Source: Trichuris trichiura
Lineage: Eukaryota; Nematoda; Enoplea; Trichinellida; Trichuridae
Direction of reading: 5' to 3'
Length of the DNA stretch: 64,000 nt
Assembly (NCBI GenBank): GCA_037903355.1
Contig: JBAJFE010000062.1
Span: forward strand, 682,001 to 746,000
Both the position numbers and the translations under genes were made by a program. Shown here one piece after another: positions 1 through 64,000 of this stretch. Within the stretch, counting starts at the first letter, position 1. Each line of letters opens with the position of its first letter. The notes beneath the pieces were generated by a model. It was not told where the DNA came from and did not search any database. It saw only the letters and a program-made list of their open reading frames with translations.

Positions 1-668
1 AAGTGACTACGACTGCACTGACAATTGGCGATAGTCATGCCAGCAACCAACATAACAGAAAACTTAAACAAAGGAAGTAGTTAAACAGAACAAGCATAAA
101 TAAATAACTGATGAAAGGATAGGATAACAAAATAAGAACACAGAAGAAAGAGGATATAATGAAAACGGACTCGGGCAGCAAATAGAAAAGCAATAAATAA
201 ATAAACATTCAAACTAGAAGAAGGAAGGGAATTAATTAGGCTGAGAGAGCATAAATATGTCTATTCTCTTTCCGTTTGTTTCCCCTCTCTGTCAACTTCA
301 ACTGTTCCGTTTCATCAGTCTTAAAAATTATGTTTTGTCATCGTTTAGTTCAGCCGATTAGATTACTGAATTACGTTTGCGATTTTTAAAAATCATTTGC
401 TTTCTTTAAACATCTCAAATCAAGAAATCTCGCCCAAAGCCGTAGTCAGTCCACGCCGCGACGTGGAAGCAGATGAAGGTGCCCACGTGGCGTCTGCTCG
501 TCTGTCAAAATGCCATCCCATCGGTGGCAATTCCTTTCAGAGAAGAAAAAGAAAAAGGAGATCAGTGAGTACCCTGAAAATAGATTACGTCACGATTTGT
601 GACAGTAAAATAACAGCTTACAATCATACATTTTCCAGATATGTTCGAGCAGAACTGTTGAGCAGCAT
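1..668. other. AT-rich flank upstream of the paralog array
   Basis: I see no recognisable gene here. The stretch has long A-rich runs and no splice-bounded coding segment that resembles the neighbouring family. Open frames in it lack an AUG start or protein-like composition. It leads directly into the conserved promoter block of the first paralog. Confidence 0.5.
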
Positions 669-767
669 TGTTTGTTCAAATAATCACTACAGACGCAGCA
701 AAAGTAAATTATGGCTGTATAAAATTGCCAGAAAAAAGTCGAAGAGTCCAAGTGCCGAATAGGCGAT
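669..767 (+). promoter_or_regulatory. Core promoter of paralog A
   Basis: A TATAAAA box at 718-724 lies exactly 50 nt upstream of the ATG at 768. The block before it (TTTGTTCAAATAA, then CAGACGCAGCAAAAGTAAA, about 671-708) recurs in front of paralog B at 9974-10012, and in shorter form before C and D. Conservation of both the box and its distance from the ATG in separate copies supports a real promoter. Transcription start sites are inferred, not seen. Confidence 0.65.
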
Positions 768-3700
768 ATGATGGTCGGCGCACATTGCATTCTACTGTTG
801 TTTTTCATTTTGCTACCAGCTCAGAAAGCAAATAATTATGTACATATTACGCAGTAGGCGCATGTTAGCACTTGAATGGAATTTCGTTTGAATTTAGGAA
901 GTTCATGTCATCTATCCGAAGGCTTCCAACCGCGAACCTCATAAGGAGAGGATTTATTCGCAAAATCAGCCCAGAAGCCCAGAAAATGAAGAGCTGACAA
1001 GATCCTTGACGACCGATTTTGGCGATATCATTCCTCGCGTTGAGCACCTAGCGTCTAACAAACAAAAGGTGGAATGGCAAAAAGAAAAGAGAGATGAAGC
1101 AGCAAAGAACGTTCTCTACTCGTTCCTAAAATTTTACTTTACCCGTGGGTCAGATTATTCCTTTGATAAGGTGATTGTTGGGGCAAAATGCAACATCTCT
1201 GGAGACGAAGGCGCTATACTCCACATGAAAGTTAAGAAAAGAGAAGATTGCAAAAAGGTAAGCATCAGGACAACGTCAAAACTAGCACCCCTGAAAATGA
1301 GTAATCGTTGTTGGTATTCTTCTGTAGTAGTTGTTCGAGGCCAATGGCTGAACTAACTTTACATATCATTTAACCGAAATTAAGTCAAATGCCCCTCAAA
1401 TGCTAAATGCTTACATCTCAAGTCAGGTTTGCAATTAGTACATGCAGAATTAAAAGACTCTGGTAAAATCAGCTGATATCATAGTCAGCCGTAATTCGTG
1501 TTATAAACACGCAAACACAGCCAAGTTTTTGAGATTACTGCTATGCTCAACTTGTAGATAAAGCATCGTTGTCTGCTATCAAAGCAATAGCAGATGAATC
1601 GCAATCTTCTTTTTGATCATCCAAAGGCCATTAACAATTTTGCAAAAACGTTTCCTCTGAAGCTCTGACAAATGTCCACGTTCCATTTCCTACTGAGTTG
1701 TTAACCGAAGACATATTGCCCAGGCGTTAAAGCTCAGTGCAGAACATGGCAGTAACAATTCCAGAAGACGTCAGAATAAAACGAATGACTATTTGTAGAC
1801 CGTACCGTATGTCAACAGATTAAATAAGAAATTTAAAATAAAGCTGTTCCAGCGCATCCCACTTTCAACATTTTATTCGGGGACAGATTCTTCGGAAAGG
1901 GCACATAGGCCTACTGTGCATCTATAAACATTTTTCGTATAAGCAGTTACTATCAACTAAACAGCCACTACGCATTTCGTTGCTGAAAACAGTCAAACTT
2001 TTAACACAGGTTGTTAGAAGCGAAATAACGTTTCTGTTGCAGAAGTTTATATGGTCCACCTGCAAACCAGTTAACGCAACGAATGTTTACTGCTCATGGG
2101 TTGGATTTCTCCGAGGAGAAAAGCACAAGCAGATGCTTGGTGCTGTTTGCTATGCTTTACCAGAGATAAGTCCAGAAGTAAGAGAATTCTTTTTCCGCCC
2201 TCTAAACGTCTAACCTCCAGTATAACACCTGACAAAATGAGTGTCTAAACCATTTAATTTGCTAACAAATTGTTAAGCTCAATTTGTATAACGCTGCTTG
2301 CCTTCATGCGTTCAGTTGCATTTGCATGGCAGATAAGTAGGTTTGCGTTCGCTTTTAGCAAATAAAAATAATAAGAAAGACCTGGCTGACGAGATGGTTG
2401 GTTATTTAATGTAGCTTAAACCACCTTAAGCGAGTCTGTGAAAACCTTTTGCAAGGACGCAGACAAGTCAGTGGTATTGGTGACTTCGAAAAAGCTGACA
2501 TTTTATTTTTTAACCTCAGCAACACATTCGTAGCGCTGACGTACAAGCACAGCCCAGCAATAACCAAAAGGGGGAGAAAAGAAGTTACTCCAAATGCTCT
2601 ACGTCTGCTAACGGTCCGCACCAAAGCAGGCAGACGTCACCCCACCTTGTGTTAAACTTGAAACGTGCTTCCAGGCACAAAGCTACCATTGTACGTGTCC
2701 CAGAAATGATTTCACGTAATAATGCTGTTTCTTTCCCGAAACAAAAATTAGCTAGAGCAAAACTGAACCAGTTCTGGGTCCTCTTAAGTATGTAGACAAA
2801 AGTGATCGAGGGATCTTTTCGACGTCAGAGCAGTAGGAGTTTAACCAAGCTGCCCCCAATTTTTTCATTTCTAATTGTAAATTCAATATTATTTTCCGAA
2901 GTTTACCATAGCGTGTACGCAACTCAAATTGGAAAATTAGGCGTAACCCTATTCAGCGCTGCCAATGTTTGCTTGACTAAACCCACTTTTCCGACAGGAC
3001 GAAATGATATTAGCACAACTGGACTTGTGCCATGAATGGAACTATGCTAATACCGGGGTAAGTATCTAACGGACGTAGATTAACAGCATGATAAGTTGCG
3101 CTCATTGCAGTACTACCGATTGGTCCTGCCTTGGCAACTAATTTCATGGGATACAGATTTTATCTTGTACTACCCACCTACGACGGACCTTAAACGTGAT
3201 AACTTATAAACCTGTAATTTAAGTACAATTGCGATTTTTCAGATCTTCAATTCATACATGGAAAAACGAAGAAAGACGAGGAGACACATGTAAACCCCGA
3301 GCGCAGGACAGGTATCGCTGGACAGGGAATATGGAAAAACCTTGGTGAAAATCAAATGGATATTCCTATCTTTCTGAGGTCTAATAACATCTTTTTTCTT
3401 TTTTCCTCTCCTTCGTAACAGGCTTTTTAATTTCTTTTTTGAAAAAATCTTTTACTGTTTTTAACCTCTTTTTTCATATAACGTTTATTTTATAATGAAA
3501 AACTTTATTACGAGTAGGTTCCCGTTTTTATGTAGAAAAAATTCCGGAGCTTTCGGGTCAGTCGAGACCCGTCATCAGCGGACTTAAGTTGTAAATATCT
3601 ATTGTAATATATTTACAACTTAAGACCGCTGATGACGGGCCTCGATTGACCCGAAAGCACCGGAGTTTTTTCTACATAAAAACGGGAACCTATCCGTAAT

Positions 3701-5913
3701 AAAGTTTTCATTACGTAAACATACGGTCCCGTAGCAAAAAACCACGTCTTCAACGTTTATTTTAATCTTTTATGCAGCGGTATTTTCAGCCCGTTCTTTA
3801 TTAAAGTTTATTGTATAAACGTTTAACGCGGAGGTTTCAGGCCTCACCGTAGCCCGTCATCAGCGCAATTTGTGCTGCCCGTCAGGTTGGTCATCATGAT
3901 TGCAAGCTGCTCCATCCGACTGCTTAAACGTTTATACGATAAACGCTAATTAAAAAACGGGCTGAAAATATCGCTACATAAAAGATTAGAACAAAATTTC
4001 TAAACGCCCGTTAGAAGAAAAGAAAAAATATAGCGCTTATTGTTATAAACGTTGCTTACAGAGCTTTCGGGTCCTACCTTGAGCGAGAGGGGTGTCCGCC
4101 GTGCATAATATCTTAACTTTTCTGTCAGGTTCGATTACAAAGCGTGTGACCATATGGGACCTTGGGAGCTAAATTCACGTGCCTACATAACTCCAATTTG
4201 TTATATTATAATTCAGTTTGTTACTCAAATTTAAAGGGCAACGCATCATGTAATCCCATGGAGAATAAAGTAGAACGGCAATGCTTATTAAAATTAGTAC
4301 TGATCATCCTAAATAATTCTCAGCTAGATTAGCTCAACGCTTATGGAATCAGAATTAGCAGTCTGAACAAATTAACGCGTATTTGAAATATCTTTACTCT
4401 ACGTGCAGACTTCATTTGGTGCTTTAAATGTTTTTTGCAACTGCTGATTGAACAGCACACATGGAAAAGTGATACGCCAAATGGCTTTGCACCAAATTTT
4501 GCGGGACAGCCCTTCTGCTATTTCTGCAGTCGTTTTGACTGTTGCGCAATCAACTCGCCTCATCATAATACACAACAAATTTTCACCATACTGACAAAAT
4601 GAATACTTCAGTGGAGGTTGCAGCCTCAAATTATGAATTAAATGCTCTCTGGGAACAGAAGACTAAAGATGAATGATTAAAAGCAAAAGTAACTCACTGC
4701 AAGCATAAAAGCAAGGATGTAGAACATCTTGAACTCCGTTTTAGAACTGAAAGCTATGAAATATAATGGCTGAATAGTTAACTATTCCAAAGCCAAAAAA
4801 TCTCAACGATCCTGCCTGTTCCCCAGAAACACATTTTCGTATTAAACATCATTGACGACCTTAACAAATCTGGTGCCTTTGAAAAAATTCAGCATACAAA
4901 GCAATGCAAGCTCAGTATTAACGGACCTTACAATCAAAATAGGGTGGCGATCGATAGTATAGCAAAGTTTCATTAAAATAAAACAAATGGACAACGGTGC
5001 AAATAGGAGATAACTCGAAAAAAACAGCTCGATTTGGCGAGAATTCGTCTTTGAGCAAGCGCGGCTTACTACTACTGTGGGACAGCTTGTCTGAAAAATT
5101 CAAATTACATACTTTGTGAAATACAAGGTAAGCATAAATGAACTTTTGCAGAAAGTACAATGGCACACGGCAGATCATGGTTCGTTTTGGCTATGAAGAC
5201 ATAAAAGTGACAGGTCCATTAGCAATGGTAAGCAAAAGCAAAGTTAGCTCGTCAGTCGTAAAGACTCTTATAGTTTTACCGAAAGCCTAAAAGCAAAGAA
5301 GAGCTTAGCAAATGGAATCAAACATCCGCAGAAGACTATTTTTACGCATTGGTGGAATCATCATACAAAGAAAAGTGCACTATGGATAAATTCTTAGCAG
5401 ATATGAAAGGAAAACGAAAGGTGCAGGAACGACCGTTTGGACTTGCACTCATTTCTATTGTTTCAGATCTTCAAATCATACTTTTCTCACCCTGAAGAGA
5501 CAGACAATGCGTGGGTAAAGGCTAGAGTTTACATGCTGATAATCCCTGAAACATCGTGTTTGTACAACCTGGACCTAGACGCCAATGCGAACTATTTAGG
5601 CTTTCAATGGAAAACCTATAATGATTCAACACTCCTTGCCGTTGAGAATGTAGTCAAGACCGTGTTCACTGATCAAGAAACGCAATTGAGAGTAACGGCC
5701 GGAAATTACTTCTCAGCCTCCAGATACTTAGCATACTTCGTAGCCGCAGCAGTGGCAGTAACCATTCTTTTGGGTGGGTTGGCCGCAATTGTTCCTTCTA
5801 TGATTGCACTCGGTATACCAGTAGTTCTCCTCACTCTTGCTGCCATCATACGTGCAGCTTACCTACGGAAATGGATTTTCCTACACCAGCCCATAAAAAT
5901 GTGTGATAAGTGA
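768..5913 (+). CDS. Paralog A: secreted cystatin-like/NUDT9-like pseudoenzyme with C-terminal membrane segments
   Basis: Exons: 768-827, 970-1257, 2043-2177, 2998-3057, 3111-3195, 3243-3378, 5152-5227, 5274-5420, 5467-5913; about 477 residues. Residues 1-20 are a signal peptide. Residues about 55-160 are cystatin-like: an AAKNV helix, a VIVG strand at 88-91, and cysteines 114, 123, 133 and 152 placed as in type 2 cystatins. Residues about 182-395 match NUDT9: LYYPP, RRTGIAGQG at 230-238, TDNAW at 341-345 and W-x-x-YND. The Nudix box region (GPLAM then FYRKPKS, 276-287) has none of the catalytic glutamates, so hydrolysis is unlikely. Hydrophobic segments lie at about 416-438 and 445-461. The intron after exon 1 begins GC rather than GT. 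AATAAA (5916-5921) follows the stop at once. Structure and homology are read by eye; function is unknown. Confidence 0.75.
3493..3713. repeat. Foldback element FB1 (inverted repeat, ~221 bp)
   Basis: The arms run from TAATGAAAAACTTTATTACG to its reverse complement and meet at an AT-rich centre near 3600-3610. Each arm carries the CTGATGAC...GAAAGC stem-loop (3549-3578 on -, 3629-3658 on +). The same family recurs at 48665-48877 (FB7). It lies in the intron of paralog A between coding exons 6 and 7. No open frame is present, so it looks like a non-autonomous mobile element. Confidence 0.85.
3762..3988. repeat. Foldback element FB2 (inverted repeat, ~227 bp)
   Basis: The outer arms (TAATCTTTTATG and its complement) and inner arms (TTATTGTATAAACGTTTAA and its complement) flank an asymmetric centre. 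The centre contains a single CTGATGAC...GAAAC stem-loop on the - strand (3834-3863). It sits about 50 bp after FB1 in the same intron and differs from it in arm sequence, so the two share the core motif but not the arms. Confidence 0.75.
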
Positions 5914-5921
5914 TTAATAAA

Positions 5922-8900
5922 CCATTACCTCAAAACTTTTGAGCTCCATGCTGAAAGGCGGACTGAACGCAGTTTCAGTAGTTCTGATTTTTCAGTCTGC
6001 GTAGGAAAACTACGATCAACGTCAGTCACAGAAGCTTAGGCTTCGATGGTCTACGAGAACTGCTAGGGAACTCATAGAGAACAAGAAGCAACGAAGGAAG
6101 CACTTCAGCTAACAGGGATACAATGTAATAAACAGGATGCACGGGAAAAAGTCAGACAGACACTGCGGCCACTGTACAGACTTCAGTTGCCTTTTTTGTT
6201 AGCCAACTTAGCTAAAACGGAAGCGGTCGCAGGTGCGCAAGGTTACAAGTGTCTCGCCAAAAGTTGTGCTAGGCCTTTCTAGTCTACTGAATCGCGTGCT
6301 ATTGTTGATAGGATTACTTCTAACCACTAAAAGGTTGCATAACACATTACAAGAACAGCCTCTTATGAATGACTTCTTCCTGTCTATCCATGAAACAATA
6401 AGAAGAATAGGTGCCATGTCTGTCGGCATCTCATCATTCAACGAAATGATGTGTCGACTCTGACGGCAAGTGCAAACACCGCCTTTTTAGCGAAGACAAC
6501 AGCATACAGGTCACTATCAGTAGTCGCTGCAGAAAGCAACCTGAAGATACATGTTAGCCGCCGCATTTGTTATCTCCACGGCGGGAGCTAATAGCGGACC
6601 AAAGAAATAAACGAAGTTTCCCGGAGAAGCATAAGCAGCCATGATTTCAACTGCAAGCTTGTTTCTCAGTAAACGATGAAATCATGTGCTAGACTGAACT
6701 ATTCAGTTAGGGATACATTAACCGTTTCATTGTCCAGCCTATTTGTGATAGTCATACAAAATACGTAATAGTTAAACACTCAACAATGCCTCATTTTTTG
6801 ATGAAAACAATGCTGCTCACGTCAGGTCGGTTTGTTTGTTCACGCGCTCATCATTTAATTTCAGTCTTGCAATAGGGCGGTGGGCTGTTTAATGCATCAC
6901 CTTTCTGAGATAAACGCATTCCTGCTTGATCTTTCTCACAGATTTTTGGTTTGTAAGTTAGTTCCCATTCACCCATTCAGGCTCACTAGAAAAAAGATTT
7001 TTCCATCGTCTGCTAAAGCTTTGGCTCCTGCTTTTGAAACATCGTGAAAACGACACTTTGGCAAAAATTCAGAGTGGAAATGTAAATTCGTTCACCAACT
7101 TTTTAATGAACGTATGACCTTCGCGAATTGTGCAGGCAATGGAGAAAGAAAAGAGAAAAGTTGGCCGCTTCGCACAACCGTGATACAAAAACTGCTTACC
7201 CTTGAAAGCTCCACACGTCCAGACATACATCAGAATTTCTCTTCTCACTACATTATGTGCTCATTACAGGGTTCTAGATGTGCCTGGCCGAGCAGCTCAA
7301 GCTGTGCATGTATTTTTTATATAATGGACAAGTATTCGTCGTTGTTAATGAGAGCACTGTTGCTGGATCTTACCAAGAACATGACATTGGCGTTATTGCA
7401 ACTGATGATTCACAATTAGTTGATAAGAAATAGTGTCACATAAGCAAACCGTTCAAGAGGAAAGTTTGGGTTGCCCATACAGGGAGGAGCGCAAAATCAG
7501 TCTGTCAAAAGAAAAAAGGACAGAATGAAAATCCACTTTGTTCTCAGGACTGCACAGATTTATGACATTAAATTTCAAGGCTTTTTGGAGGCGACCAAAA
7601 CTTAAAACTCATTACAAATATCAAAGTCAAGGTTTCAATGCAGCAGTATCCTGGAGTCGTCCACGATACTAAGTCCATTCTCTATCGCCACAGAAACAGA
7701 AACTGAATCAACCGACCCACTCTGCCAACAGTAGGAGTCCTGACGAGAAATATGAATGCTGGGACAGGCTAGAATAACATAACAGGTCATATAGTGTACA
7801 CTCGCAATTGGTTAAACAAACTGTGCTAAACAACCAAGCACGTTGAAGAACGCAGAGGGCATGACACCTTGCGGACGTCCCCTAGACACTAGACCTCAAT
7901 GTAGAGAAAGTTACTTCCAGTTGTGAAAGATCGAAGAAGCTCACTTCTTCTGTAGCTAGCTAATTATCAACGTTAAAGGCAGCGCTCAGATCAGCAGCGC
8001 TTGGACAAACATTGTCAACATTACCAAATGAACCTCGCACCTATGGTACTTGTAATCCCCACAGAGGAAAACGTTTTTATGACATTTCAGGGTAAAACAA
8101 GCGTCCTTGAAAACAAGTAAGCCTGCATAAAACAATCAGCCTACGTGTAACTAAACTAACAGCCAGTATTGAGGCAACACCATTTCACGTATAACTTACA
8201 CTTTTTTATTATTACGGCTATTTACCGTTGTTTCAGCCAACAAAATTTCTCTGGAGCTTCTGGGAGTACGTCTTAACCCGAAAGCTCCGGACAAACCTTG
8301 CTGACCGAAGCAGCAGAACAAAACTGTAACGATGAAAAAGTGTGTACTCTACATGAAGTGCTGCGGTCTCGTACCAAGAGACTACGTTTTCAAAAACCAT
8401 TCGCCGAATTTCACAACTTTCACTGTTATAGACCACAAGCTAGCTAGCTACTCAATCCTAATCTGGCGGTAGTGCGAAATTGGTCTCGAACGCGCCATGT
8501 TTCTGAGGAGCTTTCGTGTTGCACAATGGAGTCCGCCTTATGCTAAACAAAGAAAATAGTGCCACGTTTAATGAATAAACGTGCTACTGAAAAAGCATTG
8601 TTTTTTTTAAAATCGAAATGGGTCCCTGTGGGATCCAACAATAATTCTTGTATTCAAATGGAAAACAAAAATATTGTCATTCACTTTGTTGTAATATTTT
8701 GAACTGTATGAATAGCAGTAACCCTTAGGAAAAAGCAACCTAAATAGAAAGGAAAAGCGACGCCGAAATAGCCACTGTAGAGCAGCTGCAACTAAAGCAC
8801 CGTAACTCAAAAGAGCGGCGGTCATGAGTTTCACCACTAAACTGCGGGGGCTAGATAATCACTAATAGATCCAATGTCACTAAGCAAACAAGTACACAAC

Positions 8901-9970
8901 GACTCGATCTGATAGCCAGTGGGATTTAGGCTGATTCAGACAATACATAAGGTCCACAAAGTCAATCTGCAGTGCTCCATAGTACTGAGAAACTGACATT
9001 TCTCGCTTTTCAAATGAAGCTAGCCTAGTCAATCTAATTTGTGTTGCCGTATATTTACGTAAAACTACAATTCCTGCTTGACAATAAAAGGAATACCTTT
9101 TCATTATCTTACGCAATAACTAAAACACATGCTTTGTTTCCGTAACCGGCATACTGATGTGAATATACCAGCTGGTCGTCTGAATTCTGATTTTATGGAG
9201 CCTGTGACGCTAGCGATGATTTATTGATCAGTCAACATGTCGGCATTGCATTAACGCTTTCAGTTAACCGAACGTTAACGTATTTTCAAATATGTGAACT
9301 TGGCTAAGTAAAACCGTAACTATGGCAGCTTAAGCGTCATCATTTTATCTGTTTATACTCAGGTGGAACATGCTGGCGTCAGATAACTTTACTGAAACAG
9401 CTTGGAAACTTAGCACGTTTTCCTTGGCAGCATAATGGCACAATTAGAAACCCAGTTCTTTCTACTCATTCATTCCATGTAGACTGAATCAACGTCCAGT
9501 TTTTAAAATGAAGGCCTGACTGCTTTCCTTTGTATGAACATAACACAGATGTTATTGTAACAACAATTCAACGTCATACGAACTTGTATAGTTCATTAAA
9601 CGCAGCGCAATCTGACACATTCGGAGAAGGCAACCCCCATAGAACGTAGTACTCCTGAAAATACTCATTCTAATATAGTACTTGTTTTGTATACCCGCAT
9701 CAGCATCCTAAATTGGAAGTAAAAAGGCAGTTTTGCTGCAGAACTTCAAAGCCACCTATTAGCAGTGCACGTGCGTTCCATAGAATGTCAAGAAAGCTGC
9801 TGCACTTTGAATGTAGTGTGCAGCAGAAAATAACGTACGCGAAAAGTACCACTAAAAACTCAATACGTCGCAGCACAAGGCTACAAAAACGAAACTACAC
9901 TTTTCCTACACCTTCAATCAAAACAAGCTTTCTGGATTTACTACCTTACAACCATTGAGTAGGATTGTCA
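5922..9970. other. Spacer between paralogs A and B
   Basis: I see no intact gene. The strongest coding-like trace is at 7270-7432. A hammerhead-like stem-loop remnant ends in CCCGAAAGCTCCGG near 8277-8290. The rest is AT-rich sequence with scattered short frames that have neither family resemblance nor splice context. Confidence 0.5.
7270..7432 (+). pseudogene. Possible decayed coding fragment, family not recognised
   Basis: After a TTACAG acceptor-like site, the frame reads VLDVPGRAAQAVHVFF. A stop follows, and a one-base shift then gives YNGQVFVVVNESTVAG and EHDIGVIATDDSQLVDK to a stop at 7432. The composition is protein-like on both sides of the break. It shows no resemblance to the tandem family. 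I cannot name it; chance is possible. Confidence 0.3.
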
Positions 9971-9971
9971 A

Positions 9972-10071
9972 TTGTTTGTTCAAATAACCACAACAGACAC
10001 AGCAAAGGTAAATTGTGGGTGTATAAAATTGCCAAAAAAAATAATAAGAGTTCAGCAATCCAATTGTCGAA
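9972..10071 (+). promoter_or_regulatory. Core promoter of paralog B
   Basis: TATAAAA at 10022-10028 is exactly 50 nt before the ATG at 10072. The upstream block TTGTTTGTTCAAATAACC, then CAGCAAAGGTAAA, matches that of paralog A closely. Confidence 0.65.
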
Positions 10072-13000
10072 ATGAAGCTTGGTGCGCACTACATATTACT
10101 CCTACTGTTCGTTTTGCCCTCAGCTTCGAAGGTAATGATTACACACGTGTAGCATAATAGGCGCGCGTTTCAGCATTTCAGTAAAATTCCGGTAGAGTTG
10201 GGAAGTTTATGCGAGCGCTTTCGCAAGTTGATTATTTGCAGAGGCTTAGTCCAAGTCAAGAAAAGGAGCTCGCACAAACTCTGAAAGATGGTTTTGGTGA
10301 GTTCCTTCCACCTTTAGAGCGGCCGACATGTCATGAGAAAGGATTGAAATGGGATGATCAAAAGAAAGAAAAGGCTGCAAGAAACGTTTTCAATACACTG
10401 GCAAAGTCATTTAACCTTAAAGCAGAATATGCTTTTCATAAGCTTCACGTTGGGGTAATTTGCAATGTTTCCGGAGAACATAGAGCCATACTGCTTATGA
10501 AAATTAAAAGAACTGTAGCTTGCTCAAAGGTAAGCACTGCGATTCTGCTAAGGCCATTAATTAGTAAGATGAATAGTTTCTCCTTTCTTCAGAATTCTTT
10601 TCGCGGCTTGGCCAGCTAAGGGTTAAATATTTGACTTGAAGTCACATTTAACTTATACGAAGTTTTTAGAATTTCCTTACCAAGTTATTGGCTAAACAAA
10701 AATATTAGATCAAATGAATCGCCAAAGTCAAGTATGGAACAGTGTTAATATTCACTATTATTTTAGCACAATTTCAAAAGCTATTCAGGCATATAGTTGA
10801 ACAGAGTGTAAGTGTTACTGGCAGTGTATGAAGTGCGGGCACCCTACAGAATGCCCAGGCATTACATAGAACTCATAGGGTTTTTAAGCAAAGTATAACA
10901 TGTCCATTTTTGTTAAAATATACTGCATACAATGCCTAGGAACTATACAGAATGCCAAAAAATAATTAGGTAAAGTGTGAATGACATACTGGCGGTGGAG
11001 ACGTTTATGCTCCTGCCACATAAAAGCCCAAGAACCTAGAATGACGACACGCACAGGGCAAAGCGCGCTGAAATTATTGCTACATTGTACAGCCAAATAA
11101 CCTTCTTAAATAACGGTAACTTCGATTCGCTTTTGTCGATTTCTGGATCAAGCGTCTTTTGAAATGCTCACTCTCGAGTTACGACACATTATACTTACAA
11201 TGGAGCTTTTCATAATTGATCTTCTGATTCACGGGTTCAGCCTGTTTGATGTATCTGTAAGCAAACTTCAAAGTGCCCTACCAACGAACAGATGAGCAAA
11301 TTGTTAGAGAAAATACATAACACTTTTGATACCGTATGTTTCGGAACCGCTCTTGTTCCGTCGTCAGCAGTATGAGGCAGCTCCCTATACTCCCTCATAC
11401 TGCTGACGACGGAACAAGAGCGGTTCCGAAACACACGGTATCAAAAGTGTTTTGTATTTTCTCTAACAATTTGCTCATCTATTCGTTGGTAGGGCACTTT
11501 GAAGTTTAGTTATAGATACATCAAACAGGCCAAACCCGTGATGTCAGAAGATCAACTATGAAACAACCCAAGCCCGTTAAAATACATTCTGTCTTTCAAT
11601 ACAATGGAGTCATGATAACATATACTTATTCCTGCTGATGGCAGCAGGCAAGAATCTCCGCAAACGTGACAATAAAACGCATGTGTACGAAACGTTCACC
11701 GCGTAAGAATTGCAAAATCTAAAGCTTACAAGGGAAAACCCCTGCGGCATCTAGTTTCAAATAGTGATGTAGACAATGCGGACTAGTAAACACGGCTGGA
11801 GTTCCACACTTTCCACAACCGCCGGATTAAGTTATTAACATCCCCACGGTGGCCATGAAAAATTGTGCATTCATTTTCTAAGAGCCGTTTAACTTTCTCA
11901 AAAAAATATGGAAGGCTGCCTATTGGAGATTGCTTAGCACTTCAGTTCTAGGGCATCTTCCAGTCTTCGTGCGAGATGAAAATCCAAAAGGACGTATTTT
12001 GCTCTTGGATTGGAACTCTTGAAAATGAAAATCAAAAGAAGATAATTGGAGCGGCTTGTTATCCGCAGGGAGCGATGCCACCGGAAGTAAGAAAAAAGCC
12101 TCTTTTCGAACCTTCAAAAAGGCATAGGTTTTGGCAGGAGCGAAATAGCGCACAAGACACTCAACATTTTATAAATTTTTACTTCACATTTTTTAGGCAA
12201 TTACTTAGTTAAATGTTCAGTTGCACTGCACGGAAGTAAAAAGCAAAGAAACTAGAAATATCATGTGTTCCAGTCGGCATAGCTCGCTTTGGTTTAAACA
12301 ACTTTGTCTGACTTATGGTAATAGAATAGATAAATTAAGAGTAAAGTTAGAGCAAGTAATCAACATTACATTCCTGCATGACAGCGCTCCTCAATACTCG
12401 ACCTACCATGACAAAATAAGATCTATTCCATTCACCGAACTGTTCTGGCGCTTAACAGAATAGCTCTCTATTTTAGGAGGAAACGAAATTGGCAGACATA
12501 GACTTGTGCAGAGAATGGATGTTTGGAAGTACAGGAGTAAGCGCATCTCGCGAAAGTTAATGAATAAATTCAGAAAATTGGCTTTTTCTAGGTCCACCGT
12601 TTGGTAATTCCGTCGCAGGTGTCTACATGGAATACAAATTTTCTTATATATTATCCACCTGCAACAGGTGATTATTTATAAATTTGTGCATCATTTTAAC
12701 TGAAGTAATTTAGATCAGCATTTTATGAATTCCGTGTTCCGAGAGGCTGGTAAGAAGCATGTGAATCCCGAACGCAGAACAGGACTTGTTGGTCAGGGCC
12801 CGTGGAAAAACCTGGGTGAAAATCGAATGGACATTCCAATCCTTATCAGGTAAATAGGTTTTATCAGGCTTGTCCCAATGATGCTACATGACGTCAGCTA
12901 TAGGAAGCGCCACATTGAAGGTTGAAACACCAGACCTCAGTGTAGGAGTCATAACTCACAGCCAGTGAGTGACAATGTTAGCAGCTACTCAAAATTAGTA

Positions 13001-14656
13001 ATGCGATCATATATATATGGAATCCACGGATAACGAGGGCCGACTGTATGTATATACATAACAGAACCACCTACTGGAAACAGAACCAGGTTTCTGTCTC
13101 AGGGCTCCCATCAGGAAACAACGCAAACTTTAGACAGTTTTGTCCTCCATTACGATTCAGTTCATTTCTTCAAAGTTTCTTTTTGTGACTGGTAGTACAG
13201 CAGATTAGAAAAACCGAATTTTTAGTGGGCTTCGCAATAGATTTCACGACGTCTTTCTGCACTTCTGATGATCAGTTAAAACGTTTCACTCACAAACGGT
13301 TGCACCTATAACATGTCATTACTTTTCGCTTTGTCAAGTGCACCATTTCAATAAAAGCAACTGCTTCAAGTTATCGGCAAACACTTTCCCGGTAGAAGTG
13401 AATAAAACGGATAGGGGGACGGTGAATTGACAGAGTGGCGGCTATAAGCGCCCTGTTCAGTGTATTTAAAACTGTCATTCTGAACTAATAATGCTAAAAG
13501 ATAGAAACTCTGTGGTGAACTCTTCTCGCCTAAAACATTTAGGAGACGAACGTTGGTAATTAAGCGGCACTGACCCAGTTAACGCATTCAGATCGTTTGG
13601 AATAGACTAGCCTCGATTAAAAGAAAGTAATAATCACCACTGTTATAATTAGAATACAGTAACAATCCGTTCTTTAAGCAAACTTTATTGTAATAAAATT
13701 ACTGTGCAACCCAGCAAAAAAAACTGAAAATATCTGTCGAGAAAATATCCGCCTTTCTTAATGACCGTTCGCCTGCCACCTAGCTAATTCGCATTTCTAA
13801 TGGCTACGACATGTCCAAGCAGCTCGCACAACTGCCTACAGCATACATCTATAATTTGAGTTTTGCAGAAGTTACAAAGGTGTAAGGCAAATTATGGTTA
13901 TCAAGAAGAATTCTAGCTACGAAGTAACAACAACCGTCCGTGGAACGATATATCTGAATGGTCCTGCAGCAATGGTTAGAAAGAACGAAAATGTTTTTCA
14001 TTACTAGACAAACCTGTTTCAGTTTTACCGAAAACCTAGAAGCGGCAATGACCTTTCCGGACAGACCGAAACTACTGCAGAAGAATATTTCCATTCGCTG
14101 CTGGAATCGTCATCTGGGTGGAAATGTTCCAGGGAAAAATTAGCAAATGAAATGAAAACGAAACGCAAGGTATAGGATGTTAACTAGCAGTTCAGACTGT
14201 CACTTATTTTTGTCACTTTAGATTTTCAATTCATACCTTTCACACCCTTACGAGACCGATAATGCGTGGGTAAAGGCCAAAGTGTACATCATAATAGTCC
14301 CTAAGGACTCCTGTTTGTACAACATGAATTTAAAAGCCCCTGAAAATCATTTGGATTATCAGTGGAAGTCATATAATGACAGCACGCTCCGTAGCCTCGA
14401 GAGTGTGGTTAACACTGCATTCGATGAGAAGCAATCGAAAGTAATAATGGCTGGAAGCTATTTATCTCCCACAAAATATATACTGTATTTCATAATTTCT
14501 GGATTCATTGTGACCCTCATTCTGATTGGTGTCGCAATAGGAGTTTCCAAATTTATTGCACTCGCTATACCATTTGCTCTCATTGCCGTGGCAGCTTTCA
14601 TAGCTACCGCTTATGTCAAGAAATGGTTTCATAAATCTCACGATATAAATTGCTAG
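10072..14656 (+). CDS. Paralog B: secreted cystatin-like/NUDT9-like pseudoenzyme with C-terminal membrane segments
   Basis: Exons: 10072-10131, 10242-10529, 11952-12086, 12477-12536, 12592-12667, 12714-12849, 13869-13974, 14023-14169, 14222-14656; about 480 residues. Domain order matches paralog A: signal peptide (1-20), cystatin-like region with the strand LHVG and four spaced cysteines, then the NUDT9-like part with PERRTGLVGQG, PYETDNAW and W-K-S-YND. The region equivalent to the Nudix box reads GPAAM then FYRKPRSG, without catalytic acids. The seventh coding exon is 30 nt longer than in A, C and D, adding about ten residues (EVTTTVRGTI region) just before GPAAM. A 46-nt phase-1 intron splits the NUDT9-like domain (12668-12713). 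The product ends ...DINC. AATAAA lies at 14665-14670. The exon 3 acceptor (TTCTAG) is less certain than the others. Confidence 0.75.
11208..11563. repeat. Foldback element FB3 (near-perfect inverted repeat, ~356 bp)
   Basis: The arms of about 165 bp are nearly identical (TTTCATAATTGATCTTCTGA versus TTTCATAGTTGATCTTCTGA when complemented) and meet at about 11375-11395. Each arm carries a CTGACGAC-GGAAC...GTTCC-GAAAC stem-loop (11338-11367 on -, 11403-11432 on +). It lies in the intron of paralog B between exons 2 and 3. High arm identity suggests a young insertion. Confidence 0.85.
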
Positions 14657-14904
14657 ACGTTAAAAATAAATCCTACTTTTTCAGTTGGCAAGCTGAAAAT
14701 GCAAGGCTACAACCAGTTGCCTAAAACCACAAGCCAATACTTATTCTATTGATTAAATATGTATGTTAATAAAATACACACATATGTATCTCCTATAACT
14801 GTTGTTTCGCTTTACTGAATTTCGCTATAATTGCGGCACGGCGCTCACAAAGTTGACTGTATGAAATGGCTTAGGATTCAAACCTCATAGGTGCTGTCAA
14901 CTGT

Positions 14905-15700
14905 AAACGTCATAAAGAGATGAATGGCCTGTTCGCGGAATCGGTTCTAGAGCGAAGAAAATGAGGAACTGGCAAACATTTAGCGACAGGGTTTGGTGAT
15001 TTCATTCCTCGCGTTGAGGACCCGGCGCATATGAAATAAAAAGTAAAAGGGGAAAAACAAAGAGAGCAGAGGCAGCACGTAACATTCTCTACTCAGTTTT
15101 AAAATTTTACTTTACCTATCCATCAGGTTACTCCTTTGATAAGGTGCTTGTTGAGGCGAAATGTAACATCTCAGAAGGGACTATGTTCCATATGAGAATT
15201 TTTATAAATGTAATATGCAGATAAGCAGACATTGTGAGAGCGTCAAAGTTAGTTCTCCTGAAGCCTGTTATTATTCTTCTACAATAGCTGTTCAAGGTCA
15301 ATGGTTGAACTAAGTTTATGTATTACTTACCTGAAATCCAATCAAATAACTTTCGAATGCTAAATGGATATCCATTAGGCCCAATGGACATTTGCTAAGC
15401 CGAGAGTCAAAAGTAAAAGATTAGTAAAATAGCTTGACATTACAGCCACTCGTAATGTGTCCTAAAAATCTAAACTTCTACGGGTTAGGCTTTTGAAGCT
15501 ATCGTTACACTCAGCTTGCCTTTAAAGCAGTGCTGTCTGTTATCAAAGCAACAGCAGCAGAATGATAATTTTTTTATTCGCTCAATGGCTATTAACAATT
15601 TCTGCAAAAATGTTTGTTTTGAAGTTTGGCAAATCTCCACTCTCCATTTCCTACTGATACATTAACTAAAATTGCCATTTCTGCGCACTTGTGAAACAAT
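14905..15700 (+). pseudogene. Decayed partial paralog (exon 2 and flanking intron)
   Basis: About 14990-15230 is closely related to coding exon 2 of paralog A (GATTTCATTCCTCGCGTTGA is shared almost exactly), but an in-frame TAA follows GCGCATATGAAA and more frame breaks come after. Similarity to A's intron 2 continues to about 15700 (CCATTTCCTACTGA, AATGGCTATTAACAATTT). No signal-peptide exon, promoter or downstream exons are seen. It looks like a partial duplication of the 5' half of paralog A. Confidence 0.7.
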
Positions 15701-18534
15701 AAGAGGAATGATTCTCCTGTATCGCAGCACCGCGTTTTTCAGCGGCGCTTTGTGTTGATCTCGGTTGCAGCTGCAAACGCCATCTTTCTAACAAGTAGTT
15801 GCAGTGCGTAAGTCGTCACCCATAGTTACTGAGGACAGCAAGTTGAAAATACGTAATCACCACCAGATCTGCTGTCTGAGTATCCCCAGGATTACTCCTA
15901 ATAGCAGTTCAGAGCGAACCAAACACGTAAATGGAAATTCCTGGATACGGACAAATTGGGATTAGAATTGTAAACCATTCTAGGTAACATCATGAAATCA
16001 CGTGCTATGCTGCTCCGCTCTTATGTGAAGCGCGTGAATCATTGATTCGTACCACTTGTTTATGATGCTAATGCGGTATATCTATTAGTCACTTAGCAAT
16101 TGTTTAGCGTAATAGATTAAATATCCTTGTGCCGCAGATGTTGCATGCAGATAGCCTTATTTTACTTGAGAATGACCTCATAGAGAAAGACCTATGAAGA
16201 CATCAACTCTGATATGCAAAAAAAGAAGAGTTTTAGGCGTGGCGGCGATTAGAGCTGACAAGGAACGGTGAAAATTACTAGAGAACGAAAGTCGAAGTAA
16301 ACGTTTATCAATGAACTAGGCAGTTGGTGGTTCTCAGCCAACGACTAACAAATTTTTTAGTTTGCTTATTCTGGCCCCTGTGCATGAATGTTTGAAACAC
16401 CTATAATGGCAACACTTTGTTCATTCATTTCAGCTCGATTTATTACATGGACATTGTACCATCACCTCGAGAAGGTCAAGAGCTTTTATTACACAATGAT
16501 ATTACATTTGTTCCGTTTTATTATTTCAATATAGAGCCTCCTAATACTATTATAAGTTATAAGTTTTTATCCCATATTCTAGGTGGTCTATAAGTCAGAC
16601 TGTCCTATACGCATTTATGATCAAGTAATTAGCTTGTCTACCTTTGAGTTCGTTACTATTTGCTGAAAGTCTTTGCAACCAAAAGTCGTGAATGTGGAAG
16701 GCGGCCAGTATTTGTTTAACACAAAATTTAAATTTTTTTCCTTCCTGACTAATTCAGATAATCGAAAATTTAGGTAATCGGGTTTGTTTAAATAAAACTG
16801 CCAATTTTAATAAACTCTGGAGCAATGTAGTTTGACAACATAATCGCATTGTGGGTGGTTTAATTATTATACAGTGAAAGCTCAATGGTCTTTTCATCAT
16901 TCCTCTTTCTCGCGTAAGCTCTATGTCTGTCTCCACAAAAGAGGAAACAAGATAATAGCGAGAGAATTGTTTGACAGATTTAAACTAGACCCTATTTAAC
17001 TTTTCATAATAGAAACATGACACTACAGGCAGGTAACCAAGAGACCTAGATTATGCCAATTCATATTGTTTATTCTAAGGAATGTAGAGCAGTGTGTTTG
17101 CAGAGGCTAAGGTTCAGAAAATAAATTCACCGATATTTTGGACGTGAAGGTTCTCTTCTCTCACATACTAGTGCAGCTGCTTCAACTGACGCGTGAATCA
17201 AAGTTGTCATGTTGCAAAATTTGAAAATTATTTACTTACCCTCGTTCCTTGTTTCAAGGACTGTCAACAAAACAGTGACATTCCGAACGCAATGGAAAAC
17301 ACGGAATCACGTGCCCAAATATTATTACTGAAAACCCACTAGGTGACGGTACGAACAAGCAGACGCAGGACATGCTGGCTCTCCAAAGGTCAAACCTCTT
17401 CTGAGGTCATCATCCGGAAAAATATTGGCGCCAGTTTTTGGGACAGACGGCATTCAGTTGATCCACTTTCTGAAAATAAAGTGAACAATTACCGTTCGGT
17501 ACTACCCAAACGTACCTCAAAGATTTCGTGAGAAAGTCAAGGAGAAAAAAATAAGCCAAGCTGATAAAAGAAAGCTCGCTCTTACAGGACGACTATCCTG
17601 CTTAACCTCACAACCTTCCATCACCTTAGCTCGTGACTGTGCCTTCACACAGCTCTACCACTAATTGCAGAGATCAGATATGACCCTAGCGATTAGTTTC
17701 TCTTTAAATTTTGAAACAGTATCAATCCAGGATCAGTATAAGAGCTATGAAAAAGTCAAATCAGCGGCGGATGAATATTTTAGCTTCCATGACAAGCTGT
17801 TTTTTTCAATAGCTTCAAAGCGTTGATGGAAATACGTTCAAAAAGGTTGTTAATGTTGGAGTCTTTTTTATACTTAATTATGCAACATAAACAATGTTCC
17901 TTTGATGAATGGAAATGGAGGATTTGCGGAAACTGTTTGAGAGAGCCCCATACTAAAGCGTCGCAACTGCTTCTATTGAAACCTCCAACTTTTACTAATT
18001 GGCGTTCTGTGGCTCTTCCTGGTGTTTGCTCCTCCATCTGTTAATAAGGCAGTTGCTCAGTGTAGTTGCAGATATTCACTTGAGGCGAACGCGCAAGAAC
18101 AATGAAGAACGATCACACTCAGCTACGTTTCTGAATTTTTAAGTTAGCTGGCGTCCTTCTGTATTTCAGCTCAATAGGCAAAGAGTAGGCGGAGGGCATA
18201 GAGTTGCTGATCTGACGAATGTTGATAGAACCTTAACGTTGCAAGCAGTGAAGCAGCGCAAGAGAAAAAAGGGGCTGAATGCAGTAGTAATTTAAGCTAT
18301 ACATACAATGTAATAGCACAACCCGTTCAGTGTCTATACGTTCTTTTAAAGCAAAGCTTTCGACAAAATTTTTTTTATATTTTGAGTTTCATGACGTTCC
18401 GTGAGAAGGGTGAGCCCTGAAATTCGTTCAATAAAATAAACACTTACAGGAACTAATGATCTTGACGCATAAAACCATAACACTTGTTACGAAAACGTTG
18501 CAGATTAGTTTGATCACAGTCAAAAACACTTGTT
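15701..18534. other. Spacer between the first decayed copy and paralog C
   Basis: I find no gene I can support. Open frames around 17.3-18.0 kb occur on both strands with no start, splice or family support. The sequence is AT-rich throughout. Confidence 0.45.
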
Positions 18535-18624
18535 GAAATAATTACGACACAGAGGCGAAAGTAAACAATGCGCGTACAAAAACGTTAGAAATTAATTCAA
18601 CAGCTCAATTGTTCAATAGTCGAC
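18535..18624 (+). promoter_or_regulatory. Core promoter of paralog C (degenerate TATA)
   Basis: The TATA position reads TACAAAA (18575-18581), again 50 nt before the ATG at 18625. The GAGGCGAAAGTAAAC block upstream matches that of D (GAGGCAAAAGTAAAC). The TATA-to-TACA change may lower expression. Confidence 0.5.
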
Positions 18625-21600
18625 ATGAAGGTCGCTGCATTATGCATTTTACCATTGCTGTACACTTTGTTATCAGCTCAGACGGTAATTGACTATCCAT
18701 GTCTTACGTAGCAGTAACTGCGGTTCAACATTTTAATGAAACTTTAGTTCAAGGTAGAAAACTTACAATAATATTATTGCAAATCGTTTACTCATAGAAT
18801 CAGACTTCAAGCGAACAAAATGAAGATTTGAAAAGAGTAACGGAAAGCATTGCGGGAATTCTTCCCCACGATGAAAAAACACAGTGTCAGATGAAAACGG
18901 CGCAATGGAACGAAGAGAAGAAAAACAATGCTGCAAGGAACGTTTTTGACACGCTAAAGAAACTGATTAAGCATCCCTTAGAACTCTCCTTCGATAAGTT
19001 AATTGTTGGCTCAAAATGTAATATCACTGGAGGACGTGGAGCAATACTGCATATGAAGATTAAACCGAACGTTACTTGCAAAGAGGTAAGTTTCGTAAAT
19101 GCGTTTCAGCGCTCAATGAGATCAATATTGCCTGCTACTATGTGTTTTCACAAGTCATTCAAGGCCAATGACTGCACTAACCATGTGCGCCCTTTCAGAA
19201 AGTCCATCAAATGATTCTGAAATGCAAAATGCAAGCGCTTCTCGTTCGCTTGCATAATGTTTCTACTTGAATACATAGAAGGAATAATCGTTTGTCTAAG
19301 GTTTCTTCGAAAGTCCGTGTGTTTTTAATCTACACAGCTAAGCAAGCTTTTAAAGCTATCGCCGTACGTAGCGCTTTAGCAATACAATCTTAAATACTAT
19401 TGACACAATAGCTGCACTATCATTATTTCATTTTTCCAAAGCCATCAGTCACCTTTTAAAGTACGCGTACTGTAATTATCTTGTATTCTCACGTCCAATT
19501 TACAGCAAAAAAAACTAACTGACAGTACGTCCTTCCGGCACTACTTTTCGCGGAAAGCAGTACGCAATAATTCCAAAAAACTGATGGGATAAAATAGCTG
19601 CATGCTATCAGCTCTTTGCGCGTCAGGCGATCATAGAAAAAAGAAAGTAAAACAAAGGTCATATGTTGCACTCCGTTTTGAACTGTGATGTCCACGTTTT
19701 AGGAACTTCATAGTGTTGATACGGAAGTACTACCCGTTAAACGTTTAATTGACGAAGCTATCAGGAATTACCGGTTCCCGTCTTAAGCGCATAGCGCATA
19801 AGACGAGAACCGGTGATTCCTGAAAGCTTCGCCAATAAAACATTTAACGGGTAGTATTTCCGTATCAACACTATGATCCTCCACACACACTTTAAAAGGA
19901 GTTTTATTTTCAATGCGACTTGTTTTAGGAACTCTTACTTTACAGTAGATATCCATTTCTATTGATGTGCACAAAGCTTTTAGGTTATTAGCAGTACCCG
20001 TCGGGTACTGGAGGTAAACTGAAAGCATCTTTTGTACTCTTTAAAACTCCTTTTGTTGCCCATCGTTCTTTCTACTACCGCAATGGAAAACTGAGCATTT
20101 CGCTACAAAATGCAAACAAAAATTCGAAGTGGTAACTTGAATAACGTTCCACACTTTCGTTGCAGAACTTCTTGAAAACCTGCGACGAAAATAATCAAAT
20201 GGGCGTCTATTGCTCTTGGATTGGAATTCTCGAAAAAGGAAAACATAAGAAGATGATTGGGGCTGTCTGTTACATGTCGAAAACGATGTTACAAGTAAGA
20301 AAAAATTGCCTGTTTTTCCAGACTAAGCGCGCTCAAGTTATCTCATACTGCTGGGTACAACGAGCACCTAAACGATTTAACAACTAATAACATCATTAAT
20401 CCGAGTTTCTGGTGCATTGCTTACTTACAAAACACTGTACTGAGAAGCAAGGTGGACACGTAGGCGCAGGCTGTTTCCTACAAGGAAAAACGCTTCCAAC
20501 TGCCACGGAATAAGATTGCATACTCAATGTAGATTATGTCGACCTCAACGATTTTTCGTTAGTTTCCCGAAAGAGCACAAACGGAACAGGGCTAAGTTCA
20601 CCTCGCTCTTAATCGTCTGCGACATTTTCAATGTGACGGATGGAATGAACAGAACTCTAGTGGACAGAAGGCACCGTAATCAGAAGAAAAAACTATGATG
20701 ATTCCTTCAGTCATGGGTTCCGCTTTCATTTAAGTTCTCTACCAGTCTCTGTTTTTGTTAATCTATCAATACGCAAACCGATGATTGGCCACTTCAAATT
20801 CCCTGCGTTGCTTTGACGGTGGGACCTGAGCGGTTATCCGCCGGTTGGACAGCGTTACTCCGTCCATCGGTCAACGACTACTTTTCTGTATCTGAGACGA
20901 CCGTTTTACCTAATCCTGAACAACAGGAACCGACTTTTTTTCACTGACTGCGTGATGCTTAGTTTAGGCTTCCTCTGAGTTCACGCAAGTACATTAATAT
21001 AAACGGAACTGTTGGTTACTTTTCATGGTTTTGGTAGATCTTCTACAGCTTTTCCTGTTTTTTGTCTGTGTTGGTATCTGTCATTAAACGAAACAACTGC
21101 TCTACCAACGGATGGATGAGCGATTGTCAGGAAAATGTAGAGAACCACTGCACTTGACTTTATTTCAGAGCTTTCGGAACGCTCTAGTTCCGTCGCTATT
21201 TCCATCTCGCTGACGATGGAACTAGAGCGTTCCGAAAGCTCTGAAATAAAGTCAAGTGCAATGGCTCATCCATCCGTTGGTAGAGCAGTTGTTTCGTTTA
21301 AGTGCAGATACCAACACAGACAAAAACGGGCAAAGCCATAGATCTAACAAAGCCACAAAACATTATCCCGTTACGAAGCACCCTGTATTTAAGGTTACTT
21401 TTGATATTAGAAGTATGAGTTCAGTTAAGCCCATAGTTTTTTCTTTGTCGCTTTGCTTGTCTACCCAGCACCGCTCGTATAATTTTCAGTACAACCAGAA
21501 AAAAATACAAACTGAGAACCCACACATTCGACTATCAATAATACTAAACCAATAAGAAATTATTTTGCCAAAAATAAGTGTCGTTTTGCCAATCAGCACC

Positions 21601-23511
21601 TGACAGAGTTTTTTCTACGGCAGGAAGAAATAGAACTGGCGAAACTTGATTTGTGCAGGAGATGGAGGTATGGTAACACAAGGGTGAGCATCTTGCAACC
21701 ATAAATGGAAAAGCTGATACAATCCGGGTTCTCTGCAGTTCCACCGCTTGGAAATACCTCGGCAGGTGTCTTCAAAGGCCACAGATTTCCTTTTGTATTA
21801 CCCACCTGCAACTGATCTAGAATGTGATTATTTACAACCTTGCGACTTAGCCTACTACATTTTGATTATTTAGATCACTCAATTGTGGATGAAATGGGAC
21901 CAGAATTCAGTAAGGTATACGTAAATCAGGAAGGAAGAACAGGACTTATTGGACGGGGCATATGGATAAGTTTGGGTGAAAACCGAATGGACATTCCTAT
22001 CCTTCTGAGGTATGTAGCTTTTTAATTCTTCCGTCATCTTCAACTGCAAGGCTGCGACACATCATCGAAATGTTCTGTTAAGCTAAGGAGTCAGCCCCAT
22101 AAACTCAGTTCGGATGATCTAATTCATATCTTTTGGTAGATCAAAAAGGTTGCATGAGCTGTCTTTTCGAGATTAATAGCGCGCATTTAAGTCTTCTTTA
22201 TTGCCACGAAAGGATCCGTCTTGCTAGAACTCAGATGATACTAGGTAATTACATATTTAAGATAACTGAACAATAGGGTCAATTCGTCTCTCCAAGCCTT
22301 CGTGTTATTCTTCAAGTGAAGAGAAGTGCCAGCAATCACGGCCCTTCGGTTTGGCTTTATCTAAAAGCTTCGGAAATAAAATTTTCTAGCTTGTTACAAA
22401 GAGACAATCTGTAACAAAAATTCACATCTAGAAAGCTTTCCCAATTGTGCAGCATTGATCACGTCAGCAAGTTAGGTAGCTCTTGAAAGCTTGCTGTTGC
22501 TTAGCGGAAGAAAAGAGTTCAGTGTTCATTACCTTCACCATTTGGATACGGTAAAAACCAGGCGCGTTGACAGCTTTCACCACAATAGAACAACTAGTTA
22601 ATGTTACAAAGACGGAAGATTAGGTGCACAAGTTAAAACATTTTTTCACCCCTTAGTGAACCCATAATTCTTCAGCTAGAGAAGGCTAATTGTAAAAGTG
22701 ATAGCATGTGTGAAAGCTAACGCTCTGCTTTGCGAGGTAGCGTATTGATAAGGCTGAACCTTTTCAGAAGGTACAATGGGACAAGACAAATCTTAGTCGC
22801 TACTGGCCAGGATAAAGGACAACTGAAAGGTCCATTAGCGATGGTCAGCAAAGTAAAAAACGTTATTCAATAATTCTTCATACTTTTTGTAGTTTTACCG
22901 AAAGCCCAAAACAAGCGAACTGCTTAAAATATGGAACGAAACGGATGCAAATGACTACTTTTATTCAATGGTAGAACCAGGTAATAGGGGAACCTGCACC
23001 AGGGAAAAATTCGACAAAGATATGAAAGGAAAACGCAAAGTATATTTTCACCATTTCAGATCATCTTTTACTTGCTTCACTTTAGCTTTTTAATTCATAT
23101 CTTTCTCACCCTTACGAAACGGATAATGCATGGGTGAAAGCCAGAGTATATATACTAACAGTCTCCGAGAATTCCTGCTTGTATAACCTGAACCTGAAGT
23201 CCCCATCAAACTATTTGCACTACGAATGGAAGTCGTTTAATGATTCCACGCTGCAGACCGCAGAGAACTTAGTCAACAGTATGTTCAACAAGGTGGAATC
23301 AAAAACGATAATAGCCGGGAATCGCCTTTCTGCTGCTAAGTATTTGGCTATCTTCATAACTGCAGCAATAATAATAAGCATTGTTTTCTTCTCAACCGCC
23401 TCCGCTCTTATAATTGGCTTACCTGTAGCACTGATCGGATTGGCAGGTGCAATAGGTGCTGCTTACCACCGAAGATGGATACACATTCACGACTACATAC
23501 ATACGTGCTAG
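18625..23511 (+). CDS. Paralog C: secreted cystatin-like/NUDT9-like pseudoenzyme with C-terminal membrane segments
   Basis: Exons: 18625-18684, 18798-19085, 20166-20294, 21624-21683, 21739-21823, 21874-22009, 22768-22843, 22893-23039, 23086-23511; about 468 residues. Exon lengths equal those of A except the third and last. It has a signal peptide, then a cystatin-like region (AARNVFDTLKK helix, KLIVG strand, cysteine pattern TCKE, TCDE, VYCSW, AVCY), then the NUDT9-like domain with EGRTGLIGRG, the closest match in the array to the NUDT9 GRTG-x-x-GRG motif, and YETDNAW. The catalytic box is replaced by GPLAM then FYRKPKTSELLK. Two hydrophobic segments follow; the protein ends ...YIHTC. A 50-nt phase-1 intron (21824-21873) lies inside the NUDT9-like region. 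ATTAAA at 23520-23525 is the likely polyA signal. Confidence 0.78.
19701..19880. repeat. Foldback element FB4 (~180 bp)
   Basis: The inverted arms begin AGGAACTTCATAGTGTTGAT on the left and end with the near-complement at 19880, meeting at GCGCATAGCGC. The arms contain diverged versions of the stem-loop (GAAAGCTTCG is kept; CTGA is lost). It lies in the intron between exons 2 and 3 of paralog C. Confidence 0.8.
21028..21354. repeat. Foldback element FB5 (~327 bp)
   Basis: Long inverted arms (GCTCTACCAACGGATGGATG on the left, its complement on the right) meet near 21200-21210. The right arm has an intact CTGACGAT-GGAAC...GTTCC-GAAAGC stem-loop (21210-21239); the left one (21170-21199) is partly decayed. 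The arms share the ACTGCTCTACCAACG type of sequence with FB3 (GCCCTACCAACGAACAGATG), so FB3 and FB5 are related. It lies in the intron between exons 3 and 4 of paralog C. Confidence 0.85.
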
Positions 23512-23525
23512 AAGTCACTATTAAA

Positions 23526-24320
23526 TCATACTTTCAATTGGCACCCCTCCCACTTGCATATTCCCATATTCAGCCTGTTGAGTAAATGCGCTTTGGTACT
23601 GTCAGTTCCAGTAGTCGGAAGCCGTTAGAGGTTCACCAAATGCGCGCGGGCATGCTCATTTATATTAACATCCACGTTTCCATTCACTTGAAGAAGTTTC
23701 AAGTTTTTGTAATTCTGGTGCATAACAAAGATGGAAGCATTCACAGGCATTCAAGCTGTTGATTCATTCACAGAATCTTGCTGCTGCTAAGAGACATGAG
23801 TCACTTTTTAATGTGTTATGAAGCGGCTCGCGAGTGATCTTGTCCAATTGCCAATTTGTTAAATTAGCCGAATACCTTTCCCGTCTTATTAAAACGGATG
23901 ACATCTCAAACGCGGTAAAAATATTAAATATCCGACAGGCTTCGGTTTCATAATCGTTTCGTACTAATCACTTGACGAAAATGACCATTTCAGGAATTGA
24001 TAAGAATCACGAGTTTAAGCTGCATCAAATTTAAATCAGTGAAGCGCAAGCAGTAGCAATCTCCCTGATACCCTTTGCATGCCATTTCCTCCTCGCGGTG
24101 GTTACGCGACGCCGCTAAGTGTTTACCCCAACGGCTATCGGTGTTCCTACAACAGCATAGCTGCTACTCCTTTTCTCTTTTGCAGCAGTTTTTCACGGAT
24201 AAACTGCAGGTTGTACTAAAAACGCTTACGAGTATTCGATCAGATTAATCAGGTTACAAATGAAACAGTAACGACTTCTGCATCGAGGCCAATTAGCTCA
24301 GCACAGTCCCCGCGGACATC
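23526..24320. other. Spacer between paralog C and the retroelement remnant
   Basis: No gene is seen. The frames are short, and no promoter block or family exon is visible. Confidence 0.5.
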
Positions 24321-24329
24321 ATGGTGAGT

Positions 24330-25440
24330 TACGATGGTGGTTGAAGACCGTTTTACCGGCGGGGGCGCGAACGCTAAAGGAGAAACATTTCGATGCAAAC
24401 AAGACTCTCAAGCAAATGACAAAGCTAAACCTATCCCACATCCCAAGTTGGCATCCTTTTGCACAAAATGGAGGACGGAACAAAAAAGGCTTCAATTTTC
24501 GAAAATAGAAACCACTACAGGCCTCAAAGCACCTTCTTCCTTCAGAAGAATGGATTTCCAATGGGAAGCCCACTCTTGCACTTTTGCTGAGACAATTATA
24601 GAACATTTGGAACCCAATGACTTCACTAAATAAAAGCTCATAAGTCATAAGGTTCTTCAAGGTTTACGCTGATGGCACCTTTGCTACCCTGGAGGCCGGT
24701 AAGAAAGAACAATTTTTGGAACACCTTATCGTCTATTCACCCACTGCGTCATTTTCACTATCGAAAAGAAAACGAGTAGCCAGCTAACCTTTCTTGAAGC
24801 GCATGACATTTGAACTGCCCACATTTTAAAGACTGTACTCTACCGTAAAGCAACCTGCTCTGATAAGTACCTTCATTTTTGCTTCCATCAACCCTGATCA
24901 GTGTCCATGCGACTCAGGTATACCCTGCGTTGAACGTTTGTGACGCAGAATTTCTTCAAGGAGACTTAAGGCTTGTTAAGAGAACGCTTTATGCAAGCAG
25001 CCATCCCAGCAATTTCGTGACATCAGCTATACGAAGTAAGACAAACATGCCCAGGAGTATTAGCTCAGATAAACAGAAACATTCAGTGGCCCTACCCTAC
25101 TGCACAAGACTTGATGATCTGCTCAAACGTTTAAAAAGGTCGCTGGATTATAGGATATATTTCAAGAGTTCTGCATACGTACAGTTTTTTAAAGAGACGT
25201 TTACATAAGAGTGCCAAGTGAGGAGAAGCCTGGTGTGGCTTACGAGTTCAAATGGGCCTCCAAAACAGGAGACACATGCGACACTTTACTTCACCAGTAC
25301 AAGCAGTAGTTGAACGGAGCGCAGAACTATACGGACGCCTTCAACAGGGTCGAAGGAGTCAAGTTCATGGAGTCAATAAACCCTTCAACAGGGTCAAAGG
25401 AGTCAAGTTCATTGAAGCGCGAGCTAAGGATGATCAATCA
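24330..25440 (+). mobile_element. Decayed Penelope-like retroelement (RT and GIY-YIG-like region)
   Basis: Read across several frameshifts and stops, the + strand gives FFLQKNGFPMGSPL at about 24537-24578 (the RT MGSPL motif), then EHLEPNDFT, then a YADGTF segment at about 24665 (in place of the usual YVDDTF), LIVYSP, LTFLEAH, and at about 24837 LYRKATCSDKYLHF, typical of Penelope-type reverse transcriptases (YRKPT...YLHF). Later DYRIYFKSSAYV and KPGVAYEFKWASKTGDTCD resemble the linker and start of the GIY-YIG endonuclease domain. No frame is intact, so this is a fossil. A 25-bp-scale direct repeat (TCAACAGGGTC...AAGGAGTCAAGTTCAT) lies near its 3' end at 25338-25413. Assignment rests on motifs recognised by eye. 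Confidence 0.7.
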
Positions 25441-26440
25441 AACTAGGTGCAGTGCATTAGTCCCTTCACCTGTTTTCTGCCTTACATAAGAAAATTACAG
25501 GCACTATCAACTTGTCTGTACCTTAGCACCTATCGATGACGACGCAAACAGACACCTTCCAAAGGCTATGATTTTCATTACCGTGCGTACGAGCAGGAAG
25601 TAAACTAATTAGACTCTTCTACCGCACTGAGCCGTTGTGAAATTTCGCACGTTATGTTATTCCAAGCCTATTGTACTGCTGAGGTTTTATTATTTTCGCT
25701 TCATCATAAATAGTATGAAAGCATATCACGAAAACATCACGGATTCATTAATTATCAAGGTTTGAAGTCGCACGTTTGCTTAAATTGACCACTGACGACC
25801 AAAAGATGCCAAAACCTGAAAGCTCCGGTGTTGATGATTTTCGTTCCCATCAGGGGACATGTCAGAAGTAATTTCTATATACCAAGAAAAATACACTGGA
25901 TGAACTACTTTTGATAAAGGAAAATCTTTACCCGCAACACAGAATGTTGCACGGCGCTCTATACAATAACCGTATACGAAATCCTGTTTGTCCGCGCTCT
26001 GCCCGCATGGCAGTTAACGCTAGAGTTACCATTTTGACTCCAAATTAGTGAACCCCCGTTCTCTGCGATAAGCAACAGAAAACCACAAAAAGATGGTGAA
26101 ATATGGGTAACTGTTACAAGTTTTTTTTGTCAAGTGTTTATCGAGATGGTCTTCTTAATCTAGCAACTTGACTTGCACGAGACCGACATGCGAATTAGCA
26201 CAACGAGACCCAATGCTCCCCTTAGATGCAGTCCCGTGATAATCACGCTTAAGTTATACGAAAGTAACAGCTGAGCGATCAACGCCTTTGCGGTTCTATA
26301 AAATAGAATTGTATCAATTACCTTTAACACAAAAGACTGCTAAGACAGCACCTCAGTAACAGGATAATTATGGAAAAGCATGCACTCTGTTCATTGCAAA
26401 AGCCAACCTTTAAGTTAATCGATTTAAACTTACCGAGTAA
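25441..26440. other. Spacer with one hammerhead-like stem-loop
   Basis: The only structured feature seen is a CTGACGAC...CTGAAAGCTCCGG unit at 25792-25823 (+). The rest shows no gene. Confidence 0.45.
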
Positions 26441-26452
26441 CTTCATAAATAG

Positions 26453-27535
26453 AAGTTCTTTAACCCTTTCTGCAAGTCCAACAGGAAACGAATGTATATT
26501 GCTCATAAACTGAAATTGCCAAAATGAAGTTCCTGGGACGTTGGATGATATGTTCTATCAGGCAAAAGCAATATCAGAGGAGGTAAGTGCGTAGCGCTTT
26601 TTCTAGGCATTGAAACAGAAAGATAACATTCTTCAACTAAAATAGAGATCATTTTAAGCGAGCGCCAAATCCATAATAAGTATCAAACATTGAGCTTACC
26701 TTTAAATGCGTACCTGCATCAAGTTAACAATAAAAAATAACAATACTCGTCGACGTTCAGCAAATTCGGTAGAAACCTGAAGGGGATAACATTTCTTATC
26801 GGAGATGAAAACGTACTGGCAGTAATGGATGAAGGTACGGTAATACTCAGGCGAGCAGCTAACTGCGATTAACGCAAAGCACTATAAATTCATTGTTCTG
26901 CCCAGATCTACTAGTTATCATGGAACACAGATTTCCTTTTTTATTATCTACTCACAGCGGCTCCTCAAGGTGCTTATTCATAAGGCCATGATTCCATTGA
27001 AAACTGTTCGTATCACTTATGCCATCAAGCGTTGGCTGCCACTGAAGAGGAAATTCCTAAAAAACATTTAAATTTAGAAGGCAGAAAACTTCTTCGTTTA
27101 TAAGGGCTCTTGAAAAAGTCAGAAAAAACAAATGGAGATTTCATTTTCTTGCAGGTTCATATTCCATTCATTTACTTATATGGCTTTAAACTCTCGTATT
27201 TATTCGGTAAATGTGGATAACTTCACTTTATACATCCTAAGCTAATTTATGACTTCAGCGCGAATGAAAAGTATTCTGTAACTTTAAAGATCACTAAGTA
27301 CGACTGCACGCAGGTACGAGGCGGCAGTCGATTAACGTCAGAAGACAACACAAGACAAGGTGTTTCAAGAAAAAAATTCTTGAAAATAAAGAAATCAGAA
27401 AATAGAGTACGTTATTGCGGGTTCATGCGATCATTCATTACCGTCACCTTAGATTTGCCAAAGTATCTCCCACTCCCTCATGATACACAATGCATAGGTC
27501 AATGCTGTCATATAGATAAAAAAAGATTGCGAACA
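26453..27535 (+). pseudogene. Decayed paralog related to paralog D
   Basis: Remnants are collinear with D. An exon 3-like piece (26453-26582; CCCTTTCTGCAAGTC and CTATCAGGCAAAA are shared) keeps a GTAAGT donor but its frame is broken. An exon 4-like trace lies near 26790-26850, and exon 5-like pieces at about 26900-27160 (TCATGGAACACAGATTT is shared) carry stops. A last-exon piece (27460-27535; CCGTCACCTTAGATTT, GTCAATGCTGTC) is out of frame. Exons 1, 2, 7 and 8 are not found. Similarity to D's 3' flank resumes near 28060 (AACATGGGCGAAAATCAAAG). It is a partial, deleted tandem copy. Confidence 0.65.
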
Positions 27536-30485
27536 AATCATGTTTGAATTATTAGAAACCGAACGTCAAACAGAATTATATGCACTTTCCTTGGAAAAAA
27601 TACCGTAATCCCACGCTTCAAGGTATACATTATGTTTTAACTTCGGCAATTATCAGTTCAATTTCATAACTAGGATGGCAGCAGTAAGTGTAGTACCCTG
27701 TATAACTGCATCATTTCCATGCCGTAGTTCCTATCACTAGCCATCGTAACTTCAGCAGGTGTTTTACTTATTACTTACGCATGAAAATGGGAGCTCGTTT
27801 GTAAAAGTTTGGATGCCTGCTAAAGTTCATCGATAACGCATATTTTTATACCAGTTAGCTTTACATATGCCATTGCAATCCATTCAAAGCTGGACAGAAC
27901 AAATGTTCCTCCTACTGAGCAAAAATTTATAACTTTCATTTCGGCTATTTAGTTTCATTCAACCTGCTAGAAACCACGTGACCTCAGCTCAAAAGGAAGA
28001 TAATAGCACGTTCCTTTGTGTCCGTGAGCATATCTTCTTTGGAAGGTGGTAACCATTCAACATGGGCGAAAATCAAAGAAGTATAAACAGCTTTTAGATA
28101 TACAGGTGCCTCCAACACACGATGCTCCAACCTACGATGGATTCAGATTTACAATGGGTTCGGTAGCGAAACACATTCACTACGAAATTTATATTTTATT
28201 AATATCCTAATATATATAGAAGATGGCTACGGGGAGAGATCTGCGAAAGTCCATCGCCCAATTCAAAAGATTTTGCTAGTTACAAAGAAATTTACAGAGG
28301 AATACAGAAGAGTACAAAAACAAAACTTGACGTCTTCCTAACACTGCCTACTACTGGAACACTGTCAGTCGTCACAGGGGTGCCTTATGGCTGCTACTGG
28401 ATTAAGCAGGGAAGGAACTTCATTGGGATTCCGCTATAAAATTACTATCTTCTTGCAAGCATCAGTCAGGTGCATCAAACGGATCAGTGGACTGGCGTAT
28501 GTGTATGCACATGAATGAAGTTGCAGACATGGAGCCTTATGTTATTAACTCCAAAACATAACTGCAATGTCATGAAGCCGAGCCAAGTTGGCAATTCTCA
28601 CCGGACTGGGTTCTCACGAAGGTCAGAACTTTATTTACGGTAAGGATCCCGTTAATTACTTGAAACATAAGTCAGAGCTTTCAGGTGCTGCATCTTCACC
28701 CGTCGTCAGCGATGTAATTAAGAAAGATAACCTATCCTTGCACTGCCAGCACTACACCACCAGCAGCTCAAAATAAAACGCAATACAGAGAGTGGTTACT
28801 ATGTAACCAAGTCGGTAACACAAAAAAGTTAGTGAAATCCAGAAAGGCGAATACTGTATGAACTAACAAGACGCAACGCGCTGGATGAGCTTTCGCTAGC
28901 CTCATTATCATGGTAAGTTAACGTAAACATCTTCCCTTGCACGGAAATGCAACATGTGATGAAAAGCAGGGGGCGCAGGATAAAGGGCAGCACAAAGCGC
29001 TATGTTTGAACCAGCTAATGTCACCAAGCCACCAGGTCCATATTCTTTGCTGGCCCTTCACCTAAAGATTACACTATGACGATGACGTACGAAAAGGTTT
29101 GTGCCACAGTTCATATGTGTCAGGAATGGAATTCAAATTCCATCCCTTTTATAGTACTCTCTGCTCAGTCCACAGTAAAGTGGGAGTAAAATATCACTCA
29201 ATAAGTTCAACTTTTAAAAACGTATTTAGATTAAATGAGCTGAAGCTTCTAGAATGATAACAAGTAGTCGTAAGAGGAAGAAATAGAAGTGCATTGAAAA
29301 TAAAGCGCTTTTTACGAGTGTCTGAAACTGCATAAGGGCATTCCAGAAGTCTGATCCGTGAAATTTTTTAAACTTAAATCTGTGAAGCTTCCAGGAAACA
29401 TCCGTTCCATCTTCAGCGCATAAATAATGCTGAAGAGGGGGACAGATTTCACGGATAGCATTTTCGTAATATCGTTGCCCAAAAACTAAAATCGAAAACT
29501 GAACTTTATGACGAAATAACTAAGAAAAGAAACTTAGAAAGAAACTGCAAGGAAAAGTGAAAATTAAAATGAGACAGACAATTGTCTCCCGCCTAAATAT
29601 TTCTTGTTTTTACTTTCCCGTAAGTTCCTTTGCTGCGTTACGAATGCGTCGTTAACAAGAACCCAACAAGAAATGAACAGGCTGGTTCCCGTTAAAAGTA
29701 TACGTAAAGCAAAATCACCCGTTACGAAAAGTATAATATTATATTATGAAACCCACGGAACGTGAAGGTAGATAAGCCTCCGGTACCTGTAATCATAGCG
29801 TGTGAGAAGGTCGACGAAAATCACAAGAATAAAACAGAAAAACGAGAACAAAAAGGCGAAATCTGAGCACAAGTGAGCAATCAGTTTACTTTCAGTTACA
29901 TTTTTTACAGTTCACTTCGTATTACTTTGTTTTTCATTTACTCTTTAATCACTCCGCTAACTTATCAGCTCTATTTCTTTATATTTACGTTTATTTGCTT
30001 ATTATTTTTTACAACAACTTGTTTCACCTCACTATGTTATTTGAAGCCAATTTTACCACGTGATATTTTATTCTTTTCGCTTCCTTAGAGCTGGTATGGC
30101 AACTACTTTCAAAAGAATGAATTTTTCGCGCTTAAGCTCGCTTCGTCTCACATTCAAACTGTGTTAAGTTCCAAACCTAATGCCTCATTGACTGTTTATG
30201 ACGGGACAGCGTACATCCCGAAAGCTTCCAAGATAATCAGCTATCTTTACGACAGCTAAACGCTTTCGTTTCCGTGAAGACAAGAACAAACAAATATTAG
30301 CCATTACGCAGCTATGCTACTAATTTAATCCAATGAATGTTAATGAAAGTTTTTCATGTCACAATATGACGCAACAGCGGCAAAATAAGAACGTAAGAGA
30401 ATTCATAGTCAAAGTAAATTTCCCACATTCATTAGCTGTTACCGATCAGATGCACTGAGCGGGATTACTGAGCGTCAGTCTAAGT
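27536..30485. other. Spacer upstream of paralog D
   Basis: It contains 3'-flank homology to paralog D near 28060-28120, and hammerhead-like stem-loops at 28677-28709 (-), 29387-29416 (-, arms to about 29460) and 30192-30225 (+). No intact gene is seen. Confidence 0.45.
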
Positions 30486-30573
30486 GATAACAACGGACAG
30501 GAGGCAAAAGTAAACTATAGGTGTATAAAAGTGATAGAAAATCTATCAATAAATCGGTTATTGAATAGCTGAA
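30486..30573 (+). promoter_or_regulatory. Core promoter of paralog D
   Basis: TATAAAA at 30524-30530 is exactly 50 nt before the ATG at 30574. The GGAGGCAAAAGTAAACTATA block precedes it, as in the other copies. Confidence 0.65.
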
Positions 30574-33500
30574 ATGAAGCTCAATCTGTGTTGGATTCTA
30601 CCGCTACTGTTTGCTTTGTTGGCAGCTAGTAAGGTAACTGCTCATATCCTCGTTGCGTATTAGGTGCATTCTAATCAGATTGTTACGGAAAGCTACGCAA
30701 CTGGAACGAACATGTTTCAGGATTCTTCTTCGGAGGGTCAAAGCTCAAGCGAAGAAAATAAAAATGTAATGGAAGATCTGGAGGCCAATTTTGCAGACAT
30801 ATTTCCTTCCCGTCCAAGTCGGTTATGCCAAAGCCAATCAACGGGCTGGAGCCAAGAGAAGAAGGAAAAAGCGGCAAAGAACGTTTTCCAAGTTCTGCTG
30901 ACAGCGGTGGATCAATCGTCAGAATTTAACTTCAAAAAGTTGATTGTTGGAGCAAAGTGCAGAACCCATAATCAAACAGAAACCGTCATACTGCACATGA
31001 AAGTCAAAAGAACAGTAACCACAAAATGCCCGCTGGTAGGCGTTGTAAATCTGTTAACCAAAGTACCCTTATAAGAACGCATGAGCAAATATCACTTTTC
31101 TACATTATCCTTGATAAGTGTGGTGGGGACTAAGAGCTAAACAAGTGCAGTTGGACTACCAGGCATTCTGTCAATCATGAAACTTTAGCCTCATTTAGTT
31201 TATTGAAACTAGTCTTTAAGAAGTGTTCGGAAGGGTAAGCAAGTCTTCCACGATGCCTGCCCATCACCCTGCGCAAGAAGTATTTCAGTCATACTCGTAA
31301 GTGGAAATTGTTCCTTGACTAAAGTTGCTAAATTGCTTTGCTCTTCAGACATGACTTCTACTCAAGGGTTAGAAAAAAGGTGTATAATGTTAGCGCTTGT
31401 TTCACTTAATCCAGCGGGCTAAATTTGTCTCGCTAGAACAATCTGTACATACAGAAATGACTCAAAGACAGAGGCCTAAAAAACAGCTCAAATAATCACA
31501 ACCCTTCTAATTCTCTATTCAACAATTTGATTTCTGTTGATTCATGATCAGTAGCATGCCAGTAGCGGCACAGCAAAGTTCAGCCAGCGAGAATCCGACC
31601 ATACGGTCCGCTTTATCCGCTTAGTGTTGCCTCTGTGTACTAATTAAAGGTTGCCTATACATGCTTGGCCAAGCTCTGCGCTCATCATTACAAATTTCGG
31701 ATCTTGTCCTTCAGACGCCCCACCGTTTCAGAAATGCAGGTTCCTTTCTGGCAAGCATGCCCTTAACTTGTTCTGCCTTTACTGCAGAGCATGCCAATTA
31801 CCCTTTCTTGTTCTTACCCAAACCTAAGCCAAGGCATAAACCTTATGTTTATGCTTAGGCTTAGGCTAGGGCAGGACAAGATGGCCGGCAAACCTACAGT
31901 ATAACGGGGGGCGCCTGAGAGACAAGACCTCAAATTTCCTTTGTCATCTCGAATAAGCTTCATTATATAGCAAAATGTTTTAACTGACTACTTCATAATC
32001 AAGCCAAAGTATTATAAGGTATGGAAAGTTTTCAGAATCACTTCGTCAAAATTTTGATCGCCAAATACTTTTATCTTTATCTTCAAACGCCTATATCATT
32101 TTTCATCCTCAAGCATCTGCATCACGTTCGACCAAATTTATTTGTGGTTGAGAGTGGTGATGCTACCAGCGTGTAACTTATATCCCGCCATTCGCGTCGT
32201 CAGTACAGACCACCCACCATTCTTCGTAATAAAAATGGGCCGTACATGATGCAGATGATTAAAGATGAAAGTTTTCCCTGTTTACGACACAACTAATTTT
32301 TAATAGTAATATTTCCTTAACAAAATGTCCTGCTGAAATCTTCAAATGTGAGGTTAAGAATCAAAGAAGCTTCACGTGTTAGCAGGTGAAGTGCTAATGG
32401 TTAATTTCTATTATTGTTTAACGCTTTTGTAAATGCACGCTGGGTTTTCCCCTTTTGAATAAAAGCGTATTGGGGCATCGTAGCTTCCTCAGCGATAAAT
32501 GTATCAGAAAAGCGATAGCATGACAATGAAGACTTTAAAGCGAGTAAACGATCACTGCCAGCTTAAAGCGAAGGATGCGAAAATTCTAATAGTCGGTCAT
32601 AATGCCTGTGTTCTCCCAACTGTATTCAGATTTGTTAATGCGACTTCCTTCCCCAAGTGTCTCATTCTCGTGACCACTGAGGGTACAGTGTTCTACACTC
32701 GTTTTCAGTCAAGGATTAGAGAGGAAATAGGAGGGAGCATTTAGTAACGAGTACGTACATTTTCATGGTCGATTTCATGTTTACGGTGACAACCCGTTTT
32801 CAGCCAATTTTTTGCCAGTTTTTTAACAATGTTTATTCCAGAGTTTCCAGGTCCACTTTTGTCGCATCATCAGCCACCTGTCATGTAGTCTGCTTATGAC
32901 GGGTCAAGAGTGGGCATAGATGATTCATTATCTTTGTTTGTTACATCGTTGACCATGGGTGAAGGTACACTACCTTCATTTAAGTCTAAACCTAAAAGTA
33001 TATCAATGTCGACATTGAACCAATGTTTAACCGAAGGATACACATGGGGAACTAACACTAACAAACCACCGACTCCGCGGTCCGATCTAGCATTAAGTCA
33101 GTTTCTCAACGTGGGCCCTGGGGCCCCCTGGGGGGCCCTGGAGGATAATGCGGCAGGACATTGTCCCAATAAACGGTGGGCCCTTACAAGGATTAGGGGG
33201 CTCTGACAAGGCCTAGGGGGCCCTGGTGGGCCCTGACAAAGCCTAGGGGAGCCCTGGGGCGAAAAAGGTTGAGAAACTATGCATTAAATGGATGGATTAG
33301 GTGTTTCGACTCACGATGAAACGCGTAGAACGAAATGCATTGTAAGTTAAGGAATCCTGTCTATAATGAAAGCTACTTTGACTAAACTTCCTTTCATAAA
33401 GAAATCCTACGGGGGATTGAAAATGTTGAAGGCGTTTCATTTGATGAAAGTTTACGAATCCCTGTTTAACCGCGTTCCAACTGCATGCCAGTCGAAGGTT

Positions 33501-36352
33501 AGGTTACCACTCTGATTCTAAACAAAGTGAAAGCCCACTCCATTGAGCACCAGCAGAAAAGCACAGAACCTAGATAGTGAAATGAAGGAAATTTCTTTGC
33601 CACATGTTCATCAAGATAACCTTAATGTTGTAACCTGTACGGTACAAAAAAAGTATATGCGTTAGTACAACGAGATTCGAACCCCTCCCTATTTGAGGGC
33701 GTAGTAATTACGCCTAGGTTTTATAAAAGCAATAACTGTGACTCGAATGACTCAGCGCTGCGCTAAAATGGAATCACACTTATTCGTTTATGAACTGAAA
33801 TCCATAAATGAATAATAAGATTATCTTCGTCAAAAGATGATTGCGGAAAATCATGCAATCACTTCATGCCAAAAGCGCGCGTTTTCTAGAACGAATGATT
33901 CAATTTGAACTTACCCAGTAACCTTACACCTTCTATTCGCAGAGTTTCTTCAACCCTTTCTGCAAGTCTACCGAAAAAAGGAATGTATATTGTACATGGA
34001 TTGGAATCCTCAAAAATGACATTCATGAGAAGACGCTGGGAGCTACGTGCTATCAGGCAAAAACGATATCAGAGCAGGTAAGAGAGCAGGGTTTCTTTTC
34101 GCACCTCTGAACGTTCAACCAGCGAATAGCACTAATCTAATGGAGCACCTGAAATGTGCTCCATCTCAGGAGAACACCAAATGTATTAATAAGTATCAAA
34201 CGTTGAGCTTACATTCGATGCCCGCTTGCGTCAACTTAATGGTAGAACGTAGCAGTGCTCATTCTCGTTCAATAAAAACTGTGGAAACTTGGCAGAAATA
34301 ACTGTTCTTGACGCAGGAAGAAAAGAAATTAGAAGCAATGAATATCTGCAACGAATGGAAGTACGGTAAAACTCATGTAAGCTTCTCACTGTGGTCAATG
34401 CAAAGTCCATAAATTAATTGCTCTGTGCAGCTTCACCGCATCTCAATACCAGATCAAGTGTCGTCATGGAACACAGATTTTCTCATCTATTATCCACCTA
34501 TAGCCGACCTACCAGGTGCTTATTCATACGCCCACTACACAACTAAAAATTATTTCGATTATTTAGGCCATCAAACATTAGCAGACATTGGAGAAAAAGC
34601 CGCTAAGAAATTTCGAAACCCAGAAGGCAGAAAGGGTCTTGCTGGACTGGGACTCCTGAAAAAATGGGGAAAAAATGATATGCACATTCCAGTTATTCTC
34701 AGGTTCGTATTTTGTCGACTCATTTACCGTGTTATGTTCCTGCATTTATTTGGTGAATGCAAACGACGCAGAGGTAAAGAGACAGCAAAGGACCTAAATT
34801 TATAGGCTTTAAGGTAATTTATGATTTCTGCGTGAATGAATAAGACACTGTGCGATTGCTTTCGATTCTTCAGAGATGGTGGAGCATGTCTTAAATAAGG
34901 TAGAGCGTTTAGAGGCTGAGCACACTAGGAAACCGGTCAACATAGACCGGTTGTTAATAAAGGGAAATAGCGGGCGTATGAGGCTAGGCTTACTGTAACA
35001 GCACGCGCGTGTACTTTACTTTCTTGTAAACGCTTTCCTAGAGAATTTTATGCACAGTCAAAACATAGTACGGTCATTCATACGGCATCATGTACAGTCA
35101 ATGCTTTTAATAGCTTTTTTCTCATGGTTTAACCATTCTTTCGGAAAAAGAGTTCATTTTGAACAGCGCTAATTTTTTTGGGCGCTGATTTTGGTTTAGC
35201 AGTTTCTGACGCCGTAAACATTACTATGACCAGTAATTTTAAAGGTTTTTGGAAATGCATTGATCAATGTAAACATTACAGCAAACTAGAAGTTGTTCCC
35301 AGCGAAGATCCTCTAACTGTCAAACAACAAAAGTAATCTCACGATAATAATACTGGCTCTATTAGCTTACAGCGGTAAACCGTAGTACTTATTAACTTAT
35401 ATTGATAATAATTTTATTAGTAATACAGTTGAGTGTTATATGAGCTTGTGAAAACCATGGGATTAGTAGCAATTCCTTCCTTGAAATGGTGATTCTCTTT
35501 TTGCTCAGTGAAGCAAATTTCAAGAACTTCGTTAACATTAAACGCTAGTTGTCTAGTGGGGCAGAATATTTGTCCTGTAAATACATAAATGCTATACGTT
35601 GCAGGTTTTACAAAGGCATGAGGCAAATATTGATTGCTACTAACCGTAACAAGGAGGAAATGTTAGGGCCTCTACCAATGGTGAGTAATCAATTTGAAAT
35701 TGCTCTCATCTCTCACTTCTTAACCTGCAGTTTTACCGGAAACCCACAAACAGTAGCGAGCTTCGTAAATGGAAGGAACCCTCAGTAGACGAATACTTTT
35801 ACTCGCTGCTTGAACGTGGGAAGAAGGCTGAGTGTTCCAAGGAAAAACTTTTAAAAATCGTGAAGCCTAAAACTAAAGTTTGTTATGGCCCTTACGTGCA
35901 ATCATTTATTACCGCCATTTTAGATTTTCAAGGGGTATCTTCCCCACCCTTATGAGACGGACAATGCATGGGTCAGTGCTGTCGTCTACATAATAAGTTC
36001 CGCAGAGGATACATGCCTCAGCTACTTGAACCTAGACGCCAAAGAGAATTACTTTAACTTTCGCTGGAATACATACAATGATTCTACTCTGCGAAGCGTT
36101 CAAAACATTGTCAACACTTTCTTCAACAAAAAGGAGTCAAAGAAAATAACAGCGGCGAGTTATAGAACGGTTGGGAATTATCTGTTCTATTTCACAACTG
36201 CGACTGCAGTAACCTGCGTAGCACTCGCTGTTATATTTACAAATACATACCCTTTGCTTATACCTGCAGCTATCATAGTTGTAGCAGCTATTTTGCTTCA
36301 GGTTTATGAAAAAAGATGGACTTTCATTCGTTCAAAACTGAATGTCTGCTGA
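30574..36352 (+). CDS. Paralog D: secreted cystatin-like/NUDT9-like pseudoenzyme with C-terminal membrane segments
   Basis: Exons: 30574-30633, 30721-31035, 33943-34077, 34317-34376, 34431-34515, 34567-34702, 35605-35680, 35731-35877, 35924-36352; about 480 residues. Exon 2 is longer than in A-C owing to a Ser/Glu-rich N-terminal extension. The cystatin-like part keeps KLIVGAKC and the NVYCTW and ATCYQ cysteines. The NUDT9-like part has IPDQVSSWNTDFLIYYPP, EGRKGLAGLG and YETDNAW. The Nudix box is replaced by GPLPM then FYRKPTNSSE. Two hydrophobic segments and a ...KLNVC end follow. The 51-nt intron 34516-34566 is a multiple of three without stops, so it could be retained in frame. Intron 2 (2.9 kb) holds a hAT-like MITE. 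AATAAA is at 36361-36366. Confidence 0.75.
33098..33280. mobile_element. hAT-like MITE (183 bp)
   Basis: The terminal inverted repeats are CAGTTTCTCAAC at the left and its near-complement GTTGAGAAACTA at the right. They are flanked by an 8-bp duplication with one mismatch (GCATTAAG at 33090-33097, GCATTAAA at 33281-33288). The interior is very GC-rich with repeated GGGCCCTGG units, unlike its surroundings. It has no coding capacity. The 8-bp target site and terminal sequence point to the hAT superfamily. Confidence 0.7.
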
Positions 36353-36366
36353 AGTTCACCAATAAA

Positions 36367-38552
36367 CCATATCCCTTAAATTAGCCGCTTTACATGCAAC
36401 GAGACAACCGTTACCCAAGATGACCTAAAGGAGTACTCCTCGGGCTCTGCAATAATCTTTAAGCTGTTTAACTCTATTCTGCCTGTTATAAACTACTTTG
36501 GCTAAACTGACATGGTAGCAATTAGTATAATCCTCAGAATCGATATGCGTGTTTTTTGTCCAGCGGAAACCGTTATTACGTAGATAATTTAACATGGGCA
36601 GAAAGTCAAAGAACTATCAATAGCTTCTAGTTGTATTGATATTTACAGGTATGTTCAACTGACTGTGCAGTGTACGGTTTTCTAAACTTCATATTCTGTT
36701 ATTCCTGTCAACGTTCAGTAGATGGGTATTCTTCTTAACAAATGTAAGTAGTTGCTGCTTATCTGCATTACTGCACAACAATTTATTGTATTGACTTTAT
36801 TTCAGTTTGATGCTTGACTGCCTGCATCAATTATCAGGCATAATGTAATAAAAACGTGTCTTTTCTCCATCCGATTTCCATGGACTAAATATTCTGAGCA
36901 AATGCTCACGCTTTGAAGCTTGACGTAGTCGGGAAAAAGACGTTTCGTATCATGGTAGAGTTGGGGCAGTTCTGTTCGACTTGGCGCAATACAAAGCTAA
37001 ACGCAATTCATTTCACTGTACCCAGCAAAAGATGATGGCATTTGCGATCAACAAAGTTTCTCATTATAGAGGTAAGTTCGTGTGATTACGACGAATTTAT
37101 ACGAGTCGTCAACGCAACTTTCCAAAGCACTCTACCAACGAAGAAATTTGTGGCTGTTTTAAGAATAGCTTTCTTCGCATTTTCGCTTCGCAAAAATGCT
37201 GTTCATATGCCCCTGAAACACGCTAACTGTTCACATAGCCTTTACTCATACGAAGCTACTTCTGTATTCCAGTAGACCTAATTTACTCGCTATTTTCTAA
37301 TAGAACATCGTATCGTCTGCGCGACAGATACTCTCGCCTTCCACTAGCATAAGAGCCTGATGTACCGTAGTAATGAATACACTTTCATGCTGAATATTGA
37401 GTTTTCGTTAGCTTTAGCGAGTACTTGAAACCGTTGGAAAGTTAAACTTGTAAACTACTAAGCTTTCGGAATCTCACGTCAGTGTTAACGTAAAGTCTGC
37501 CACCAAAGAAGTGGCACGGAAAAAGGAGGTAAACTCATTACCAGAAAAATTCGAAACTTCATTGAAAGAGAAATTGTTTTCGCTAACAATGTCAGCGCTC
37601 TGCAGTAAAGTTAGACAGGGCTATTACGCATGAATACACCAAAATCGTTCTTCCATTCGATTCCCTGTAAAATTGAAAGCTTTGAAAATGTTGGCACGTC
37701 CGTGAACGCGCTCAGAGAAACGAAGGGCTTAAGTTGCGTTTTTCCCGCCTTCTGGTTGAGCTACAGTCGCTCGAAACCCCATGCAGACAATTTTAACCTC
37801 GCTTTTATTTTGAAAGAGACAGGCATATGTTTAAACGGAAACTGTATACCTAAAAAAGATCACTGAGCGGCTAAAAGCAGCGATAAAACATCGGGGAGCA
37901 TTGGCTCTGCCTTGCGGCTTCTTCATTTTTCTGCTTCTGTTTAGACAATTAGTGGCAAACAAACTGCAAGATTGCTTCCTTGTATTGCGTGCAGAATTAC
38001 GACGGGGAAACTTGCGCATGTTCACTGCGCTGCAACTGCCAGGGCTTAACCTCATAGTGCATCTGAGCAGCAAAGCAGCATTTCTTTCTTTGGACATTTA
38101 CAAACTGCTCTTATTTGACTTCCTGAATAAACATAGCACTGAACACAGAAAAGCTATTTAAAGCTACTTCTGTTAAATGAATTCCGCATAGCCATAAACA
38201 CGCATCTAAAGGCTTCCCTCTTAAAGCTCTACAAGCTCTACTTCAAACTGAACGAATTGTGCCTCACCTAATTTGCAGATGCAAAAGTAGACAAGATAAG
38301 AATCTACTACATGTATTAATTATCTGTAATGAAGTGAGCTGTTCTAAAGTCAGAAGTCACTTACAGACATTTTAGTGTTTATCCTTTTCTAACGCCTAGT
38401 CTAGACAATGAAACAGCTGCACTTGTAGACTGAAAAGAGCGCAAAGTGCAGGTCTTATTTTCTGACAGTCAAACATCCAAACTTTTAATTCGTACAAGTA
38501 GTTGAAACCAAAGCAGCTGTCATAATATGTACGAAGTTAGGTAATAGCAAGA
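36367..38552. other. Spacer downstream of paralog D
   Basis: Conserved 3' flank of the family is seen near 36590-36660. A short hammerhead-like remnant lies at 37462-37482 (-). Frames of 80-90 codons at 37.6-38.2 kb occur on both strands and match nothing I know. No gene is claimed. Confidence 0.45.
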
Positions 38553-38915
38553 TGTTGGAGTTGCTACGCCAGATACGTGTCACAAGGAAAAGAGCGCGTG
38601 TGTTAATGGACGTCGGCCTCCAACAAAGTCAGGATTAACGGTGATAGATGGTGTCCATTGATGGTCACTCTGCGATCCGTTTATAATCGTTAATCTGAGG
38701 CTGTGGGAACGACGTTGTCTGGTAGCTGTCTAAACGCTCCCTATTTAAAACCCTCTCGCTAACCCCGCCCGTCTCCCTCTCTCACTCTCTGTCTGCCTCT
38801 CTCCTACTTCCAGGTCAGTTTGTTTATGAGTGTTCATTCGCTTGTTCCATATGCACTGTGTAACCAATAAAGTTACTCTGATTATGCTTGACCTCGAAAA
38901 CGCAACCTTCCAACA
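38553..38915 (+). mobile_element. Solo LTR of an LTR retrotransposon
   Basis: The element begins TGTTGGA and ends TCCAACA, and is bounded by a perfect 5-bp duplication CAAGA (38548-38552 and 38916-38920). Inside are a TATTTAAAA promoter-like site at 38742-38750, a pyrimidine-rich CTCCCTCTCTCAC stretch, and AATAAA at 38866-38871, in the order expected of U3-R-U5 on the + strand. No internal retroelement sequence is adjacent, so it arose by LTR-LTR recombination. Confidence 0.85.
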
Positions 38916-38920
38916 CAAGA

Positions 38921-39978
38921 CAATGTTAATAGGACGTACTTGTTCACGATGTAAACTTATAATTACGGTTAAACACGTTGTATATAAGAAAATAGCGTAG
39001 TAAAATACTTATCGACTTCAAAGCCTCGGTTAGCATTTCTTATATATAGCAGGTTTAGTTATAATTAAAAGTTTACACCCTGAAAAGGTTTCAAATCCCT
39101 ACAAAATGCTGCGTTTTCAATGATCTACCAGTAGAAATTACGTCACGTTGCATGAATTACGCTGTCAGCTCGTGTGCTCGTTGTCTAGAAAGCTCCATAC
39201 CTAAGTCTGTTTCAATAAGCAATTTGTTCTCTAAAAACAATGTGAAATTTCTAAGGATACTATAATTTGTGATGTACGGGATACGAATGGCCTGAAAGTA
39301 AAAGTAAACGCGACTCTTTAGTTGACGCAAAGAAGACACGGAAGTTAATATCCAGTCAACAGATTTAAACTTTATTTAGAGTCATCAAAAAAGTTCTACG
39401 GTTTGCCAGTATCTATTCTCCTACGCAGTTAGTGGGACCTGCTGGCGCATATTCTAGAAAAGTCCTAAAAGACCTGCATAAGCGTCTCAGAACAAATTTA
39501 CACGTTATTTATATTTCAGATGCCGACAGATATGAACTGATTGGAAATTAAAATAAAATCCAGCCAGCACAGGCAGTTTCAAGCTGCACGCTAACTACCT
39601 ATAAGTGTGGTTAAATAGCTACCATCTGCGTGGACTGACGCCAACGTCTGCACTGTCTCCCAACCCAAATTTTCTTTCTCTGATTTTATAAAAATAAAGT
39701 TTGCTCATTCTGCCGATGGCAAAAAAATCTTTCCTTCTCTTTCAATACTTTTTGAGAGATCTTGCTGCACAGCTTCGCTTCAAAAAATAAGTCTCCGCCT
39801 GCAAACATAACACTCCAACTGAAAGCAGTTATAAGCGTTATATTATTCAAAAAAACTAATATGTTAGTTGCACACCAGCAACTAAATGGTTAAACATTAT
39901 GAATATTCAGTTATGCTCGACAATTTTGCATAGTCGCTAAAAAAAGCCACTTTCTGGACGTTCAGTGAAGAGAAAAGA
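38921..39978. other. Non-coding stretch before the Fn1 gene
   Basis: AT-rich sequence without any supported gene. Confidence 0.45.
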
Positions 39979-40009
39979 TTTATTAATCATATTCATGTTG
40001 AGACACGAT

Positions 40010-41074
40010 TCATTTATCTAACATGGGACATGCCTGTCCATCAATAGTTGTAAACTTTTTAACATCTAAAATTTCTTGGTGAATGGTTGTAAGACGTGCA
40101 AGAATAGCGCCGCTTTCATGCTTTAGACAGGTGAACATTCTGTCATCACCATATTTGTCGCAATGTCCAATTGCGAGAACCTTTCGTCCCTGATCCAAGT
40201 TGGCAATGCATTCAGCTACTTCAACCGACACATGCTTCTCATTTCCTTGGCAAACCATTCTGTAACTCAATGATCCAACAGGTTTCGTATACCATGATTC
40301 ACCAAAACCAAATTCTCTTGTTACACCGAATTCCTTGGCAACACATCCGGCAAATACAATAGTCAATCCAACTTCTTTTTCTCTGCAGTGGAATAAGAAA
40401 CCAAGATCATGGAATCTTGCGCCAGCATCGATTCGTCTTCCTTTGCTGTCAACACAACCCATCACTTCTATCTGCACTCCACCATTTCCATATCGTGAAC
40501 ATCTGTACCAGAATTTGCCAATATTTACAGACTTATGTATGTCTACTTCTTGTTTATTGATTATGCAACCAACAGCTTTATGAATAACTTGGTCTCCACG
40601 ACCTACGCACATGAACAAGAATGATTTTCTTGAGAAAGTGTCTCCAATTTTAGCAATGAATCCCGTGTCACTTACGCAGCCGGTAATTTCCAATCCAATA
40701 CGACCACGTTGTTCAAGACAGGTGTACACAAACCAACCACTTTGAAGTTGTTCTCCTATTTCTAATTCTTTTCCCTTCAGGAGACATTTCAATGGAGTCA
40801 GAATGACAGCAGTATCATTAATCTTGTCACATCGAAGTAGGAAATAAGTGGAACGGTATATTTGACCAAAAGATAAATTCTCTCCTGAATCGAGGACACA
40901 TCCAATAGCTACGGTTCTTTCTTTCTTTTCATATTTCCATTGAACTCGTTCTATTTGAATTTTTGAGTATTCGTAGTGATAGCTAGTACTGGTTTTTGTT
41001 AGGCATTTTTCAGAGTGAGCGGTGGAGACGTGGAAGCATTCAAGCGCAATTAGCAAAACGGCGAACCACTGCAT
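40010..41074 (-). CDS. Secreted MIG-18-like fibronectin type I repeat protein
   Basis: A 354-residue intronless frame. Residues 1-19 form a signal peptide (hydrophobic VLLIALE core, cleavage near STA|HS). Seven modules of about 37 residues follow, each with a GC(V/I) start and a second cysteine 22-31 residues later: C59-C82, C97-C119, C133-C156, C170-C192, C207-C230, C244-C275, C289-C316. A typical module reads GC-x-D-x-G, hydrophobic, G, then F-x-F-x-C. This matches the nematode abnormal-cell-migration-18-like fibronectin type I domain, found in extracellular matrix proteins. TATAAAA on the - strand (41147-41141) lies 73 nt upstream; AATAAA (39984-39979) lies just downstream. It is probably secreted matrix or host-interface protein. 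The domain call is by motif, and the function is inferred. Confidence 0.8.
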   Translation of the reverse strand: MQWFAVLLIALECFHVSTAHSEKCLTKTSTSYHYEYSKIQIERVQWKYEKKERTVAIGCVLDSGENLSFGQIYRSTYFLLRCDKINDTAVILTPLKCLLKGKELEIGEQLQSGWFVYTCLEQRGRIGLEITGCVSDTGFIAKIGDTFSRKSFLFMCVGRGDQVIHKAVGCIINKQEVDIHKSVNIGKFWYRCSRYGNGGVQIEVMGCVDSKGRRIDAGARFHDLGFLFHCREKEVGLTIVFAGCVAKEFGVTREFGFGESWYTKPVGSLSYRMVCQGNEKHVSVEVAECIANLDQGRKVLAIGHCDKYGDDRMFTCLKHESGAILARLTTIHQEILDVKKFTTIDGQACPMLDK

Positions 41075-41140
41075 CTTTGCTGGGTGAATCGAAACGGTTT
41101 GCTAAGTGGAAAACTGGATTATCACGTCAAACGTCTGCTC

Positions 41141-41147
41141 TTTTATA
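41141..41147 (-). promoter_or_regulatory. TATA box of the Fn1-repeat gene
   Basis: TATAAAA reads on the - strand 73 nt upstream of the ATG at 41074, the only such box in the near-upstream region. Confidence 0.6.
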
Positions 41148-41299
41148 GGAAAAACGCATCTTTGCATTTCTGCGTTGCTGTATGAGATGAATGTGTTTTT
41201 GCAAACAGCAAACATCCTTTGATTGCACTTCTGCGCGGTGGTAACGAACATGATGTTTACCCACATCATGCTATTAGGTTCAGGCATTTGTTAAAGCGA

Positions 41300-42805
41300 T
41301 TTCGCTATCACTGTATGAATTCGTCAGTAAAGTGATACAGCCTATATTTCTTAGTTGAATATTTTTGATTGAATCACGAAGCGCTGTGGACGTTTGTCGC
41401 CTTCTTCAGCTTTTGCCTTGATTAACTCATCAGTGTAGCCTACAAAACTAGTAATGCCAAAATGCGCATACAAAACGTACTGCAGATAAGGATAAAAAAG
41501 CACTGAAAAATGATTGCAACAGAAAACTCAAGAAGTTTCATATTTTGAAGCATTTCACGTAATTACATTGCCAGCTAATACCAGTCAATGCATATTGATG
41601 AATTGCTTAAGTTCGCGGTTGGGAGCAATCGTTTAGGAAGGTTGCGTTATTCCCTTGCAGCAGCCCTTTTCTAAAGCAGGCTGTTATAATAAGCAAGAAA
41701 GTAATATACGTGGATCAAAAAAATGTCTTCTATTCTATGCGTAACTGGTGGAAGCTACTGCTGCTGCTGCTGAGCGTCCGCGGTTGTCTTCGGGCAGAAA
41801 AATTCTGAATAATCAGAGAAGTTGAAAGCTAAGCTCTTGTGGATGAACTCGTGCGAGTTTTAGGTTTTAAGCCGTTTTATCGGTGAGAAGGCAATAGTTA
41901 TTTTTTTGTATTCAGCAGCTTTCAAGATAAATCTTGTCTTGTCTTCATCAGCGGTCTAGTCTGCGTGAGACGGTGAACTGATGGTGTAATGAAAAGTTTA
42001 TGACATGTTAAAACGATAAACGAAGTGGCACCTCAGCTTTTTCAACTGAATGGAACGATATGCCGCTTGTTAGAACGGGTTTATGCCCAGTTTTAAATCA
42101 AGACTGCGTGTAGAATATTGCTTATTTTTCTATCCCTGTTTTCTCCAGAGAAACTGTCTTAGGAGATTAACTTCACTGCCAGAATCACTGCCTGGTAAAT
42201 AGGGCTTACATAACAGAGGCGTCATTGCACCTAATCAGTAATTATATGCTAGAATAGATAAGAGTTCTAACTTAAAATCGAGTTGCGAGCTTTGACTTTA
42301 TCGTGCGCAGCTTTTGGATGTGGTGCTGCTGCACCAATTGCTGGCAATGGAATTGCATTGGCTTTATACTGCATTCTACCATCATGCAGTTCATAATAAA
42401 ACTGCAATTTCTTTTGTTTTCTTTAAAAAGCGAGCATAATGCATTCAATAAAGATCAAGGTTCCATGCGGTTACTGTTTCGTTTGCTAACAGCAGAATGA
42501 ATATCTTAAAGCCGTTGCTTTCTTGGACACCTGCTCCATTGGCGCTGAAAGTCTGTCTTCACGCAAAATTTCCTTATGCTTTACTTCCAATTCTTTTAAT
42601 TTCAAATTTTGTCATCTGAGTTCTCAAATGTCAGTGCTCAAATTCGAGAGAGCAAAGTTTCATTAGGTCTAGGTTTGAAGAAGCGACGAGAGACTAATGC
42701 CTTACTGCAACAACACCAGGAAGAAATTTCTACATTGATTCTCTCAGAAGAACAGGGCACGTTCGTCAGGTGTTTACAACATTATTCCAACGTACAAAAA
42801 GCAAA
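41300..42805. other. Spacer with one hammerhead-like stem-loop
   Basis: It holds the CTGATGAA...TTGAAAGC unit at 41918-41951 (-). No supported gene is present. Confidence 0.45.
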
Positions 42806-42870
42806 GTAAACGAGGCAACCAAGCAAGGAGTAAAAATAAATTACATATGCTCAATAGCAGAATGGCTGAA

Positions 42871-43293
42871 ATGAAACTCAGTGCACATTGCATTTTACCT
42901 CCGCTGTTTGCTTTATTATCAGCTCAGAAGGCAATCGATTGTGCGTGCACATCGCAGTGGATACATTCTAACATTTTAATAGAAATCTGCCAAAAAACTG
43001 GAGATATCGCGTCAAGAGTTTTGCAAATTGTTTATTTGCAGAATCTGACAGAGCCTGGTGGCCAATGCGGGGGATCTGTTTCCATATCATGACGCGCTTT
43101 TACGTAAGGGGAAACAAGTAAGAGGAAGGATGAATACAACAGGCAGCCGAAAATGCTTTTACTGAAATCAAGGATGATTCAACGCCATGCAAACTTCTTC
43201 TTCCAGAAGTTGATTCTTGGAATGAACTATACTATGTCTGGAGAAGCTGTAGCCAAACTGTACGTAAAAATTGGAATAGTAAAGTACAGGAAG
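42871..43293 (+). pseudogene. Isolated 5' fragment of the tandem family (exons 1-2)
   Basis: Exon 1 (42871-42930) is an intact 20-residue signal peptide close to those of A and D, followed by a GC donor (as in A). Exon 2 remnant (about 43042-43293) starts after TTATTTGCAG, then has a stop and frame breaks. Its end keeps FQKLILGMNYTMSG and a GTAAGC donor, but the cysteines of this exon are lost. The TATA position 50 nt upstream reads AAGCAAGG. No later exons are seen. It is a dead copy separated from the array by the Fn1 gene and the solo LTR. Confidence 0.7.
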
Positions 43294-44664
43294 GTAAGCA
43301 ATGTGGCTGCGTTCAGCTTAATGCTCATTCAGATGAATAAATAGCTTCAGTTTCACATTTCCGCAAGTTATTCACGGGCATTGATACCCCGTCTGCACGC
43401 GTTCGATCAAATATTAGTGATAAGCTGATTGTAAACCACCTTGTCTTCGCGTGCATTCATTTTTAAAAGAACGCGCTGATTGAATGAATGCTTCTGATAA
43501 CCTTTTTCAAAAGGATAATTAATTTAAGAATTGCGTTTGAAAGTATGGCAATTGATACGACCCTGAGCACTGTCGCTAATATACCTGCTGCTTCTTAGCA
43601 GCGTGACTGAGCGAGTAACAAAATAGTTGTCCTTCTCAAGGCATTCGGAAACTGTCAACCAGCATACCCACGCCAGTTAATTTAGTGAAAACGAATAGTT
43701 ATTGCCATTAGCACTATTATTTTATGAAGCTTTTATTTTGTTTTCTATTAAACGTCATAAAAGATTTTCGCCAAAAACACGACAGGTCTGCTGCAGAAGT
43801 TCATTATACTAACTATTATTATGAATAATGTTTTGAGATAGAACTTCGGTTGCAGGAACTGCTTTCGTGATCTAGAACATTGTTTCCCGCCGATCTTTCC
43901 GCTACCGCCCCCTTTTGGAACAATCTTTCCAGCGCTCCAGCAGTAAATTTTGTTCACCAATGCAGGCTCAACGCCCACGAGACAATCTAGCCAAAAAAGC
44001 AGGTGTTAAAGCTGACATGTTTATTTTCTGTACTCAAAATATTAATAGAGCAAATCAATCAGCCTAATCCTGCTGGCAAGCGCTACGAGAACAGTTTTTC
44101 CATGGTTTGCTCCATACAAGCTAGTAGAAGCTAACGCTCCCCAGGTAAAGCTACCGCCCCCTGACTTACTAGCATCCCTTAGGAAACATTGATCCAAAAT
44201 TTTTACAGCCAAGTCTTATTAACTAGCCAGCATGCTATGCTGAACTTGAATAGCACATGATATGAAAGGAGGTAGGTTTTGGCCGCTATCAGAGTAGAGA
44301 TCACACGCTCGCCAACACCCCATGGTAATGGTGGCCCCGCCCCCTTCTTTTCCCTTTTCCAATTCTAGTATTCGTTCGTTACGTAACCCATCTTTCTCTT
44401 TACTCTCTTTTTCGTACTTTTAATTATTATCGCTTTTCCGTGGATAAGGATTGGAAGCTTCAGTTTTCCCTTTATCTGTCATGCAAATAAAGGGCTTGTA
44501 CTCTCCTAAAAAAATATTTCCGTAGCCTGAACTAACAGCACTTTAGATTTTGCTTTTCTTTACCTGTTACTTTTAAATCACGGAGAAACTGATGGACCAG
44601 CTTAATATTATCATCGCACAACCGTTTGAAGACAAAAGTCTTCTTAACGACACCGTAGGTTTTC
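43294..44664. other. Spacer without supported genes
   Basis: It contains C-rich patches (CTACCGCCCCC at about 43902 and 44150, GGCCCCGCCCCC near 44333) that contrast with the AT-rich surroundings and may be mobile-element remains. I cannot classify them. Confidence 0.4.
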
Positions 44665-44893
44665 ATAGTAAAATATTTTATTATACAATTTCCCCATACA
44701 TCATTCAATTTTAAAGAAAACAACCGCAGCTTTTGGGTTTCTCCGCTACCCGTCCTCAGTGGTGACATAAAGAAAGAGAAACCTTTTCTTTATTTCACCA
44801 CTGAGGACAAGTGACAGAGAAACCTGAAAGCTTCGGTTGTTTTTTTAAATTTAGTGATGAACGGGGAAACTGCATAATAAAATATTTTACTAT
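44665..44893. repeat. Foldback element FB6 (~229 bp)
   Basis: Inverted arms (ATAGTAAAATATTTTATTAT at the left, its near-complement at the right) carry CTGAGGAC stem-loops at 44729-44759 (-) and 44801-44831 (+). The centre is about 44765-44795. Confidence 0.8.
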
Positions 44894-45789
44894 TGCACAA
44901 TACTACGCATCGGTTTGACAAAAAATTAACAAGAGAAGTTGGAATTGATCACATTGTTTTCAAGCAGATATTAATTACCTCATTTCTTCAGCAGGCACGT
45001 CATCTTGTTACAGCTATTTGGGATGTCGAATTGCATCTGTAAAGCAAACTAAGCAGCGACAATCGCTTGAATTGAACTCATGAAACGAACTAAACAGAGA
45101 CATCAGTTTTTGAATTATTTTAACCTATCCGTCGCTTGCGTAGGCTACAAAAACAAGCATAAGTAGTAGTAAAACCATGGCTATTTCATGATTAATGAAT
45201 GTACTTTATTTTTACAATCACCCAGTTTGGTTGAAATGACAGCAAGAGCTTTGAACTACCCAATTCAGTGCAGTCCATGTAGGGAAGAAAAATATGTACA
45301 CCACAAGTTCACCTGGCACCTCGTGCTGATGATAATGAGGGCCAAGGCATGCAGTTGGCAACGGACGTCACGAGTAAGGTGGAACAGAGAGCAAGAACGA
45401 AATAAACGCTGACAAGAAGCAGGAATACGCGAACTATTAATACAGAGAGAGGCAGAGCTTTCGGCCATGCACACTACAGCCAATGGGCTAAGCGAAATGC
45501 ATAACAAGGTAACGAAATAAGATGGACCCAAGTACTGCACCAGCAGCAGTTTTGCTCGCCATTGCTGAAAGTGCTTTCATAAGAAGCTGAGGCTTTAAGT
45601 AGGTAAGACGAAAAACACGAAACAAATCATTCTCACATAAACCTCAGCGGCGCATTGTTCAGGAGCAACAAGGTTGTAGGGCACTCACATTTGCACAAAT
45701 ACTATGTTCCATTCAGCTGACCGCCATGTATGAGCAGATTAAAGGTTACGCATTTGCCTAAATGGATGCAACTCATTTGACAACTGAAG
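44894..45789. other. Stretch between FB6 and the large minus-strand gene
   Basis: No supported gene; the frames are short and on both strands. Confidence 0.4.
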
Positions 45790-48700
45790 TTAACATTTCT
45801 TTCCGGAATAATTTGCGTAGACAATATAGGGACTACGAGCAGCTCTATACATTGGTTCGCTTAGGCGCCTTTCAGTGCCTATCAATTCTTCTACTGGAGG
45901 CAATACGCTGCTTCGGCCCATATCACCAGAAGGAACCACAGTATGGTCCTGTCTAGGAGACTGACCAGGTGGCCGTAAGCGAATAACATAAGGAATAATT
46001 TGGTTAGGGTTATTAAATCGGGGAGAATCGTTACGCCATTTTCGTATCGCACAGCGATCGGATAGAACAGGACCTAAAACGGATAAACATGGTTTCTCAA
46101 TAATCAAGGGGCACTACTTGTACTTTCAAAGTTAGCACGAACCACAGCTACGGTGTCGTTCCTCTGCCAGCCAATACGTGAACTCTCGTTTGTAGTATCT
46201 GCCTGAACCTAAAGACAAAACTCATTTCTTCATCAAAATCAGCTATGGGATTTTTTTTCATTACATGTATCTTATATTGGTAAACTACTTTGTACAAAGA
46301 ATGCATCTCCAACTATAGCAATAAAAAGTATACGAACCTTTGAAGTAGACGGTACATTTCTGAATGATGATCCACACAAACTATTGCTGTCCTTTTCTAC
46401 CTGAAACATCGTTACACACAATAGGAAAAGGCATCTTAAAGCGAAACGCAGAATTAAAGAAGTTAAATACTGCCATACTCCGATTATTCAAAGCGCTCAA
46501 AGTTTCAAAAAAGCTGCCGCCTGCAGAGTTTTGGTCTTTAATTCTTGATTTAAGAAAATTGAACAAGATCAGAAACTTGGTAACAAATGGGAAGAAAAAA
46601 GTAACGCAACTAAAAGTAATGCAATACTTACCGACTGACGTGCGAGTAATTGCTGCTTTGAACATGGTGCATAAACCCTTTTCATCGGCACTAAACTCTG
46701 AGCACGACGTGGTTCTTCAGCATCCCTCGAACTCAACTGGCTGAGATAGAGTAGATCTGAAGTGCACGGTGTTCCACCTTCAGCAAATCTGCCGGACTTA
46801 AGTCCAAACGGCGTACGGAAAACTGATGGCAGTTCAAACTTCCTTGAATGTTCAGAAACGGACACCTGTGAAGCCTCGCTCCGCGCAACGGCTCCAGAAA
46901 CCATCACATTCTCGTAGAAATTATCGCTAGCAGGTCCAGACACAGGTACAAAGCATTCTTTTGCACAATCTGACTGGACAGACACCAGGTTTGAGGCAGT
47001 GTTACTTTTACAGATCGTTCCAACGTACAATCGATGTTGCCAAGTGTGCGTTCCTCTAGCAAAACTTCCGTCATAAACAGAATTTGCCCCAATATCTGTT
47101 CTGCAAACAGTTTCTGAAACATCAGCAACGTCGCTAGTCTGAATGACGCATGTTGCAGTTTTACATTGCGAGGATGTCTTCCCATGAGGATGCCTATCAA
47201 AAGCCACATTCACAGCCACAGCAGCATTCTCTAGAGCCAACGATCCTTTTGTAGCGATCGCGTAAGAGGAAGACTCCATTTCAGGCGGAGGCACTTCGAA
47301 TAATGACCCCGTAGCAATGTTATCTTCCGCTACCATTTCAGGCAACAAGGCGGGGTGCTTTAAGAGAAAATCAAAAGGCTCTTCTGCAAATGCTCCACGA
47401 AATTTCTTTTGTTCATCTTTGTCCGAATCCCTTTCCGCGACAGAGTTACTTTTAACAGAAACCATGGAAGCTCTTGCAAAATCGCTTGAAAAAACAAACT
47501 GCTCAGCAGAGCCAAAAGTTTCATTTGCTGATGCATTTAAGACTGAAATTCTGGTCTTACGATTTTCCTCATGAACGGTTAAAGAAGCGACGACAGTTTC
47601 TTTGGTTTTAGGAGTTTTAACGTACGCATGATCAGCTCTAACCGAATGGCTTCGGGGATCGAACACATATGGAATACGCTCCATTCTACCAGTAGCACCC
47701 TTGCCAAAGGAAATGGCGCGGTCACGCAAAGCCCAACGGACAGCAAAGCCACGCTGTACATTTTCCGAAGTAGCTGCCCTCTCAAAGCTCTGAACTACAT
47801 CACTTCTACTTTCTCTTATCGATAACGAAGCAAATGCCAACGCCTTTTCTGGAACTGTATTCAACACTGAGCATTCTTCGCTTGTTTGTCGAAAGCCTTC
47901 TATGCTTCGATTAGAACCGCGTCTTTGCATTCTTTTGACCATCGAATCCGGCTTTTCGGTTGAGTTTTCAGTTTCCTAAAGTACAATTGCCCTGCTGAAT
48001 TATATGTAATTATAATTACTTCAGAAAGTTTTCCTAATTTCTGCATTAAATATATGGAATGGCACTGGTTTTATTCTTTATCTCATCTATTCGGAAAAGC
48101 TTTCAGGGCAAATCGCGCCCAGCCATCAGCGCTGAATGAGCGACAATGAAAACAGAAAAACTGGTAGCAAACAAGATAAACAGACGCCCCAAAGACGACA
48201 CGATCTTAAGCGAAAAAGGCATTTTTATTTAAGAAATTACCTCCAAACCACTTACGTACCAAAGAGAAACGAACAAGGATGGTTTTAAAAAACAAAATAT
48301 TGTAAGTACATAAATGAACTAAGAAGGTAACAAAGCAAATAAATAAGTATATTTCACGATATCAACATAGGAAGCAAATTAAAATTTAAGATCTGCATTA
48401 GCACTGATATTGAAATTACGACCGACTGAATAAAATGATAAATTAAAAACAAACCGACGGTAAAGCAAAGTATATAAAACATAAAAAATGAAACGCAACC
48501 GGGATATAAGTTTCCATCATGAAAAGTTACAGCGTTCCCGCTTTAGGGGCTAGCGCTAACATTTTATGATGAAAATATAAAGAATAAAACAATACAAATA
48601 TCACAATGAAGTTAGGAGGGATAATAATGGAGCCACGGTTTCTTGGTACGGGACCGTATGCTTTCATAATGAAAAACTTTATTACGGATAGGTTCCCGTT

Positions 48701-51700
48701 TTCATGTATGTAAAAATGCCCGCTTTAAATCCTCAGAAACGATAGATGGCATTCGCTGCCACAAATCATATTTACAACTTAAGACCGCTGATGACGGGTC
48801 TCGATTGACCCGAAAGCTCCAGAGTTTTTTACATACATAAAACCGGGAACCTATCGGTAATAAAGTTTTTCATTATGAGAATAATGGAACCAACAAAATC
48901 ATCTAAACTAAAGTGAAAATAAATGACATGAAGTGATTTATACAGTGAATTACATTCCTTTGAAATGAACAAAGCGAGAAAAGATAAAGCGAAAGTTATG
49001 ATAGCCAGAAAAACCACTATAGCGACTACGCGAAATACTAGGTTACGACAGATTGCCTTTCCCGCGTACAGCAGTTCTTTTTTTAGTGCCTAAGTTCGCT
49101 AAACTTTAAGTTTCTTGCAAAGCAGATATTCTAAATAAGTATAAGTTAAAATGTAATAATATCAAGTGTGCCACAAACTTAAGTATTTCAAGGAGTAAGG
49201 GCCGAACGTTGCACCTGTGTCAGAACTTTCATAACTGATAATTTCACGTTCAGGCTTCTAAGAGGCATTCTCCCCGTTTGTTTCCGTTCGAAGTATGAGT
49301 TTCTATATTCAACTGAATATCCCGGAAGCGATGGATCAGCAATTAATGGGAAGAATAAAAAAAGCAATAGAGCAAATTTTTTCTCAGGACAAGTTAGACG
49401 AAATTAAAATAGCGTTTAGAAACTCATCATTTAGTACAGGAAGGAAACGCGTCATTTAAACATCAGCCCGCGCTCATCCTGAACATAATAAGCATAGCCA
49501 ATTAAAGCGTATGACTACAAAGGATTATGAAAACTTAAATTGAGTATTCAGCAATTCATGGGGATAAGCTATATCAAACGGAAAAAAAGAAAACCTCCAA
49601 ACCTGTAAGGCAGTGCTGGAATGTTCTGAGCGGCTGACATTTGGAAAAAGCATCGAACTCCGGTCAGAAAACTTGCGTCGTCGTTTTCTACCGTCGCCTT
49701 TCTGGTAGACCCAGTACCTGCACGTCAGCTTGTTTTCTTCTGTTGCCGTTTGGCATTCAATTGCCTTCATTTCATCCCCTTCTTGGTGGATGATTGAGCT
49801 CGACAATGACGACCTGCTCTCACAGACATCTCGGCCACTTGCGACGGTTGCATCAATCTCGTAGATAATATACCTCCGGGCAGCCGTAGCTGAATCTTTA
49901 CAAGGAATGACAAGTTCAACAGCTCCAAGCGTAGCCAAGGAACATCCAAAAATGGACCGATCAAGAGTAGGAGATGCACACACATTTTCAACGAAGAGAC
50001 TAGCACAGTCCTGGGAGGTTCTGCTCGCAGGAAGAATGCATTCGGAGCTTAGGAACGTGGTAGTTTTAAAAGTCTTCGTCAACTTCACTCTTGTTTCTCT
50101 AAACACTGCTGACGCACTTGCGAAACCTTTCTCCAAAAGAGTAACTGAGTATTGACACGTTCGCTTGGAATGACTTAAGAACTTCACACATCGACTAAAG
50201 CTAGAAGAGATCCTGAACTTTGAAGTTCTCGTTTGTGAGCTTGTAAACGCCAAACACTCCTTGTCAATTTTCTGAAACCAAATCACCGTAAGAAGCGTGA
50301 TACAACAACAATTCTCGGCTGCTATTGCAGAAGAACAAGTTAATAGAAAATTTAAGTCACCTCAGTGTCTGGAAGAGAAACGTTTTACCTGTAATAACTT
50401 CACAGTAGTTTAGCAGTGCGCTCGTACGAGCAAAAGCATGAAAGGCCTATAATACTAGCTACAGAACTTCCCAGAAAACAAACAGGTTCTACTCAAAAAG
50501 CAACCACCAATATCTCAAAAGGTGGTAGAGGTTGTAGCAAAACTAGAAAGGAAATAACAGCTTCAAAAGTTTTAACCAGACCATTAAGCCTTAGAAACAA
50601 TGGTCTCTGTCAGATGCCACCTACTGACTGAGTGTTTAGTTGACAACAGATTTCACAAAAACTACATTCTGAACAAACTTAGATATCAGACTCTCCAGGC
50701 ATTGAATCTAGCGTTGAAAAGGTGTACGACTTTTCTGTGCCTGCGGTTGGGCGCGGATCAAAAATACTAAACGGAAAACTCAACTTCTTTACTTCAGCCG
50801 CTGATGAGCGCATGACTCCTACCCACCTATCGTTTGATCGCCTCTCAGTAGCAATTGACCCACTGGAGCTTGATCTGGACATAACGGAATGCTTTAAAAA
50901 AATTGTCACCTGGTTTGAGTTACATCCTTGTGCCGACGAAGAATATGGTAAAGCATCTTCACAAAATTCACGTCTTGTGTAACGTTGCAATTGTTTCCGA
51001 CTGACAACCGGTCCCAACTTTTTTATTCCGCAAAAACAATGCTTTCCTTCACCACTTGCTAAAACTGCAAACCGGGAGCGATTCATTTTTGATTTTGGCA
51101 CAGACTCCAACGCCTGAAAGTCCATTTCTCCTTCGCAATCATGGAAAACACCGACAGTGGAAATATTTTCAAGAGAAAACTTTGCCGAGGTTTCGATACA
51201 ATTGCTGGTAAAAATTTTCTTCGCCGCAGCATCAAATTGAAACAGTTTCCGTAGGCTTGTTTTCTTTGCTATCACTCTAATTGAAAATTTTGATGACAAG
51301 GACGCAAGATCGCCGCTGATAAAGGTACAGAAAGCCGAGCTGCTTTGCTCTCGTCGCGTAACGCAAACAGATCCTCCTTTCATACAAATATCGTCGTAAT
51401 AAGAAATGTTCTGTAAAGCCAATTCATTCGGAACTTTAAGGATATTTTCCTAAATAGGAAATCCAAGTTACAAAAGGCTTCTTAACGACTGAACTAATAA
51501 GCCTCCTGAACGCCCAAATTCGTAATTAAACGACGCAACAAAACGTTTAAATGACAATTCAGGAGTCTGCGTTAAAGAATGAAACGCTGATTAAATAAGG
51601 CATGCCTGACCGGTACAAAAGAGCGCGCGTTCCAAATTTGTTTATAACACGGAGCTGCCTGAACAAAAGGAGAACATGACAGTCGTAGAAGTGTCACTAA

Positions 51701-52428
51701 ACAAAGGAAATAATTAGTATACTACTGGACTGAAAACAAGCAATTACGCTACTTACAATTAAAGGCCTTTTTACTAATGACTTAGAATTTGAAATTAGCA
51801 TTTACGAAAAAATCAATAAGCAACGACTTTTTCCATTTGAAAATAAACAAATCTTGTAATCAGTATTAAAAATCAAAGCGTGCCAAGCGTAAGAATAGAC
51901 ACCCAGCAATGCAGAGAAGAAGAAGAATAGAGGTACGTTCGGGAGGTTTTCAACTACTTTGTTTTTACATTGCAAAAGAAGAGCGAACAACAAAAACAAA
52001 CAAAATGCTTACTATAAGAGCAAGTGAATGATTATACATTACGTATTACATGCAATTTCCAGGAGTTCTGTCACTGAAAAACTGCCCACGGAATATTCCA
52101 TTTTACTGATAATAACCCATCAACTCGTCAGGTTGTTTTACATTACCAGTTAGAACCGCTGTCGATTCTATAAATAAATGAACAGAAAACATTAAATGTG
52201 ACTGCATGAAGGGATTGGAACATGCCGCCTTCTGACAGACCCGAAGAAAAACTTTGGAAGATTAATACATGAAGAAACAATCAATACACTACCTTTATAC
52301 GGTCGCTTTACGGAGAAAGAAGGCACACTTCTTCGGATTAGAGTTACCTCGAAGACTACGTTATTTTGCAGGTAAACAAAGCGGTTTCTTCCATAAAAAC
52401 TGTAAACCTACGAAAGACTGTTGCACAG

Positions 52429-52468
<40 letters not shown>

Positions 52469-52627
52469 CTGTGCAACAGTCTAAACTAAAAGACTAAAAG
52501 ACTAAAAGACGATATATATATATATATATATATCGTCTTTTAGTCGGTTATTTCGTATTTATTGATACCTCCTCAGCTTGCTATCCTTTCGTAAGTGCCA
52601 TATTTAGAAAACAGGCGTTCTAATTAG

Positions 52628-52679
<52 letters not shown>

Positions 52680-55600
52680 GTTGCTAAATAGAACGCCTAT
52701 TTTCCAAATAAGGCACTTTCGAAAGAATAGCAAGCAGAGGAAGTATCAATAAATACGAAATAACTGACAAAAAGACGACAGGGAAAAATGGTAAAATTTT
52801 AACGGTTAATGAGAAGCTAAAATGCCCTCAACGGCCACAGTCACTAATTATGTAGCCTTCTGAGGATGTACATGTTTTAACATCACAATTCTAATAAGAG
52901 GAGCAGTAATTCGTTATAAAAAAAAGAGGTGCCCGAACCTGAGGTGATTCGCGAACTCGTTTCGCATTATTAGCTGAAACGTCCCCAGCACGCCGCTTGC
53001 CAACGCAGCACCATAACTTTTCACCATTCGCCTTCAAGAAAGCTAATCTACGAATGATGGGCGTAGTTGATAAGCAAGGATCTAAATTTTTCGAGGCAGC
53101 TTCTTTTGACATTTTCTGACGTGTCAAAGGACTTTCTAGCAATTCTGTTGAACCGGGGACGCCGTCATCGCTAACAACAGTGCCAACGTTTTCGACATGG
53201 AGGGTTTTCGAGGCTTTAACGGCATGCGCGACAGCAACAGTGTGTTCAACAGTCCCACGGGACGGACCTCTTACAAACTTTTTCCGAATTTCCACCTCTC
53301 TGATAAGAAGAAATTGAGCTCAGCGCAGACATTATGTAAGGAAGCAACTTACTCTAATGGTTCCTTGGATTTTGCACGGATGCGTTCAGAGATTCTAGAA
53401 GGGACACGAGAAATTGGACGGGCATCACGTTTCCTTGTCGAATTTTCTACAATTGGGACTTCCTGGCTTGGTTTCTACAAAACATTTTACCCGTTAGAAC
53501 AACAACAGGGTAAAACAGCATCGCCAATCATGTTAAGGGAATGCGTACACAGCCTGGTGTAAAAGTTACGCTAAAACGTTTCCATTTTTAAGTGGCTCTT
53601 TTAGCTTTACTTAATATGACAATGAAAATTGAAATTACATGCAATATAAAATAGCCATATTTAAACATTTTAACTAACTGTTAAGTATCCCCTAAAATTC
53701 ATTTTCCAGCACAACTAGAAAAACAAATCAGAGACCATTATTAAAAGCATTTAGTTCGTAAGAATTGAGCCATATCTACCTTGCCACTGCAAAACACAGA
53801 CGGCGCGCTTGCCCCTGCAGTAGGACTCCTTTTCTTCGAATTCACAGTTCGTAAACGTTTGGTAACCGACGCAGGATGAGACATGTGTCTCAATCGTCTA
53901 TAAAAAGGCAGCAGTGCAATAGCAATGGCAACAAGAACGTTATAGCCATTAATAAACACGACGCGGTAAAAGTCAAATAAAACAACTGCAATAGCAAAGG
54001 TCGTTAACACATGGAACATCCCTTTTTTGAGCAAAGCTACTCATCACTAATATGCTCGTACCGCGGATATTTTTTTTTAAAAGACTTAAAACCTTGCTTA
54101 CCTGAAACTGTTCGCGAATATATGAAAGGAAAATTTCGATATTAAAGGCTAGAACAAATTAATCATTTTTACGATGATGGTGATTTTTATGAGAAATCAT
54201 TTTTACGCTCACTATTTCTCATCCTTCTTTACCGCTGATAACGAGCCAAGATTGAACGTGAAAGCTTCGGGATGAAAGTTATTAAATATTGCGACGGGAC
54301 TTCTACTGTAACGAACATATCACGTCTTTCGTAGATTTTGAAATGTAAATTACAAGGTGCTCAGGTAGAGTAGAGCAGGAAATTAATCGTGTAAAAACTT
54401 ACATCGTTAGATACTCTGCAATAAAACTCAAACGCATAAAGCAAGGATCACTCACCTTAAACGGTAAACGAGATCCACAAGTTCTTTATTGCGACGTAGC
54501 AATTGTTCGTAAGTGAGCTGTTTTTTAACTGACTCTGAGTTCTCAGTTTCTCCGATGCGCCTAGTGGAGCCAGCGAGCTGATCTGCATGGCGGTACACAA
54601 CGCTGGAAATCTTCTGCGGATTCGATGTTTGCCGCGATGTGTTTTCAAGTGAGTCTTTCAAAAGTTCAAACTGGTAACTCGACAGACCGTAAGGAGTGGC
54701 GTGTATGCTAAAAATAAAAATACCAAACTGGGAAAGCTAAGGAGAACGTCACAAAGCGCTACTTATTAAGAATAGATCAGTGCCCGATGAAAAGAGACAA
54801 ACAATAATTACGAGATAGACATTTCTCAAAGACATTTGCGAGATAGTATGCCTGCTTATAAAACATTTCAAAGTTTTTGTTCATAACGGACTCGGTTAAA
54901 AGATATGTTTTTTATTCGCGTTCAGAACGGTGCTTTCAGATCAACCAAGATTTATCCTTAGCTTTCTTAACATAGATAAAACAATTACTACATTCTTTAG
55001 TTCATTAGTTACTTGAGCTAGCTTGGCTTAGCTCACGATCACAAACAAGTTGTCGCTATCTGCTTGTTATTGATATTTCAGCTTGCACGCTTTTAAAGAG
55101 CTTACCAAGTTCGGCAAAAGCAAGAAAGACTGCTCGGATAATCTGCTTTTGCTAGAAGAAATAGGCTTGCTACAGGTTATTTATTGTGGAAAATTTGAAA
55201 TTTTAAATCAAGAAACTCTAGAATACATGATAGCAAGACTTTAATAGATAATAGCCAAGCCGAACAATTGCTCTGCAGTACCTAATGTCATGCTTGCTGA
55301 AGCTATTCCTACCAGGTGCAGGTCACTAAAGACAGGCGTCCTATTAGCTTTTTCATAACATTCTTAACTAAAAAGTGCTGGCCCTAACACGTAAGAAGAA
55401 CCAACCTGGGGAACTACAGCTTCACACGAAAGCACCTGAAGGCTGAGCAATTCAAAGTGGCAGCGCAAGAGATTGAAGCGTAAGCTTCAATCACAATTCC
55501 GCGTCACTTGACAAATAAATATTGCATAAGTAGGGGAAGGGTTTTATTTCGTAGAATTAGTGCTTTTATCCATGTACACTTCTCGTTGCCAAACCAAAAA

Positions 55601-56390
55601 TTTATTAGGAAGTGAAACCCACAGAAGCAACCTCTCTATGCCGTTAAGATTTCAACGCGTCACGGTGAAATGAGTTTGATCCCCAAAGCTTCATTTTCTA
55701 ATCGTTCTTCCTGGCAATACTGGTAAAGGATAGTCTTCGTATGCAAAGGACGACATAACAGACACCCTGTGATAAGAACTGCGTTTTTCAAAATCACTAT
55801 TTTTGTAAAAATCTTAAAAATACCCTATTTACAGTTGAAGCAGGAAGTGTCAGAAAAAAGTCGCTCAAGATGAGCGCCGAGGGTTAATAAGGAAGCAAGA
55901 ACTGTATTAAAGAAGTTTCATCAAGTGAAACACTTAATGTATAACAAAAAATGTATCGTTCTTGTTAGAATGCTGAAAAAACGAAATAGACCTAGTCAAC
56001 CGAAAGGAACGCATCAAGTACACCGTTTTTGAAGCTTAGTCTAAAATGAAACCTCATCCCCTAACTTAGACAAAATCGTCATAAAAGGCTAGAGCGCTTA
56101 AGCGCGTAATTTTTTATTTGAACAGTGAGCATAGAAAAAGATGAACGGTCGGAACATTACGACCATTCAAATGCCATTTTAAGGAAAGCAAAACCCGCTT
56201 ACTTTTCTTCTATCCGCAAAACGATTCCAGCAAAACGATTGCCACGCCTTTCTGCTTCGACAACCATCATGTGATCATATTCGAACAAAATGTTCGCCTC
56301 TACGCATCCAGCGGGCTCATTACTTTCTTTTCGTCGCTTCGTTTCTTCAGCCCGCTGATTTTTGGCGGAATGATTTCGTTTTGGGGCCAT
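45790..56390 (-). CDS. Large multi-exon gene, basic Ser-rich protein of unknown function
   Basis: Exons joined in phase (- strand): 56390-56203, 54707-54456, 53299-52939, 51449-50793, 50271-49603, 47975-46632, then either 46208-46104 (about 1,191 residues) or, using a 38-nt intron, 46208-46152 plus 46113-45790 (about 1,280). Each junction has GT/AG and the phases (2, 2, 0, 0, 0, 0) agree, which supports one transcript. The start MAPKRNHS is followed by a KRRK-type nuclear-localisation cluster, then a short helical stretch (QLLRRNKELVDLVYRLR) that could be a coiled coil. The rest is Ser/Val/Ala-rich and probably disordered. The exon 4 donor (GAA|GTAAAG) is the weakest: read through, that exon stops at 50679. 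A TTTCAG site 24 nt before the ATG could be a spliced-leader acceptor. I do not recognise the family. Confidence 0.55.
48665..48877. repeat. Foldback element FB7, same family as FB1
   Basis: The ends CATAATGAAAAACTTTATTA and complement, and the right arm with CTGATGAC...GAAAGC (48788-48817, +), match FB1 closely. The inner left arm is replaced by unrelated sequence. It lies in the intron between exons 5 and 6 of the large - strand gene. Confidence 0.85.
52415..52779. repeat. Cluster of TA-cored palindromes
   Basis: Three hairpins each have a (TA)n tip. 52415-52482 has AGACTGTTGCACAGCT arms. 52500-52545 has GACTAAAAGACGA arms. 52532-52779 has arms over 100 nt long that repeat the GTCTTTTAGTC and ATTTCGTATTTATTGATAC blocks around a (TA)n run at about 52632-52675. 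The second and third share an arm, so alternative foldings exist. They sit in an intron of the large - strand gene. Confidence 0.85.
53741..54019 (-). CDS. Possible small membrane protein nested in an intron (tentative)
   Basis: From an ATG at 54019 the frame encodes about 92 residues: two hydrophobic stretches (VLTTFAIAVVLFDFY and VLVAIAIALLPFY) followed by RRLRHMSH, a Lys/Arg-rich tail and ...FLRTKCF. It lies on the same strand inside an intron of the large gene. A CAG|GTAAGC donor at 54102 suggests an upstream exon (TTTAATATCGAAATTTTC region), but I could not join the two in phase. It could be chance or an alternative exon. Confidence 0.25.
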   Translation of the reverse strand: MFHVLTTFAIAVVLFDFYRVVFINGYNVLVAIAIALLPFYRRLRHMSHPASVTKRLRTVNSKKRSPTAGASAPSVFCSGKVDMAQFLRTKCF

Positions 56391-56704
56391 GCAAAATGCC
56401 CACACTCCCGTAGACTGAAAGTATAAGAGCAATCAATTTGATTCTCTTGAGCTAATAGACCAGAGTTAGACTGCTAAATACAAACTAGCAAACTCAATGA
56501 ACCACGCTTCATACAAAATACAATACTGACTACCCGCCACGACAAAGCATGTCGCAGTGGGCACATTTGAAAAGACGACAAGACGAAAAGGTGCTATGCC
56601 GATACATTGCACTTCACGCTATAGTACCTGATTATTATTTAACTTCTCGACGACCATAAAGTGAGTGGACCTGTGAATTTAATTTTCAGTTTAAATTTAA
56701 AATA
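56391..56704. other. Upstream region of the large minus-strand gene
   Basis: A pyrimidine-poor TATACTTTCAG site just upstream of the ATG is a candidate spliced-leader acceptor. No TATA box stands out. Confidence 0.3.
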
Positions 56705-56938
56705 ATGGTAATAACAAAAATAGTAATTAAACAAAGTGATTATCCAGAGGAGCTATACGTTGAAGAGCTGAAAAATAGAAGAGTAGTATTCGCTGCCTTG
56801 AAGAAAACAGTCAAAAACATTTCGAACGTATCAAAACAATCGCCTGTCCACGGCTACTTTTCAACAATGACGCCCATCTTTAAGGAGCCTAAAGGCCAAG
56901 GAATAGAAGAGAACGTTAAGGTGCCGAACTTGCACTGA
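56705..56938 (+). CDS. Possible small protein of 77 residues (tentative)
   Basis: The frame runs from a true ATG (MVITKIVIKQSDYPEEL) to a TGA at 56936-56938. It is Lys- and Val-rich with a C-terminal part KEPKGQGIEENVKVPNLH that looks protein-like. It is divergent from the large - strand gene, about 315 nt away. No family, promoter or splice evidence is available. Confidence 0.25.
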   Translation: MVITKIVIKQSDYPEELYVEELKNRRVVFAALKKTVKNISNVSKQSPVHGYFSTMTPIFKEPKGQGIEENVKVPNLH

Positions 56939-59900
56939 TCTTGATGTGCCATGCAACTTTGAAAGATGCGTCGAGAAGACTTGGATTATTTACTCATAAT
57001 TACAAGAAAAATCTCAATAAATCAGAAATAACTATAGTTTGATTGTTATAACTGTTTTATAAAAATAATTGTTTTGTCTTGATTCCATATTTAAAAAGCA
57101 CGTTTATTTCGCGTGCATAAATAAATTGCAGGATGTATCGGCTGAACAAAATCAAACAACAGTAGCGGATAAGTTGCGTTTAATGCGCGAAAAACATTGA
57201 AACGAGTATACTGTAGGACGAAATTTTGTAGATGATAGCCTACATGGACGGTAGCGAAAAGAGCACTAAGCACCGCAAAATAACTGTTCCGTAAAAATGC
57301 TGCATTAAATCGGCTAACTGCGTCGAGATTTCACCTAAACAAAAATTCAAACTGTTCCATTGTATAACACTAATATCCTCTTTTAAAGAGTAAACTTTTG
57401 GAAGAAATATAAAACTTAGCACGCAATATAAAAACTTTTAGCGCTAGTATTAGCTCTTCAAAGGTCAAAGTTAGCGCCAGCCAACGAAACTTCTATATTT
57501 TGCCGATGCGTATTCCAAAACGAACGCAGACGACTTTGTAGGAAGTTTATACCGAACAAGATTTCGAACAGAAAGCGAGTCAATGAAAGGCAAAGAAAGT
57601 ATGCTAAGGAGGCTGATACTGCGAGATGCAAGCTTTACTATAAAAAAATAGGAACAAGTTGCAAAATCTATTCCATTTTGTCCAAACATGAGCCGTTCAG
57701 CTGGCACACGCTGTAATTATGCAGATCACTATTTTTGCTGTAGAAAACAACATACAGACAAGTTGGTGCGAAACTTGTATACTGCTCATATGGAGGGAAT
57801 AGGAACACGCCTGCAGGCGCAACTAATTTAACTCTTGCTCAGCGAAAGCTTAATCTTAATGTCCCGCGCAGATGAAGGAACTACTGTTGAACGGTTAACT
57901 ATTCATGTCCCAAGTGATGCAGCTAAACTAACATGACGAACCTCAGCAACCTACAACATTCTGCTACATGCTAAGCTGACCGTTAATGGTATGGACTACG
58001 AATCAAACCAGATAATGATAGAGAAACTTTTGTATAAATCGATGTACGATTTATTCGGGACGAAACAAAAGCGCTACTACGAAACATTGAACGATACTGC
58101 GAATAGCTTGTTCGCAATTATCGCCTTAATGAACGCTTTAAAACAGTCTCTACTAGAAACAGTCGTAGATACGAAATATGGCAGATGCCCCCCGAATAAG
58201 AAATATTACCCCATGCAGCCATGGGGAAAGGGAGAGACAAAAAGAAGATAAAAAACCCGTAGAACCAACGTTTTCAAAACAAGAAAGAATTAAAGTGGAC
58301 CGCGTGGATGGTATCTTTAAGACAACCATCTTCATAAGGACGAGACCACCACGCAATGAAAAGTGAACTGAAAAAGATACTATTTTTATGAGCTGTAGAT
58401 TAGATTACTACAACTTGGTTCTATTGCTCGAAGTTTGCATCGCGCAGCACTCAGGACGGAAACTGTGCGCACTGTGGGCGCGTTTTGAATATGAATCTGA
58501 TATTATCCTTAGTCCTATAGTCTCCGTCTATTGCAGCTAGTGAACTACCACTCTGTGCACGGGGTTTACATTCGCACGGATGAGCAACTTTTCATTTCCG
58601 CTGACCATATTAAAAGACAAACAAGCAACAAAAACTGAACAATATTCATACCTACTTCTTTCAGTTAACAATTAAGTGACAAGCAGTTCTGGAACTGATT
58701 GTTACATCGACAAAGTGGTTATTGTCAAGTTTTCCCACTATGGAAACGACGCAAAAGTCGGACTACTAACGTTCAAGGCGAAAATTGATTCTTTTTCACT
58801 ATTCACGCTTACTGTTTTCTTTTTTGCTAAATTTCTGAATTTTCAAAAACTCAGAACACTTGCACCCTAATAAGCGCTACAAGCATATTATAGATGCAAC
58901 AAATGTTGTTAAGTTAAAATAAGAAATAGCAAAGAGCGCATACTGAAAACAGTTTGGAAAATTACAAAAACATTCGATAACAGCAAAGTACCGGCAAGTG
59001 CAATTTTATAGATACTTAGACTATGAACTCTTCTAACATTTCAGCAAAATTTAAGAAAGAAATGATGATGCTGAACACAAGGAAAAGGAATGGAGCAGCT
59101 ATCTCAGACCGCTTTAATATCAGCTACGAAACGGCTGGAAGCTTGTTCTTTTTTGGCATTATAAACAAATAACTCGCTTAAATAAAAGTAGTACTGACAT
59201 AGAAACAACGGAGCTACGTTATTACTTTCATTATAACATTGGTAGACCAAATATTGCACAACAAGACAGCAATGTGCGGTACCTATGCAAGCTAACAGAA
59301 AGCGCGATACACTGAGGAGCTGATAAATTTTATTTGTTACTACCGCAAATTTAACACAGATTAATGTTATGGTAAGACCTTATAACATAATTAAAATTTA
59401 ATCAACTATACGCGCAAATTAATGGTATACTTGAATTGCAGCAGTTATTTGGCAACGCTGAAACACAGCAGCCTTAACTACTCTGAAATCGATGTTTAAA
59501 ACATCATAAAATACGCAAATTGCCTTACAGTTAAGCAAAACTATTAAAATTAATTCGTTAGGAATGGGAAAATTTAACTTATGAAACGATTCTATTCATC
59601 AATTATATTAGCAACATTATTCAAACTCATTCCGATCAAGGTCGCTTACAACGATAAGATTTTACTGTTAAGACAAGTCACACATTACCTTCAGCGAAAC
59701 TCGCACGATCTTTAGGCCAAATTAGTTTAGTCAACCAAAGTGCAATTCCGAGCGCATTTTCGCATTAGCTCTGCTTTATAAAGAAAATTCGTACCTCAAA
59801 AAATTTCAAATGGCACTTCTCCACCAGCACACTGGCCAGAATCTCCGATCAGCTATGAAACGAAAACAGCGCTTCACAGGTGCCACTACAGTATGCCAGC

Positions 59901-62900
59901 AAGATCCACGTCCCTACAAGTTCAAAAGCTGTTGCAATACGCATTCAAGCACTTGACAGATAGCAAACTGGCAATTTACTATTAAGATCAATTGCTTATT
60001 CCTTTATGTTAGATGCTGCGCAAGTCCCTGCGGCGAAAAAAATGTTGAGGGCATCTAGAGCAGAGTGCAACACGGTTTGGAAGAAGCCGACAATTACACG
60101 AATACGGAAATTGTATTTCATATGTTACGCATTAACTTATAGCCATTCATCAAAGTTTTATTAGTAACATTTTGGGTTAATTCAAACAAATGGTTTCGCT
60201 GCATTGTATAAAGACTGTGGTCAGCTGATTTTGCAACAACGCCGCTGAAATCTTAACTGTTTAATTCACTCCTTATAATTCATACTCCTTTTGACCAAAA
60301 CTCTTAAATGCTTTAAACTAACGTCTTCGCATTTTCAATTATAGAATAGTACAAGTCTGGCGTTTTTCTGCATTGAATAATTTATATGGTAATAACCGCT
60401 GATAAATCCAGAAATTACATTAGTAATCTATTCTTTGTGTGGCTGCCATCTTTTCTTAAACACAATTATCTGTGACTTTCAGGGCATTATGAATTGAGAA
60501 GCGAAACGCAAAGGCTTATATTTTTTGGAATTCTTGCGCGGTAAGCAGTTTTCTTAAATCTTAAGCAGACCGTGGGCGATAGCCGACTTAATTGGAAGGT
60601 TACAAAAACCTCCAATTCTTCCTCCAAAGCATGCAACAGCAAAGAAAAAACTCAACAAATTCTTTATGATTACTAATATTTTCATGTTTTTATTGCTTTT
60701 TGTGAACTTTCCTGGTTCAACTAAGGAAGATGAGCTGGTTAAGAACCTTCGGGTGACTGTTCATGACTTCCTGTTGCCCCTTTCACGAACTATTCCCTTT
60801 TGAAACGTTGCAACACCTCGTCTCCAACCGTTTTAAATGTTCGTACAACCGCAGCATTCTTTTAATTTGCTAAATATATTTAGAAGGACGAGAGAATTCT
60901 GCCACAACAGAAAAAATGCGGAACCTGATTTTCCTTGTACTTGGAAGCCTCGTGTTGTAACGTGACTTTTTTCCCTTAAGCAGACAGTCATTATTTTAAA
61001 AGTCTGCTGAGATTTCGAACATTGCGTGATACACAACCAAAGCAATTCTAGGTTTACATGGTATTATGAAAGACTGAAAAATTCAGTAGGATAAAACGTG
61101 TCTCAGTGTAAAGATAGAAAACTTTGTTACATCATGAAACTTTATGGTTTCTTTCTCGGCAACCCCACTTGCAGCCACTTCGAAATATAACAAAAGATTC
61201 TAAAGGAAAGGAGTAAAATGGCATTTAATCGCTTAAAAAGTATCTGCGGAACTGAAATTGAAAACAAAGTATGGCTATAGTGAAAGTCTGCTCACTTCAA
61301 CCTAACAAGTGAAACTCGACTAAAGTTATAGAAATGTTTAATACTGTGCCATGTTATTTGGTAGTTGGTAGGAACGGCACTTTCGGTTAATGCTGAATTA
61401 TTAGATTGTTTCCAATATGTAAAAAGTCTTTACGACGGGAAATTTTCCATTTGAATCTATCCGTACACACTGGAACGCTTGTGAACATCCGAATTCTTGC
61501 GTTTTTTCTCAAGTCCTTCGAAACCGCACTTATCCTTCTGCTGTTTTCAGCGAAAGCAGTTGGCAAGACTATCTTCCAGTCGGTAAGCTATTAATGGCAA
61601 GGCAGTTTCTAGCAATCTCGAAACTAAACTTAGCTGCCCAAGTGAATGACAATATGTATACTTCTTAGTCTCTGTGCCAGCTAATGTTTTCTGCGTTGAC
61701 ACGCTTTTTACGGCAAGATAGGAAGCAAGGGCCGAAGACCAGCTTTCTATACGTTACAGTTCAGTTAAGGCAAATTTCCATTCGACCAGAACAGTGCGCG
61801 CTGTTTCCATTAACCGTCAGGGAAATCAACATGCGCTGCCTACTTACGAACGGGTGCGAACAGAGCTACTGAATAAAATCAACCAACTCTTTAATAAAAA
61901 GCGTTTTTCTATTCCCTATTATACAGGAGAACGTTGAGCACCCTCTTTGGGTGAAAATTTACAGCTCAAATTAACTTTCTAAAAGTTAGACTTAAAGCAG
62001 CCGTAAGTTCTGAAAGTGAGAACGAAACGCTGGGTAGACCCTCTCTAATATTCATCTGCACACAGCTCAGTTTTTGGTCGGCTCCGTGTTCTTCGGTCGG
62101 AAAAGTAAATACAATGGAAAATTTCTTCAAGCTGTAAGCAAGGAGAGAAGCATGCATTAAGAAACACCTTTTCCCGCTCATAATGCAATATTTCTTGTCT
62201 TCTGAGTTAGCAACAATTCAAATAGCCATTTTGCGTGCTTTTGAAATGAATAGATCAGCGCTGATTCATGTTTTGTGTTCTGCTGTTCGTCGATTATGTC
62301 AGACAAATCAAGTTTAAACTTTGAAGGGACAATTAATTTTTTTAGACAATTGCTGACCGTCAGAGATACGCACTTTATCAAAAACGCGAAGATGTACCTT
62401 TCCCGAAAATCAGGTTCGTATTGCTACCGTACCGAATAAGTTCACTAAGCGTAAGTTCACTAAGCGCAAGTCTTCGTACAATAATGAAATGATACTGCCA
62501 GGCAGTTAAAAACAGTGTTAATTTGTGATGCAGCTTTTGGGCGACTTTTAGAGTAGTTTTCCTTCTGACCAACAACTCAAAGTCTGAAGTCAAACATTTT
62601 AATTAGTTATCAGCCAAATGCAATAATAAAATTCGGCCTCTTGAAAACTAATTTAGTTTGAATTTTTGACAGCGCGAAATATGCACTTTGCCTTATTCAG
62701 CTGATCTATTACTAGTTCTTGATGTGTCCTGTAATCATATAGTCATGCTTGTCCTGCTTAAGGTAGTGTAACTCTGTTCTGCTTTATCTATCTAACATGA
62801 TGTTTCTTGTATATGTTTTATCATTAACTATATGCCAGATCTACTGCTTTTGACTGACATCCCATTTCTTTCTTTATGGACAGCCGCTCTTAGAGATAAT

Positions 62901-64000
62901 CAGCAATCATAGATGATAGCTTAAAATAAATAGATTGCTAGTTAGCGAGTTGCAATGATAAAATTAGCAAAAGATTTCTTCCAGCGGATTACAAGGGCAT
63001 CGTTTCAATAATACGTCTATTTTGCAATTCCTAAAGATGAACGAGCATTTTTCTTCACAGGCATTCCTAAAAAAGCTTTCATTACTGAAATAATAGAGGA
63101 AAGATTACGACTTATCCACAGGAAACGCTGCTGGCTTGAAATCACGCTGTTTTAACAAAAAGCACTAAGACCAGAGAGGCTAACATGTGATAAATTTGAC
63201 TACGCATACTGAAGGTTTGGAAACTTGCTTTTTCGTTTGGTAGTTTTACTGCTCGTGAAATGCTTCCATTTCGTGCATCGTCGCACTATGGAAACTTGAA
63301 AGAACGGAAGAATGGCTTACATCCGCATGTAAACCCGTATAATTAGAGACAGCATGTAGTCTATTACTCACAAAGTAATCATCTACTTGATGAATTCGCC
63401 ATCTTGGATAAGTGACAGCCTAACGTACAAAACAGCGAAGGCAAAATCATTTTTGCATGGGTAGAAATTTGTTTCCTCTTGTGCGGCATGAATCGTTCGC
63501 CCTGTTCATTTGTTTGTCATCACATTAACTCCTAAATAGCTCATTTCCATTGAGGAAGTATTTTATGCTTCAGTTCAGCTGTCAGAGATCTTAAAGACGG
63601 AAACACTGCGCATCTTATGGCCAGTGGTCGCACTACTTTTGGAATTCCTAGCTGTTAATTTGGAGCAGATACTCCAATAACAGGCAGAGTTATAATATCT
63701 CAAAAAAGTGTAATGCCTTTTACATTCGTATACCCTGAATTATACAGCATTCGTGGCGGTCGGAACCGGTGGCAGCCAGTTTGACAACTTGCACGGAATA
63801 TTCTCTTCCTTAATCTTATAGTGGATAATTAAGCTTTCTGACACTAAATTTAAAATTAAATGACTACTGGAATGTGCTATTAAACGCAGAAAGTTCGTTG
63901 AAATAATGTAATACAGTTAGAACCTCTTGCCACTGTTACTCCTTGTCGACGTCAGCTGACATGATTCCTCAAGACAACCACTGTTAGATTCAGTCTCTGA
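56939..64000. other. Right flank without supported genes
   Basis: I see AT-rich sequence with short frames on both strands. One at 57991-58251 (ATG start, MDYESNQIMIEKLLYKS, 86 codons) has plausible composition but no recognisable domain. No foldback element of the main type and no family exon is found. This stretch could be an intergenic region or very large introns. Confidence 0.4.

What the first reader, a model, noticed from the sequence alone, without database searches (positions are those of the whole stretch)
768..36352. Tandem family of secreted cystatin-like plus NUDT9-like proteins with a membrane tail
Four intact genes share a domain order I know from no described family: signal peptide, cystatin-like domain, NUDT9/TRPM2-NUDT9H-like domain, hydrophobic C-terminus. 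The NUDT9 link rests on RTG-x-x-G-x-G, TDNAW and W-x-x-YND/FND in the right order and spacing. The cystatin link rests on an amphipathic helix, an (L/V)IVG-like strand and four cysteines at type 2 positions. Placing an ADP-ribose-binding fold outside the cell suggests capture of extracellular or host nucleotides, or immune modulation; this is inference.
Basis: partly seen in the sequence, partly recalled or inferred. Interest (0 to 1): 0.92.

Follow-up and report, generated by a model that had tools for sequence, protein, structure and literature searches.

The report
Whipworm cystatin-NUDT9 fusion gene family
A run of whipworm genes encodes predicted secreted proteins that join a worn-down protease-inhibitor-like half to a worn-down ADP-ribose-enzyme-like half and end in a greasy stretch; two close database relatives bear the name of a much-studied 53-kDa worm antigen of unknown function, so its shape may now be testable.

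Summary
Four genes (A-D) share nine exons with identical phases; 31 of 32 introns are GT-AG. Published Trichuris protein models use the same joins from exon 2 on. The second half is related to NUDT9/TRPM2-NUDT9H: profile E 5e-15 to TRPM2 and 7e-9 to NUDT9. The first half is cystatin-like: two low-confidence models match cystatin structures there, two disulfide-type cysteine spacings fit, and its intron lies within two residues of that in four ordinary cystatin exons of this genome. Pfam's Cystatin and NUDIX models do not match.

The Nudix box is degraded in the nine proteins lined up, and the equivalents of two TRPM2 residues that contact ADP-ribose are replaced in 12 of 12, so hydrolysis or TRPM2-style capture is unlikely. 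Cystatin inhibitory motifs are missing too. Seven more loci in this genome have both halves.

The sequences are not orphans: T. trichiura records name two of them '53 kDa excretory', like a Trichinella antigen described as without homologue or known function. I could not reach the Trichinella sequence; that link rests on names.

The parts
768..5913 (+). gene A, 9 exons: 768-827, 970-1257, 2043-2177, 2998-3057, 3111-3195, 3243-3378, 5152-5227, 5274-5420, 5467-5913; 477 aa; intron 1 has a non-canonical GC donor in this model
   Evidence: 97% identical to T. trichiura P0003 over 459 aa
10072..14656 (+). gene B, 9 exons: 10072-10131, 10242-10529, 11952-12086, 12477-12536, 12592-12667, 12714-12849, 13869-13974, 14023-14169, 14222-14656; 480 aa
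   Evidence: 98% to T. trichiura P0004, 75% to T. suis P0005
18625..23511 (+). gene C, 9 exons: 18625-18684, 18798-19085, 20166-20294, 21624-21683, 21739-21823, 21874-22009, 22768-22843, 22893-23039, 23086-23511; 468 aa
   Evidence: 88% to the second part of T. trichiura P0001
30574..36352 (+). gene D, 9 exons: 30574-30633, 30721-31035, 33943-34077, 34317-34376, 34431-34515, 34567-34702, 35605-35680, 35731-35877, 35924-36352; 480 aa
   Evidence: 55-56% to T. suis P0006/P0007
30721..34077 (+). cystatin-like half of gene D (exons 2-3; the same in A 970-2177, B 10242-12086, C 18798-20294)
   Evidence: fold matches; cysteine spacing; intron position
34317..36091 (+). NUDT9-like half of gene D, exons 4 to the first part of 9 (same order in A, B, C); end approximate; degraded Nudix box across the exon 7/8 junction
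36179..36313 (+). hydrophobic tail of gene D (residues about 424-468; A 413-463, B 419-470, C 408-454); limits approximate
   Evidence: Kyte-Doolittle scan; two helices in the models of P0005
14974..15670 (+). partial duplicate of the exon-2 region of gene A, in the B-C gap
26349..27645 (+). decayed partial copy (matches to exons 3, 5, 8, 9)
42832..43338 (+). stray signal-peptide exon and weak exon-2-like stretch; remnant of another member

Best explanation
These are members of a Trichuris family of secreted, membrane-anchored pseudoenzymes. Supported here: an ancestral NUDT9-type ADP-ribose pyrophosphatase domain joined to a cystatin-fold domain and to a C-terminal hydrophobic stretch (probably a helical hairpin), multiplied in tandem under purifying selection; both donor domains have lost residues that define their activity. 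Inferred: the proteins enter the secretory route and are presented on the outer face of vesicles or membranes, held by the hairpin, with both globular domains outside, where they act as binding or immune-modulating surfaces rather than as a hydrolase or a cysteine-protease inhibitor. [quoted passage not shown]
For: Profile of the family against PDB sequences: TRPM2 E 5.1e-15, NUDT9 7.4e-9; T. muris P0008 alone reaches TRPM2 at 2.4e-10 and NUDT9 at 0.005. Fold search: Foldseek's best hits are TRPM2/NUDT9; of the 50 VIA rows shown, 13 and 19 lie in the cystatin range, 37 and 28 in the Nudix range, 3 in the tail. C3-C4 spacing is 19 in 12 of 12 proteins and C1-C2 spacing 8-9 in 9 of 12 (some of the 12 are near-duplicates, such as A/P0003 and B/P0004). 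Exon 2 ends in phase 0 two residues after the first disulfide cysteine in A-D; 4 of 4 ordinary cystatin exons inspected in this genome end in phase 0 four residues after theirs (donors placed by eye), and Trichinella MCD proteins four or five residues after (PMC2680962, passages). Nudix box lost and ADPR contacts replaced. Masses of A-D, signal peptide included, are 53.3-55.0 kDa. P0003 and P0004 are named '53 kDa excretory'. In the table passages of PMC10604534, Trichinella spiralis vesicles contain four 'Nudt9' proteins (58.9, 57.2, 54.5, 26.8 kDa), an 'ndx-6' (51 kDa) and two '53 kDa' antigens (listed at 41.2 and 34 kDa).
Against: Pfam Cystatin and NUDIX do not match any member scanned. Both structure models are weak (mean pLDDT 54, pTM 0.36). 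No Foldseek match reached E 0.001 (best 2.1e-3) and the 50 Foldseek rows listed hold no cystatin. All VIA Z are below 8, which the tool warns can be a common arrangement. The sequence profile of the cystatin half found no cystatin. T. muris P0008 has only a short hydrophobic stretch (about 410-433) and lacks C1 and C2. There are no expression, secretion or membrane data for these genes. No Trichinella sequence was reached in 3 protein searches. The published reverse primer for the Trichinella 53-kDa gene (PMC4932752, passage), translated by eye, gives a last few residues without the C-terminal Cys of the Trichuris proteins; weak evidence, but against a shared tail.
Confidence: 0.6

Rival explanations
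1. The NUDT9-like half still binds ADP-ribose or a related nucleotide and mops up extracellular NAD+/ADP-ribose signals of the host.
For: The NP-x-x-R-x-G-x-x-G-x-G and TDNAW segments are kept in most members. Human TRPM2 NUDT9-H binds without hydrolysing (PMC4974056, passages).
Against: The residues reported to contact ADPR in human TRPM2 NUDT9-H (D1431, R1433; PMC6759353, passage) map to H (Y in P0006, P0007) and to Y, E, D or H in 12 of 12 proteins (mapping by the equal-length 1414-1447 stretch and the TRPM2 alignment). Y1485 was not mapped.
Confidence: 0.15
2. The family is an active secreted Nudix hydrolase with a rearranged active site.
For: The last acidic position of the NUDT9 REFGEE motif aligns with E or D in all nine proteins listed (read by eye). 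Trichinella TsNd is reported to have a Nudix motif and one transmembrane segment near its C-terminus (PMC4287505, passages).
Against: In the alignment to NUDT9 the GG pair, the GX5E glutamate and the RE pair are not kept; TRPM2 NUDT9-H, which lacks one conserved glutamate of the box, is inactive (PMC4974056, passages).
Confidence: 0.08
3. The hydrophobic hairpin inserts into host cell membranes, so the protein is a soluble secreted molecule that becomes a membrane (perhaps pore-making) protein on contact.
For: Two predicted helices joined by a short turn, H418-440 and H445-476 in the second model, at the very C-terminus.
Against: Only a hydropathy and low-confidence model argument; the three fold rows on the tail are unrelated proteins.
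Confidence: 0.12
4. The two halves are separate genes that happen to alternate.
For: P0001 and P0002 are database models that run across or skip genes, so gene prediction here is error-prone. P0003 and P0004 lack the exon-1 signal peptide.
Against: The same order with the same phases in A-D, both halves in the same order at seven further loci, and full-length single models in T. suis (P0005, P0007, P0009, P0010) and T. muris (P0008).
Confidence: 0.05

Closest known systems
Mitochondrial NUDT9 (1q33/1qvj) and the NUDT9-H domain of TRPM2
   Same: Collinear sequence similarity: TRPM2 from ..rlviPsqvssW.. (part of the N-terminal cap) and NUDT9 through the Nudix core to W-x-x-ND (E 5e-15, 7e-9); Nudix fold match.
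   Different: Predicted secreted, fused to a cystatin-like domain and a hydrophobic tail; Nudix box and TRPM2 ADPR contacts lost.
Type 2 cystatins; Trichinella multi-cystatin-like domain proteins (MCD-1/SML-2)
   Same: Helix plus four-strand model, two disulfide-type cysteine spacings, intron just after the first disulfide cysteine (PMC2680962, passages).
   Different: No PW in 12 of 12; the Q of QxVxG is not kept; fused to a NUDT9-like half. I did not have the MCD sequence.
Trichinella 53-kDa excretory/secretory antigen (TsP53/Tpp53)
   Same: Name given to T. trichiura P0003 and P0004 in the NCBI record; similar nominal mass.
   Different: Trichinella sequence not available here; it is described as having no homologue in GenBank and unknown function (PMC9813687, passages).
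Trichinella secreted 'Nudt9'/TsNd proteins
   Same: NUDT9-like name, secreted or vesicle location, 51-59 kDa for four of the five listed, C-terminal transmembrane segment in TsNd.
   Different: TsNd is 415 aa, predicted without a signal peptide and reported with a Nudix motif; no cystatin half is mentioned in the passages seen.

Membership tests
NUDT9 / TRPM2 NUDT9-H | statistically significant sequence similarity over the NUDT9 domain | tested here: met
   TRPM2 E 5.1e-15, NUDT9 7.4e-9 with profile A3; TRPM2 E 2.8e-13, NUDT9 2.1e-9 with A1
NUDT9 / TRPM2 NUDT9-H | Nudix fold | tested here: inconclusive
Active Nudix hydrolase | Nudix box GX5EX7REUXEEXGU (signature recalled) | tested here: not met
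   GG pair, GX5E glutamate and RE pair not kept in the alignment to NUDT9 or in the nine proteins; Pfam NUDIX unmatched
TRPM2-type ADP-ribose binder | D1431 and R1433 equivalents (residues from PMC6759353, passage) | tested here: not met
   H/Y and Y/E/D/H in 12 of 12
Cystatin superfamily | alpha helix followed by a four-strand antiparallel sheet, cystatin fold | tested here: inconclusive
Type 2 cystatin | two disulfides with spacings of about 10 and 20 (spacings recalled) | tested here: met
   C3-C4 19 in 12 of 12; C1-C2 8-9 in 9 of 12, 12 and 18 in P0007 and P0006, C1 and C2 absent in P0008; pairing itself not shown
Type 2 cystatin | intron just after the first disulfide cysteine, phase 0, as in this genome's cystatins | tested here: met
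   two residues after in A-D against four residues after in 4 of 4 inspected exons, of 24 over the Pfam cut-off
Inhibitory cystatin | QxVxG and PW (motifs as named in PMC2680962) | tested here: not met
   PW 0 of 12; Q replaced by K or S, G kept (read by eye)
Inhibitory cystatin | N-terminal glycine | not tested
   no reliable alignment of the N-terminal segment
Inhibitory cystatin | match to Pfam Cystatin | tested here: not met
   0 of 9 members
53-kDa excretory/secretory antigen family | sequence homology to TsP53 | not testable with these tools
   only the record names of P0003 and P0004; 3 protein searches listed no Trichinella sequence

The most novel reading that the evidence does not exclude
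The Trichinella/Trichuris 53-kDa antigen, used for decades as an immunomodulator with no known relatives, is one branch of a Trichinellida family in which a mitochondrial-type NUDT9 was moved outside the cell, joined to a cystatin fold, disarmed at both active sites and displayed on vesicle membranes by a C-terminal hairpin, as a new kind of double pseudoenzyme immunomodulator.
Probability: 0.35. Interest if true: 0.82.

Novelty: new variant of a known kind. Interest (0 to 1): 0.64.

Why it matters
Trichinella 53-kDa protein is reported to shift macrophages to the M2 type and to lessen colitis, endotoxaemia and psoriasis in mice (PMC12451359 and PMC9813687, passages), yet it is described as lacking a homologue, a function and a known functional domain. 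If it belongs here, it can be cut at defined domain borders, and the questions 'does it bind nucleotides, does it inhibit proteases, does it sit on vesicles' become direct bench tests. It would also be an unusual case of a NUDT9-type fold predicted to work outside the cell.

Tried and rejected
Pfam scans of single exons, whole proteins and alignments gave only weak, sub-cut-off hits, NCBIfam likewise. A PDB sequence search with the cystatin half alone gave no cystatin, only LuxS at E 0.22 and eS25 at 1.1, so that half rests on fold, cysteines and intron position. The 50 Foldseek rows listed hold no cystatin; cystatins appear only in the VIA second look at Foldseek's top 1000. A regex hunt for an intact Nudix box in the stretches fetched of six NUDT9-half-only loci (contig 1 two, 19, 9 two, 33) found none that looked like one, but introns or unfetched parts could hide one. 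The viral structure library gave weak matches, many to viral Nudix proteins. I rejected 'separate genes' and 'pseudogene array' for A-D because of phases, selection and orthologues. A deeper alignment (14 rows instead of 7) did not improve the model. Searches for print; none listed a title on a cystatin-NUDT9 architecture; beyond listings I saw passages only, in the papers cited.
Full report
Source. Its genes A and B are 97-98% identical in protein to T. trichiura records, while C is 88% identical to part of another, so this is a whipworm of, or close to, the human-whipworm complex (inference).

Gene structure. Paralogue comparison placed nine exons per gene and a splice script gave four open frames of 477, 480, 468 and 480 aa with identical phases. 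31 of 32 introns are GT-AG; the exception is intron 1 of gene A, modelled with GC-AG. The six pairs show dN/dS of 0.28-0.33 (dN 0.39-0.53, dS 1.16-1.63), indicating purifying selection although dS is near saturation. Published models share the joins from exon 2 on: P0003 (A), P0004 (B) and, with the signal peptide, T. suis P0005 (B-like). Some other models deviate: P0001 and P0002 fuse neighbours and P0007 carries an extra stretch. The T. suis locus tags M514_23673 (P0010, A-like) and M514_23675 (P0005, B-like) suggest that the tandem order is kept in that species (inference from tags).

Family size. Searches of the whole genome with P0005 and with exon 2 of gene C, and tblastn of the fetched loci, show seven further loci with both halves in the same order: six on contig 26 (L009, L010, L011, the L011/L012 overlap, L013, L014) and one spread over some 23 kb of contig 62 (L054, L055, L015), whose unity as one gene is the least certain. 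L013 shows a stop in its last exon and may be decayed. Six more loci (contig 1 two, 19, 9 two, 33) show only the NUDT9-like half in the stretches fetched; for three of them (contig 19 and contig 9 twice) about 3 kb or more upstream was included and gave no cystatin-half hit at E below 1, which is not conclusive, since in gene D exon 2 lies 3.7 kb from exon 5. Counts are lower bounds.

NUDT9 half. No Pfam or NCBIfam model fires above its cut-off. A profile of seven Trichuris proteins finds TRPM2 (6drj, E 5.1e-15; zebrafish 6d73, 5.4e-15), NUDT9 (1q33, 7.4e-9), a TRPM2-like channel 6co7 (1.7e-6) and human TRPM2 (3.8e-6) in the PDB sequence set; the four window proteins alone give 2.8e-13 and 2.1e-9. 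The NUDT9 alignment is collinear through RTG, the Nudix region and TDNAW to W-x-x-ND.

Active-site check. In the alignment NUDT9's IPGGMVDPGE...REFGEE faces GPlalfyrkp...etsaee of the profile. The proline is kept; the GG pair faces LA, AA, VA, LP or FP in the nine proteins, the GX5E glutamate faces the P of YRKP in most, and RE faces ET, QT, EP and the like. The last acidic position is E or D in all nine; the one before it is E, D, N or A. For ADP-ribose, D1431 and R1433 of human TRPM2 (PMC6759353, passage) map to H (Y in P0006 and P0007) and to Y, E, D or H in 12 of 12 proteins, by the equal-length stretch 1414-1447 and the TRPM2 alignment. TRPM2's own NUDT9-H domain is a precedent for a non-hydrolysing member (PMC4974056, passages).

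Cystatin half. The two AlphaFold models are poor overall (mean pLDDT 53.9 and 54.3), but residues 51-160 give one helix and four strands with block pLDDT 45-82. Foldseek gave no match at E 0.001 or better, and its 50 listed rows are Nudix or other proteins without a cystatin. The VIA second look at Foldseek's top 1000 shows 13 of 50 rows and 19 of 50 rows in this range; their titles name tarocystatin, cystatins C, D and E/M, egg-white cystatin, CRES, fetuin-B, histidine-rich glycoprotein N2, latexin, sialostatin and adhiron/affimer scaffolds (several recalled to be cystatin-like folds), except 5kuy and 8c12, whose titles do not name the fold. All Z are below 8. Independent support: the last two cysteines are 19 apart in 12 of 12 and the previous pair 8-9 apart in 9 of 12 (the 12 include near-duplicates). 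The genome also has 24 exon-level Pfam Cystatin hits over the cut-off elsewhere. I inspected four of the 24: each exon ends in phase 0 four residues after the first disulfide cysteine (donors placed by eye), whereas exon 2 of A-D ends in phase 0 two residues after it. Trichinella MCD proteins are reported with an intron four or five residues after it (PMC2680962, passages). A shared intron site is hard to explain by convergence, though it is one site only. Inhibitory motifs are missing: PW 0 of 12, Q of QxVxG replaced.

Ends. Exon 1 encodes 20 residues that look like a signal peptide; by the 19-residue hydropathy threshold A and D pass and B and C do not reach it, so secretion is inferred and no signal-peptide predictor was available. 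The C-terminus holds one long hydrophobic stretch (A, B, C) or overlapping stretches (D) of 45-52 residues, modelled in P0005 as two helices. The T. muris model P0008 has only about 24 such residues, by loss or by an incomplete model.

Known or new. NCBI names P0003 and P0004 '53 kDa excretory'. The Trichinella 53-kDa protein is described as lacking homologue, function and known functional domain (PMC9813687, passages). In the table passages of PMC10604534, Trichinella spiralis vesicles contain four 'Nudt9', one 'ndx-6' and two '53 kDa' proteins among the 53 recognised by infected-pig serum. TsNd has a C-terminal transmembrane segment but is reported with a Nudix motif and without a signal peptide (PMC4287505, passages). 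The published 53-kDa reverse primer (PMC4932752, passage), translated by eye, ends without the C-terminal Cys seen here; weak evidence against a shared tail. I could not compare sequences, so the link is a lead.

Verdict. The best reading is a secreted, membrane-held double pseudoenzyme family, probably the Trichuris side of the 53-kDa antigen story.

Noticed in passing
window 40010-41101 (-): 363-aa single-frame ORF with four Pfam Fn1_2 stretches (E 1.5e-37). 34 matching stretches genome-wide, itself included; three other full-length copies at 97-99% identity on the same contig at 607-674 kb, interleaved with the cystatin-NUDT9 family: an island of secreted-protein genes (secretion inferred).
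   Followed up: partly
window 46569-47975 (-), 49525-50361 (-), 50679-51449 (-): Long open frames with no Pfam match at E 1; not examined further.
   Followed up: no
G000 contigs 7, 11, 12 and others: 24 exon-level matches over the Pfam Cystatin cut-off, many in tandem on contigs 7, 11 and 12: an ordinary cystatin expansion in this whipworm.
   Followed up: partly
L049, L050 (contig 1), L051 (contig 19), L053 (contig 9), L052 (contig 33): A second NUDT9-like tier closer to NUDT9 in the RTG segment (NPLGRTGIAGRGYLPRWGP and similar); where the last exon was read it is followed by a hydrophobic stretch in most. L052 keeps DPR before TDDAW, unlike the window family, so an ADP-ribose-binding cousin may exist here. 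No Nudix box found by regex.
   Followed up: partly
window 14974-15670, 26349-27645, 42832-43338: Decayed or partial copies between and after the four genes, which suggests birth-and-death evolution of the array.
   Followed up: partly
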